Assembly: GCA_002118135.1 (NCBI GenBank)
Contig: BDIU01000132.1
Coordinates: 111,809-175,808 of the forward strand
Direction of reading: 5' to 3'
DNA: 64,000 nucleotides
From: Trebouxia sp. TZW2008
Taxonomy: Eukaryota > Chlorophyta > Trebouxiophyceae > Trebouxiales > Trebouxiaceae
Shown piece by piece: positions 1 to 64,000 of this stretch (positions within the stretch are counted from its first letter, which is position 1; each line of letters starts with the position of its first letter). Under the pieces are notes generated by a model that was given only the letters and a program-made list of their open reading frames with translations, was not told the origin of the DNA and did no database searches. A program made the position numbers and the translations under genes.

Positions 1-942
1 ATCCTTGTGCTCCAACCTGCTTGGGTCCACCAAGGATGTAGTGTCCCAAATTAAGCACACGACAACCCCTGGTACAGCATTGATACGTGGTGCTCTGATT
101 GTGGCTTGTTTTGGGGTCATGTACTTGCTGGTTGATGACTTGTCACAGACTGGACCTTGCTTTGTGACTGCACTGTGCTTGCTGTTCTGCTGTGCTCTCG
201 TGCTCTCTGCTGGCTTCTTCCACCTGCTTGCTCTGTCGATGACCAGTTTGTCAAGCTGGTTTGTTCTCACCTGATAGCCTTTGTTCCTGCTTGTTCTCAT
301 TCAGGGATTAATTTGACAAATGTAAGCATGACAGAGCTCTTGTTGCAGCATGAGCACATGATGCCCTGACTGTGGCATGTTTGTCTCTCATTCTGCTTAT
401 TGACTTCACTGCATGGTTTTTGGTATTTGATGAATATTTGTGTACAGCAAATCTTGCAGCAAGACTGTGGTGCGCTTGGAGTCCTGCTGTGCTTCTGTGC
501 TTTACCTACACTACAGCAGGTGAGGGCGCAGTAGTACAGCAGGGCTACAGTGTGCACTAGCCTTGAGGCACTTTTTGCTCTGGCAAACAATTTGTCGACT
601 GGATAAGTAGGTCAATACTTGTGTCATTGAGGAGCCAGTTGCCAAAAATATGTAGTGCTACATGTCAGGACTTGGCAGGTGCGCCGAGATATCAAGGATG
701 CTAATTGAGTAAGCGTCCTGCTGGGTCCTGCTGTTGCAGAGATGCCTATTGCTCTGTTCTATCAGTGCTGCGTAAACAGGTGAGCTGAGCAGGCCAGACT
801 GGGAGGCTGACTGTACACAGCAGCAGCAACAGCAGCTGCGCTCGGTCATGCTGCAGCATGAGTGCTCAAGAGAGAAGCATCCAGGCATCAATATCGTCCA
901 AGTGCAATCGTTGATCAAACACACAGGGCCTTGCTGTTGCAG
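1..942. other. Upstream stretch of the transportin-3 gene, no exon assigned
   Basis: The family alignment of the exon at 943 requires coding sequence upstream, so this stretch should lie inside the gene or hold earlier exons. An open frame from position 2 to about 120 looks like a possible exon, but I cannot align it to transportin-3. Positions 727-855 are a diverged copy of the 5' half of the exon that starts at 943 (entered separately). The rest is TG/CA-rich intron-like sequence. Confidence 0.4.
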
Positions 943-1348
943 GGATGCCTGCCGGTCAATCCTGTCAGTGCTAAGGAATCTGCATGACCTGAGCGGGCCA
1001 GACCGGGAGGCTGACTACACACAGCAGCAGAAGCAGCAGCTGCGCTCAGTCATGCTGCAGCGGGACCCTCTGCTTGTGCGCATCCTGTTTGGCGGCCTGC
1101 TTGGAGCCTTGCCAAAGTCCAGGGTGGATGACATTGCAGCCGTCTTCTATGACATGATACACGTGAGACTACTTGCTTTGTGTCTGTTTACAATCTGCTT
1201 TCTGTCTGCAAGATAACATTGCCACTAGCGTTTTTGACATGATATATGTGACCCTGTGCTAGCGCGCATCCTGTTTGGCGGCCTCCTTGGCGCTCTACCC
1301 AAACCCAGGGTGCATGACATTACAGCTGTCTTCTATCACATGGTACAT
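727..1348 (+). repeat. Partial tandem copies of the first transportin-3 exon seen here
   Basis: Positions 727-855 repeat the acceptor and 5' half of the exon at 943, including the TTGCTGTTGCAG acceptor and the CAG-rich stretch that encodes the QQQ segment. Positions 1262-1348 repeat its 3' half and donor region (CGCATCCTGTTTGGCGGCCT is shared with 1079-1098). Neither copy is a complete exon. The upstream copy carries the acceptor side and the downstream copy carries the donor side. Confidence 0.85.
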
Positions 1349-2522
1349 GTGAAAATCTGTTGCTTGTGCTTTGTGCTGTGACAGTCCATGATTGACTGCT
1401 TCATTTTGCAAGTTGAACTTGTTCGTCTTGTATCAATGTCTTGGTACGAAACTGTGCTAGAGACCTGTTTGGCCATAGCACTCCCCTCTTCAGTGGTTTT
1501 ATTTTCGTTATATTGGTCTTGGTCTTCCATTCTTGTGTGTTGTTGCCAAAATAAGCCCTGAGATCAGGTGTCATTGTGCAAGAAGTACCTGTGGCCACGC
1601 TCTGCATCTGAACGCATTTGGATTCCGCTGCAAAGGAGTACCAGGGGAAGGCTTAACCCTGGCTGGAGGCAGCCCTGGCAGCTGACTACTGATCTGACGA
1701 CTGATTTGGTCTGAAGCCCCTCTCAACCTACTTTTGGTCTAAGCCATACGTGACTCTGCAAATGTATAAGGCAGAGGATCACCCTGGCTGGCCGGAGGCT
1801 GCTCTAAAAGAAATGAGGGGACTAGAAGCCATACTCGGCTTGTCCATGGCTTAGTTGTATGAGTGGGTGTGCAGGAGTACAAGGGGGAAGCATACCCATG
1901 GCTAGAGGCAGCCCTAGGAGCCATTCCTGAACAGGCCACCACTACTGCTGACAAGCAGAGCGTTATGAAGGCCGCCCAGAGCTTAGCTGCTGGTGTGGAC
2001 AACAGATGGTAAGCATTGTCTTTGCTATTGTGAAGAGCAAGCGGGTGACGTACATTCAATCAATTTATCTGCTGTGCACAGATGTTAGTGCACCCTGCAT
2101 TGTGGATGGTGGCTGCTCGATTCACTCTCAATTACATCTTAAAAACGAGGACAACTCAACTTTAGTACTTTCTCTGTGTTTTGAGGTGTGGCCGTTGACC
2201 CTGTCGGAAGTCAACAACGATCAGCTGATCTCACTGGCTGCAGCTTTGTTACCAAGCATAGTTTGCAATAAAGTTTGACTGCTGGTGCAAACAAAAGTCA
2301 GAGTTGGCATAGCAACAGATGAAATGGTGGCATCATATCTGCAATTCCTGTTGTTTTGCACTGTAATTTGACAGGCTGCCAAGGGAGAAGAACTCATGCA
2401 GGGATCTGGAAAGCGCTCTAGATGATTTGAGTGAGGTGTGCCGGCGCAACAAACACAGCATGGAAGCTGCTGTCCGTTCGCTGCTGCCTCATGAGCTATA
2501 CCTGGCTGCCATGCCCAACTAA
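943..2522 (+). CDS. TNPO3: Transportin-3 / MOS14-like karyopherin-beta, C-terminal exons (5' partial)
   Basis: This is the C-terminal part of an importin-beta-family receptor that carries SR splicing factors into the nucleus. Exons are 943-1162, 1875-2008 and 2375-2522 (TAA stop), and the phases fit (2/0, 0/2, 2/stop). The reading runs from RDACRSILSVLRNL through LPKSRVDDIAAVFYDMI and WLEAALGAIPEQ to SCRDLESALDDLSEVCRRN. These segments follow the known order at the end of animal TNPO3: RDAN..LRDL, LP..LPDVAEVLWEIM, WLENSLKGLPKE, CKQVCWALRDF. About 166 residues are present, and the HEAT-repeat body lies upstream, probably outside the window. Both introns contain partial copies of their flanking exons. 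Family assignment is fairly secure. It could in principle be the related importin-13, but the WLE..LP motif favours TNPO3. Confidence 0.75.
1632..1806 (+). repeat. Two partial copies of the second transportin-3 exon
   Basis: Positions 1632-1690 and about 1760-1806 both resemble 1872-1925, the 5' half of the exon starting at 1875 (GGAGTACMAGGGG...TGGCTRGAGGCAGCCCT). The first copy has an in-frame TAA where the exon has coding sequence, so both are relics inside the intron. Confidence 0.8.
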
Positions 2523-3768
2523 ACAACTTTCAGGAAACGGGGAAAAGGGCGAAGGGGACACATACAGTCTGTACTGTTAAGCGTCAGAACGGGAACCTCT
2601 GTCTGAAGAGGCAGGCGTTGTGGGAGACAAAGGGGTCTCTATCAAGCCTCACGAGCGATATGCCTAGCAGCCATTCTGTACACGGACACAAAGTTTTGCA
2701 GCCAAAGTGCATGTGCTGAACCTTGCGAGCTGTGGCTAGTACCTAAGGCAACCTGGACGTCAGAAAGTCAGCTGCTATGTGCAAAGGGGATTTTCTGGAC
2801 GCGCCAAGCAACGTCTATAGCTTTAGCTGTTGGGCAATGTCTGCGTCCTGCAATGCCCTAGTCAGCGTCTTACAGACTACATAGATTTGACACCCAGCCT
2901 GAATTTCTAACAGATGCCGCAGTGCCCATCTTGTGCATACAACATTTATCCCAGAGCAGGAGCTTTTTATGCTGATGTCCAGCTGCCCTACTGCCCACTT
3001 GTACTCTGGCCGAGGGGCACATGGCCGAGCCTATGTAACAGACAGCAAACTTAGGCTTCGGTGGGTCACAGAGTGTTCAACCTGGCATCTCCTGTAACAG
3101 CATCAGATACAGCCCGAATAAGCAACTGTTCCTTGTCACGTGTGTAAAGTGTGTAGTTCTCCGACTTGAAGTCAATGCAAGGTGGATGCTGCCATCTGCA
3201 AACACAAGCTTTGAATCTCAAAGCTTTGAACCAGAGTTGAGTTTGCCAAAAGCAACTGTGAAGCTTTGGTGTCATGTGCACTCAAGCCATGCAGCAGGCT
3301 ATCGTTTGGTTCCTGTGTTTTGCAATTGGCGCGCACCAAATTCGCAATCTTCAACAGCAATCCAGACACAACCCGACTATTGTGCAGACGTGCTGTAAGG
3401 GCAGGCATGACCAATTGTGGCACTGGGGTTCAAATGGCATTATGCATTAATCACCCTCTTGACAAATCAAGCAAGAGAATATGCGATTTTGACTGAGTGC
3501 CAGAGCTAATTTGCATTGAATTAGCCAGTTTCGACGTGTAACGAACCATTTCAGCCCAAATTTTGTGGCCTTGCGTGACCTCCTCCCAAAGCTTATCCAC
3601 TTACAGTGCATTTGCTTAAGCTTGTACACAGCGCCAGCTTGTTTTCTTTCGCAAGCAGCTGTCGTCGCGAAATTTTGTGCAGGTCGTGAGCCTGAACCGG
3701 CAGCAATCTATTGTCTGATCAGACAGTTTCACGAGAGCCCCATCAACTAGTAGCGCGAGACTGCAGAA
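2523..3768. other. Intergenic stretch
   Basis: This lies between the transportin-3 stop and the acetate transporter start. I see no coding exons, RNA gene or repeat array. The last few hundred bases are probably the promoter and 5' UTR of the transporter, but I can name no motif. Confidence 0.6.
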
Positions 3769-6005
3769 ATGGCAAACGTTGAGCACATCCCTCCTCCTGA
3801 TGTTATGCGCCACCAAGGCAACGTCATGAACAGCCAGCGCAAGCTCTCGACGGCCGACGGCTCCGGTTTGCCCCAGACTGAAGATGCCATGGCAAGCGAT
3901 GGGTGGGCACAACCGATTGACTACTGGTACAACCGAGTCATATCGAAGTCCAGTCCAGCCGCTAATACTGCCAATCCAAGTGCACTGGGTCTCATCGCGT
4001 TCGGCTACACCACAGCGCTGCTGCAGGTTAGGTTAACGTAGCATGCTGGACTTTCGAAACACGCAGAACGCTTGTGCGCAGCAAGGTGCATCGGTTCTAC
4101 AAGCTGCGACATTGCAATCGACATGTTTTCTACTGCAGGGAGCCAACACTAAGTGGACCGAGATGAGCACTGAATACGTCACTCTCGGCTTTGCTCTGTT
4201 TTTTGGCGGACTGGTGCAGCTGCTGGCAGGCATGTGGGAGTTCAGGAGGAACAACATGTTTGCTGCCACTGCTTTGTCCAGCTATGGCGGCTTCTGGTTG
4301 AGCTACGGTCAGTCATCCTCTGAGGAATTGCTTTAAAGGGCATCTGTATTAGCAACTGTGCCTGATGCACTATCACATAAAGCGCCCAAACACTCATTCT
4401 CTGCATGTACACTGCAGATTTTGAGTCTAGGCCTGAAGGCTTTGTGCCTTGCTGAAAGGGGCTTTGTCTCTCATACAAAGCATCTTTGAGCTCAACACAT
4501 CATGTATGCATGCGGCATCAGAATGTTTCTCCAAAGGTTGGTCATGCAAGTACAGTGCGCCAACAACAGATGCGCCAGTCAGTACAAGATCTGGCCTTCA
4601 TGCATGTGCTGACACTGTACATCAGGCGTTAATGAAGGCAAGCATGAGTCTTGGCTACAAAGTTGCAACGCTTGCCTTTGCAGGCATTTACACAATTCTG
4701 GCAAGTGGGGGAGTGATTGAGATGAGCGGCCCACACGGTCTGCAGATGGCCTTCAGCCTTTGGGGCATCCTCACCTTCTTTTTCTTTGTGTACGTTGCGT
4801 ATCTTCTTGTCTGACTGCATGATGCAGCCATGCACAGACTTCTGCAATCTCTGTGTACCTCTATTTGAGAACTCTGCTGAGTAGTAGCTGTGACAGTTTT
4901 GGTGGACTGCATGCAAGCCATAATCTCACCCATGTTGACATCTGCATCGCAACGGAAACCATTCCTATGTGCCAAGCTGCTTGATTTCTGGAGAGTTCTT
5001 CCTGAGTACCATGTTGTTTATGTCTGTTTCATGAGCAAGCTTTTCTTTCCTTACAGGTGCACTATTGCCTTGAATGTGGGCCTAATGGTGCTGTTCCTGT
5101 CCCTTGCCATCACCTTCTTCTTGCTAGCTGCTGGTCAACAGAACATGAAGTGCTTGAAGGTGCGCTACAACGCCGGCATGCTCCCCATTGCATGTTTCGG
5201 TGTGGTGAATTTCTGATGTCATGCCCATGTGGTGCCCTGAACTTGCTGTCATGCCATCCAACCTGCACCCTTGCAGAATTACACCCTGCTGCTGTTTCCT
5301 GAGTGTAACAGTCAGACTTGCCTGAAGGGTCCTACTTAGATGTCTGGAAACCTATTCTTATTGTTCATAAAATGTGACACTGAGCATCTGAGTTGCTCTG
5401 CATGTTCCAGCACCAATTGCAGCGTGCCTGTCATGCTGGTGCTCATGACTGTTTTGGGCCTGGTGCATCCGTATTGCTGCCCTCATTGCATCTTCGGTTT
5501 TTGTTGAAGGTTTTCTGCCCAGCTGCTATAATGCACCCTGTGTGCTGTGTCCTTACTTCACCTTCCTCGGACAGATGATGGAAGGCACTGTGAGTGGTAC
5601 TCTGTGCTTGCTGCAGGCCGCAGGCTACTTTGGTGTGTTCACCTCTGCGGCTGCCTGGTATGTCGCCTTTGCAGAGCTGCTGAACGAGACTTGGTTCAGA
5701 GGAAGGGTAAGTCATCCTGCTAGCAATGCCCCTGTTTGCGTGCTGTTAGGAACCACAACCTGCCTGTCACTGTTGTGCTGTGAGCCCTGCCTGACCCATT
5801 GTACACTTGAAGCAACATCTGCAGTTGTCTGATGCACTTTGTTTTGTCGCCCCTGCGCTGTCAGACTTGCACACATTGTTTTCCAGCATTGCTGTGTGCG
5901 AGTAAGATCAAAACTCAGAACAGAGTCTTTGTGTTGCAGACTGTGGTGCCATTGGGGTCCATGACCTGGCCCAACAAGGTTGGCAAGAGCAAAGCTAAGG
6001 CTTGA
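3769..6005 (+). CDS. GPR1/FUN34/SatP-family acetate transporter
   Basis: The product is a polytopic membrane protein of the acetate/succinate transporter family (Pfam Gpr1_Fun34_YaaH; the green-algal members are called GFY). It would move acetate across the plasma or an organelle membrane. Exons are 3769-4026, 4139-4307, 4684-4789, 5057-5159, 5617-5706 and 5940-6005. All phases agree and give 263 residues ending at TGA. The family signature NPSALG is at residues 69-74, after a hydrophilic N-terminus of about 65 residues. Six hydrophobic segments follow, including ALFFGGLVQLLAGMWEF and LMVLFLSLAITFFLLAAG, and the C-terminal AAGYFGVFTSAAAWYVAF helix is typical. The length is usual for the family. 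The start is the first ATG of the open exon. Substrate and membrane location are inferred from the family. Confidence 0.93.
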
Positions 6006-6869
6006 GCCTGTAACATCTAAACCTCGGGATAGCCAGCCCTCCCAAATGTGTGGATAGGACAATGGCACTTGACGACACACTGCCCTGGCTTGAGCTGCTG
6101 CAATTTTGTACATAAGGATCAGAGACAAGAAACAAAGACTTGGACATTTGATCATTGGGTTCTGACAGCTGATTTTGTGCCAGACACAGCTGTCAATAAA
6201 GAAGCTGCAACCAGGCAGGAGTTTGATGACTGAGATGCCCCTTCTTCTCAGGCTTGACTGTCTGGTTGCCATTTTGACAACGATCATGGCAACTACATTG
6301 TGCTGGTATAAAGCACTTCTAGATTGATCTGTTTCAGCAAAACAAAAGGACTGTAGCAACTTCTTTCCTTGTGAATGAACACTGCAGCAGCGTGACAGCA
6401 CTGTTCCAACATGACTTTCAAGGTTTTCTTGTATCAACAGAAAGGGAATTGCACAGCTGCTAAAAGCTTTTGATCGACAAACTCGACACTGAGACATGTA
6501 TTTGATGTCTGTGGCAGCTTCTGTCAGGCACTGCTGATGAACTCAGCTACCGTATCTGCGCCTCAGCTGAAAGTGCGTAATAGTTGTGGTTATGCATATG
6601 GTTAGCCGTCATGACTGCAATGGATTGAATGATTTCGTTGATGATGATTGCATGCATGACTCATATGTCTTGGGTCACCGCAATGGCGAGCATGTTGCGA
6701 CGCCGGGAAGCAATTGCCAAAGGGAGCCTTATGCAGCTGATCTGTGGAGCTAAGCCCTTGCTGCATGCTGGTTTCGGAGTCAAAAGTGCCTGCAAGATGC
6801 ACAGCCCGCATGTCAATGCGCAAGCAGCTTTCAAGGCAACCACGGCATAGGCAACTGTCCGTTATCAGC
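6006..6869. other. Intergenic stretch
   Basis: This separates the acetate transporter stop from the proposed SEN2 start. Short open frames on both strands look like shadows, and no family is recognisable. It should contain the transporter 3' UTR and the SEN2 promoter. Confidence 0.55.
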
Positions 6870-8977
6870 ATGGTAGAATGCATAAAACCTCTCCGAAAAG
6901 AAACACTCGCCAGCTTGACCCTGCAGAGCTCTCAATCCAGCAGGTTCGCCAGATCTCAAGTCAGCACAACTTTTTGTGATCAGAGCTGTCACCATTGGCG
7001 TCTGCGCACGACAGGCCCTTACGAACCTGCGCGCTTGCCACCTACGAGCATACATAGTTGATCGATCGCTATGGCTCGCCGTATCTACAAGCGAAGCGAC
7101 ATTGCTTCGTAACGGGGCCTTTGGCAGCAGCGAGGGGGGTCCTCTGACTGCCTTTCACACAGCCGCTCGCTTGACCGCAGCGGAATCAGACACCGAACAG
7201 GTGCAAGTAGCTGAGGCTTGAACGAATCCCCCCCTGATCCGCTTCAAAGTGGTGCCAATACACTTGTTACTGCTGTATGCAGCAGAAACATTTGGTGTCT
7301 GTGCGTCTCAGCAGCGAGGAGGGATTTTTCCTGGCCTATGCAGTTGGTGCATTGCATTTATATGATGATGTGGGCGCCTGTGGAATTGAGGTGAGCGCTG
7401 CAAATCTGACAATCACTAAGACTTGCCACTGACTGTCAACGTTGCAATCATGCTGCCAGTTTATGGCATCACATAGTGTGTAGGGCATGCTCTCAAGGCA
7501 TAAAAGTCTCACACTTTGGCATGCAGGCCTTATGGCTGAGCCTAACGCAAGAGAACCCAAACTTTGTCTACAGCTGTGTGGCATACCAGCACTTCAGAAG
7601 CAAGGTGAAGCCTCTTGATGTTCAACTGCATGAGAAAATTGCAAAGATACCAGGTTGCTGCATCAGTAGCAATATCTCAGACCTGGTCTGCCGCATTTGA
7701 GCAGTCTACAGCATGACATTCAGGTCTCATCTCAGTCAGTTCTGCAACATGGTTTATCCCATGCATCTGAAGCTCCTTGCTTTCAGTCCTGGCATGGCGC
7801 AGCGCAGCGCAGCACAGCACAGCACAGCACAGCAGTTGCCTTTCATGCCTGCGTCACTGCCAACTGAATGGCTTGCAAGGTGGCAAGTGTTCCGGTCCAC
7901 ATCACCAAAGACCTTGCAAGTTGGGCCATCATGCAGGGTTGGCTTTCAGCATGTCCAGCCCAAATACAGTATGTATTGTCATGCAGGGTTGGGTGCCCAG
8001 GTCAGGCTTACAGTATGGTGTAGACCTGGTGCTGTATGAGCAGCACCCATCGCTGGTGCATTCCACAACATGCGTCATCATTGTGCCCATGAGGCCGATT
8101 GAAAATGACAGTGCAGCAGGGATGACAGACCCTGGAGCAATGCTCAATGGCCAAAATGGCAACCTTTCATGGCAGGATGTGGAAGGCATCAACCGCCTGT
8201 GCATCAGAGTAAGTTGTAATATGGTGGATGTTTGCAGTCTGCCGAACATTCAAGCTCAGCTTCTACCAAAACAGTCAACAAACGTTGTTGATACTGCGAG
8301 CAGCAGCAGCAGCAACACCAAGCAACGGCAATTGTGGCATGGCTATTGCCTTTTGTAGCTTCTGTCTTTGTTGGTAGCCACTGGAAATGTTAAAGTTGAC
8401 AAAGTGCAGCATGTTGTTCCAATTGGGCTGTGTATAAAAACAAGTCGCAAACATGCATACTGCTGAGCATGTTGCAAGCATTGCAACATTGTGCCTTACA
8501 TATGGCTGCATTGCTTGGAGACTTGGCACGCCGCCTTGTCCAGCGTTGGCTTTGGAATGCTGCATGCATGTCTGCACTGGCTGCAAAGCAATTTGCTTGT
8601 CGCTACTGACTCTTGTTGCTCTATAACAGGTTGGCAAGCGCCTGATATTGCTGTATGTCCAGCCACAAGCAGACCTAGACATGGCCACACCGGCATGCCT
8701 CCAACATTTTGCGGTACATTTCCTCTTATGTAAAGCCTGTAGCTGCTCTGTGCAAATGCATGAGATTAATTGCAGCTGAGGGCAGCATGGCGATAGTGCA
8801 GTGTGAGTGCAAGCACTTTGACTACAGAAAATGTGTTCATATGGTATAGCCTGGTACATCTGTTGTGCAAGACCTGTATAAACATGCCTTTTTGTCTTGA
8901 ACCCAGGCGCTGCTGTGCAGGTTGCTGAACACAATGTAGAGAGATGGGTGCCAGAGGCCAGCATCAAGTTGATGTGA
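6870..8977 (+). CDS. SEN2: tRNA-splicing endonuclease catalytic subunit SEN2
   Basis: This nuclease subunit cuts pre-tRNA at the 5' splice site within the TSEN complex. Exons are 6870-6959, 7015-7200, 7283-7390, 7527-7604, 7987-8208, 8630-8713 and 8921-8977, giving 274 residues. The N-terminal domain has LLRNGAFG, equivalent to the GYFGKG motif. The EEGFFLAYAVGAL helix and the FRSKGWVPRSG linker precede the catalytic fold. The putative triad is Y164 (LQYGVDL), H179 (SLVHS) and K231 (GKRLIL). The ERWV ending is typical. From exon 3 on the model is firm. The first exon and its 55-bp intron are my inference: no ATG lies in frame in exon 2, and this ATG restores phase. SEN2 fits better than SEN34 because of the YxVD and RSKGW motifs. 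Confidence 0.88.
7797..7834 (+). repeat. (AGCAC)n / (AGCGC)n pentanucleotide tract
   Basis: A short tandem tract of GCAGC/AGCAC units lies in SEN2 intron 4. The same pentamer, in either orientation, recurs at 36120-36170 and 53082-53148. Confidence 0.9.
7926..7968 (+). repeat. Partial copy of the SEN2 exon 5 acceptor region
   Basis: CATGCAGGGTTGG followed by a CAGTATG-ending segment at 7930-7968 resembles the acceptor and first bases of the exon at 7987, which encodes the catalytic Tyr segment. The copy is short and diverged, with no usable frame. Confidence 0.55.
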
Positions 8978-10235
8978 CTGCTGATGTCCGTCCTTTGTCC
9001 GTGTTGCCCAGCAGTCCAACTGGACTTCAGGTTAACACATCGCACTGTGTAGAGTTTGTCTGCGCTGATTTGTGCAATATGAAGCAGAAGACAGTCGAGC
9101 CTACAAGTCCTCGAGCGTAGTACATTCAAGCTTGACATGCTGCAATGTGTCACACCGGTGGAACAATTATGTAATCACAATTATGTCATCACAAATCCTG
9201 ACACATTAAGTCCAGTTACGGGTGCATTTTTGTATAGTCTTTTGACGGGTACAGAAACGCATCAAGAACAAGGTGTGTCAAATCGCAGCAATTGCTGCAT
9301 TCACAAACCTGTGCAGATTTGCAGCCTACAACTCTACAAATGTTTGTGCTAACCCTTTAGTAACCTTGCTGATTTGTACCAATTCGTAGCAAATATCATC
9401 TTGACCTTGCGGATTGAGTGGTGCAATTGGTACTTCGCAAATCAGTACGCCTTTGCGACCCCGCGGATCACTGCCTTTTGGCAATGCGTTGCTTTGTACG
9501 AGTTTTTGACAGTTCAAACCGCACTAGTTTGTGAGCACGCCGTTTTTGCATACGTTGCTGGTAAGATTGGTTGCAAGAATTTTGCTTCACAATCATCGAG
9601 TTGCCTTGGAGCTGTTTGAAGTAAGCAAGTCTAATTCCACAAGTCAAGTACCACATATGCAAAGTCCTTGCAAACTGGCTAGTAGCATCACCCAACTTAG
9701 CAATACCACCGAAAATCTAGTGCACATGCCATGAAGCCACTTAATTGACTGCCATAAGGTGAGCTGTTGCACCGACTGTTTGCTGGTGTCGGAATTTGTT
9801 GTGGTGCCTTCACTTCGACAAACCGACTGTTGGTCCTCTTCAACTGAGACATGATTGCCGCATACTCCCCCACCATCTTGTCTGTTGTTCTGTCTTTGCT
9901 GCACCAGCTGTGTCTTCACCCCCTCCGACGCCCCTACAGAAAGGGTAAGAGTGGACATGCCTCACACCGAACACGAGTCGGGGTTGCCACGCCGATCCGC
10001 CTCACCTGGCCACCAAGTCTGGCTGGTGAGAGCGTTCTCACTTGCTATTGCAGTTCCAGCTGTACAGCAACATTGGTCAGCTACACCACTGCAGCTGAGA
10101 CATTCACCTCCCGTGACTTGATGCGTATGCATGGGCGTTCTATGCATCACCTCATCAAGTTGCAATCTATGCTGCCACTTGTACAGTCAACCGTTTAGCT
10201 GGCTCAACACAGCAGCTAGTCTAGTCAATTGATTC
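8978..10235. other. Intergenic stretch with one weak open frame
   Basis: No recognisable gene. An ATG-started open frame at 9851-10198 (+) would give 115 residues without similarity that I recognise, and a GTAAGA donor-like site lies inside it near 9945. It may be a 5' exon of the gene that follows or chance. Confidence 0.4.
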
Positions 10236-11434
10236 ATGATCATGAGAGACCAGTCGATGGATGAGATCAAATTAAGGACAGCGAGCAGCAGCGCGCCGCC
10301 CAAGCAATTCATGGTGGTGCAGACTGAGCTTGTTGTAGGGAAAGCAAGCAAGCCAAGTAAGGTCAATCAATTGGTTGGGATGATGTTGGTGCAGGTTGAT
10401 GGCGGAGACAGATGTGGACAAGCGGGCAGCCATGCTGAATGTTATAAACATGCGCCGTGGCAGCTCTGCTGTCAGCCAGCAGGAACAAAAGATGAATGTG
10501 TCTGCTCTGGCATGCTTGCACACCAAATGCAAGTCGGGCATGTGTGAGCTGCTTTGCAAGCAGGCTGTCCATTGATGTGCTGCTTAAGTCCAGAAAAAGC
10601 CCAGACAATGCTGTCTGTATGGGTTTCCCTTGTTGCAATGCTTATGATGCATGCTTGACAAGGTTCGCTAGGCTGATCCTAATCTTGTCGATGTGTCATT
10701 AATTCTGTTGTCTGCTCAAGTGAATGTTGTTCACCCTTGTATCGTCAACACTATTTGCACAATCCAAAGGAAAGCTTCCCCCAAGCTTGTTGACGTCACT
10801 ACACACGCACAACATTCTGACATCAGTACTACAAAACCCTGGTGCCAATGCAGCAAAATCCTGATGTCAGAACAACAAAATCCCAATGCAGAAATGCATG
10901 GCACACCTGGTGTTGTAGACATCTGCAGCTGGCAATTTGGAGGATGGTTAGTCTACAGCCTTCAATGCAGCACAGGCCCCCAAAAGCACCAGCAGCAGGG
11001 CGCAGCTTCAGCTTGAGGATGTCAGCCTTGCAACAGATGAGGCTGCTGTCTCAGAGCAACAACAGTTGGGACTGATGGCTGTGCAGAGTGATGCAGCTGG
11101 AGGGGCAGAACTGAATGGGGCGGCAGGAGGGGCAGCATCAGATGCAGTCCAAGCAGGGATAGAAGAAGATCAGGCTAACAGCACAAATGAGCAGGGTGTT
11201 GCTCCTGGTGATGGTGGTGACAGTGCACATGAGTAAGACGTTGCTTCTGGTGATGACGCTGACAGTGCATAACATGATGGTGTATCTCATGCTGAAGCTG
11301 CTGACAGCAGTGCACCCATTGACACAGAAGAAGAAGCACAGGCAGTGCTTGCAGTGCAGCAGGCTGTGATTGAGCATGAGGGCTATGAGGCGCATCCTCC
11401 TGGCACCCCTGCACAAGTGGATCCAGCCGCCTGA
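10236..11434 (+). CDS. Unidentified acidic Ala/Gln-rich protein
   Basis: I do not recognise the family. A four-exon model (10236-10356, 10412-10543, 10971-11232, 11311-11434) gives 212 residues with consistent phases and a TGA stop. Intron 1 is 55 bp, like other mini-introns here, and intron 3 (78 bp, GTAAGA donor) removes two in-frame TAA codons. The N-terminal half is mildly basic (DKRAAMLNVINMRRGSSAV). The C-terminal half is low-complexity and acidic (GVAPGDGGDSA, TEEEAQAVLAVQQAVIEHE), with no membrane helix or signal peptide. If intron 3 is retained, translation stops at 11234-11236 after 172 residues. Further 5' exons are possible. The gene is supported only by open frames and splice-phase logic. 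Confidence 0.45.
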
Positions 11435-12050
11435 GGAGGATCAGCTGTGCGTGACAACAACAGGACTAGGTATCTTGAGCGATGCAACAACAGAAGCAGT
11501 AGCAGACAACAAAGTGTCAGCAGCCAATGAGATGCGGTCATTGCAGCCATGATGTGGCCGCCCAGCAATGTGCTGATGCCCAAAATTGAGCAATCACATT
11601 GCATTGCAGCCTCAGATTGGCATTCACTTGAGAGTGAATAATTGGAGGACAATCTGCTCTGCATTGTAGCTTCCTGGCTGTCCCTGATTGTGCAAGCAGC
11701 ACGGCAGCATCACACATGGCAGAGAGAGAAGGTTGCTGTATGCTGTGCCAAACAGACTATCGTGCCTGAAATTATCATCTTGTTGCCTTGATTTCTTGAA
11801 AGCTTTGAAAATGCCAGCAGCTTGTAATCACTATTCAAGCCACCTAGGTCTGGCCTTAACACCATGTAATATATAATATTTTTACACCTAGACGACTGCA
11901 GATGCAGGCAACTTTGCATTAGGCAGCTGCAGGTCACTCTTCTTCCTTATGTCGGCAAGCAGTTCCAGCAATACGCTGCTTCTTGACTGCCAGGGCAAGA
12001 TGTACATACGCCTACCCAACTTCAGGCTGGGCACGAACCTGACGTGCATA
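11435..12050. other. Convergent intergenic stretch
   Basis: This lies between the 3' ends of the unidentified (+) gene and the LysM (-) gene. No coding exon or repeat array is visible. Confidence 0.55.
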
Positions 12051-12599
12051 TCAATGCACTTTGACAAAACACTCTAACTCAGGCGCCTCTGTGCTGGGAA
12101 ACTTGAAAACTGCTTTTCCTTGCGGCTTCAAAAACTCATGTTGCATAGCCAGGACTTTGCTGAAATGCGCATCTTGCACCCAATGCTGCGGCAAATCTGG
12201 GTTGGAGTGCATCTGGCCATCCTTGAACTCTATTTGATAGCTGGGATAGGTACGCATGGACAGGCAAGTCCCAGGGGTGAGTGACACAGCATGAGGATTG
12301 TCTGCTTCAATCATACTGACTGGCACGCCAGTGAGCTGTGCAATTCGCCAAAGATCGTCTCCCTGTCTGACTGTGTAAGCTGAACGTGGCTTGTGGTGAA
12401 CAGGGATGTCCAAGACCTGACCACGTCTCAAGGCCAGAAGGTCGAGGTGTCTGTGTTCATTTGCCAGGAGCAGGTCGTCGAAGCTGACAACATACTTGTC
12501 TGCGATCGAAAAGAAGGTGTCGCCTGACTGAACATGGTGCGTGAAGGCTGAATTTGCTCTGTCCGGCACCAGAGTATAATCTCTCCTAACATGCAGCAT
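12051..12599 (-). CDS. Protein with two LysM domains
   Basis: A single open exon encodes 182 residues. The first LysM is at about 20-66 (HHVQSGDTFFSIADKY ... RRGQVLDIP) and the second at about 73-115 (YTVRQGDDLWRIAQLTGVPV ... TPGTCLSM). LysM folds bind N-acetylglucosamine polymers such as peptidoglycan or chitin-like glycans. The 65-residue tail (QHEFLKPQGKAVFKFP) has no family that I know. No signal peptide is evident after the chosen ATG, so the protein is either intracellular or organellar, or a leader exon upstream has been missed. The ATG is the first in the frame, and a splice acceptor-like CAG lies just upstream. Ligand and location are unknown. Confidence 0.8.
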   Translation of the reverse strand: MLHVRRDYTLVPDRANSAFTHHVQSGDTFFSIADKYVVSFDDLLLANEHRHLDLLALRRGQVLDIPVHHKPRSAYTVRQGDDLWRIAQLTGVPVSMIEADNPHAVSLTPGTCLSMRTYPSYQIEFKDGQMHSNPDLPQHWVQDAHFSKVLAMQHEFLKPQGKAVFKFPSTEAPELECFVKVH

Positions 12600-13435
12600 A
12601 CTTTAGCTGCTGTCAACAAGCCTGCATGTAGACCCACAAGTCATGCTGAGGTGCCAGGTTGCATGTCGCAGAATATCAGAAGCCTGTAGGCCTTGTCACA
12701 GCGTAAGCGCAAACCAGCAAACACACACGATTGAACTGCGATGGTACACACTCTGCTACTGCGGAACCTCTAGGTGTGGGCTGCCTCGGTAAAATCCAGG
12801 TCATCAGCTAGGGTTCAGCTACTTCATGTGATGAGCTAATTGCACTGTAGAGCGCCTCAAATTTTGCCCGCTTGCTTTGCTATGCATTCACACTGTAGTA
12901 CAGTGACGGTAGTAGCCCAGGATGTTGCTCAGGCGCTGTAGAAGAAGCTTCTGGAAAGTTGTGAGTTTTGATAGAAGATGACTGATCTGTAGTAGATTTG
13001 ATGGCATAAGTGGGGAAACCCCAACTTACCTCCTCAAATAAGGGCAAACAGGGGGTTATGTAGGTGGGCGATCTTCTTTCTCAATAATCACTTGCATTTC
13101 ACGGAAAAGTCTCTCTGAATAGATTACTTCTGACTACCCTCTATTACTTTTTCAAAACACTGTAAGTATGTGAATACGCATTTGACCAATTATCTATGCC
13201 ACTATGTATTACGTGCTTAACTGGTCTCAGGATTGTCCTGTAAGGACCGTACTTAGCCAAACCCTTGGGCTATTTAGCATTGTGACATCATGAGGACTTT
13301 AAAGTGGGTACAGTATGACTGCACACAATCATACAAGATTTGAAAATAACATCATGACATGTTCGCCAACATTGTGCAAACGCTACAAGCACTTTGTACT
13401 TTCTCAGCAGAGATACGCACGTAACAGCTCAAGCC
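12600..13435. other. Intergenic stretch
   Basis: AT-richer than its surroundings, between TANGO2 (3' end) and the LysM gene (5' end), both on the minus strand. I see no gene. It probably holds the LysM promoter and the TANGO2 3' UTR. Confidence 0.55.
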
Positions 13436-14693
13436 TCAGGACTTACAAGTCTGTGGCTGGTGAGCCACATAGCTATTCTGCTCTGCAGACCAATGAAAGT
13501 CCTTGTGCACCTCAGTCCATACAATCTCTTTGCTGTCAAAGTCCTGGTCTGCCTTCTGAGCAGGCCTTGAGCGCTCATGCAGCTGTGCAGACCCATTAGA
13601 ATGCACTATCAACAGAGTCTGACTACGCGTGCCATACCCAGCCCCTCTCAAATTGCAAGGCTGAATGAATATTGAGCTCATCAACTGCTCGACTTCTCGT
13701 GGCAAGCCGGTCTTTGGTAGCTCATCTGCTTCATACACCTTGGTCTGCTCATTCATGACCATGTCAAACACTGAATGTGGACTAACTTTCTCCAGGTCAG
13801 AAGTGCTGCTGAGCAGGTCTGTAAATCTGGCTTTGCCACGTTCAACTTTTGGCCATTTAGAGTCAAGCACTCCATTGCTGATGCCGTAGAGGCCCGGGCT
13901 CAATTCCCTGGGCTGCTGACCTCGTCTATTGCTGAAATACGCCAGGTTTTGTGACTGAAAGTCTCCCACAACAAGATTAAACCCATTGTAGCTCTGCACA
14001 TAAGGATGCTATTGAGTAGAGCTATCTCTTTTCCTGACGAACTTGCCGTGCCCATGCATAGCAGCCACTGCTGCTTACAGCAGCTCAGTACACACCCAAA
14101 ATTATGCAGCTGTCAACACCATGCTATGAAGCAACCTTGAAAGAAGCGCATGTCAAAAATACAGGCTGCGTGCTGTGATTTACCTCAGCTTTCAAGCCTC
14201 TCAGGTACTGCAATGGCTCAGAAGTGCCAAGCAGAAAGTCTGTGGTCAATGCTCCCCGACTTGGTGCAGTCTTGATCTGGTCATACGCTACCTGCAGATG
14301 TGACAGGGGGGCCGATACTTGTTGACAATGTCTGCAACATGCATGCAAGCCAACTACTGAGCAAGTTCGCCCAATCCCACAACACCGGTCGCAAGTTGCA
14401 TAAAGCTACCTCCCGAAAGTTTGTGAGCATAGCAAACCGGCCACCTGTGGTTACTCCTAGCCACGTGCCGCCTCGCTCAACGTCACGACCAGCCAATAGT
14501 GATGGTGCATCCTGCCAGAAGTGCGCTGGCTGGGTTTGCCTGCAAGCCCAAAAACGAGCTGGAACACGAGCTTGCAATCAATGATAAACTACTTTGTGCA
14601 ACCTCCGCACCGGCTGAGGAACTCGTCTCTGTTAAACGCCAGGAAGAACAACAAGGTGGGATGCTGATCCCACAAAAACAGACTCGTGCACAT
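13436..14693 (-). CDS. TANGO2: TANGO2 / NRDE-family protein
   Basis: The product belongs to the transport-and-Golgi-organisation-2 (DUF833, NRDE) family, whose members act in membrane trafficking, lipid and possibly heme homeostasis. Exons in transcript order are 14611-14693, 14410-14539, 14184-14291 and 13436-13993, giving 292 residues, a normal length. The N-terminus starts MC as in the family, with the defining NRDE at residues 21-24. It is followed by LAGRDVERGGTWLGVT, LTNFRE, SRGALTTDFL, YNGFNLVVGD, PGLYGISNG and YGTRSQT, all in family order. A strong donor-like GTAAGT sits just before the TGA at the end, so an alternative 3' end is possible, but no further exon is needed. Confidence 0.93.
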
Positions 14694-15345
14694 GCCAAAG
14701 TGCGACTTCCACCTGTGAGCTTAGAGCAGAATCGTATGGACACCGATGCTGTTACGATACAGCAAGAGGCCTCGCTGGTGGTCTGTGGAACTTCACGGCT
14801 CTCAGCACTGTCGCTAGTACAGTGCAGAGTAAGTCGGGCAGGGGAAGCTCAAGCTGAAAAGACAGTAGTCAAATCAGAAGCCCTCTCAGACAAGCAGACC
14901 TCAAGCAAAGTTTGGTTGAATTTGTTCAAGTCCAGAAGCTGCTGAAGAAGTGAGCAAAGACTGCACAGAAGTTGTGTATCTTGCCTGATGCAAGCCATGC
15001 GCATGCTGGACCATATGGTGCGCATGTTCGGCATGCGTGAATGCCCCACAAGGCTGATGTTGATTTGAACATGTGTTGAACGTTTCTGCAGAATCAGACT
15101 TGCATCACATAGGTACTGAAGAAGTCGCTACAGCATCCACTCACAAAGCTCTTGCAAACTTTCAAAGGTGAACGTCGTGTCCTACCTGTACATCTGCAAT
15201 GATCCCTTTTTCATGTGCACACTGTGTGGGATGCATGCCTTCTCAAGCTTGAGAATGTTTGCAACAATGCAAATTACACCATACAATGTATTTGGTGTGC
15301 CAAGCTGAGACCTTAAAGCTCTGAAGTAAGTGATTTGGCTTTACA
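14694..15345. other. Intergenic stretch upstream of TANGO2
   Basis: This holds the likely TANGO2 promoter and the 3' UTR of the F-box gene. A plus-strand open frame across 14499-14945 is antisense to TANGO2 exons 1-2 and is not considered coding. Confidence 0.55.
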
Positions 15346-17108
15346 CTACAGATCTTTTTCAACCTCTTCTATGCTAGTGAAACTACCACTACTTGCACTA
15401 GCATACTCTTCAAGGCTGACTTCGCTGCCATCATCATTATCCAGTCTTAAGCTGTCTGCGTCTTCCTCACCATCATCTGAGCTATCCATTGCCTTCTCGA
15501 AACTATCATCCAACAAATTATAGCAGTGACTGCATTCACTCGAATTACACGACAAATCACCATCAAAACCTGGAATCCAGCCACTATACTTGTCAATCTG
15601 GTGCCACTTGAGCATAACATTTCCATTGGGCAAGGCATCAATCAGCGGTAGTCCATCAACCCACTGTCGTAGCAGCCACGGATCCTCCGCATGATACCAG
15701 GATACAAACTTGCCGCGCAACTTGACTAAATTTGTCAAGCCTGCTAGACCGCCTCCCTCTAACAATACGCCCAAAGGATATGCTAGGCCCGGTGTGTCCG
15801 GGCCTATGGGCCTGCCCATTGTGAAATGCAAGCTTGTGAGCTGTGTCAACCCTTGCAACACATGGAATGCCCTCTCATCTAGGTTGCAATTTTTCAACTC
15901 AAGCTCTCGCACTGACTGACTGAGATCCTGTAAAAACCTCCAACCCTCCGCCATTGGCGCCGAGGCTAAGTCAAAGCGAGGGGAGTCAAAGGAAAAGGAA
16001 GCTTTGATCAGGTAGGGCAAATTTTCTAGGCCTGACAAGCTCACAAAACCTTCATTCCTTACGTGTAGCTGTGTGAGGCAGGTCGACTTTTTGAACACTG
16101 AGGTGAAAGCCCAATCCCGGGCGCAAATCATCATGGACAACTGCTGCAAATTCTGCAACCTGTACATATACACAGAGCCTAAATCAACCTGGAGACAGGT
16201 TAGATTTGGCAGCTTGCCCAAGGCCTGGTATGTTGCTCTGTTCATTGGGTTGACCACTTGAAGACCAGGACCAAATGAGCTGTGTCTGTGCTGATCTGAG
16301 CGTGTGCGCTTGACTGGCTGTAAAGCTGCGCAGTGCAGCGCAAGGTAGGACAACTGTGTCAACATAGAGATCTGCTGCAAGTCTGCTGCAGGCACGTTAG
16401 GCAGTTCCTCCTCGATATGAAGTGATCTCAAGTTGGTGAATCCCTCCAAAGGGTTTCTTTGACCCTCTGCAGACAGTAGGCAGTCTGTGTTTGGATTGAA
16501 GCTGTCCTGTCTTGAGGAGTCATGTGACATTGCTATGTATGTGAAGTGCTGCAAGCTGGGGAGCTGGTTGATCTGGTTGAGGTCTGCACAGCGCAGGGGA
16601 ATACTTTTGATCCATAATGTTGTCAAACTTGGCAGGCGTTGTCTCAAACCACCCAATGTGCTGATAAAGTCGAGATGTTGTCCTTCGGCGGTGAGCCTGA
16701 CGAAGCTGACGTCTGCGAAAGTCAACAAGTCTTTGCGCCCGACAGCTGAGACAGACATGCTTCAAGAGCGCTGGCAGGCTGCTGTGCGCTTACCCACCTG
16801 CAGCCTCGCGCCAAGCCTTGCAGACGATCCGAAACATCTCTCTGCTGCAACCTGAGTTTGCTATCGGCTCAAAATAGTATCGCCGGTCCCACTTGCTGCC
16901 GTTACCGGGACCTCGTTGATAGCTTTGGGGGCAGGTCTTGAGGAGTTTAAGCAAGAGGTCTTGAGGCAGACAGGCCCAGTTCGCTTGCTTGTCCGTGCTG
17001 CAGGCAGACAAGAGTCTTCATTCGGGTGCTGCGTCGCCGGCTTCTCGGTGTTTGGGTCGTCGAAACTTACCGTTTATGCGGCTCTTGCATCGTATCAGCA
17101 AGCAGCAT
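15346..17108 (-). CDS. F-box protein with leucine-rich repeats
   Basis: A predicted substrate receptor for an SCF ubiquitin ligase. Exons in transcript order are 17071-17108, 16798-16997 and 15346-16745, giving 545 residues. An F-box-like segment (LPQDLLLKLLKTCPQ ... FRIVCKAWREAA) spans about residues 20-80, with a family-untypical insertion of roughly 25 residues. Irregular LRRs follow over residues 100-430 (LPSLTTLWIKSI, LTQLSYLALHCAAL, LPNLTCLQVDLG, VRELELKNCNLDERAF, LTQLTSLHF). The last 65 residues are strongly acidic (DSSDDGEEDADS, SLEEY). Intron 2 is only 52 bp. Substrate unknown. Exon 1 is short and is inferred from a clean GTAAGT donor and phase. Confidence 0.82.
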
Positions 17109-17633
17109 GGCTAGATCTGACACCCCAGTACCGCTTCGAGCGCAGACCTTTGCTGCTTCTGCTCAACTCTCGTGCACTATTGGACCAAGTTTTGGGTTCC
17201 GCAACAGTATTGTAGAACAAAGTCGGGACTGTCGAACTGCTTCATCGGCTCATCCATAATTGCAGCAGTTGCAAGTAGTAAAAGGAGCAGTTCAAGCCGT
17301 AGCTGACAAGTTGGCTTGCGCTGAATTCTGCAGACAGCTGACTGTACTTTCCTGCGTTCTCTGAGACTTGTAACAGCTGAAGGCGAATGCTGAGCAGCAC
17401 TGCTCCAACAGATTACAAACTAATCAAACCTGCCAGTCTGAGTGCTAGCACTAGCAGCGCTGCACCAGGATCTTGGCCACAGCAGCTTGAAGTATCACAG
17501 ACAGCAATCTTTGGTGCATGTGCTGCTCCTTGTGCTGCATGCCTTGCCAATGCTGATAACTTGCCGACTGCTGTCCCATCATCAGCAAATGCTGCATTGG
17601 CTGCAACAAATTTTATGCCTCGATATTCCTTAG
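17109..17633. other. Intergenic stretch
   Basis: This lies between the F-box gene start and the TPR gene stop, both minus strand. A minus-strand open frame of about 70 codons follows the TPR gene stop directly but has no acceptor in phase and looks like GCA-rich 3' UTR. Confidence 0.5.
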
Positions 17634-20600
17634 CTACTCAATAGCATCCAGGTCCTCATCCGCCTCAAGCATAGGCATTGACACTGCTTCATCTGCTGCA
17701 ATGCTGTCGGAGGATTCTGCCTGAAGCAAAGGCTGACTTTGACCAAGAAGCTTCAGCTGTTCACGTCTGTCAGGCCCACTGTCAATCAAGCCCTCGCCTG
17801 CAGCAAACATGCATGTGTGAGTCCTTGGACATGCCTATAAAAGGGTGTCAGCAGATATGTTCATAAAATTTTGAACCATCACACGCTGGCTGCAATGACA
17901 CATGCAGCTTGACCAGCCAAAAGGGTTACAAGGTCACTGAGCTGAAGAGCTTGCTAGCCTTGTGTGCTGAGAACTGACATGCCAAATGGAGCTGCAAGTG
18001 ATTCATTGTGAGCTAACAGCTACGCTGCTTGACTCCACACAAGCAGTGCAGCCGTGCTTTCTGTTAGACTGTGATGTGATTCCATGTCATACTCAGGCTG
18101 CTTCTACTCACAGAAACATTCACCACAATGCCTCATGAAAATGCAAATTCTGTTATGACTGTGCCTCATAGTTCACATCAAACCATTGTTGTTATGTATT
18201 TGAGCAACACTACCACCATCATTGCCATCACAGGCTTCCTTTGTACTGTCATGTCTGTTTCTGGGGCAAGGTCTCACCTGGTGCAGGCCCTGAGCCCATA
18301 CCCAGCCCCACCAGGTTGGGCCCCTTCAGTTGCTTCACCTGCTCCCAGGACAAGGCTTTCAGAGGGTACACCTCCAGGGCTGCTGCACCCTCGCTGTCCA
18401 AAATTGCCATCAGCTCATCCACCTGCAGTGCCATGCCATGAGTGAAGATCAAGACCTATTCTGCAATTTGACAAGGCTTGATTGTCAAAAAGCTTGATCA
18501 GCTGCTGCCAGGAAAGGCCCTGCAGGGGTTACACCTCCAAACAGCTGCACCTCTCACTGTCCAAAATTGCCTGCAATCACACCGCATGAGTGAAGATCAA
18601 GACCCTGGCTGCATGTTGACAAGGCCTGAACCTGAAAGGGCTTGACTACATGCTGCCATCGAATTGCCTGCAGGGGGTGCACCACCAGGGTCCAAAATTG
18701 CCATCAATATTTCCACCTGCACTGCCACAGCATAGGTGAAGTTCAGATCCCTTTGGCATCTTGACAGAGCTTCACAACAAAGCCTAGAGCAATATCACAG
18801 CGTGAAATGGTGACATGAACAGGGATGCTGCCTTACCGAAACGCTCAACAGCTCCTGCACCAGCAAAGCCACAGCATAATTGAGGCAATGGAAGGGAAGC
18901 CCTGGTAACAGCCACTGCAGCATTAGGCACTCCCTTAAACAGTGACTTCTCTTTGTAAGGACACTCATTGCAAGGACATTCTTGATGTAAGGACAACCAA
19001 CCACTGCGTTCTGACTGCAGAGGCACCTCTGAGTAAGGACGATTCAATATAAGGATAATTTTCTTGGGAACCAAAGCAGTCATTGCAAAGAGAAGTCACT
19101 GTCACAGACATTGCACTATTAGGCGCGATAGTTTCTCTTGTATCACCTGCTGGCTTAATCCGCCTAGCAGAGCCAAAGCAAACAAGATAGACAGACAGAC
19201 AGACAGACGGACAGACAGGCAGATGCGCAGATGAACAAATACACCTTGCAATAAATACACAATTCTGAGACAAGATTTAAAATTGTGTGGATGAGTACAG
19301 GAGAACAGAGAAGGACGAAACGTAAGCTTGAGGGCAGGATGAGCGAGTGCATGCAGCTTGCCTAGCTTCCAGTCTGTGACTTGCTTGTGTTGCAACATGG
19401 GGTGCAGGTGACCGTCACACTGATGATAGGGCAGGATGGGCGGCACTGCTGGACGAATCAAGACATCTCCACATTAACTCAGGAATGCATGCATGACAGG
19501 GCTGACCTTCCAGTCTGTAGCTTGCTTGTGTTGCAGAATGAGGTTCAGGTCTCCAGCAGGCATTGTCAGCAGCTTGTCCATGACAGGTTCTGGCAGGGCT
19601 GGATGGTTGGCGCTGATGCGCTCCTTCATCCACTCATAGTAGTAAAAGTACTTGGGCCGCTGCTTCAGGTACTCAGGCTTTTTGTGCTCCTCCTCTTCTG
19701 CCAAGTACTCCTGCAAGCCTGCTGACCCACCAGCCTGCAGCAGACTCATTTATGAACACCATCAGCATGCTTCAAATGCAATTTCTGACTTTTGATTGAA
19801 ACTTGCAAACAGTACTGCTATATGCAGCTAAATGCTGACCAAAAGCTGAAGTTGGGTTACTCAATATCTTGAGTGGCATTGGAGGTTGCTGAAGGCGTGT
19901 GGACTGTTGTGTGTTAATCTGTGACTGCACAAGTCTTGCAGAAATGCTTTGTCGTGCAGATGCCAGAAATATATAAGTAGGTATGCTTTCATAAGACATG
20001 CAAAATTGTACTCGTGCAGATGAGCTCTGGACCCCCAAAAATTGTCTGGTCCATCAATTGTCGAGCTTGTTCAGCTTGCTAATCTCAAGATTGACAGCTA
20101 CCCTCATACAGAACACATTAATGTTATGCAGACTTGTTTCTTCAAATCCTTCTGTTCCATGAGCAGTTAGGCATGTAGATCTGACGGCCCAGATTAAATT
20201 TGGAATGAGACATGCAGAGCCATACCTCAAGGGCATCAGCAACTGGCAAAGGCACACGCCGCATCAATCGCTCCAGGTCTTCAATGTAGCTGTGACTGCT
20301 GGGAGCCAGCTCATGCGCAACTTGCATGGAAAGCGCAGCAGGCACATTGTCCTGTAGTGCATAAAGGCACAGCTGGTACTCATTTTTTCATACATTGCAA
20401 ACATGGGCTAGGCAGGCTCAGCAGGCCCATCTAGGTACGTACAGAAGCAATCAGCTGTCTCCAACGAGTTTGGTCATGTGCTAAACTAAACCATTTATAT
20501 TGGACATGGAGGGCGGAGAGGTCATTGTACACAGTTGACTGCCAAGTGTCTCTGGGTTTACTGTTGGCCTGAGTGCCTGATAACTGCCCAAACATTTACT

Positions 20601-22545
20601 GATAAGGCAGTCTGTCCTGTGGCATACGTGCCGTGTGACCAAGCCGTCTTAAGCCTCCTATGGGCAACAACCTGATCGAGGCTAGGCAGCTTGTAGCTGG
20701 TATGTAGGCAGAAAACTGGGCTTAGGAGTCATGCAGCGCAGTGGTGAAGAATATCACTGGACACTTTGTGTGTAGGCGCAATAGCAGTCAGCCAGAGATG
20801 TCCAGGTGCATGGTATATGGTACAGACGCAAATGTTGCAGAAGCAGCATGCTCGAAACTGCAGATGCCTGGGTGAGGGCGAACCAAATTGGTTGAAGCAG
20901 AGTGACTCTGTGATGGAGTCATGTAGCACATACTTTAGGCAGCCATTGTGGAAACTTAGGTATGCAAACTGCAAAGCTTCCTTGTAGTAGCATGTCAGTG
21001 TTAGGACCTGGCAGCAAAACGGACTTCCTTTTCTTGCAGGATTCTACAGGCTGATTTGCCTCAACTCTCTTCTTGGTACTTCTGCTCTTTGTTGATGCAA
21101 AGTCACGCCATGAATGATGCAACACAGTGTTGAAGCACACAGAGCTTGTCTCTTCCAGTGACTGTCAGGCGTGAGTGCAAACGCTCTGACTCAATGAATG
21201 CACTCACCTCAAGACCCTCAAGCGCTGCTGAGTGCAGAGCGTGAGCCCAGGCCCACGCGCATGCTGTTTGATCTCCAGCTTGCCTAGGGGCATATGCTAG
21301 CACCACCTTTGCATCCTGCAGTGCAGCTCTCAGCTGGGTCCAGCTTGCATTGACGCATGCACGTGGAAAACAGCAGAGATATTTTCAGCAACGCTGTTTG
21401 CATAGCTAGTGCATGTATTGTTGCGTGCACAGAGCTCCAATCAATGCAGAAACAGCCTTGCTTTCTGGCAATGTCTCTGCGCAGGCATTGACGGGGTACA
21501 ACAAACTGTAATGCACACGGCTGTTTCAGCCATAGTGGTTCATGGTGCTCATGCATGTAAACAGAAGGCATGCCATGCTGTGGCAAACCCTGCAAGTTGC
21601 AACATTGCAGCTCACCCTCAGTGCTTGCTCAAACTTGCCAGCCTCAATATAGGCAAGGCCGCGCATCAGTGCCAGGGTTGCCTTATCAGGCTGCCCAGCA
21701 GCGCCCCAGGCCTTGCACAGCAGCTCTGCTTGCATGCTGTGGACCTTATGCATAGCCTGCTCGAGGTGCTTTGCAAGTTGTGGTGTTGTGAGCTTCCATT
21801 GCCTGGGCACTGGCTTCAGCAGGCGGCCATCTCTGCTGGAAAGAGGGTTGGGCTCCTGGGCCTTTGTGATGCATGCCGACCAATACTGTAACCAGACAAC
21901 ACTCATGAGCAGTTGAACATGTCTGTGGTGTTCTTTTGGAGTGTACTTGGTGCTGCAAGACAATCTGTTGGACCTGATGATGGGCGTTCAGTTCTAAATT
22001 TGCAGGACAAGGCATGCATGGCAGACCCAGTGATAACAAAGACAAAGTGCATACAGTCACGCAGCTGATCACGTTTCACTCAGCCGGCTGCAGGCTCTGA
22101 TCAATGCACAGCTCAGCATGAACTGGAGAAGTCACATCAAGAGTAACATGAGTTCTAGGCATTGCTAGCATCATTGTATTCTGCTCACCAGAGCACACCA
22201 TTTTGCAGGCAGCAGCCTTATGCCTTCCTGGATGTTGTGCACTGCCTCCCTTGACGCTTTCCCTCTTTTGTATGTCTTGCAGATATGCTTCAACACGTCA
22301 GCTGCTTGTTGAGCTTGACCTGCACGGATGTGATTCTTTGCCTGCATGTGTCACTGCACACTTGAGGTGTTTTGTGATTTTACTTCTCAAACTTCATGCA
22401 CAGTTACAGTACATGCATGTGCTGCAATCAAACTGGAAGGCTAGTATGTTTCTGCCAAGTAAGTTGCTTGTCTCACCTGCTGTATAGACTCCTGCAGCAG
22501 AGGTCCAGCTGAGTCATACATGTTTCTAACTTCAACGTAAGTCAC
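17634..22545 (-). CDS. TPR-repeat protein (5' end unresolved)
   Basis: Exons in transcript order are about 22477-22545 (tentative), 22189-22319, 21616-21885, 21208-21333, 20226-20351, 19507-19734, 18278-18422 and 17634-17797 (TAG). From 22319 on, phases agree throughout. The first tentative exon does not join in phase, so at least one 5' exon is missing. Tetratricopeptide-like helices are visible across exons 3-5 (TLALMRGLAYIEAGKFEQAL, ALQDAKVVLAYAP, AWAWAHALHSAALEGLE, AALSMQVAHELAP). A conserved-looking module follows (RPKYFYYYEWMKERI ... PVMDKLLTMPAGDLNLIL), and then an acidic tail (LEADEDLDAIE). I do not recognise the subfamily. A role as a co-chaperone or scaffold would be only a guess. 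A LINE fragment sits in the intron before exon 20226-20351, and exon copies sit in two other introns. Confidence 0.68.
18480..18725 (-). repeat. Two partial copies of a TPR-gene exon
   Basis: About 18490-18580 and 18650-18725 each resemble the exon at 18278-18422 (minus-strand GGCAATTTTGGACAGY and the following GCAGC..CTGGAGGTG segment). In-frame stops (for example TAA after the LEV equivalent) mark them as relics. They lie in the intron upstream, on the acceptor side. Confidence 0.8.
18950..19098. repeat. Dispersed repeat copy A (possible MITE)
   Basis: About 150 bp shared with 28225-28388: repeated GTAAGGACA motifs, CTGACTGCAG, CTCTGAGTAAGGA, and an end with AACCAAAGCAGTCATTGCAAAGAG. Located in an intron of the TPR gene. 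The end resembles a terminal repeat of pogo/Tigger-type DNA elements, but I cannot define both ends. Confidence 0.65.
19187..19224 (+). repeat. (AGAC)n microsatellite
   Basis: About nine tandem AGAC units with a few substitutions, in a TPR-gene intron. Confidence 0.95.
19330..19415 (-). repeat. Partial copy of TPR-gene exon 19507-19734
   Basis: On the minus strand, CAACACAAGCAAGTCACAGA at 19379-19398 matches the donor end of the exon (CAACACAAGCAAGCTACAGA). It lies downstream of that exon in the transcript, so it carries the donor-side half. Confidence 0.8.
20395..20720 (-). mobile_element. LINE retrotransposon 3' fragment
   Basis: On the minus strand the translation reads GHTARMPQDRLPYQ, stop, MFGQLSGTQ, DTWQSTVYNDL and then LAHDQTRWRQLIASV before a stop. 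This is the well-known C-terminal tail of LINE reverse transcriptases (GHV.RMPDDRLP ... DRTRWR.LV). One in-frame TAA and a likely frameshift show decay. It sits in an intron of the TPR gene in the same orientation. Only the last 100 or so codons are recognisable. Confidence 0.82.
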
Positions 22546-23079
22546 AATATCAACGTGCGGGGCCTGAGACTTTCACAACGCTTGGCAGTAGTTTGATGGC
22601 TGGCATAAAGTGCCTGGGAAAATTGTACTTTTCGAGTGTTGAAGTTGCTCGTACAACTGATCTGCTGATCTATGACAACTGCAGGACACCACTGACCCTC
22701 AGTTCTGTTGATCAGCGAGCTAGCTTCGTGTGATCTCTCTTCCACACGGACGGTCGCGGCCATCGGTCCATGCATCACACGTCATTTCGATTGTCCCAGG
22801 ACATGAAAGTAGTGCAGCAGGACTTTGAAGTGAAGCTGAGGCGGCCGAGCAGATATGGCGGTGGCCAGTCAATCGACCGTATCCTCGAGCTGCAAACCTT
22901 TCGAAAACGCAACGAGCTCCTCTAGAGAGCTGGCTATGCTGGCAGGGCTGCGAAAGAAGTGTTGCAAAGATTGAGGTTCTCTGTGACGAATCGTCAGCGA
23001 GCGTCGGCGTGCCGACCGAGACTTGCATAGCATTGACTGTAGCCTGTCAAACTGACATAGCTGTAGCTGTCACGTTGTA
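22546..23079. promoter_or_regulatory. Shared divergent promoter region
   Basis: The TPR gene (minus) and TPI (plus) are transcribed away from this interval, so both promoters should lie here. The part nearer TPI is GC-richer, with no clear TATA box. Inferred from gene orientation only. Confidence 0.5.
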
Positions 23080-24777
<1,698 letters not shown>

Positions 24778-25221
24778 ATATGTAAAACGCTCCAGACTGT
24801 CTACATTTGGTATTCTTTACTGTTGTACTTGTCATCCCCACGACCACAAAGTCAAATCTCAAAGTACCTACACTGTAATGAGCTGCATGTGTTTTGCCAA
24901 CTTTTGGTCGAAACTGCAGTAGAGAATGATACAGCCACGTTGGGCCCGGGAAAATGAAAGGGCTAGCCACAATGTTGCAACAACGCAAGCAGGTATTGAT
25001 GCTGTTGAGCGTTTGAGCGCTAGCAGCGTCGCATTTGCGCTGCATGTCGGCTTGGCAAGCAACATTGCACAGTGCTCCGTGCCTGTGTGCGACGCTCAAC
25101 ATGCATATGGCATCACTGTGGCACATCGAGACTCGCATCGATTGCTTTTGGACGAGCGCGGCATCCTTGCGCTGCCAATCTGACTGTCCTGGACAGTTGC
25201 CAACATGCGCTTGCACAGGTG
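24778..25221. other. TPI-TPS1 intergenic stretch
   Basis: This holds the 3' region of TPI and the promoter and 5' UTR of TPS1. No further gene is visible. Confidence 0.55.
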
Positions 25222-28200
25222 ATGGCGGACGCAAGCGGAGCGGCCCAGCAGGAACCTGACAAGGCAGATTCCGAAGGCTTGCTGGGCAGTGCGTCCTCAG
25301 CAAGTGCGCCAGCTAGTCGCGACATCTCTCCCGCGAGGCGACAAGGTTCTGTGCCGTTGCAGAAGACACTGCCGACATCGCGCGTCGGTACGCTTAGCTT
25401 TGCTCGGGCCAGTGCACGCTTGAAAGCTTGATGTCGCATGCTGAAGGATAACAACACAGGACTGCGCGGCCTGCAGACCGTCTACTGTTACAACGACTGC
25501 GCAAGAGCCAGAGTGGTACAGCGCTGTACAAAGAGGCACAGGTCGCAGAGGAAGTTCAAGAACGCTCAGCGTACTCCTCTGTCGAAAGCGGTGCCTCCCA
25601 GCGCTTGCTAGTTGTCGCCAATCGCCTTCCAGTTTCAGCTTATCGGGACAAACAGGGCAAATGGCAGCTCCAGGTAGACCATCTGCCCGACGAGGAGGTG
25701 ATGTTTGCCATCCTTGCCTGACCATGTGCTAGCCCATGCGGCAGTAGCCCATTCAAGTGATGTTGTGCCACTGGCTTGGCTGCAGTGGATCACCTCAAGG
25801 GGCGGACGAGAGTCTCTGCCCAAGGGCCCCACAGACATGGTGCTGACTTCCTGCATACCAGATCCCCTTTTTCTGCGCCCCTCTTACTCAGCACACCCAC
25901 AAATGCAGATGTTCAATTTCAGCAATGGCAGATGATCAATGCCAACAAAAACAGTGTTTTTAGATCCTAGGCTGTGTTGCTGTTGGTGTAGCACAAACAG
26001 ATTGGTTTGCTGATGCCTCGTGTGCCTGAGTGGTCTTGGATCCCTGCCAGCAAAAGGGCACTCAGCCTGATCAGAAAAACTTTTGGCGGTTTGTAGGAGA
26101 CCTCATCATGTCTGGCTGTTGCTACTGTTTGATACAATGGACAAGCAATGTATTTCAGACTGTAGGATATGTGTTAAAATTTGCATGGGTACAGCAAGCA
26201 GTTTCCGCTTCTCATGTTGCTGATCTACATTGTTGGCTTTATGCAAGAGGTTGGTAGGTCATTTCAGTAATGCCAAGCTTTTTTGAGCATCTTTTGAGTA
26301 TAATTGCAGCTTTTGAGCTGCAGAATGTGCAGACATGATAAAGCTGCCCAATGCAAAATTGCTAACACTGCCAGCTTTTGATCACGCATTTTCATGCAAA
26401 GAAGGTTGAGTGACTTATTCTATCGGATAGTCTTTGGTCCATACTCTGATACTTTCTTTGCTGCCCCTTTTTAGGGCTTGCAAACTTCATGGAGGCCAGT
26501 ATGCTCACCTCAGAACAGACCATGTATGAGCGCACACTGCTGCATTTGTTCTAGGCCCTGTGATTAGGAAGGGTCAGATCTGAGCGTCAGACGAGGCAGT
26601 AAATGTAAGGGGTAGTGCAGAATAAGCAATGATGGGCTGTGCAACATGTGCATGCTCCAATCCTGAACAGTGGCAATGGTTTGGCGCAGGTGAGTGCGGG
26701 GGGGTTGGTGAGCGCCCTGATGGGGGTCAGCAACTTCAAGACCATGTGGGTCGGCTGGCCAGGTAAACCTCTTCCCATCCACCCAACACTCTGTAGTGCA
26801 TGTTCAGGTGCAGATCTGGCATGCACCTTGCCATGAGGCAAACCTTCCTCTGCCCTGTTTGGGCATGCTAGCTTTCTATGCTGACTCTTGACATGGTTGC
26901 TGAGGCTTGACAAGCAACTAGCCATTCATGTATCTGCTTGCATGCATGCTTTCTGCAGCCTTACTTCTCCCTTGTTGCTCCTTACACTGCTTGCAAATAG
27001 AATTTGGCATATTTATGAACTGAACAGCCTTTAGCTGCTTCAACCTTGTTGCAGGGTACTTTGCAATCAAGCCCTGTCTATGTACATCACAAAAGCATCA
27101 CAACAGATAGGACAGTGTTCTTTATCCTCCTTACACAATTCCAATTTTGATAGTATGCTTCTGTTACTTGCATTGAGTAGCATGATCAGCGCAAAGGGAC
27201 AGCCCCTTACTCATGACATCACTCTCAAATTGACGGGCACAGAGCTACAGCCAGATGAGTGCTGCACATACATAGCCTCACTTGCTGAATGTCATAACAC
27301 TCAATGTTATCATTTTTACAGGGGTGTATGTGGAGGAGGGACGGGACCGGGATGCCCTGACAGAAGCCCTGGCCCGTGAAAACTACCTGCCTGTCTACCT
27401 TGACCCCCGCACGGTACTCATCATACTGCTGATGCTTCTTTTTATCATAATATTCCTCTCTGCAGTATTCAATATCCTGACCATCCATGTTGCTGTTCAA
27501 CAGCCATGAGTGGGTTGTCTTCAATGCCATTTTGATCTTCATTATCGCTACTACTGCTAGCACACACATGATAGTTACCATGTGTATGACCGTTGGATGA
27601 ACACTGTTACCCGTCAATACAGGTGGACCTGCATTATAATGGCTTTTGCAACAGTGTGCTGTGGCAGCTGTTCCACTATATTCCCCTCAACCTGGAAAGC
27701 AAGCTGAGCGACACCCGCACCTTGAATTTGCAGTGGCAGGCCCATCAAGATGCCAACCGCAGATTTGCTGAGGTCAGACCTGCTCCATGTGAAGTACTAG
27801 CCTTGTGTATTGTCATTTGGCTTCCATCTGGCTTTGATCTCTGCATTTCGGTCAGAGTGACGGTCTCGGGCATGTCACACTTCATGTCGAGTACTCTTAG
27901 GCTCAAAGGAGGCATTCACAGATACAAGAAACGGGCCTAGAAACAGGACAGAGCACATTGCGAGCCCAGCGCAGGCTCACAAGACAGCAGACAAAGGGCG
28001 CAGCACATAGAAAGATTGACTGCAGACTGAACAGCACAAAGCATAGGCAGCAGTCATTATGCTTGTACATTGCAGGCAGTTTTTGATGACTATCAGGAGG
28101 GAGATGTTGTGTGGGTCCAGGACTACCACCTCATGCTGTTGCCAGCGCTGCTAAAGGCACGACATCCCAAAATGAAGGTACGTTTCTGCAAGTCTTGCTG

Positions 28201-31200
28201 CCTTTTGGGGTACACTTATTCCTCCTTATAAGGACACTCGATATAAGGACATTCTCGATGTAAGGACATTGCATCTGGGAATCAAGCACTGCATTCTGAC
28301 TGCAGTGGTCCCTCTGAGTAAGGAGAATTTGATGTAAGGACAAATTGCTTGGTGACCAAAGCAGTCGTTACAAAGAGAGTTTACTGTATCAATGCAGTGT
28401 TGCAAGGTTTTGAGTTCTGTGGGGAAGGTGTGGGGTCTCAAGAGAGTGGGCAAATTCGCTGCAACGCCCAGTCTGTTGATGACTCTTGTGCACCTTCAGT
28501 TCACGCCTTGCTTGTCCTGCGCCTTTGTCAATGCACAAATCAAGCAGCAAACAGGCAAATCGTCATCCAAAAGCGACAGTTTTGGGCTATGCAAGGGCCC
28601 TCACAGGCATGAGCTCATGCCTGCTTGTTGGATCTCGTGTAATCTGTGTGTAGTCTGAGGTTCTGACAATGCACTTTGGAAGTTTTGACTTGCCTCGTCC
28701 TTGATGCCGCAATCTGACGGGTTACTGCAAGGTTCATGTCCTGTAGAGATGCAGATGAAAACACTTTGTCTCATGCCTGATGCACATTCAAGCTGCAGCC
28801 AGATTTGGCACCATGACGCAGGTTGGCTGGTTCTTGCACACACCTTTCCCGTCATCAGAGATCTATCGTACACTGCCAGTGCGGGAGGAAGTGCTGAGAG
28901 CTGTGCTGAAGGCAGATCTCATAGGATTCCACACCTATGACTACGCCCGCCACTTTGTATCAGCATGCACCAGGATCTTGGGCCTAGAGGTATGTGCCTT
29001 GTTCTGCTGCAATCGTGTCGAGTTGTTTGGCACTTGCACGCTGGGATGAATAGGGCTCTTCGCTTCCAGTAAATGCCTAACGGTCACACAGCATATCCTC
29101 AAGGCTACAGATTGACACAAAGCAGGTCAGACAGACAGTGTGACAAATTACAGTATCAGCCAGCCGAGCGCCTTGCTGCAAACCATCAGATGTGCAGTAT
29201 GTGAGTGCACACATGAAGAAGTGCAGATATGATAGTTTGCAAAAGCAGAACCTGCAGTTGGACATTGAAGTTGGGATCAATACAAAGCTTTATTGCAGGG
29301 TACACCAGAGGGGGTTGAGGACAATGGCTCCCTGACCCGTGTGGCTGCCTTCCCAATAGGCATAGACCCCGAGCGCTTCCAAAGAGCCCTTGAGCGCGTA
29401 GATGTGCGCTCCCACATTGCAGAGCTACTCAACAGATACGCTGGGCGCAAGGTCAGAATCCTTACCGAAACTTCACTAGCAGCCTCTGCTTGGGTGTACA
29501 TCAACAGCCATTCTGTGCATGTGAACAACAGCCAGGTTATGGTGAGAATGGACTGGTCACAAACAAGCATCGATGCATAAATCTGGCTTAAAAATTGGAG
29601 GCAGCCCATGTCAGCATGCTGACAGCACCTCTGTTTGTCAACAGCTACTGTTTGCAACGAAGTTGTTGCACACTACCAAAGGCATCCTCCAGATCCAAGA
29701 TCAGTCCACAGAAGCACAAAAGCTTTGTTGAACAGGCTGCGCATGACCAAGGGCCTCCACGCAAACCCAAAGAAGGGCTATTGTCATCATCCCTGGTTGC
29801 CGTGTTGATACCCGGCTGTTGATGATAGCTCTAATGTGGTTAGAGGTGATGTTGGGGGTGGATTGCCAGGACATGATCAAGGGCAATCCCACAGCTGACA
29901 ACCAAATATAAATGCACAGCCCTTGATTACATGCTGACAATAACCCCATTCTGCATTGCACTTAAGGCTGGGAGTAGATTTTCAACATGAGGAATGTCTT
30001 TGCAGGGCTCACAATTAACTGGACGTCCACAAACCATGTTTGCATAATAATGACAGCAGCAGCTGCACAGGTGATGTTGGGAGTGGACCGGCTGGACATG
30101 ATCAAGGGCATTCCCCAGAAGCTGCTGGCCTTTGAGGAGTTCCTGGAGGAGCACCCTGAGTGGCGCGACAAGGTGCTGCTAGTCCAGATTGCCGTGCCCT
30201 CCAGAACTGACGTGCCTGAGTACCAGGTGAGCTGACTGACACTGATCATAGATTCGATGTAGTTGATAGCTTGCATGTGCAATGCTGAACATCTGTGTCT
30301 CAGTATCAGATCAGGTAGCTGCTGATGACAATCCTGCTCTCGCCAGGGGTCAAAGCTTTGGCTATTGTCAGGGTGCTGCGGTGAAGACAGTGCTGCTGGT
30401 CCAGAGTGTTGTTGCCGTCAGGACAAATGCGCTTGAGTGCCAGGTGTGCTGACTGTTGCTACTGGTGTTGGACTACGTGTGGGTCAAGCACTGAGGCATT
30501 GAAACTCTCCAGAGGTGTCTCTGCGAAGTAGCTTCAACACGACAGGAGATGCGGCATCATGGAATGATGTTGACTAGCACACAAAAGACATAACAGAGTA
30601 GCTGGTGAGCTCGCTGTTGTGTGGATGATAGACCACGTATGGTGTAAGTCAAGGTGCTGCTGGTTCATACACGTTTTGCACAGCACAGGTGTGATGAAGC
30701 ATTGCATGTGACGCCTGTCACCCTGGGTGAAAGATTTTGTGCGGTTCAAATCACGTACCTCAAGCGCCTCCCAAACCTCATCAAAGGTGTAGTACGTTAT
30801 TACGCCTTGTGTTACTGCGCCATGCAGAAGCTATGCAGCATGGTGCATGAGATTGTGGGTTGCATCAACGGGCATCACGGCATCCTGACCCATGTGCCCA
30901 TTCATCACTTGGATAGGCAGCTGTCACGCCATGCGCTGTGCTCGCTGTACGCCATGAAAGATGTCGACATCTTGTATTGCTGTGTCTTGCAGAAGTTGCT
31001 CAGCATGGTGCGTGAGATTGTGGCCCGCATCAACGGGCACTACGGCACCCTGACTTATGTGCCCATTCATCACGTACATAGGCAGCTGTCCTTCCATGAG
31101 CTACATGTGACATCACAGACATGGACGCCTTATATTGCTGTGCCTTGCAGAAACTGCGTAGCATGGTGCATGAGATAGTGGGCCGCATCAATGGGCACTA

Positions 31201-34200
31201 TGGCACCCTGACCCATGTGCCCATTCATCACTTGGACAGGCAGCTGTCCTTTCATGAGCTATGCGCCCTGTACGCCATCACAGACGTGGCGCTGGTGACC
31301 TCCCTGCGGGATGGAATGAATCTGGTCAGCTATGAGTATGTGGCCTGCCAGAGTGACAATGCCGGTGGGTTTTAATGCCGCTGAGTCTCTCATGATGTTC
31401 ATAGTGTGCTATGTATGCCAATGTGCTGTGCCCAGGATACTTTGCATGCCAACATGCTGTGCCCATACAGTGTGAGCCATTGTGTGACCGAGACATCATG
31501 CTGTATTTTTTGTTCTGTGCCCATCATGCTGCGCTTTCTGTGCTGTACAGATCGCGCTGCGCCTGCTATGCTGCTTTCACAATGCCATGATTCCAAATTG
31601 CTAGTAGGGCAGGATGCATAAACTTTGCCTCAATTGTCAACTGCTGTCATGAATCTGCCGCACCTGTGTCTCCTATGCTATGAAGAGACAAGAGGATTGA
31701 TGCAGGTGTTCTGATCCTGAGCGAGTTCACAGGAGCTTCTCAGTCCTTGGGAGCAGGCGCCATCTTAGTCAACCCCTGGAACATCACAGACCTGTCAGCA
31801 GCCATTGCAGACGCACTGAGCATGACAGAGGCAGAAAGACGAGAACGGCACCGGCAGAACCACATGCACATCAGCATCCACACCAGCCAGACATGGGCTG
31901 AGATGTTCATTAACGAGCTGAATGATACTCATGTTGAGGCAGAGCTCAGAACCAAGCACATCCCGCCTCAGGTGTGTTGCACTCATGTCAAATCATGCCA
32001 AATCACATTCTTGCTTGTTCTCCAACTTTTCCGTCGCAGCAGTAAGTATGCCAATGGGAGAGTTGTTAGCTTTGCATCAAGCAAAGGATTGTAACGCTGC
32101 GCACCTTTGACATTCACCATGAAATGGTGAATGCCCACAAAAGTCAACAAGTGTATCTTGCAACATGCATTGGTTTGCTGCTGCCTGGCTCAATGGTGGT
32201 GTTGGGCATGCAGCTTGACATGGAGACAGTGGTGAATGACAACACCAACAACAAGCTTCTCAAGATGTGCCATGCACAATTGCCAGGTTATGCCCTGTGT
32301 CTTGACGCCCATTCCATTATATTGCACGTGCTCTCTAACATACATTGGCCAGCTGCGGCTTGGCTTGACTATGCTGTTCTGGCTGCAGCTTGACATGGAG
32401 GCAGTGGTGAATGACTACACCACTAGCAAGCGACGGCTGCTGGTGCTGGGCTATAATGCCACCCTCACCACAGCTGTGGAGGCCCCTCGCCAGCCCAAGC
32501 GCCACTTCGACCAGATTCAGGTGAGCCAGCAGATATTTCGGTTCATTCATTGTGCTGTAGATTCGACACTCCCAAAATTAGAAAACAACAAAATTAATAG
32601 CTTCACACGCTCAACACCCACACCATCAAGCCAAAAAGTGCCGACTGTCAGACTGAAATGCATCAAATGTAAGTCCCATGCACTAGAAGGAGCACCAGAC
32701 ATACTGTGGTCTGCACCACATCACACGGTGGTGATGCATTGGCACGACGAGTCCATAACTGGTAGACATCTCAGGCGCAGCAGCACAGTGGCGGTGTCCC
32801 CACACAACAGTGGTGGTGTTCAGCAGCAGGGACCTACACAACATGACAGCAGTGCCTCTTGAACAGTGTTGTTCCTGCAGGCCATGACTAGGGTGAATCC
32901 AACAGTGTACAACAGCATTGCCGCTTTGAGCAGCGACCCCCACACAACAGTGGTGGTGTTCAGCGGCAGTGATAAGGCCAAGCTGGACGAAGTCTTTGGG
33001 GATCTGAATGTGTGGCTGGCAGCAGAGAATGGCATCTTTATGAGGCCACCACCAGACGAAGATGGCGAGCAAGAGGCAAGCTGCTAAGCTGTTGCTATCA
33101 GTTAGCATCTGTGCCGCCTGTCTGTCTTGTACATGCCGGGCTTGCTTTGGGCTGTGGGTGACTGTTACCAGACAAAGCATCCTTATGAGGCCGCCACCAG
33201 ATAACGATGGTGAGCAAGAGGCAAGATCTTAGTATGCCTTAAAATACACCTGTGTATGTCTTCTGCTAACTCCTGTTGCTGCATCTGTCCTGCAAGTCTT
33301 TTGCTCTACACATCGTTCTGTCAGTAGGCACCTACTGCAGCTGTGCTTTCTGTCAATCTTATATATGCCTGGCTGGCGCTCCATCTCTCTGTGCTGAAAG
33401 TTGTGTTCAATTTCAGTACAGAAAGTTATCTTTCTGAAGCTGCTGCAATGCCAAAAGGGCAGGCAAAAGGCAGGCTTGCATCCTTCTGCTGTCAATGTAT
33501 GTGTGTATGCGTTTATTATGCATGGAAAGTCAAGACAGGCGTTGGCAACTGCAGGACTGGGCCACAATGGGAGAAGTGCCCAAGAAGGAGTGGATGGAGA
33601 GTGTACAGCTGGTGTTTGACTACTTCTGTGAGCGCACGCCCCGCAGCTTTGTGGAGGCACGCGACACATCAGTTGTGTGGAACTACAAGTATGCAGGTCA
33701 GTTAGCCCTGCTCCCCCAGACTATGCACTACAGTCTGGCATTGTGCATTGGCCAGAGTGAAGCTGTCTTGTCAAGGACAAGAGTTTGGTACTGTTGACTG
33801 GTGCAAGTGAAGGTGTCTTGTGAGTCACAACAGCTTGGTGTTCTTGACTGGTGCAAGTGAAGGTGTCTTGTGAAGGATAAGAGCTTGGTATTGTTCACTG
33901 GTGCAAGTGCAGGTGTTTTGTGAAGGACATGCCGTGCTAGCTATTGCCCAACATCACCACCACATGCAGCAAGCTTGCCACCAATGTAGTAGACAACGGC
34001 ATTGGGACAACGCAGATACCCATACATGCATTGGGACAGGGTCATTTCTGCAGAGCCATCTGATAGTGTATGCAGTTTGCAAGCAATGCATACAAAGCTC
34101 CGCAATGGCGGTGTAGCATCAACTCGGCACACACGTGGCTTGCAGAACAGGAAAATAAACACAGAGCATAATTAAGGGCAGAGCGCAACAACCTCTCTTT

Positions 34201-37101
34201 TTGCCCTTCAATGGCCTAGAATTTCGTAAGACCGCATGGTAGTCTGAATGAATTCCTGACCAGCTGATGTGTCTGTCTGTGCAGACGTTGAGTTTGGCAG
34301 GTTGCAAGCCAGGGACCTATTGCAGCATCTCTGGACTGGGCCTATCAGCAATGCGCCGGTCAATATTGTGCAGGGCAGCAAATCTGTGGAAGTCAGACCT
34401 GTCGGCATTTCAAAGGTGATTTGGTCTTCTTGTTTTGCATGCTGTGCATGCTGCGGCTCTGGTCTTGCTGCAATGCTGTGCTGGTGTGCTGTCCATTGGC
34501 TTTGCCTGTTAGGTTTCGTCAAACTCAAGCTTGTAACTGTTTGCTTTTGTCAATTTCACGCCAGGACATAGTTCATAGGTCACTTGTTGAAAGACATGTA
34601 TAGGTCCATCAGCTGGACTTGATCCAAACTTGCCTACTTTGTCACAGCTGTCGCCTCAATGTCATTGCTTGTCTGATGCTTTGCATTGGCATTCAGCAAC
34701 CATAGACACCCTCATCTTGCTACTGTGTCAGGTCACCTATCTCTTGAAGGTCTTCATAGCACATCACGGCTGACATTCCATGTCTGGCACACTGACCGGT
34801 TTCGTTCACTCCCTGTTCTAGACAGGTGCTAGGCAGGCCCAGCTAGGTATGTACTGGAGCAATCAATTGTCTCCAACCAGTTCGGTCCTTAGCTAACATA
34901 AATCATGTGTAATGACTGGTTTGCCTGCAGACATCATCAGAATGTGCTGCATGATTGCAGGGTTTAGCAATGCAGAGGCTCATACTGGCCATGGCAGAGC
35001 GAGATGGCGTGGAGAACTGCGCTTTTGAGTTTGTCATGGTGGCAGGGCACTTCTTGGCCAGAGATGAGAACATCTTCACCTTCTTTGAGGGCGTCCAAGT
35101 CAAGCCACCTGAGCAATCAGGTGAAGACCTGCTTGCATTGCCAAGTGCAATGTTGCATGTGTTTGTGCTGCTGGCTCAGCAGCAGGGCTCAGGGAGGCAC
35201 CTTCGCATTGCATAAGGCTGCCTGCACAAGAAAGGGAAAACGACTGCAGCTTTGGCATTTTCCAGCTGTCTTGAGCTCGCCAGGCTACGCCATATGTGTG
35301 ATCAGGCTGTGTTGCAGGTCGGCATCTGCATCATCATCAAATGCACCACCGGCAAGGCCAGGCGACCCTCAGCGTCCTGCCTGAGACAGTCGAAGGCGCC
35401 GAAATTGCCACCGTCAGTCAGCTTTCGGGCGCCGCTGCTGCTGTTCCCCCGCCCACGCAGACAAGCAGAAGACCCGTCCGTCACCATTCCGCCATCAACG
35501 GGCCGCTTCAACTACACTCGCATCACCGTGCACACCTTCGAGAGCAGGCCGCTCAGCTCGACGACCGTATGCAACGAAGATCGATAGTAAGCTTTCGACT
35601 TTGCCAGTTCCAAACTGTGCAGCCAAGCTGCTGTGCAGGGGACAGCACGTCATGGCCAGAGTATTTTCTACATAGCATTTGTGCTCTGTACAATTAATGC
35701 AAATGTCAGCGCTTGCATAGCAAAGCAGCTTCTGCTTTGGTATGACCTGCTTGAGCGGCCGCACAGTGTGACACTTCTATGAGAAACAACATCCTTCATG
35801 CTTCCATGTGCAGCCAATGTCTGCTTCTGATCCTGCAGCTTTGAGTCACATTGCCTCTTTGTGCTCTTTGTGAAGATGTATTAGCTCCCTGACACGCAGG
35901 TGAAGATCTGCTTTCATTCTCTTTGCTTGCACAGGATGGAATTGATACGACCTTTGTCCAAGATAGCGATAGGGAAGCAGAGATAACAAGCGCAAGGAGC
36001 GCACCAGAGACATCCTACTCCGTTGATGCAACTGCTGCCAGGCAGGGCGCATCACAGAGCCCACGCACATCAGCTGCTGGTGCTGCCTCCACTTCAGGTA
36101 CCCTTGTGCTTCTGCATGCTGTGCTGTGCTGTGCTGTGCTGTGCTGTGCTGTGCTGTGCTGTGCTGTGCTGCGCCGTGCTGTGAAGAGCCGTACTGTGCC
36201 GTGCCATGCCAACTGCATCCATGAGGCCAAGGCATGTGACACAGCTCGCTGACCCTGCATAGCAATGCCCCTGCATGCCTTGTTTGCACATTTGTATCAA
36301 GTTATCAATCACGCCACTTGCTCGGAAGAAGATTTGTGTTTGAAGCTGCTGTGAGACACGGTTCATTCATCAATCCATGCTTGTGCAGGTCGCATAGCAG
36401 CTGTGCTGCATCAGAGGCCACACCCGCTGCAACAACACCATCCACACAGCACGCGGTGGCGAGGGCGGCATTCTACAGAAACATCCACTTCCAGCCCCCA
36501 TCACGCCCCCACCCCCACCCACAGCTACAGCTCCTTTAGCAGTGGCCTGCCGCGGTCCCTTGAACCCCCCCTCCCCCTCAAGCTACCCCCCAAACACCTG
36601 TACACATGTACTGTGGGGCGCAACAGATCACAAGCCAGGTATGCCCTGAGGCAAATCGAAAACAGTTGTCATATGTTTACGGCGGGTTGCAACACATCAC
36701 AAACTAGGTATGTCAAGCTACATTTGGATCATCGATATACTTTCAAGATGGGACGCGACAGATCCCAACCCAGGCATCAGTTTCGGCAAGCAGATTTCTG
36801 TTATGCATTTTTCTGCTCTTGCACAAAAAGCAGCTTGATGCATGTTGATGTATGTTTTGCAGCTGACATGTGCATGCTGGTGGCAAGTTTCAGTTCACTG
36901 CTCACAAAGAGGGTTTTCAATGAGTGCTGTGTCAGCTTGAACCCTTATGCTATATATGGTACATACAAAAGATGCTGCAACTGTGATAAGCTCATTATTG
37001 ATTTGTGGTCATGCAGGTTCTTTGTGCATGGGTCAACAGAGATTGCAGCTCTTCTGGCTGAGTTAGCTGATGCCTCATCGTTACAGTACATGTATGGGTA
37101 A
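25222..37101 (+). CDS. TPS1: Trehalose-6-phosphate synthase, class I (TPS1)
   Basis: It makes trehalose-6-phosphate from UDP-glucose and glucose-6-phosphate. Twenty exons: 25222-25387, 25477-25673, 26690-26762, 27322-27413, 27623-27772, 28076-28177, 28822-28989, 29299-29451, 30071-30226, 31151-31364, 31706-31971, 32389-32520, 32881-33075, 33555-33696, 34285-34415, 34961-35120, 35318-35586, 35935-36097, 36389-36638, 37017-37101. They sum to 1087 residues and align along all of plant TPS1. The GT20 domain (about 105-580) keeps Y181, W190, D242, H266, R374, K379, D473 and N476. The phosphatase-like domain (about 595-835) has GYNAT where active phosphatases have DxDxT, so it is probably inactive, as in Arabidopsis TPS1. 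A His/Gln/Pro-rich linker (about 835-1045) precedes a conserved tail (VGRNRSQAR ... ALLAELAD). Intron 13 has a GC donor. Confidence 0.96.
28225..28388. repeat. Dispersed repeat copy B (possible MITE)
   Basis: Second copy of the element at 18950-19098, in TPS1 intron 6. It has three ATAAGGACA/GTAAGGACA motifs near its left end and CCAAAGCAGTCGTTACAAAG near its right end, followed by ACTGTA. Non-coding. Confidence 0.65.
29848..29895 (+). repeat. Acceptor-half copy of TPS1 exon 9
   Basis: AGGTGATGTTGGGGGTGGAT ... GACATGATCAAGGGCAATCCC repeats 30069-30116. In the exon this encodes the VMLGVDRLDMIKG donor-sugar motif. The copy is truncated and lies about 220 bp upstream in intron 8. Confidence 0.88.
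30376..30460 (+). repeat. Donor-half copy of TPS1 exon 9
   Basis: GTGCTGCTGGTCCAGA, then GACAAATGCGCTTGAGTGCCAGGTGTGCTGAC, mirror the end of exon 9 and its donor (30170-30238). Diverged and without a full frame, in intron 9. Confidence 0.75.
30816..31150 (+). repeat. Two tandem partial copies of TPS1 exon 10
   Basis: Copies begin at about 30826 and 30992, each after a GCAG acceptor, and the functional exon begins at 31151. Starts are 166 and 159 bp apart. Each copy holds the first 135 or so bases (SMVHEIVGRINGHYGTLTHV region) but breaks off before the SLRDGMNLVSYE catalytic segment and has no GT donor. The two copies read as one frame into each other, but that frame stops (TAG) inside the functional exon, so read-through cannot give an intact enzyme. 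Confidence 0.92.
32208..32268 (+). repeat. Copy of TPS1 exon 12 start
   Basis: GCAGCTTGACATGGAGACAGTGGTGAATGACAACACC at 32210-32246 matches the acceptor and first bases of the exon at 32389. It lies 178 bp upstream and diverges after the LDMEAVVND equivalent. Confidence 0.88.
32793..32832 (+). repeat. Partial copy of TPS1 exon 13
   Basis: CCCCACACAACAGTGGTGGTGTTCAGC is identical to part of exon 13 (32939-32965). The copy lies about 140 bp upstream, inside intron 12. Confidence 0.9.
33176..33231 (+). repeat. Copy of TPS1 exon 13 end and donor
   Basis: GCATCCTTATGAGGCCGCCACCAGATAACGATGGTGAGCAAGAGGCAAG repeats 33032-33080. The copy carries a GTGAGC where the exon has GCGAGC. Confidence 0.9.
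33752..33935 (+). repeat. Minisatellite in TPS1 intron 14
   Basis: About three diverged units of 55-60 bp built on GACTGGTGCAAGTGAAGGTG, TCTTGTGAAGGA and AGCTTGGTRTTGTT. Confidence 0.85.
34815..34905 (-). mobile_element. LINE retrotransposon 3' end fragment
   Basis: Minus-strand translation gives LAKDRTGWRQLIAPVHT then a stop, the same reverse-transcriptase C-terminal signature as the fragment at 20395-20720. Nucleotide similarity continues past the stop (GGGCCTGCC..GCACC). It is about 90 bp, antisense in TPS1 intron 15. Confidence 0.75.
36120..36170 (+). repeat. (GTGCT)n pentanucleotide tract
   Basis: About ten perfect GTGCT units in TPS1 intron 18, followed by degenerate units to about 36210. 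The reverse complement (AGCAC)n matches the tracts at 7797 and 53082. Confidence 0.97.
36639..36790 (+). repeat. Two donor-half copies of TPS1 exon 19
   Basis: Exon 19 ends with ACTGTGGGGCGCAACAGATCACAAGCCAG|GTATGC. Diverged copies follow at about 36675-36712 (GCGGGTTGCAACACATCACAAACTAG|GTATGT) and 36740-36778 (ATGGGACGCGACAGATCCCAACCCAG|GCATCA). All three stay in one open frame through intron 19. The first two keep a GT donor in the same place. Confidence 0.88.
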
Positions 37102-38576
37102 TGTAGCGAATTGTACAGGACTCAGCGGCCAATATCAGGCTGCCCCTATAGACCAAGGCTCCCATTATGACGCCCAAAATGGCATAGACTTTTCCTTTCA
37201 GCAGCCGTGTCTTGCTGTGCCGCAGCCTTGATTCGTCTGTGGTCTATACAGCAGCCTTGTTGAGAGCCAAGTCTTCATCTTGCACTGGTCTGTTCAACGA
37301 ATCCTTGGGGTTTGCGCCCCAAAATGTATCTTTTCAGCTGAAGTTCCGATGCATTGAAGTAAACATTGTCGACACAAAGTCTGCCTGGCAGATCCTGCCA
37401 GAAAGCTTGTAGGCTTTGTCTGGCTGCTGTCATGCATTGCTTTGACTACTGCACACAAGCTGCAATTTTATCAGATGCAAATTCAACAGATTCTGTTGCT
37501 GCTCATCAACAAAGTGTCATGCTTGTGCATTCATCAAGTGACGTGTGGCGAGACTTTCACTCTTTCTACCACTGGATTTGATTATACAAAGGTGCTGCGT
37601 TCTCTGAAATCAGCACGGCCATACTCATCTCTGGATCATCGGCAAACAAACGTAGAGTACACAAGGGGTAGAAAGCCCAGCCAGACTAACTGTCTGTCAG
37701 CACAAAGTCAAATACAGAACAAAGGCAACGCATGATTGTCGACATGATCTGCGTCAACAGCTTATACTGACGCATCAGACTCTGGCAATATCAATCTGAT
37801 CTTGATGGTCCAGATGTACAGAAAATACAGGAGGGTCGTGAACCTTTTCTATGTCTGCAACGACTTCCTTGGCTGGGGAAAAAGTTAAATCCTAAGTTCT
37901 CAGAAATGCTAGCTAGCTTGGCTTTTCTGGGGACTAAAACACACCTCCTCAACCTTTGACCACTCTTCCGAATTTTGATCTACAGCTGCATCTTCTCGAA
38001 GCTTGTGGTACAAAACGCTGTCTCACCAAAATAGACAGAAACCAAATCCTTCATGTGTACTCATCTCTGCACCATTTGCTTCACACACTAGCGTACATCA
38101 GAATCTGAAAAGCACGCAGTATCTGTCAGCATATCTGAAGAGCAATTGCGGCATTGACGTTGTTGTACAATGACATCAATGTTGCAGTAACATCAAAAGT
38201 TGACAGGCTGCACAGTGCCTCCCAAGCTGGACTGACAAGCGCCACCCTACACCATCATTACCCCGGCAGACAATATGAAGCCACATAGTCACAGCTTGCA
38301 TGCGTATGCCTCAGAAAGCCCAACACGAACGCTAGCAACCACGTTCTTCTTGGACCAATCTCCCAGGCTGTATCTACTGACAGAGGATTTTGCTACGACA
38401 CCTAACAGCATACACTGTTCTTTTGGTCTTTCTACAGACCAATGTTTCCAGGGCAGGCTCTCTTCTGCTAGAGCAATGCTTCCAGATTAGAGGGCAGAAC
38501 AAACAAGCAAGCCCTTACCAACAGCAAACAGAGAACCAACATTGTCACGGCCATACCCTCCATTGCCCTGGGTCCA
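37102..38576. other. Convergent intergenic stretch
   Basis: This separates the TPS1 stop from the stop of the first LURP-one-related gene. Short open frames only, with no recognisable family or array. Confidence 0.5.
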
Positions 38577-40748
38577 CTACCCGCCATTCCCGGTTGTACT
38601 CATGTAAGGCCCAAAGGTCTGCTGACAGCCAAAAACGGTCTGATCAAGAGCAACAGTCACTGCCAGCATGAACGCTGAGTTGACGCTTGATAATGTGTGC
38701 AAGACGTACGCATCAAGGTGGCTTGGAATGGGCTGCTTCTGCTGAATGTTTGGCTTCACCTTGTTCATTTCTGCAACTGGTCGTGAGTACCCATCCTCCT
38801 GCATGACAAGAGGCCCAGGATCAAGAATGCTCAGGAATGCTCAAGAAGCAAAATGCGCAGGATCGCTCAAAATTCTCAGAAAGCCATGCTCAGCAGTAGA
38901 GCAAGGATACGCCTGAATTGGTAACAATACACAAGAATCGCAAGAATGCAAACGAGCAAGAATGCTCAGCAATGCTCAGCAATGCTCAGAATGCTCAAGA
39001 ATGCTGAGGAAACAAAAATCGCGATGCTGCTGCACAACAACAGGCAATGCTCAGAACAAATTAATAAAATCAGGCACATGCATTCCCAAACATCGCTACA
39101 AACATGTGTAGCGATGCTGCTGCACAGTAAGAGCCAATTTTGAGAAAACATGAGTGGCCATGCTGATACACAATAAGAGGCAATAGTGTGCTCATGAATG
39201 CTCAAGAAACACGAGCGGCAATGCTGCTGCACTACAAGAGCCAATGCTCAGAAAGTAAGAACGGCCATGCTGATGCACAATAAGAGCCAATGCTCAGGTA
39301 AGATGAGCGGCAATGCTACTATGCAACAATGCTTCAAAACAGGAGTGTAATGCTGACGAGGCCACAGGACCCTATGACATGACCGCACAGATACAACAGC
39401 TTCAGCAACAGCAACAGCCAGAGATGCTACCGCAACAATCAGTTTCGTGTGCATCACTGCAGCATTTCGGAGAATGTTGGCAGACGCTTTTGTGCCTAAG
39501 CTTTCAAATCCATGACGTGACTGGTGCACGCTGTCTGTGATTCGGCAAGAAGCACATCTTTGCGCTAGATTGTGCCAGAGGCTTGGATCCAATTCCTGCT
39601 GTAAGGTGACGCAAGGTACAGCACATAGGAGCAGTCACTGTTGTTACTAATTCACCTGGTGGACAATCTTGCCGTATGTCACACTGTCGTTGCCCTCCAT
39701 CTGGAAGTCTGCCACAGGCTTTGTCTTCTTGTGGTGGTGACCCTGCCCATCTGCCATGTCAGGCTGCCTCTTAGCCTTGCCCTTCAGAAACACCTAAAGC
39801 ACAAGCAAGCAAAATGTCCAACAGGAAGTGCCATGAGCTGTGACAATGTGCAAAGCCAGGCTGCCTCTTAGCCCTGCCCTTCAGAAAGACTTGCAGGCGC
39901 AAGCAAGCAGGATGCCATACAAGCAGTATGCAGTTGCAATCAAGCAAGACGTCCAACAGGCAGTATGCTGAGCACAGGGCTCCAAAGGAGCTAAGGAAAT
40001 ATGCAATGTCAGGGCTTGAATGCATCAGCAATCGACAGCTGAGGGATGAACAGCACTGAACAAGAAGCAGCTGCAGCAACATGGTGAGCACACAATTCTG
40101 TTCAATGCTTGCTTGGCGCAGTTATGCACAAAAGAGTGGCTTCGTCATCAGCTGAGCATGTGCATTTGCAGCATTACACGTCATGCATTCTTGGAGGCTT
40201 ACACAATCAACTTACCTCTGCATTAACACACGCTGACTGAGTCTTCACAGTGGCAATCTTGTCAGCTTTCTGAGTGCTTTTCCCAGAGAAAATGTACCAC
40301 TTGTTACAAAGACTGAAGCTCTTCTTCTTGAGAGTGAGCACAGTAGATCCAGCTGTATCTTTGATATGCATGCATGACGTAGGCACGTACATGCTTCTAT
40401 AAACATCGTTCGACCTCCTGCTAGTGTTCAAGCCATGTACTCTGCAAGGCACACATCAGTTGACTGCTCTGCGAAACGTCAAGCACGCCACTCACAGGGC
40501 CAATTGCAAATTTGAAAGACAGGAGCAGCCCAGTACCTGAATCGTTGTGCACCAGCACTGTCTACGACGTTGTACACCTCTGTGCTGAGTGGGTTGAGGT
40601 TGGTTCGCAGCGTGAGTGCCACGTCGTGGGGCAAGCAGAACTTCGGGTCGACGATGGGGAGGGCGTCCCGACTGTTCAGCTGATCCCATGGCATGGCGAT
40701 GGCAGGTTTTGGTTGTTCGAATTCGACTGCTACGCCTTTGTCAGCCAT
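38577..40748 (-). CDS. LURP-one-related (LOR) protein, copy 1
   Basis: A member of the LURP-one/LOR family (Pfam LOR, tubby C-terminal-like fold), linked in plants to defence-related expression. Biochemical function is unknown. Exons in transcript order are 40537-40748, 40216-40441, 39656-39793 and 38577-38798, giving 265 residues. Family landmarks appear in order: VYNVVDSAGAQRFR, TVLTLKKKSFSLCNKWYIFSG, VFLKGKAKRQ, DFQMEGN, VTYGKIVHQ and YVLHTLSSVNSAFMLAVTVALD. Compared with copy 2 it has 13 extra residues in exon 2 and lacks the Gly/Tyr tail, ending FGPYMSTTGNGG. Exon boundaries and phases are the same as in copy 2. Intron 3 is filled with an AATGCTCA minisatellite, and a 40-bp copy of exon 3 lies at 39855-39897. 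Confidence 0.88.
38800..39350. repeat. AATGCTCA-type minisatellite
   Basis: Irregular tandem units built on CAATGCTCAGCAATGCTCAG and the longer GCGATGCTGCTGCACAACAA segment recur across intron 3 of LOR copy 1. A shorter run of the same units lies in the corresponding intron of LOR copy 2 (about 42255-42330). Confidence 0.9.
39855..39897 (-). repeat. Partial copy of LOR copy 1 exon 3
   Basis: Minus-strand TTTCTGAAGGGCAGGGCTAAGAGGCAGCCTGGC repeats the exon start at 39793, preceded by GCCTGCAAG. A matching relic of LOR copy 2 exon 3 lies at about 42801-42830. Confidence 0.85.
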
Positions 40749-41914
40749 TGCGAGCTAATGCAAAGCGTGCCAATTATGAACGAGAAAGTTCCAATGTGCT
40801 GGGCAACGATGAGGCGCTGGACCTGCAGCACCCGGATCCAGTCATGCTCGATACCACGCCAGCAGTTGCCTGCCATGTCACAAGCATTGCCGCTGCGGCG
40901 TCCCTGCCTCTCTTGTGAAGACTCCAAGGTCACTTGGGCATCAGGTCATCAGCAATACCACTCACACCTAAGCTGTCGCGTATGTCGCACAACTTCACCC
41001 ACAGTGCACATTGTAGTCATTACAGTTGTCGCTGCTGAGGCTGCTTCATCTTGATCAGGCTGAATTCTAGAGTCTGAAGCTGTGCTGCAAATTGCACTTG
41101 TATGTTGTAACTTGCAATCATACAGGTTTTGTATGCATGGGTCAGCAGACATTACAGCTGTTGTGGCTGTCGGTTGATGCCTTTTTGTCATAGTGCCTGT
41201 GTGGTGGACGCATCAATGTGATCAAGGTCTATCCGCAATGTCTTACTGGCCATGGTGACAATGTTTCCAATGGTGCAGCAGCATCCTTGAGTTCGTGCAG
41301 CATCCTACAAAATGCAGCTCAATGCGACCATGGGTATCGCAGGACCACGCTTGGAACAAACATGTAACAGCATGCAACAATAATCTGGTGAGCGCTGCCA
41401 ACTTCGACAACTTATCATTGCCAGATGACAACATCAATGTTCTTGAGTTTGACACTCAAATGTACCTCATACTATTCAGTGGCACAATGGGTTCCCTTTA
41501 TACTGATGCGATCATTGGCTTGCAGCTCAGCATCATAAGAAAGTCAAAATCATGCAGCCGCAGCTGGCCTCAAGCTGAATAAAAGCTTTGACAATCCAGT
41601 AATGTATATTCCCAACAAAAATTATGACTATGCAACACACTAGCGAAGAATCAAGCAGTTGCTAACAAGCAGAGTTGAACACACTCACAACACCAGCAAA
41701 CAAACACTTGCCAGCATGCCACAACATACTGATGTATTGATCTCGAATGCGTTGATCCTGAATAATGATTGCAATGGTCAAATGACATGACAGAGCTCAA
41801 CATGCATACACATACATAAATTCGGCCAAGGCAAATGCCTCCAGCTCAAATCACCAGGGGCCACCAAAAGGCACAGCAAAATAGATTTTGCCGCAGCAAT
41901 GCTTCCAACTCAAA
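40749..41914. other. Intergenic stretch between the LOR genes
   Basis: It contains the promoter of LOR copy 1, a relic of the TPS1 last exon (41125-41205) and the 3' region of LOR copy 2. A plus-strand open frame at 41295-41582 (95 codons) has no recognisable family and I do not call it a gene. Confidence 0.55.
41125..41205 (+). pseudogene. Relic copy of TPS1 exon 20
   Basis: CAGGTTTTGTATGCATGGGTCAGCAGACATTACAGCTGTTGTGGCTG, then GATGCC, aligns with CAGGTTCTTTGTGCATGGGTCAACAGAGATTGCAGCTCTTCTGGCTG at 37014-37060. It keeps the acceptor CAG but is frameshifted. It lies 4.1 kb beyond TPS1 with a complete LOR gene in between, so it marks a tandem segmental duplication. Confidence 0.85.
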
Positions 41915-43726
41915 TCACCAAAAGCCACCAAATAGGAATGGGGTGGCCAACAAGCCAGCACCCAGCAGTAATGGAGCACCATAGCCAAACCCTCCATACC
42001 CATACCCTCCGTACCCATAGCCCCCATATCCTCCATATCCATACCGACTGTAAGGGCCATAGGCCATTTGCTGAGGGCTGAACAGAGCCTCATCAAGGGC
42101 AACTGTCACCGCCAGCATGAACACTGAGTCAATGCCTGGTAGTGTGTGCAGGACATATGTGTCAAGGTGGCTTGGAATAGGCTGGTCCCGTTGAATGTTT
42201 GCCTTCACCTTATTGATTTCTGCAACTGGCCGTGAGTAACCATCCTCCTGCACAATAACAAGCAATGCTCAGCAACAAGCAATGCTCAACCAAAGGGCAA
42301 CGCTCAACAACAGGCAATACTCTGCCACAGGCAATCCTCAGATAACAGCAGCCATAACATGATAGTGCATGCTGGCTGGGAGCAATACAAAGGCAAAAGA
42401 GCAGTCCTTCATCACAAATGCCAGCTCCGGGCGGAGCTGACATTCAGACTGCAGTATGGGATGTGTACAGGCAAACACACAGCCGATGTTGCTGTGTTGA
42501 CAGCAACACAGCAATATAGCATATGTTTATGCAAATATGCTGATACTGCTACTCACTTTGCAGACAGACCAAACACGCCACATGGTATGTACAACATACC
42601 TGGTGGACAATCTTGCCATATGAGACATTGCGGTTGCCTTCCATGAGGAAGTCTGCAACAGGCTTTGGCTTCTTATGGTGGTGGACCTGCCCATCAGCAG
42701 TGTCAGGCTGCCTCTTGGCCCTTCCCTTCAGGAAGATCTGCAAACACAAGCAAGCAAAATGTCAAAACAGGCACTGCCATAAAGTGCGAACAGTGCAAAG
42801 TCAGGCTGCCGCGCTTCAGGAACATCTGGAATGCAAGCAAGCAAAATGTCAAACAAGCACACTGCTGAGCACAGTGCTAATACAGCGCTGTGGTAATACG
42901 CGCCTTGATGAAGGTCAATTGCACCAGCAAATCAGACTTAAGTGGTTGATGAGATCTGAGATGCAAGTACCCAAAATTTGAAGACACAGGCAGCATGTGC
43001 ATTGCAGAACGGTGCAGATCCATTGCAGTACACGATCTCAGCAGGTGACATTGGGTGACACACGAGACATAAACACCACTGATCAAAGGACAGCTGCAGC
43101 AACATCCTGAGAGCGAGCTACCATTCATGTTTAGTGTCTGCAGACACTCAAACAAGAGCCACTTTTCAAGGAGTGGCAAGCAAAGCTTCCATCTTTGTGC
43201 TGCAAAAGTGCCATGTAATGTAGTGTTACAGATGCGCCCAACAACTCACCTCTGCGCTTGTGGACCCCGACTGAGGCTTCACAGTTGCAATTTTGACAGC
43301 TTTTTGGGTACTGTTTCCACTGAAGATGTACCACTTGTTGTGTGCGCTGAAGCTTTTACTCTTGAGAGTAAGCACAACTGCTCCTGCCCTGTCCACAATG
43401 TGCATGCTGCTTCCGCTGGTGTTCACAGCATATACCCTGCAAAGCAAGGATTACCTCAGTGGTCTGAGCACAAGCACAGCAGTCACATGACGATGTGCAA
43501 AAGCAGAAGCAGCTTGGTACCGGAACTGGGGTGCGCCAGCACTGTCGACAATGTTGTAAACCTCTGTGCTGCGCGGGTTGAGATTGGCTTGCAAAGTGAA
43601 CACTACGTCGTGGGGCACGCAGAAGCCCTGGCCGACGACGGGAAGGATATCTCGGCTACTTTGCTGATCTACGGGCACGCCCATGACAGGTTCCGACTGC
43701 TCGACTGCTGCACCTTTGTCAGCCAT
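41915..43726 (-). CDS. LURP-one-related (LOR) protein, copy 2
   Basis: Tandem paralogue of the LOR gene at 38577-40748 with identical exon structure: 43521-43726, 43250-43436, 42600-42737 and 41915-42247, giving 287 residues. Landmarks are VYNIVDSAGAPQFR, VVLTLKSKSFSAHNKWYIFSG, IFLKGRAKRQ, DFLMEGN, VSYGKIVHQ and YVLHTLPGIDSVFMLAVTVALDE. The end differs: a Tyr/Gly repeat (SRYGYGGYGGYGYGGYGYGG) is followed by a hydrophobic LLLGAGLLATPFLFGGFW, which could anchor the protein in a membrane or drive self-association. The start MADKG is chosen because copy 1 begins the same way, although an in-frame ATG lies a few codons upstream. Confidence 0.88.
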
Positions 43727-45091
43727 TTCAGGCCGTTGCATGCAACGCGAGCTGATATGCACGAGCAAGTCGAGTTACGCTAAGCACTGAGTTCTCTCTG
43801 CACCACTGCAATACCACGAGCCACTCGCAACTGCCTAACGACGATATGCTGCGAAGGTTGATGGAGACGCGACTGCAAAGCTTTGCATATGCACATGATG
43901 CATGTAATGAGCTTCCACGTCAAAGCAGCGGCAGCTTCCGAACCAGCTCCGAGTTCAAGTCTGCCTAGGTTAACACAACCCTAGGAACTTGCCAAGCATC
44001 TACCGGCAGCGGTCCTGTACAGGCAACCGTTTTGAAGGGCGACCATTGAGCCCAGCTGTTGTCAATTGTTGTCTGTTGTGACTGTTCAGCACAGTCGGGC
44101 AGCGTGCTGAGGTCAAGGCAGGCATTTTGCAAAACGCTCAGCTTGCACAGCCTGCTTCAGGAGAGAATTTCGTATTCCGACTTTTGCAATTGAGAGGAAG
44201 AGAGACAAGGAAGGAGAAAGGATGAATAAGGGGTTTGACATGCTGAAGGCCTCTCTCGAGCTCATGACATGCTTATGTCTACACTTCAAGGGAAAAAAGG
44301 GGTTTTGAAGGATATCAATTCAGCCATGCTTGTCTACCACGGGATCAAAAGTGCTGTGAGCCTTCACCTGACACTGTGACATCAAAATTGGTACGCATTA
44401 TAACATCAACGCATGCATAAGGAATGTCAATGCGTGTCCCTTATGACGCATTTCTTGTACGCAACGCTAACTCAACCAGCTGAAAGCCATGGCAACTTGC
44501 AACACTTTATGACGAGCCAAAGATGGCTGTTTTCACTCCTTTGTTGCCGGAAAAATAAAGTTCGGAATCAACAAGCAATTGAGCAATTTTCAAGCTGCTC
44601 AAAGCCTTACTGTTGTACAAGTTGATTCAAGCTTATGACCTTTTGTCATAAGACTACAAACAGTTTGCAGGCAAGCTTTGCTCAAATCATGGCCAGCGAA
44701 CACAATGCTGCCCAGTTTTTCACCAAAAGGCGGCAAGACAATCTCATGGCTCCTCATAGCTGCTGGCTCCTACTGACAATCAGGTTTGGCATGATTCTTG
44801 TCCTGCTTTACAGGGGTTGTAAGTATGTCCTGTCCAATCAAGTTGCAGGCCTGCTTACTGCTGAACGTTGGCTGGCCTGCTTGCAGTCAATAGCCATTTT
44901 GCTGGTGCTGGACTGATGCAACTAAAAACGGTTCAGTTGATACGCTGCAGCTGACAAGCTGGCGGAACTGTGAATGGCTTTGACCAATGCTCAGCCATCA
45001 CACGTCAACGCCATGCAACCTCCAGCCAATTCAACACTCTACTTCCAACGTTCACACGCCATGGGATCATCGATCATACGTGACTTCACGA
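43727..45091. other. Intergenic stretch
   Basis: This lies between the LOR copy 2 start and the end of the giant surface-protein gene. It is fairly AT-rich around 44200-44650. Short open frames (for example 44635-44916 on the plus strand) show no family features. Confidence 0.5.
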
Positions 45092-48000
45092 TCAAGTGGA
45101 GTCGACTGAATGCTGTGAACCTGTGCTTTTGATAGACAGCATCGGCTGCATAGATTGTGATCTTTGAGCCTTGGGAGCTGGTACTGGTGCCATTTGCACA
45201 CCTGGACGCTGCATGCCCTGGTTTCTTGGACGCTCCAAACAGCAGTTCACACACCAACCAAACCCGGCTTTGATACTCCTCACAACCTGTCCTGGGAATG
45301 CTACAGTTGCTCGCCAGGCTGCTTTCACAATGCGTTTGCCCTGGCTCCAAAATGCCACAATGTAGCTGCGGCCGTACTTGATGGTCATGTAAGCCACAGC
45401 AATCAGGAAGGCCACATTGAGAATGAGGAGCAGGATGGCGATTGCACTTGATCCCACAGTGCTGATCACATTGCCGTCATCAAGGAACATTGTACAGCCC
45501 ACGGCAGTGGCAGTCACCGCAACCATGCCAAGCACCTGCAGAAAGGGCAGCTTCATCTGAGTCGTAATCACACTCTATAAAAGGGTTAATCGGCAGTCAG
45601 GAAGGTCACATTAAACATGAGCAGCAGAGTGGCGCTCATGCTGGAGCCCACGGTGCTGATGACATTGCTGTCATCTAGGAACATTGCACAGCCCACTGCA
45701 GTGGCAGTCACAGCGACCATGCTCAACACCTGCAGAAAGGGCAGGTTCATCTCAGTCACAACAATGCTTTGTACAAGGGTTGATCAGCAATCAGGAAGGC
45801 CACGATGAGGATGAGGAGCAGGATGGCAATCGCGTGTCTGAGTCCACGGTGCTGATGACGTTCCTATCATGTAGGGACATGGCACAACTCACTGCAGTGG
45901 CAGTCACCGCAACCATGCCAATCACCTGCAGAAAGGGCAGGCTGATTTCAGTCACAGCAACACTTTGTCGAAGGGTTAATCGGCAGTCAGGAAGGCCACG
46001 TCAAACATAAGCAGCAAAGTGGCAATTGCGCTGGAGCCCGTGTGGCTGATGACATTGCTGTCATCTAGGATTATGGTACATCCTACGGCAGTGGCTGACA
46101 CCACAATCATGCCAAACACCTGCAGACAGGGCAGGTTCATCTCAGTCACGATCCTCTGTAAAAGGGTTGATAAGCAATCAGGAAGGCAACGATGAGAAAG
46201 AGCAGAAGGACGGCAATTGCGCTTGAACCCACAGTGCTGACGACGTTGCTGTCATCTAGAAATATGAGGTACCCCACAAAACCTGCAGATACTACAAACA
46301 TGCCCAATTTGTGCAGAGACATGTGTTCCTGAAGACAACTCAATAAACCTGTACTCAGTTGATGCAGCTCACCACTGTGAAATGTGGCGCTCAAAGCAGG
46401 CACATGCAAGGCTCAAGATGGACGTGCTGAGGTGACATAGCAAAGCTGAATGAGCTTTGGCTCCCATACTCTTGGCAGTGAGGGCCTCGGCTCATTGAGA
46501 TGTGCCATGCTCACTCAACAGATCCTTGTCGAGTTCTGCATAAGTCTGAGAATATGTCAGAGCGAGTTTTCAATCCCCAGAATGACTTAGCATGTCTGTG
46601 AAAGCATATAGATTGCTGTCTGGAGTGGTGTGAGAGCAAACACATTCAGGACTCAAGCAGGATGGCTGTCCTAATGATGACTTGGACAAACACATGCAAC
46701 ACTCAGTAAGCTGTCTCAAATGATGCAGCACACTTGAACAAGCTGGGGCTTCCAGGGCCAAGACTTGCCAAACTCTAGAAGGATCTGCTAAGTTGACATA
46801 AGACACCTAACAATCATATTATTGCATCAAGGTGATGACGATCATGATAAAGACGGTGGTGACCACAACAATATACCACACCTGAATGAGCTGTGGTTCC
46901 CATCGATCCAGAGGATGGAGGTGCGCCAAAGCAACAACACCAAATCCCAAGATGACTAGCATGATGGTATTGTGAAACCACATGCACCGATCAACAAGTC
47001 TATGCTCATTTGACAATGCACACTCAAAAGAGCTGTGGCTTCCGGACCCAAGACTTGCAGGACTCAAGCAGCATCTGCTCAACCGACATGGCACATCTGT
47101 TCAAGGACAAGATCTCAAAACCATGATGATGTCAGTCATCATGAGCACAGCGCTCAACACAACAGTAACATTCCACACCTGAATGAGCTGTGATTCCCAT
47201 TGGTCCAGAGGATGAAGGTACTCCAGAGCAACTGTGCCAAAATCGAGGATGACCAGCAACATGGTGATTTGGAAATCACAAGCAACATGTCAAGCATCAA
47301 ATAGCCTTTGCTTAGTTGATGCAGCACACCTGAATGAGCTGTGGCTCCCATTGATCCAGGGGATGGAGGTACGCCAGAGCAATCGTGCCAAAGCCCAGGA
47401 TGACCAGCATGATGATGACTTGGAAGAAGGAGTCAAGGGTGTTGGCAAAGACCTGAGCCGCCGCCAGGCCTAGGGTTTGCACCAGAACCACGCTCTCCCA
47501 GAACCAGAATCTTGGCCTGCGATGATCACACATCAGAACTTGTTTGCTCAGAACTTTTCTGACGGATCAAGCAATAGTTTCGAGAATCTGTCAGTTCATC
47601 AATGGCTTGATGCCAAATTGCTCCCTGAACTGTAAATCAAGTAGTGACTGCTTGCCGTTTTGGCTCAGAAGGGCTGACAGGTAATGTTGCTGAGTGATGC
47701 TGAGATGCAAACCTCATAGTCTGCACCAACACTGCTCTCTTCCAAGCTGCAGTTGCCAACCAGGACAAGTTGGTTGCACCATCTCTTGATGACAGGTTGA
47801 GCAAGCCGAGACCAAGTAAGTCCAAGCTTATGGATCATAGTGAGTGCAACAGAGTTTTGATGCTCGACGTGTTCCCTCTTGAACCGTACACAATGTAACG
47901 AGGGTGACGCAGAGTTGCTAAGGAACCTGAAAAAGACAGTAGTGGTGAGTAACATTGACAGGCAAGACCCAGAGTGTGGAACAACACCACACTCCTGGGA

Positions 48001-51000
48001 GAGCGTGTATCAAGTGCAAACAGTGCCGCCAAGGTGCCACGCCTAACCATTGTACTCCAGCTTCTGGTCTAGGATCACACTCTGCAGAATCAGAAGGTCC
48101 AGCTACAGGAACTACATAGTGCACTTGGTCGCCTTGTCTGTGCTCAGCAGGGCTAAGACAGGCAGTGAGCCCCAGAAGTGTACTACAACTGTGAGATTGT
48201 TCACCAAGCACAAGCAGAGTCACTGAGCTGCCGTGCATCACCATTGGAGTCCAGCTTCTAGTGCAGGATGACACTATCTTTCGACGCCAAGCTGGGTATC
48301 TGAGGGTAACACAGGGCGAATTGACTGCTTCGACTGTGCTCAGGTGTGCTGACAAAGCCAATGATGCTGTTTGATGGCAACAAACAGGCAAGCGAGCTTT
48401 ACTGAACGCCTGCTGAGCTGCGGAACTTTGAACCCTTGTGTACAGCTGCAAAACAAGATGGGCCCTTCATGAATCTATTGTGGTCTAGACCTCATTAAAA
48501 CCCTGATTACATCCTCGGACCTGTCTAATACGCATTGTAGTGATTGTAGCCATACTTATTACCAACGGAATGATGCAGGCCACGCCAGAATGACAGACAG
48601 CCAAGGATCCTCACCAATGGGACTGAAATGCCATAAAATCAGATTTCAGGCTGTGCAGATCTGAACACCGATGATGATGATGAGTGGCTGACCTGTAGTT
48701 GCAGAAAAGGAAGCCCAGGCGCAGCTTGACGGCTGCTGTATTCAGGTGGCCCCGCTCTGCTAGAAGCAGGGCAACTGGCAGGAGAGGAATGACGACGCAG
48801 CCCAGCACAATCAAAGGAGCGCCCAGTCCTGCAAAGAGACCAACAAGTCAGGCATGAGACTGAAGGTGCAGCATCACAGCTGTTGTGTCCGGGTAGCCTC
48901 GCTCTGCTAGAAATAAGGTGACTGGCAGGAGAGGGATGAGAACGCAGCCCAGCATAATCAGAGGAGCACCCAGAGCTGCAAACAGAAGCAAGTTAGGCGT
49001 TAGCTGAAGATGCAGCACCACAACTGCTGTGTTGAGGTTGCCCTGCTCTGCCGGAAGTAAGGCGCCTGGTAGGAGAGGAATGACGACGCAGCCCAGCGCA
49101 AACAGAGGAGTACCCAAGCCTGCAGACAGCATAGGAAAATCAAGCAGCTCTGACATAAACCCCACCCAACTGATCGCCATGCTCATTGAGGCAAAATGCA
49201 CAAACACCCTGACACCCTGAACCCTGCAGCCCAGCACAATCAGAGGAGCACCCAGGCCTTCATTGCTATTGTACACTGTATCTAGCCAGATCTACTAATG
49301 CAAACTGCAAGAAAACCCTGAAGCCCTGACGAATGTGGTCGATCAATATTTTCAGGGTTGTTGGAGACACTGTGCAGTCACAACTGGCGTGCAGCAATGC
49401 TAGGAGTCAGGCATAGGCTGAAGTAGACAAAAGCTGCACAGGCTGCAAGTAAATAGCATGTGACAGTGATGCTGTCTCCGAGAGTAAGAGGCAGGGTCCA
49501 CAGAGTGAGCATGCATCTTCTGCGTAATGCTTTTGTTCATGTTTAAGAAACAGATAGCGCTATGCATAATTGTTCCTTGCGGCTGACAGTCCAGCAGAGA
49601 AAGTCGTCCGTTGACAAAACAAACAACACTTGTGCACACCAAACACGCTGGTCACTTGATTTTCATGTGACAACACCTGACCTACAGACCACAGCACAGC
49701 ATGTATTGCTGCTGAATGACAGCAGCATTTTGCAAATCAACAGACAAATGCACAGACACGTGCTGAGACATCAAGCTGTATCCCTCTGATACTGACTCAG
49801 CTTGTGCTGGCGGCTTACCAGTAGCAAGCCTGAGATGCCATCCCTCAAAGCACTGAAATCTCATGTCTGCCACCCAGTAGCCACGCTCACTGGTCGCCTG
49901 CACACAAAGCACATGAATCCAAAGCAAAGGTCGTGGGTTCAAGTTCTAGTTCTGACAACACAAAGTCTCTGAGATGAAGGGAAAGCCATGCATAGCAGTT
50001 GCCTGCTGCCCAGAAAGCACAAGAGCTGCAACAAAAGGTCATGGGTTCAAGTCCTGCCTCTCTGGTGCAGCAAAGTTTCTGGTATGTACAAACAACCGTC
50101 GGGAATGTATGCAGTTGCTGTTGGTGAGCTGTTGCAGCATTGAGACTGTCGTAGTACTCGTAAAGGTCTGGGAGCTGCACTAACACACAAACAAACTACT
50201 CTGTTGCTCCCACCTTGATGACACCAGGGTCCAGCTGGCCAGTTGAAAAGTGGTCATTGTGGCAGTAGGCAAAAGTTACAGGATCCTTGTTAGCAGGCTT
50301 AGGTCATGCCAAGTTGCTTCATGGTCATGCTTAGACGCACAACTAGTTAATTTTGTTTCTCACCTGGATGAACTCAGGGTATAGCTGGCCAGGTAATAGG
50401 TGGTCAATACGGAAGCAGGAAAACAGGCTCAGGATGGTTGTCAACAGACTTGGGTAGTAGTAGAACAGGACAGATAGGAAGGTGACCAGCATGCGGCTCC
50501 TCAGTTGGATCAGCCGAGTTTGCCAAAGACTAAGGCTATGCAGGTAAGACGGCATGACAGCTGTCGCTTGTCTGGGAGTAGTGGCTGCTAGTGAAGGTTG
50601 TTTCAATGTGCTGGCCCACCTACATGGAATGCAAAGTCGTCAGCACATGCCATAGGTTGGCTGTGAGCTGTCTTGTAGTTTATGTGACAGAGGCCACACA
50701 ACTAGGACAGCATTGTAGCTGTTGTTTGTCTGAAAATTATGGCGGTCAATAGCTGATGCCATGTGCTGGCCCACCTTAAGAAAAGATCACAGCATCATGA
50801 AACAGCATACATCTGCTTGAGCACAAATGCAATGCAGGCAGCCAATGACAGTGAATCATTTGTAAAGATCCTGGCCTTGAAGTCATCAGGTTACGCTGCA
50901 GCATGTTGTTTCCCAGAAGGTTGGCAGACACAAGAACAGTGCCACTCACAGTCATATCAGCCAGGATTTCATGCTTGTGGGTGGCACAGGGCGCTCACCA

Positions 51001-54000
51001 GATGATCTGGAGCAGCAGCATGAGCACAAGGACAATGGGCGGAACAAAGAGGTGCACCAGGATCCTCTGCAGGGCTGTGTTGTGGCCTGCTGACAGCAGG
51101 CAGTCTGTGGACAGGCTGCCACTGGTGACTGTGGAGAAAGCAAAGTTGGCTGCACTGAAAACCCAATGCATAGCCCTGGGCGTGGGAATGTTGACGCCTG
51201 CTAACAGGGTGATGTACTGCAGCCACTGCTGAGCAGCCTGCAAAGCAGCATTCCTGTTATTTGTCAATGTTTAAGTACAAGTCACATGTTGCCACTGGTC
51301 GCGCTGGAGAATGTAAAGTTAGCTGCGCAAAAGACCCAGTGCATGGTCCAAGGTGTAGGGATGTTGATGCCCGTTCGAAGCATGATGTACTGCAACCACT
51401 GCTGAGCAGCCTGCACAACAGCCCATATGAATGTTACCAGGTGAGGCAATGAAATGCTAAGCAGAAATTGACATGTTCACTCACAGATGACAGCAAGCAG
51501 TCAGTGGATAGGACTGCTGAGCAGTCTGCACCACAGCCCATGACCAACGTCATCGTTGCAGTTATCATGTGAATGCTTGCTAGCGGGGTCGCATGACCCT
51601 GTTAGGTGCATACAGCCTGCATTAAGCCACTTGTTGAGCAAAAACCAACAGGCAGAACAAAACTCAATGCATGGCTCAAGCACAATTGCATATGACTGCA
51701 GTGCTCTCAGCTGCACAACATATGCGCAAAAGGGCCAACATGAAAGACAGTCTCGCTTTCGTGAAACCTGAGACTCGTGCAGCTCTTGGCTTGCGCTCAG
51801 CGCTCTCTGCTTCTCTAGCATCCTTACTGACGTCATCAACGCCATTGCAACCGATACTGTTTTCATGCTTACAGATGCATCGCTTCATGTCAATATAGCC
51901 AGCACGCAAGAAGGTAGCAAAACCTTGCCTTCAGAAACTCTGAGACCCGTGCTGGTCTTGTTTTGCCCTCAACATTGTCCGCTTCTCCAGCATCCTCCAT
52001 GTTCTGTCTGAGGGTGACGTGAATGGTGAAGGTCAGCCACAGCATTACCAGCACTGTGCTTGCAATGTAAGTCAGCACAATCGTGCTTGCCTTCCTGCGG
52101 GGTAGACATAGACTCTGAGGATAGACATAGACTCTGCAAGTAGAGAGCACTTGACAATGTGAGGATTGGAAAACATGCATGAGGTCAATTGCAGGCACAA
52201 AGGACCACAGCAAAGAAACATACACATCTGACAAGCTGCATGCTCAGATTCTCAATGTAGCTGTATGCCTTCAGCAGACAAAAGTCATGCCTCCAACAGC
52301 AGAACAATCTGCATTGCCATACTCACAGCTGCGTGACAAAAACAGCACATGAAGATATACCGAGCATGACAGGTCATGAACCAACATGTTTGCAGCAAAT
52401 CAGCAGAGTATGTAGCATGCATGAGTAAAGCGTGCCTGCAGGGTTTGCACTGTAGGGTTCCTGTTCTCCCATATCTGTCCTGACCAGGCGGGGCATTGTG
52501 CAGAGTGCACAGCGAGCACACTGGCCCATAGTAACCTTCCTTGCACATCTTCATCATGTACGAGTTGGGGTCATCAGCATCCATGGCCCTTGTCATGTTG
52601 CAAACCCCTGGAAACTGCAGTGACAACCATAGTGTAAAGCAACACCACACTAGAGTATATTCTTGTACATCTTCATCATGTATGAATTGGTTTCATTGAC
52701 ATCCATGGCCCTTGTCATGTTGCAAAGCCCTGGGAACTACAACAACAATCGCACCAGTCAGCATTGCATTCAAGCTTCAAGAATATGGAAGGAAGCCTGC
52801 TATGACGTAATGTTGCAAGTCTATGGGAGCTGCAGTAACAATCATACCAGCTCAGGGCACAGCACAGCACTCAACTGCACGCATAGCACAGCACAGCCAC
52901 ATAGACACAAATCCCTACCTCCTTGCAGGCAAGCAAGACAGTATGGTCACCTGCACTTGCTTGCGCGTTGGGGCAGCCCATGATGCTGGTGGACTGCAGG
53001 TTAGACTGCACCCTCAGGGGTCCTAAGTGCACTTTCTCCAAAACACTAGGCTCCCTCTGGGCTCAAGGGCCTCACAGGGGTCACAGCACAGCACAGCACA
53101 GCACAGCACAGCACAGCACAGCACAGCACAGCACAGCACAGCACAGCATCAATGGCTTATGCTTGTAGCTCACCTGCTTGCAGGCCAGCAAACTGGTACA
53201 GCTGCCTACGCATGTTTCCCCATTACGGCAAGGCACGATGCTAATGGACTCAGCAAGCACAGATGTCGAGACTTGACACGCACCTGTTTGCAATCCAACA
53301 AGATAGTGCGGTTGCCTCCACACGCCTCAGCATTAGGGCAGTTCACAATGCTTGTGGACCGAGGGTCTGACTGCCACTTGCCCTGGGGGGGTATGAAGGC
53401 TTCCCCGCCAAAGCACTGGGCCCCCTCTGGACAAGGGTCACAGCTGTGGTTCTTGGGATTCAGGGAGAAGGTTGAAGGGAGGCAGGTTGAGCAGACGGGC
53501 TGTGACAGCTCACGGTATTCGCCCGACGTGCATGCCTGAATTGTGATGAGCTTGTTTGCACCTGGAACCTGCAGATGCGCAACTACGCAACATTCAGTAG
53601 TGAAACTATGTCATGATGATTGTTCTACTGTGTTGGAAGCTGGTAGGGTGAATGAATTTACAGAGCTTCAATTGAGGCCAACATGCATACATATAAGGAA
53701 AGTTGTTGAGCAGCTGACATCTGCCGCAATGCAGCAAAAGGCCACCCAGCATGCAGTTTTGTTCTTTTTGATGAAGCTGTGCAGGGCTTGACGAAAGAGC
53801 AAAGGTGACATACAAATGCATGTTGCTATGTCTGCTGTGCCAGATTTGGCATTGATGCATGCAGCTGGTACAATCATTCAGTCAATTAGCCACTCAAGTG
53901 ATCAACAAGAGACGTCTCATGCACAGAGCATAATCAAATATGCAAAGAAAATAGAACCCTCACCAAGGGGAAAGCTGGCAGTGTTACTGTCATGTTGTAG

Positions 54001-57000
54001 ATCCAGGGCTCAGCAACAATCAAGACTTGTGACATGTTGATCATTCCATGAACATCAGCGTTGCCAGTAGTTTCACCAGGCAGGGAAGGATTGGGCAGAC
54101 TGGCCGGCGGATTGAGTGTAGCGTTGGCACCCACAGACGCCCTAAGAAGCTTTTGAGCGTCTGGTGAAACCCCTGCAAGAGGCCAGATGCAAGTGACAGG
54201 ACGGCCTGGCATCAATGCAAGAGAGAAATGGCCTAACATCAATGAGAACTTAGGACGTATCAAGCTGCTTAGCAATGTCAGCAGTCAGTAGCTTCACTGG
54301 GCAGGGAAGGATTGGGCAGACCAGCTGGTGGATTGAACGTAGCATTGGCGCCCACAAATGCTCAGCAGCCTTTGAGCATCTGGGGCAACACCTGCAGACA
54401 GACAATTGGCCTACTGTCCACACAGCATACCAAAAGCATTGTGTTTTGTGACCCTGCTAGGTGCATACATCAGGCAAACCTGTGATAACATTTGTCATTG
54501 CTAAGTGTGCATGTTAAGGCATCACCTGTCAAGCAAGATTTCTGATGTGTCACCTCTTGCATGCTGACGTTGAGTTGCTCAATGTGCAGGCACAACTTCA
54601 GCATGCTAAGCGTCATGATGCAAGCAAAATGGGATAAGTCTACATACCTATGGTGACGTTTTGCCCAGCTATATCCATGACCCAAGCAATCAGGTCCAAG
54701 GGAGAGGTGCCATCGCTGGTGTAGGTGACATTGTAAGGCTCATTGAGGACAATTGTAGCAGGAGAGTATGCCATCACAGCACCGTACCTATGCAGACACA
54801 GCGTAACGTGAACAGCTATCTGTGCATGTATTGCGACACGCCAATAGAGCAACAGCCTATGCGTGCATGGCATAGTGCGCGATCACATCACCAGACCTGT
54901 GCAGGCACATGATCAGTATAAACATGTACATGCTGTCTAGTTGGCTTCTCTGACCTTGCTAGGAACATACCAAGGTACAAACTGACTTCAGCGCATCACT
55001 ATCCGTGTCATCACACATCCAGCGATGAAGCAATCAACAGCACACGAAATGCTGTCAATTCTTTCATCATGAGTGTGTCTGCACAAGTAAGTGGTGACCC
55101 GTGAATTCAATTTCTTTTGGTCATGCAAACCGCAGTGAGTACTAAATGGCAACATGGCAAGCAGAACAATGATCTGTACAGTAGCTCAAGCCCATCAGTC
55201 ACACGGAAATGCCAACAAAGCAACACGCAATGAGTCGTCATGATGTTGACATACCAACTGGCGTTACTGTCAGCTGCAAACATGATGTAATTAGATGCAG
55301 CAGTGCAGCAGGCGTGCATTATAAGGAGGCAACAATGGCAAAGGTGGGTGCTGAGTTTGCTACTGAGGGCATGTTCAGCGCCGTAAATTGATCTCTGACA
55401 GCAGTGCCAGTAATACAAACAACAAAGATGGTTCTGTTACTGGTGTCAGTTTCGATATGATTGCTCATCATCATGACCACAGCAGCAGCAACAGCAGCAT
55501 CAACAAAGACAGTGGCGGTGACACTGTTCAGAGGGACAGTGCTCACCCTGTGGCATTTACTAAGTTGCCTTGCCAGGCTGGGGATTCGCAGCCAGTCCTG
55601 TTTTCCCTTGGCAGGCCAAAGGGACAGATGATGCTCAGACTGGCCATGTCTGTGGCATACTTTGGCGGCAGCAGCAGCAGCAGCGACAATGATGATGAAA
55701 CCAGTGCTCACCCTGTGGCATTTACACTGTTGCCTTGGCAAGCTGGAGCCTCACAGCCAGGCTTATTGTCCCTTGGCAGGCCAGAGGGGCACATCATGCT
55801 CAGCTTGGCCATGTCTGTGGCATACACTAGCAGCAGCAACAATGACTGTGATAACAAGACTGCAGGTAGATGCTCACCCTGTGGCATTAACGTTGTTGCC
55901 TTGCCGGGGTGGCCCTCACAGCCTGTCACATTGTCCCTTGGGAGGCCAGAGGGACATTATGCTCAGGTTGGCCATGTCTGTGGCATACACTAGCAGCAGC
56001 AACAATGATTGTGATGGCAAGACTACAGATAGATGCTCACCCTGTGGTGTTCACGCTGTTCCCTTGCCAAGCTGGGGCCTCACAGCCCGTCACATTGTCC
56101 CTTGGCAGACCAGAGGGGCAAATCATGCTCAGACTGGCCATGTCTGTGGCATACACAGCTCCTCCAGCAGAAGAGGCGTAGTTGTTGATGAAGGAATCGT
56201 TGGTGGACCTGACCACTGAGCAGCTGCCTACTGGAGGGATGAGGGCTGCCCACATGTACACATTCACGGGCTCCCCACCTGCATGCATCACAAGATGATT
56301 CTGAGACCAATCACCTGTCTCAAACTTGCTTTCAAAATGATGTGCATGCATCACTGAGCAGGCGCGCACTGGAGGCTTGACGCCTGCCCACGTGTATACA
56401 TTCACAGGTTCCCCGCCTGCATGCATACCAAGATTCCGCTCACCCTGAAACTAGCTGTTTACATGAGATGTTTACATGAGGTAGTGGAAACACATACATT
56501 CTGGCACAGGTCTTAGTATTCTAAATGTGGGTGGAATCTTGTCTCAGACACAGATGTGCAGCGCATGTCCCTGAATCGCACATACATCCTTAGACTGATG
56601 CTGGCTTTTGGCTGCAGGTTGCATTTGTCCATTGTCAAGTCAGCATCAAGGCCTTGATTTGATGCCGTCATCAGCATGCAGTTCTGCAGCAGCTCATGCT
56701 GACAGCAGTTGAGCTGCGCTTGACCGGATGATTGTGAGTTCAAACCAGCACAACAGCTGAAGGCATCCCACCAGAAAGTTGTTTTTCAGTTCAATGCATT
56801 GAGCAAGCGCAATGGCCCGCAATGGCCCCCAAAAAGGTTAAACTGTTAAGCTTGAGTAGGCTAAAAAGAAGAAGCTAATTGGGCTCACATCCACAAGCGC
56901 ACTTGCAATATCTGGGGGCAAATGAATGGCATGCTGACCTGTATACAGGCTCTAATCAGCTCATGCACTGATAACGTCTGTAATCAGCTGCCTGTGAAGA

Positions 57001-60000
57001 CGTAGGTTGCTGTAGAACTGATCAAAGACACGATCTGTGCACAAGCTAATTAGAGCCTGGTATGCAGTTCTGCAAGCCATTCACTTGGTGCTGAAGGAAC
57101 ATTGTCACTCCTGTAATGACGCAAGGATGCTGTGCAGCTGATGAAAGACGTGATCAGTGCATGAGCTGATCAGAGCCTGTCTTCGATCCTGCAATCAAGC
57201 CTGACAAGTAAGGGTATGACAATGCTGCGCTGCTGCATGTAAGGCTTGTGGCAACCCATACCTGGAGGAAAGCATTCATAGTTGTACGCTAGGGCGCCGC
57301 CAAAGCCTGTAGCATTGTTCTGTTGAAAGATGCTGCTGTTGATCAGGGTCACCCCTCCATCCAGGTACAGGGCGCCCCCACCCCCTGAGGCTGTTACATT
57401 GGCAGCATTGCCCACAAAAGTGCTATTGGTGATGTTACTCTGTGTCACACTGCTTGTGCCCAAACCGGACACATACACAGCTCCACCTTTTGCAGCCCTA
57501 CATGTAACACACAATGCTTTGAATCAGCTGCTTCCTGCATGCTGGCTTATGAATTGTTTGCACACACCATTGGCAAGGAACGCACTGTTGGTGATGTTGC
57601 TCTGCGTCACACTGCTTGTGTCCAGACCAGTTACTTACACAGCAACACCTTTTGCAGCCCTGCATGCAATACACATCATGTTGAATCACCTTAATTCATG
57701 CATGCTGGCTCATGACTCGTCAGTACACAGCATTGCCCAGGAAAGTGCTGTTGGCAATGTTGCTTTGCGTCATGCTGCTTGTGCACAAGCCAGATACAAA
57801 CACAGCCCCTCATTTGGCAGCCCTGTATGCAAGTTGCATCGCCTTTGATGACATGGACTGCTGACCCAAAAATTGTGCATGCACAGAAGGTGAAGCCACA
57901 CATGTGCAATCATTACAAAGCTTGCTTGCATGCATGCCATGACACTTTGCTGCATGCATGTTGTCAGAAATGTGATTGTAAAGTGCATCAGCCTTGGTGC
58001 TTGCATGTGGCAGCAAGGAAAGTAACATCAGACATCAGCAACGGCAAAATTGGCATGGATCTTACCAGTTGCCAGTGTACTGAGTGCCATTCAAGGTGAG
58101 TGCCCTGGTGCTCACAGTGTAGCACCCTCCACCAGACATGCCAGCTTGGTTTCCCTCCAGGCTCACCCCCAGTTGCATAGTCATGAAGAGGCAGTTGACA
58201 CAAGCTGCTCCTCCGCCGTTGGCGACTGCAGTGTTGCCTTCAATGCGAGTTGAGTTGGTGATAGTGATCTGAGCTGAGTCTGTGCCATAGACTCCGCCGC
58301 CGTCTTGTGCTTTGTTGCCGGTGATTGTGGTCTCTCCAATTGCCAGACCCCCAAAGTGCAGGTTGTTGACTGAGGCGATGGCTCCCCCGCCCTGAGTTGC
58401 TGTGTTGTTGTGGAACTGGCCTCTCCAGATGATGGTACCCAGGCAGGTGTCAAGAAGAACGGCGCCACCTTGATACGCCATGTTGCCCTCAAAGCGTAGG
58501 TCAACCAGAATCGCTGAGCGGGTTGACTTCATGCTCAATCCTGCTCCCCCACGTAAGTAAGTGGCCATGTCTTTGGTGTCTAAGGGCTGTAGAAAAGAGG
58601 AGTCAACATTGCGGGTGAATGTGGTGTTCCTAATATCTATGGATAGAGTCCAACCCAGAATAGGAGATTCGTTGGTGAACTTGTCCAGGAAAGCTTCACC
58701 ATTGTCGGTCACGGTACTGATGTTGAACAGTGGTGCATATGGTTGGTCGAGGTTGGTACATTCGCCCTGTGTGTCATCAATGGCTAGAGCAACACCCAAA
58801 TTGTCCTCAAAAGTGTTGTTCATCATTCCTACACACTGGCATTCCATGGCGTTGACTATGGAGGCACCTGGTGAGGCTGATGCATTGTTCCCAACAAACT
58901 TGGTATTCACAACGAAAAGGTATGTTGCGCGCATCTGATACCCTGTCACATACATTGCAGCGCCATCACCAGGAGTGTCCAGATGGTATATGGCTGAGTT
59001 TGCTTCAAAATGGCAACCGTCAACTGCAAGATAGGATGATTCCCAAGCGCTGATTGCACCGCCCTGGTACCCAACATTGCCAAAGAAAGTGGTATTCTTA
59101 AACACTAGTGTGGCATTGTTGGCAGGCTGAGCATAAAAGGCGGCATTGAACCCAGCAGTATTGTTGGCAAACAGACAATTCACAAACCAGGCATCTGAGT
59201 TATCGCCATCAAGCAAAATAGCAGCCCCGTTGACACCATTTGTGTTGTTGATGAAATGGGAATCTGTGATGTCAGAGGCTGCACTTTTGAGTCGCAGAGC
59301 ACCAGCATGGTTGTTGGGAGCAGCGTTGTTGCTGAAGTTGCAGTTATGGATCCCCAGCCAGTTGCCGTTTGTGTTGTCAACGTACATCGCACCCCCTTCA
59401 TAGCCGTTACCATTCAAGTGTGAAAACTGTGTGGTTGAAACATTGGCATAGCTGTACGTGATGCTGAGCCCCCTGATGCCATCTGTGAAGCTTGAGTGCT
59501 CAATGACTAATCCAGGGATTACGCCGTCGCCCTGAGAGAGGGTGACATTCAAAAGCTGTTTGACTGCGGTGCATCTCGTGCTTCTGAAATCGGTGAATGT
59601 CACAAAGGGGCACCACTCAAATCTGAGGATGTCGTTCAAGGTAGTATTGATGTCTGAGACTCTGGCGCCAGCAAAGGTGATGTTGGCTTGCTGAAAGAAG
59701 ATCAGTGTGTCAGTGCGACCCGGGGGCAGCTGCTGAGCTTTGACACCTGCAATAGAGGGTTTGGTTGTTTTCATTGGTGGCAAAGAGGCATTGGGATCAG
59801 TGAATAGCAAGAGAGTCATTGGGGCTAGAAAGTAGAGACCCCGATGTGCTGCAGACAGAGTGTGCACGTGGTGCACGCTTAAACGCGGTCACTGCTGCTG
59901 TCTCACCAGTCAAGGACCGGTTCGTTAGTTGGGAGCTAATTCCAACTGGTAGTTCGGTGCCGACGTCGCCCTTTTCAGCCGCGCAATGCAGCCCAAAACG

Positions 60001-60120
60001 TGCTAGCGTCAAGTTCGCGGAATGATCGGGGTCTCCATCCAACGTCAGGCCACAAGACCAAGCTTGTGCCATAGGAATGATACACAGGCACACTGTGGCA
60101 GCGACCTTGAGCATCCACAT
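45092..60120 (-). CDS. Giant Pmp-like beta-helix surface protein with Cys-rich modules and membrane helices
   Basis: Fifteen exons in transcript order: 59907-60120, 58066-59848, 57262-57497, 56041-56278, 54648-54787, 53964-54172, 53284-53568, 52436-52614, 51929-52094, 50999-51237, 50364-50619, 49819-49897, 48693-48828, 47330-47516, 45092-45535. All phases agree and give 1596 residues. A signal peptide (MWMLKVAATVCLCIIPMAQA) leads into a right-handed beta-helix up to about residue 825 with Pmp-type GGAI/GGAMY and FxxN repeats and many N-glycosylation sites. Two Cys-rich modules follow (about 955-1035 CPEGAQCFGG; 1038-1094 CKEGYYGPVCSLC), like those near the membrane in other algal Pmp-like proteins. 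About eight hydrophobic helices (1098-1490) precede a cytoplasmic Ser/Arg-rich tail. I infer a cell-surface adhesion or receptor-like role. Introns 8 and 9 use GC donors. Confidence 0.9.
45600..46330 (-). repeat. Array of four copies of the terminal exon (exon 15) of the surface-protein gene
   Basis: Acceptor-proximal halves of exon 15 recur with starts at about 45729, 45925, 46119 and 46309, against the functional start at 45535. Steps are 194, 196, 194 and 190 bp. The first three keep CTGCAG|GTG, and the fourth is more diverged with GTGCAG. The first and third keep an open frame through the membrane helix equivalent (SNVISTVGSS in the first) and end in an in-frame TAA after FLTAD. The second is frameshifted. 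Confidence 0.93.
46440..47280 (-). repeat. Donor-half copies of surface-protein exon 14
   Basis: The exon end (HPLDQWEPQLIQ, then GTGTGC) recurs as clear diverged copies at about 47161-47275 and 46870-46990, and as weaker ones near 46720-46765 and 46455-46480. Copies keep the CATCCTCTGGAYCRATGGGA and CAGCTCATTCAG|GTGTGG signature. Downstream of the exon in the transcript. Confidence 0.85.
47690..48290 (-). repeat. Acceptor-half copies of surface-protein exon 14
   Basis: Degenerate copies of GGGAGAGCGTGGTTCTGGTGCAAACCCTAGG lie at about 47715-47755 (AGAGAGCAGTGTTGGTGCAGACTATGAGG), 47955-48000 (GGAGTGTGGTGTTGTTCCACACTCTGGG) and, weaker, near 48165-48240. They lie upstream of the exon in the transcript and are too decayed to code. 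Confidence 0.7.
48850..49262 (-). repeat. Three copies of surface-protein exon 13 in one open frame
   Basis: The GLGAPLIVLGCVVIPLLPVALLLAE exon (48693-48828) has upstream copies starting at about 48975, 49119 and 49257, steps of 147, 144 and 138 bp. A single minus-strand frame (48848-49276, 142 codons) reads through all three. None ends with the exon donor. Confidence 0.9.
49920..50065 (+). repeat. Two tRNA-like B-box segments, tandem
   Basis: AAAGGTCGTGGGTTCAAGTT (49927-49946) and AAAGGTCATGGGTTCAAGTC (50034-50053) each contain a GGTTCAAG B-box-like core within a longer shared stretch (AAAGCACA upstream, CAAAGT.TCTG downstream). No acceptor stem or anticodon arm can be folded, so they are not tRNA genes. 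A SINE tail is possible. Confidence 0.45.
50205..50262 (-). repeat. Donor-half copy of surface-protein exon 11
   Basis: Minus-strand AATGACCACTTTTCAACTGGCCAGCTGGACCCTGGTGTCATCAAG|GTGGGA resembles the exon end TATTGACCACCTATTACCTGGCCAGCTATACCC...ATCCAG|GTGAGA at 50364-50420. It lies downstream in the transcript. Confidence 0.8.
51283..51545 (-). repeat. Copies of surface-protein exon 10 start
   Basis: About 51283-51412 repeats the acceptor and first 125 bases of exon 10 (minus-strand GCAGGCTGCTCAGCAGTGG, then TGCAGTACATCA). A shorter piece lies at about 51505-51545, and a trace (CAATGCATGGCTC) lies near 51664. Confidence 0.85.
51745..51850 (-). repeat. Partial copy of surface-protein exon 9
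   Basis: Minus-strand GATGCTAGAGAAGCAGAGAGCGCTGAG...AAGCCAAGAGCTGCACGAGTCTCAGG resembles the exon end at 51935-52010. Downstream of the exon, donor side. Confidence 0.85.
52660..52745 (-). repeat. Partial copy of surface-protein exon 8
   Basis: Minus-strand CCAGGGCTTTGCAACATGAC, AAGGGCCATGGATG and TACATGATGAAGATGTACAAG match the exon start at 52614. Upstream, acceptor side. Confidence 0.92.
52925..53260 (-). repeat. Two donor-half copies of surface-protein exon 7 flanking a pentanucleotide tract
   Basis: About 53165-53260 and 52925-53075 resemble 53284-53460 of exon 7. Shared signatures are the minus-strand AGCATYRTG and CAAG donor ends and, in the second copy, the TGACCCCTGTGAGG and CCCAGAGGGAGCC segment. 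The (AGCAC)n tract lies between them. Confidence 0.8.
53082..53148 (+). repeat. (CACAG)n pentanucleotide tract
   Basis: About 13 near-perfect CACAG/AGCAC units, the longest of the pentamer tracts in the window. Confidence 0.97.
54290..54395 (-). repeat. Copy of surface-protein exon 6 start
   Basis: Minus-strand CAGGTGTTGCCCCAGATGCTCAAAGGCTGCTGAG ... CTGCCCAATCCTTCCCTGCC aligns with the exon at 54172 (CAGGGGTTTCACCAGACGCTCAAAAGCTTCTTAG). It is about 220 bp upstream and frameshifted. Confidence 0.92.
55540..56000 (-). repeat. Three donor-half copies of surface-protein exon 4
   Basis: Copies of TATGCCACAGACATGGCC...TGCCACAGGGTGAGC end at about 55878, 55712 and 55547, against 56041 for the exon: steps of 163, 166 and 165 bp. 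The first two are preceded by GCTGCTAG-type acceptors and all keep GTGAGC donors, but the entry phase is wrong and stops arise, so they cannot be spliced in productively. Confidence 0.93.
57555..57830 (-). repeat. Two acceptor-half copies of surface-protein exon 3
   Basis: The exon start (GGCTGCAAAAGGTGGAGCTGTGTATGTGTCCGG at 57497) recurs at about 57660 (GGCTGCAAAAGGTGTTGCTGTGTAAGTAACTGG) and 57824 (GGCTGCCAAATGAGGGGCTGTGTTTGTATCTGG). Steps are about 163 bp each. In-frame stops break both. Confidence 0.92.
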
Positions 60121-61166
60121 CACTGCACGACAGGCTCAAAGACGCGCGAGTCACGCCCGCTGACCGGCAGCAGGGAGCCTTCGGCAACCTTTGATGCCGC
60201 TGCTGTATCGTGCAAGGGTGTCAGCACGACGGCGCTGCATTCACTATCAAACCTTACCGGTACGTTGGTTCGTTTGGGTTCAAACCGCTTCCACAGCGCA
60301 GGCGTTGCACATCTCGGATGGGTCAAAGGAAGCAGTACGAATTCGTTCGGAGGGCGACGACGCAGGGCCATGGGGCGGTTCGGGGCATTGAGCCATTCGT
60401 GCCTTGCTCTTGACAAGTGGACGTTTTGTGGCTACACATTTTGTGCTAGTGAGTATCCCGCTGCAGCAAACGGTCATATTGGCACCGAACAGGTCGATCT
60501 GTTCAGTAGCAACATGACCAGTAGCAACATGACCGTTGAGCCACGGCTGCACAATGCTGATACCAGACCCCAATTCTGACAGATTGGGATGTATTAAGGG
60601 AATGCTGCAGTGTGCAGTTCAAGGCGACTTGTTGTCAATCTAGAACGATCTGTGACGTTGAGTGCACCACATCCCCAACACTGGGCAAGTCATGCCAAAG
60701 CAGTATGTTGTATGTGGCTTGCATGCTGAAGTCAAAAGCTAGCCTTGCAATGGTTACATAGCATTCCGCCTGCTGTATGGAGGTGGCTACATGCTTGAGC
60801 CCACTATAAGCTGTACATTATCCTTACTGATTGAACCCTTTTTTGTTGATCTAAACCTAAGTTTGCTACAGGGACCCCAGAAGCACTGGCAATGACAAAG
60901 ATTCTGAGGCATATCATAGCCTTACTTTCAAGAGTACTGAGCGGTCACTGTCATGGAAGATCAAGAATGCTTGCAAAGCATCAGCAGTACAACTTCAAAT
61001 ATGGTACAGAAAGCAGCTTGCATTTGCACTGTGCACATATCAGAAAACAAACCATCTAATGAACATGTGTAAATGTGTATGAACATGTGTACATGACCAC
61101 ATCACTAGACGCACTCGTTACTGGTCATGACAAGGGCTAGCATAACTAAATGCAACTAAACGAATT
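60121..61166. other. Intergenic stretch upstream of the surface-protein gene
   Basis: The 450 bases next to the start codon are GC-richer and probably hold the promoter and 5' UTR. A plus-strand open frame (60022-60579, 185 codons) overlaps exon 1 antisense and is not supported. Beyond 60600 it is AT-richer with no gene. Confidence 0.5.
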
Positions 61167-63184
61167 TCACAAAAGTCTAGCAATCTCCTGCTCTGGTTCA
61201 TTCTCCCAGAACACATAGGCTCTGATTTCTATACTCTGCCGAGGCAAAGCGTCTGCAGATGTGGTCGGATCTCTGAAGCCAGTGTTTGGTGTGAAACGAG
61301 CCCGGCCATCCCTTGAGTCATAGCAGACAAAAACATATGCCTCGTCTACATCAATACCCTTTGCATAGTACCACCTGCAGTGTCATTTGCATCAGTAGAG
61401 ACAGCCCAGCCACCAGCCACAAGAGATGATCATATGAGTCCACAAGAGATGAGTCAGTACTGAACTGCAGAGCCAACTCATGTCATGCCTTTCACGCCAG
61501 GTTGAGCGTTCGGCAAGCAGAACCACAGCAGCGTCAACATGTTCACAAGATGCCTGGTTCCTGCATCGAAATTGTTTTCACTTCCATGATGTGAAAGCAG
61601 AGCTTTGCGTATAGCACAACCATGATCAAGTTCACAACAGGCAGCACCTACAATCCTGACATGCCCTTTGTCTTGAAAGTGACTGAGACTATCAGGCTAT
61701 GCCTTGAGAGGAATGCTGACCTGTGCTCAGGATTGTACTTGGCAGCATAATTGTAGCCAACTCTGCCAGGGAAGTGCAGGGTGTACGGCAATAGATCCTC
61801 CTTTGCCACTGATGCGGCATCCACCATACCTAATGGTGAGTCATCCACTGGACCCCTTAATGGCCGCCATACCTACATTGATACAGCAGAGCATGAGCCG
61901 CCATTGTCAGAGATCAAAAAGCTTGATGAGGGAGCTGCAACAATAGGTAAGGTATAAGATGGCAACCTTGTTTGACTACAGTGCTGAGGGCAATACAAGT
62001 CAGGGTCCAAAATGAGCACAGCCCAAGGTTCAACAGGAGCTTGGATGCTGCAACAATACACAAAAGAGCACAGCAGTGCATGTATGACCAACACACTTGT
62101 GATGCAACCTGCAGCACAAACTAATGAATGCTCACCTGAATCACAGCAAAAGGAGTTTTCATGAGCCTTTCTGCTTCGTCAGGCAACACTGCTTGCAGCC
62201 TCTCAGGACCGCTCTTCACGGTGTAGTCCACATGCACTCGGCTGACTGGCTGATTGGGCGCATCTGGATCCTTCTGATCAGCTTCTGCTGACCTACGCAA
62301 GACACACATCACTCAACATGCTAAACTTTCAGGCCAACACAGACTGAAAGGTTCTGGCCAGGTTCTATGCGCATCGTCTTGCTTTTAAACGCCAAGCATG
62401 ACTGCAGCTATCTATGTCTGCTGGAAATGCACTGAACGAAAAGGCAGATTTGAGGCAGTACAGAGTGAATGCAAGCGAATGCAAGCAAATGCAATGCATC
62501 ACAGATGCGCAGCGCTAAAGGCTTCACACCCCTGTTACATACGGGATGCTCGTGGGGTACATGAGCATCTTCAGCTAAAACCCTTACTTGGCAGAGCCCA
62601 TGCGCAGGGTATGATCAAAGATGTGTACCCTGCTGGCTCGAGCTGTGCGCTTCAAAAGCTCCTGTACTTTGGGATAATACCTGGCAGCAACCTGCAGGAT
62701 ATTTCATCTGAGCGAACTTATCGACGCAACTTTTATGTCTATGACATGGAACAATATCAGCATAGGCAAGACAGGCCTCTGTGCAAACAAGATGCACACA
62801 AAGATTCATGCTTACATCCTGCTCATTCTGCCAGTCGATGTCAGACGGAACATGTAGCTTCTCCAGCTGGAAGCCATTGCGCTGGAGAGTAAACTCGCCG
62901 CTTTGATCTTCAACTGTGCGCAGATCAGTGAACGGAACTTCGCATTCTATGTGTTCCAAGTTCGTGACCCGATCCACACCCTCCGGCTTCTCGTACAAGT
63001 AAATGAATAGCTCTTCGCCGTTGGATGCGGGCTTGACGTACTGCACTCTGGCATTTACAGAAGGTGCTTTTTTGGCGGTAGCTTGCTGCGGTTTACTTGG
63101 TGCGATGATTGCCTTTGCAGTCAAAGGTCTGCGCACGGCTCCACCAACTAGCTGTGGTTGTGAGCTCAAGGCTTGCATCATCAT
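61167..63184 (-). CDS. CmcJ/AsaB-type hydroxylase/desaturase-like protein, putatively plastid-targeted
   Basis: This resembles the CmcJ/NvfI/AsaB oxygenase-like family known mainly from fungal and bacterial secondary metabolism. Exons in transcript order are 62816-63184, 62588-62691, 62136-62292, 61721-61872 and 61167-61374, giving 329 residues with consistent phases. The N-terminal 50 residues (MMMQALSSQPQLVGG ... KKAPSVNARV) are basic and lack acids, which fits a transit peptide. Family motifs in order are YYPKVQELL, VHIFDHTLR, PVSRVHVDYT (H178xD180, possible metal ligands), LPDEAERL, VWRPLRGPVDDSPLGMVDAASV, the NYAAKYNPEHRWYYAKGI block, VCYDS and the closing IEIRAYVFWEN. The substrate is unknown. 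Targeting and catalysis are inferred. Three Met codons in a row start the frame. Confidence 0.85.
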
Positions 63185-63739
63185 GTTGCCCTTAGACAAG
63201 AAGCTTGGAACGAGCTATGGATTGATGCGCAGCCGGCCACAAGTTGCGGCAAACTGCAGGTCGCAAGTGGTGTAATCGCACACAGAACCATTATGACATG
63301 CATACACATGCATAGAGCTACACATGCCTGCACGTGCAGAAATGTCTGGAAATTGCACACCACGGCACCATGCACACAACAATGCATGCACAAGACAATT
63401 TTTCCGTCTCACAGCCATGTAGCAAGCAAGGAAAGGCTTACAACGTTACATTGCCTGCCTTCTTCCTGCGGATGCGGATTCCAGAAGAAATATGTATTAA
63501 TGACAAATTTTTAAGGTCTGCAAAGCGACCACTGTAATTTCCCTTGCACCACGTGATGCGAGAGCCTTTACTGATGCACAACCTGATGTAGAGTGTCTTC
63601 GAGTTTGGTCATGACGACGGGACACGTGCGGTCAGTCTAGCCGTTATTTTTGGGACGCTGAGCCCGCAACTCATCTCCACCCCATAGCATGCAAGCAGAG
63701 GGTTCTGGTGGCGCCCATGTGACTATAGCTTTATGACTT
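63185..63739. other. Intergenic stretch
   Basis: Promoter side of the CmcJ-like gene and the 3' flank of the Fanzor-like fragment. No other gene is visible. Confidence 0.5.
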
Positions 63740-63970
63740 TCAGACAGCTCCTCTGCAAAACTCCGGCGGTTTTGGACGACCATCCACCCATTCCAGAAAA
63801 AGTTGCAGGATGTTTATTGCGGCATTTACGTCTCGGTTCCACAACGTACGAGGACATTCTGTGTTGAGGCANNCAGGTTGGATATTGTGCAATGCATGTA
63901 CACTTGGCCAATGACAAGCTGTGCTGAAAGTGATCACGCTTGCAGGAAGTACATCTAGGCATGTAGTCAA
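63740..63970 (-). pseudogene. Fanzor (eukaryotic TnpB) C-terminal fragment
   Basis: The minus-strand frame ends with LWNRDVNAAINILQ, then GRPKPPEFCRGAV and a TGA at 63740-63742. WNRDVNAA.NI is the hallmark of the RuvC-III motif (catalytic Asp) after the zinc ribbon in TnpB/Fanzor nucleases, and the GRP.P.F.R tail is typical of eukaryotic and viral Fanzors. A TECP half of a zinc ribbon precedes it. A CTSC pair appears in another frame upstream, so a frameshift exists, or the two unknown bases (63872-63873) hide a gap. The body would lie beyond the window. Fanzor is an RNA-guided endonuclease of transposon origin. It could be an intact gene end or a relic. Confidence 0.62.
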
Positions 63971-64000
63971 CGCCTGTGCGCTACATCTGCAGCCTGACTA

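Follow-up and report, generated by a model that had tools for sequence, protein, structure and literature searches.

Introns across the genome of Trebouxia sp. TZW2008 carry diverged partial copies of the exons beside them, and this ghost-exon phenomenon is real and genome-wide. The ghosts derive from the adjacent exon. We consider it fairly probable that they are decayed partial copies produced by random short tandem duplications and kept where splicing skips the extra copy.

The DNA sampled amounts to 304 kb of the host genome (68.5 Mb in 527 contigs), comprising the window, which is the whole 64,000-nucleotide stretch analysed here, and 24 stretches of 10 kb each; stretches L001-L005 were left out of the density counts. 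GC content is 49.5% in the window and 48.7-51.9% in the sampled 10-kb stretches. The genome of Trebouxia A48 has 69.1 Mb and a GC content of 49.68% (PMC12712428). Pairs were collected by self-BLASTN as non-redundant matches of at least 45 bits with an offset of 50-600, after removal of low-complexity pairs and of pairs whose first copy overlapped a kept pair by more than 30%. This yielded 133 direct pairs versus 4 inverted pairs within 600 bp, a density of 4.4 per 10 kb that is uneven, ranging from 0 to 18 per stretch. The preliminary description of the window had named places with local copies and proposed a comparison with shuffled sequence; self-BLASTN found copies at those places, and order-1 Markov shuffles of 224 kb gave 0 matches at a 50-bit cut. 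Its counts fared less well. Rather than at least 40 copies in the window, we find 30 non-redundant pairs; exon-intron matches also number 30, spread over 22 of the 75 predicted introns. Copies are indeed spread over genes, the number being 5 of 12 predicted models at a score of at least 50 and not seven genes; the other 7 models, including the TPI gene, have no copies at that score, and one of them (41915-43684) shows a weaker BLAST pair. For the surface-protein gene, 11 of 15 exons was roughly right, our count being 12 of 19 predicted exons of at least 40 nt. Scanned with Rfam at gathering scores, the window gave 0 matches.

Exons of two genes were placed by protein-to-genome spliced alignment with homologues. 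For the trehalose-6-phosphate synthase/phosphatase (TPS) gene of the window, introns were placed with two algal homologues, P0001 ([Myrmecia] bisecta) and P0003; among the best 120 of 7996 matches, the closest to the TPS protein is [Myrmecia] bisecta (86%). For an ABC transporter gene outside the window, whose closest homologues are in Trebouxia strains, we used the Trebouxia C0006 homologue (77% over 94% of the query). Other models came from ab initio prediction by a gene finder that was trained on the host genome and called some ghosts as exons. It placed 12 of 16 TPS exons exactly, an agreement that is not independent because TPS exons were in its first training set. Predicted exons shorter than 25 nt (anatomy and donor-acceptor tests) or 40 nt (adjacency test) were left out, as were introns below 60 or above 3000 nt in the ab initio adjacency scan. 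Coordinates in the window are listed in the table.

Table. Ghost copies, tandem arrays and the genes that hold them in the window (positions are those of the window).
Feature	Position	Strand	Details
Two pairs	723..1352	+	723-857/926-1061, period 203; 1064-1166/1250-1352, period 186 (donor side of predicted exon 943-1162)
Ghost, acceptor side of predicted exon 1875-2008	1634..1682	+	offset 239
Tandem array	18335..18772	-	period ~163
Ghost, donor end of predicted exon 19507-19734	19366..19409	-	
TPS gene	25477..35361	+	16 exons used; spliced alignment
Ghost, first 45 nt of exon 30071-30226 and preceding AG, in preceding intron	29844..29890	+	offset 225, 87%
Ghost, last 54 nt of exon 30071-30226, then donor-like GTGTGC	30390..30443	+	72%
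Two ghosts (30802-30964, 30971-31124), first part of exon 31151-31364	30802..31124	+	unit ~165 bp
Ghost, acceptor side of exon 32389-32520 and ~52 nt of intron	32162..32256	+	offset 175
Ghost, inner stretch (bases 58-92) of exon 32881-33075, in preceding intron	32798..32832	+	offset 140
Ghost, donor end of exon 32881-33075, GCAAG kept	33155..33225	+	offset 146
Ghost, acceptor side of predicted exon 39656-39793 (LURP-one-related gene copy)	39846..39927	-	offset 97
Ghost, acceptor side of predicted exon 42600-42737	42814..42860	-	offset 88
Predicted surface-protein gene, PMP-like repeats in long exon	45092..59819	-	ghosts at 12/19 predicted exons of at least 40 nt
Tandem array	45397..46266	-	period 194, ~4.5 copies
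Ghost, donor side of predicted exon 47330-47516	47174..47274	-	offset 151; further copy 46877-46966
Tandem array	48717..49129	-	period ~147
Ghost, donor side of predicted exon 50364-50619	50208..50304	-	
Ghost, acceptor side of predicted exon 50999-51237	51284..51422	-	offset 173
Ghost, donor side of predicted exon 51929-52094	51763..51824	-	offset 171
Ghost, acceptor side of predicted exon 52436-52614	52662..52741	-	offset 122
Ghost, acceptor side of predicted exon 53964-54172	54286..54396	-	offset 221
Tandem array	55540..56156	-	~3.7 units of 165 bp, each a near-complete exon with splice-like ends
Tandem array at acceptor side of predicted exon 57262-57497	57403..57832	-	period 163

Comparison of each intron with its own and with other exons showed where the ghosts come from. 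In the TPS gene, where the test covers 15 of 22 introns (introns 1-2 and 18-22 were omitted as unreliable), 6 of 30 adjacent exon-intron comparisons, in 5 introns, beat all 450 controls (0/450), which were non-adjacent and reverse-strand comparisons. In the ABC transporter gene, matches with a score of at least 30 were found in 11/36 adjacent comparisons versus 1/306 non-adjacent and 0/342 reverse ones (1/648 in total), and 9 of 18 introns hold a copy. The ab initio models gave the same picture, with 118/770 adjacent versus 31/2156 non-adjacent and 5/770 reverse matches; 98 of 385 predicted introns, about a quarter, carry a copy of an adjoining exon.

The anatomy of the copies was studied in 65 pairs that match an exonic copy with an intronic one (33 on the acceptor side, 32 on the donor side), a set that omits 37 pairs with both copies exonic or at a border and 5 others. 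The splice border is reached by 58 of the 65 copies, against a random expectation of 42%, and a whole exon is covered by 4, against 10%. Copies lie close to the splice site of the exon they come from, at a median of 104 nt from the donor for the upstream exon and 84.5 nt from the acceptor for the downstream exon. Introns with copies have a median length of 457 nt versus 306 nt for those without. A recurrent local duplication with units of about 100-200 bp, as proposed before, agrees well with the offsets (median 164, interquartile range 137-196, n=133). The median is 161 for intron-intron, 164 for exon-intron and 165 for exon/border pairs, and since it is nearly equal in all compartments, unit size seems to be a property of the mutation and not of splicing. 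A length of 165 bp is on the scale of a nucleosome. We also considered break points at splice motifs: the base composition at copy edges lacks a clear splice signal (CAG 7.9% there versus 4.7% inside) and speaks against them, yet 22 of 65 copies stop at most 12 nt from the border.

We propose the following origin. A short tandem duplication of about 165 bp would fall at random. A unit wholly within an exon would presumably be purged, while a unit lying across a border would create two donors or two acceptors; if the outer splice site is used, the mRNA would stay intact, so that the event would be nearly neutral, the intron would be lengthened and the extra copy would then drift. Because both copies of an intron-only pair would drift, such pairs should decay about twice as fast. 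The preliminary description had duplication acting on units that straddle exon-intron borders. Such targeting is not needed: the ratio of exon-intron to intron-only pairs is 65:26, or 2.5, and blind placement with purging and decay gives 2.07 at mixed ages (0.1-0.28) and between 1.1 and 12.5 over the age ranges tried.

Decay alone may also account for the sharp ends. In simulations at 0.20-0.28 substitutions per site, 31-38% of copies ended near a splice site and the aligned part made up 0.57-0.70 of the period, compared with 22/65 and 0.59 observed; younger ages gave 3-17% near-splice ends (7-17% at 0.03-0.20) and older ages 31-47%. Two features of these fits count against our preferred explanation. 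The best match to the data takes an indel/substitution ratio of 0.2, versus 0.04-0.08 in the alignments, and at the age suited to the sharp ends (0.20-0.28) a pair ratio of 12.5 is predicted versus the observed 2.5, so that the two fits favour somewhat different ages. Additionally, pairs with both copies intergenic number 3 versus about 12 predicted under blind placement (0.43-0.48 x 26 intron-intron pairs), a shortfall that hints at a link with transcription and rests on ab initio gene ends. As for break chemistry, a less firmly grounded part of the proposal, staggered breaks made by opposite-strand nicks about one nucleosome apart were probably filled in and joined at their ends; slippage and microhomology repair are candidates too. 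The host genome has matches to the Ku family.

The strongest alternative, unlikely but still to be reckoned with, is a templated insert: an intronic break would be repaired with a copy of an exon end close by, and the spacer would be original intron sequence that was never part of a strict tandem. Several observations point this way. Where a pair has just two copies, the alignment falls short of a full period and the flanks mostly fail to re-align; the spacer resembles the flank beyond the ghost in 3 of 22 cases and the exon interior in 1 of 22, and past the copies only 10.5% of left and 13.8% of right flanks exceed the 95% null. In 17 of the 22 sharp copies, the flank past the splice site fails to re-align at p<0.05, in some despite good identity. 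One copy of 97% identity has a 75-nt spacer, and its flanks are clearly poorer than its exon part. However, 33 of the 133 pairs are arrays exceeding one period, and offsets cluster at 137-196 regardless of the length copied, neither of which suits patching. Moreover, splice-anchored flanks do re-align in 5 of the 22 sharp copies (p<0.05), including all three above 88% identity, so flank similarity appears in the younger ones, and simulated old tandems end sharply as well. With re-alignment at 5/22, templated insertion that leaves a spacer still competes with tandem duplication followed by decay.

A functional role for the ghosts, as alternative or mutually exclusive exons, is very improbable. 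Many ghosts keep splice-like ends, and 49 of 85 changed codons in the transporter ghosts are synonymous. Against this, few copies span a whole exon and the frame is often broken, with frameshift gaps in 23 of 118 copies and stops in 21 of 118 (27.0, sd 4.3, are expected if all differences are random). More directly, residues that differ between exon and ghost were compared with homologues: relative to the Myrmecia homologue of TPS, the exon matches at 29 changed residues, the ghost at 0 and neither at 3, with 1 stop, and relative to C0006 the corresponding numbers for the transporter are 27, 4 and 3, with 2 stops. None of 7 homologous transporter proteins contains internal repeats. From their sequences, the ghosts appear, with some doubt, to behave mostly as dead sequence. 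In favour of the origin proposed above, exon-ghost identity within 36 pairs is higher than intron-intron identity (0.837 versus 0.791, p=0.003). The mismatch rate is 0.168, 0.106 and 0.236 at codon positions 1, 2 and 3. The low rate at position 2, together with the synonymous-rich transporter ghosts, could mean some constraint or conversion. Gene conversion or selection was also considered as a keeper of ghost identity in view of the 97% copy with poor flanks.

It is likewise very improbable that the introns themselves arose when an exon segment bearing AGGT was duplicated in tandem, as in the Rogers/Hellsten model. The host genome offers many gene-internal tandem duplications, but the signature of such births, a donor that aligns with the acceptor at a period equal to intron length, was found in 1 of 454 predicted introns (chance mean 0.42), and AGGT enrichment was looked for in the copies and is absent. 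Intron birth by duplication is rejected for these predicted introns. Duplication almost never created an intron here; its outcome was lengthening.

An artefact of assembly or haplotypes as the source of the copies is close to inconceivable: the assembly is in 527 contigs and collapse could hide the youngest copies, but copies are present in 17 of the 19 sampled stretches, identity runs from 72 to 88% (5th-95th percentile, first 83 pairs), and 0 of the 133 pairs are identical, 1 being at 95% or more and 6 at 90% or more, which speaks against the identical-copy artefact that had been raised beforehand.

The scarcity of young copies bears on timing. A steady rate predicts 43-51% of detected pairs above 86% identity and 30-34% above 90%, versus 12/65 and 4/65 observed (both binomial tails <1e-4). 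The steady process is therefore disfavoured, and most duplications likely date from a past episode. Instability of young copies would not explain the deficit, because under a constant birth rate older copies would not outnumber younger ones unless detection fails, and assembly collapse should hide only near-identical copies. The preliminary description spoke of a genome-wide habit; genome-wide it is, and probably mainly a thing of the past. A broader scenario, which we put forward tentatively and regard as doubtful as yet, is that a genome-wide burst of tandem duplication, with units of nucleosome length (about 165 bp) and concentrated in transcribed genes, rebuilt much intron sequence of a Trebouxia lineage from duplicated exon ends and then largely stopped.

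The mutation class is known; what is new is the high density (known from this genome alone), the narrow unit size, and the lengthening of introns instead of their birth. We found no published description at this density in the literature, mostly freely accessible papers, and in the accessible text of the Trebouxia A48 paper the word "intron" occurs once, in a reference (PMC12712428). If 4.4 pairs per 10 kb are scaled to 68.5 Mb, by extrapolation about 30,000 traceable pairs would exist in one genome. With so dense a set, intron growth by duplication would become directly measurable, where estimates of how often tandem duplication makes or lengthens introns have so far rested on modest case lists. 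The pairs suggest that where duplication within genes is rampant, it makes introns longer and seldom creates them. A unit size so narrowly set at 165 bp would indicate a cause on the scale of chromatin. There is a consequence for gene finders as well: our ab initio predictor mistook some ghosts for exons.

Gene-internal duplication is an established source of introns, with 188 events over seven species groups tabulated in the accessible part of one survey (PMC3443670). Such tandem duplication is common to the intron-birth model of Rogers, Gao and Lynch, and Hellsten and to the present genome; unlike in that model, the donor-on-acceptor signature is confined here to a single predicted intron. 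In the potato RdRp gene, a single tandem duplication across an intron-exon boundary made a new intron (PMC4974935). The duplication straddles a splice border as here, whereas in Trebouxia the copies are spread over many predicted introns and lie inside lengthened ones. In Drosophila, 7 novel introns were ascribed to tandem duplication on the basis of proto-splice sites (PMC2891723); gene-internal tandem duplication is invoked for intron change in both cases. A possible parallel for the break chemistry comes from mouse and human cells, in which small tandem duplications form at nick-induced breaks through Pol alpha-primase/CST and require Ku (PMC8355091). That system shares with ours short direct tandem duplications, and Ku family matches occur in the host; its overhangs are 43 and 50 bp, versus units of about 164 bp here. 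We also looked for introner-like dispersal. Beyond itself and its local copy, a 2-kb piece of the window gave three matches of 38-49 nt, and a 1.3-kb intron-rich piece compared with the 304 kb gave one 25-nt match outside itself. Introners, found also in algae, and ghosts both change intron content genome-wide, but introners represent a single element copied to dispersed sites (PMC9860276), whereas every copy described here comes from its adjoining exon.

Local repeat pairs are unevenly spread in the 304 kb compared by self-BLASTN (the window and sampled 10-kb stretches elsewhere in the genome): their number per 10 kb is highly variable, reaching 18 in stretch L018 and 9 in L007 versus 0 in both L013 and L015. 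Pairs with both members in predicted intergenic parts are few, with 3 observed across L006-L029 and the window versus ~12 expected from the number of intron-intron pairs. Just 4 local pairs in the 304 kb are inverted, one of which is listed in the table.

Near-whole-exon copies are rare; in the minus-strand tandem array, every unit corresponds to roughly a whole exon and has splice-like ends. One intron of the trehalose-6-phosphate synthase/phosphatase (TPS) gene is of the GC-AG type, and GCAAG is retained at the donor of the ghost (a decayed partial exon copy) that it contains.

Features of the window, in window positions
Feature	Position	Strand	Size or identity
Tandem array	55540-56156	-	~3.7 units of 165 bp
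Local inverted pair	56945-56991 / 57134-57180		47 bp, 91%
TPS GC-AG intron	33076-33554
CAGCA/TGCTG satellite	7797-7834, 36116-36204, 53082-53148		5-bp unit
Dispersed repeat	18949-19102 / 28222-28387		76%
Joined gene model	12051-16530	-
Related neighbouring genes	38577-40694, 41915-43684		66-79% over aligned pieces
PMP-repeat ORF	58062-59888	-	608 residues

The tandem satellite occurs at three sites, one of them in reverse orientation. The dispersed repeat, one copy of which lies within a TPS intron, is perhaps a transposable element.

Among the other gene models, the second of the two related neighbours carries a LURP-one-related domain (PF04525). In another predicted model, a TANGO2-family gene is combined with an ORF whose leucine-rich-repeat match is weak and under the Pfam cut-off; this model probably represents two genes fused by the gene predictor. 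Finally, an ORF in this green alga encodes repeats of the Chlamydia PMP type (PF02415, E 4.8e-9).
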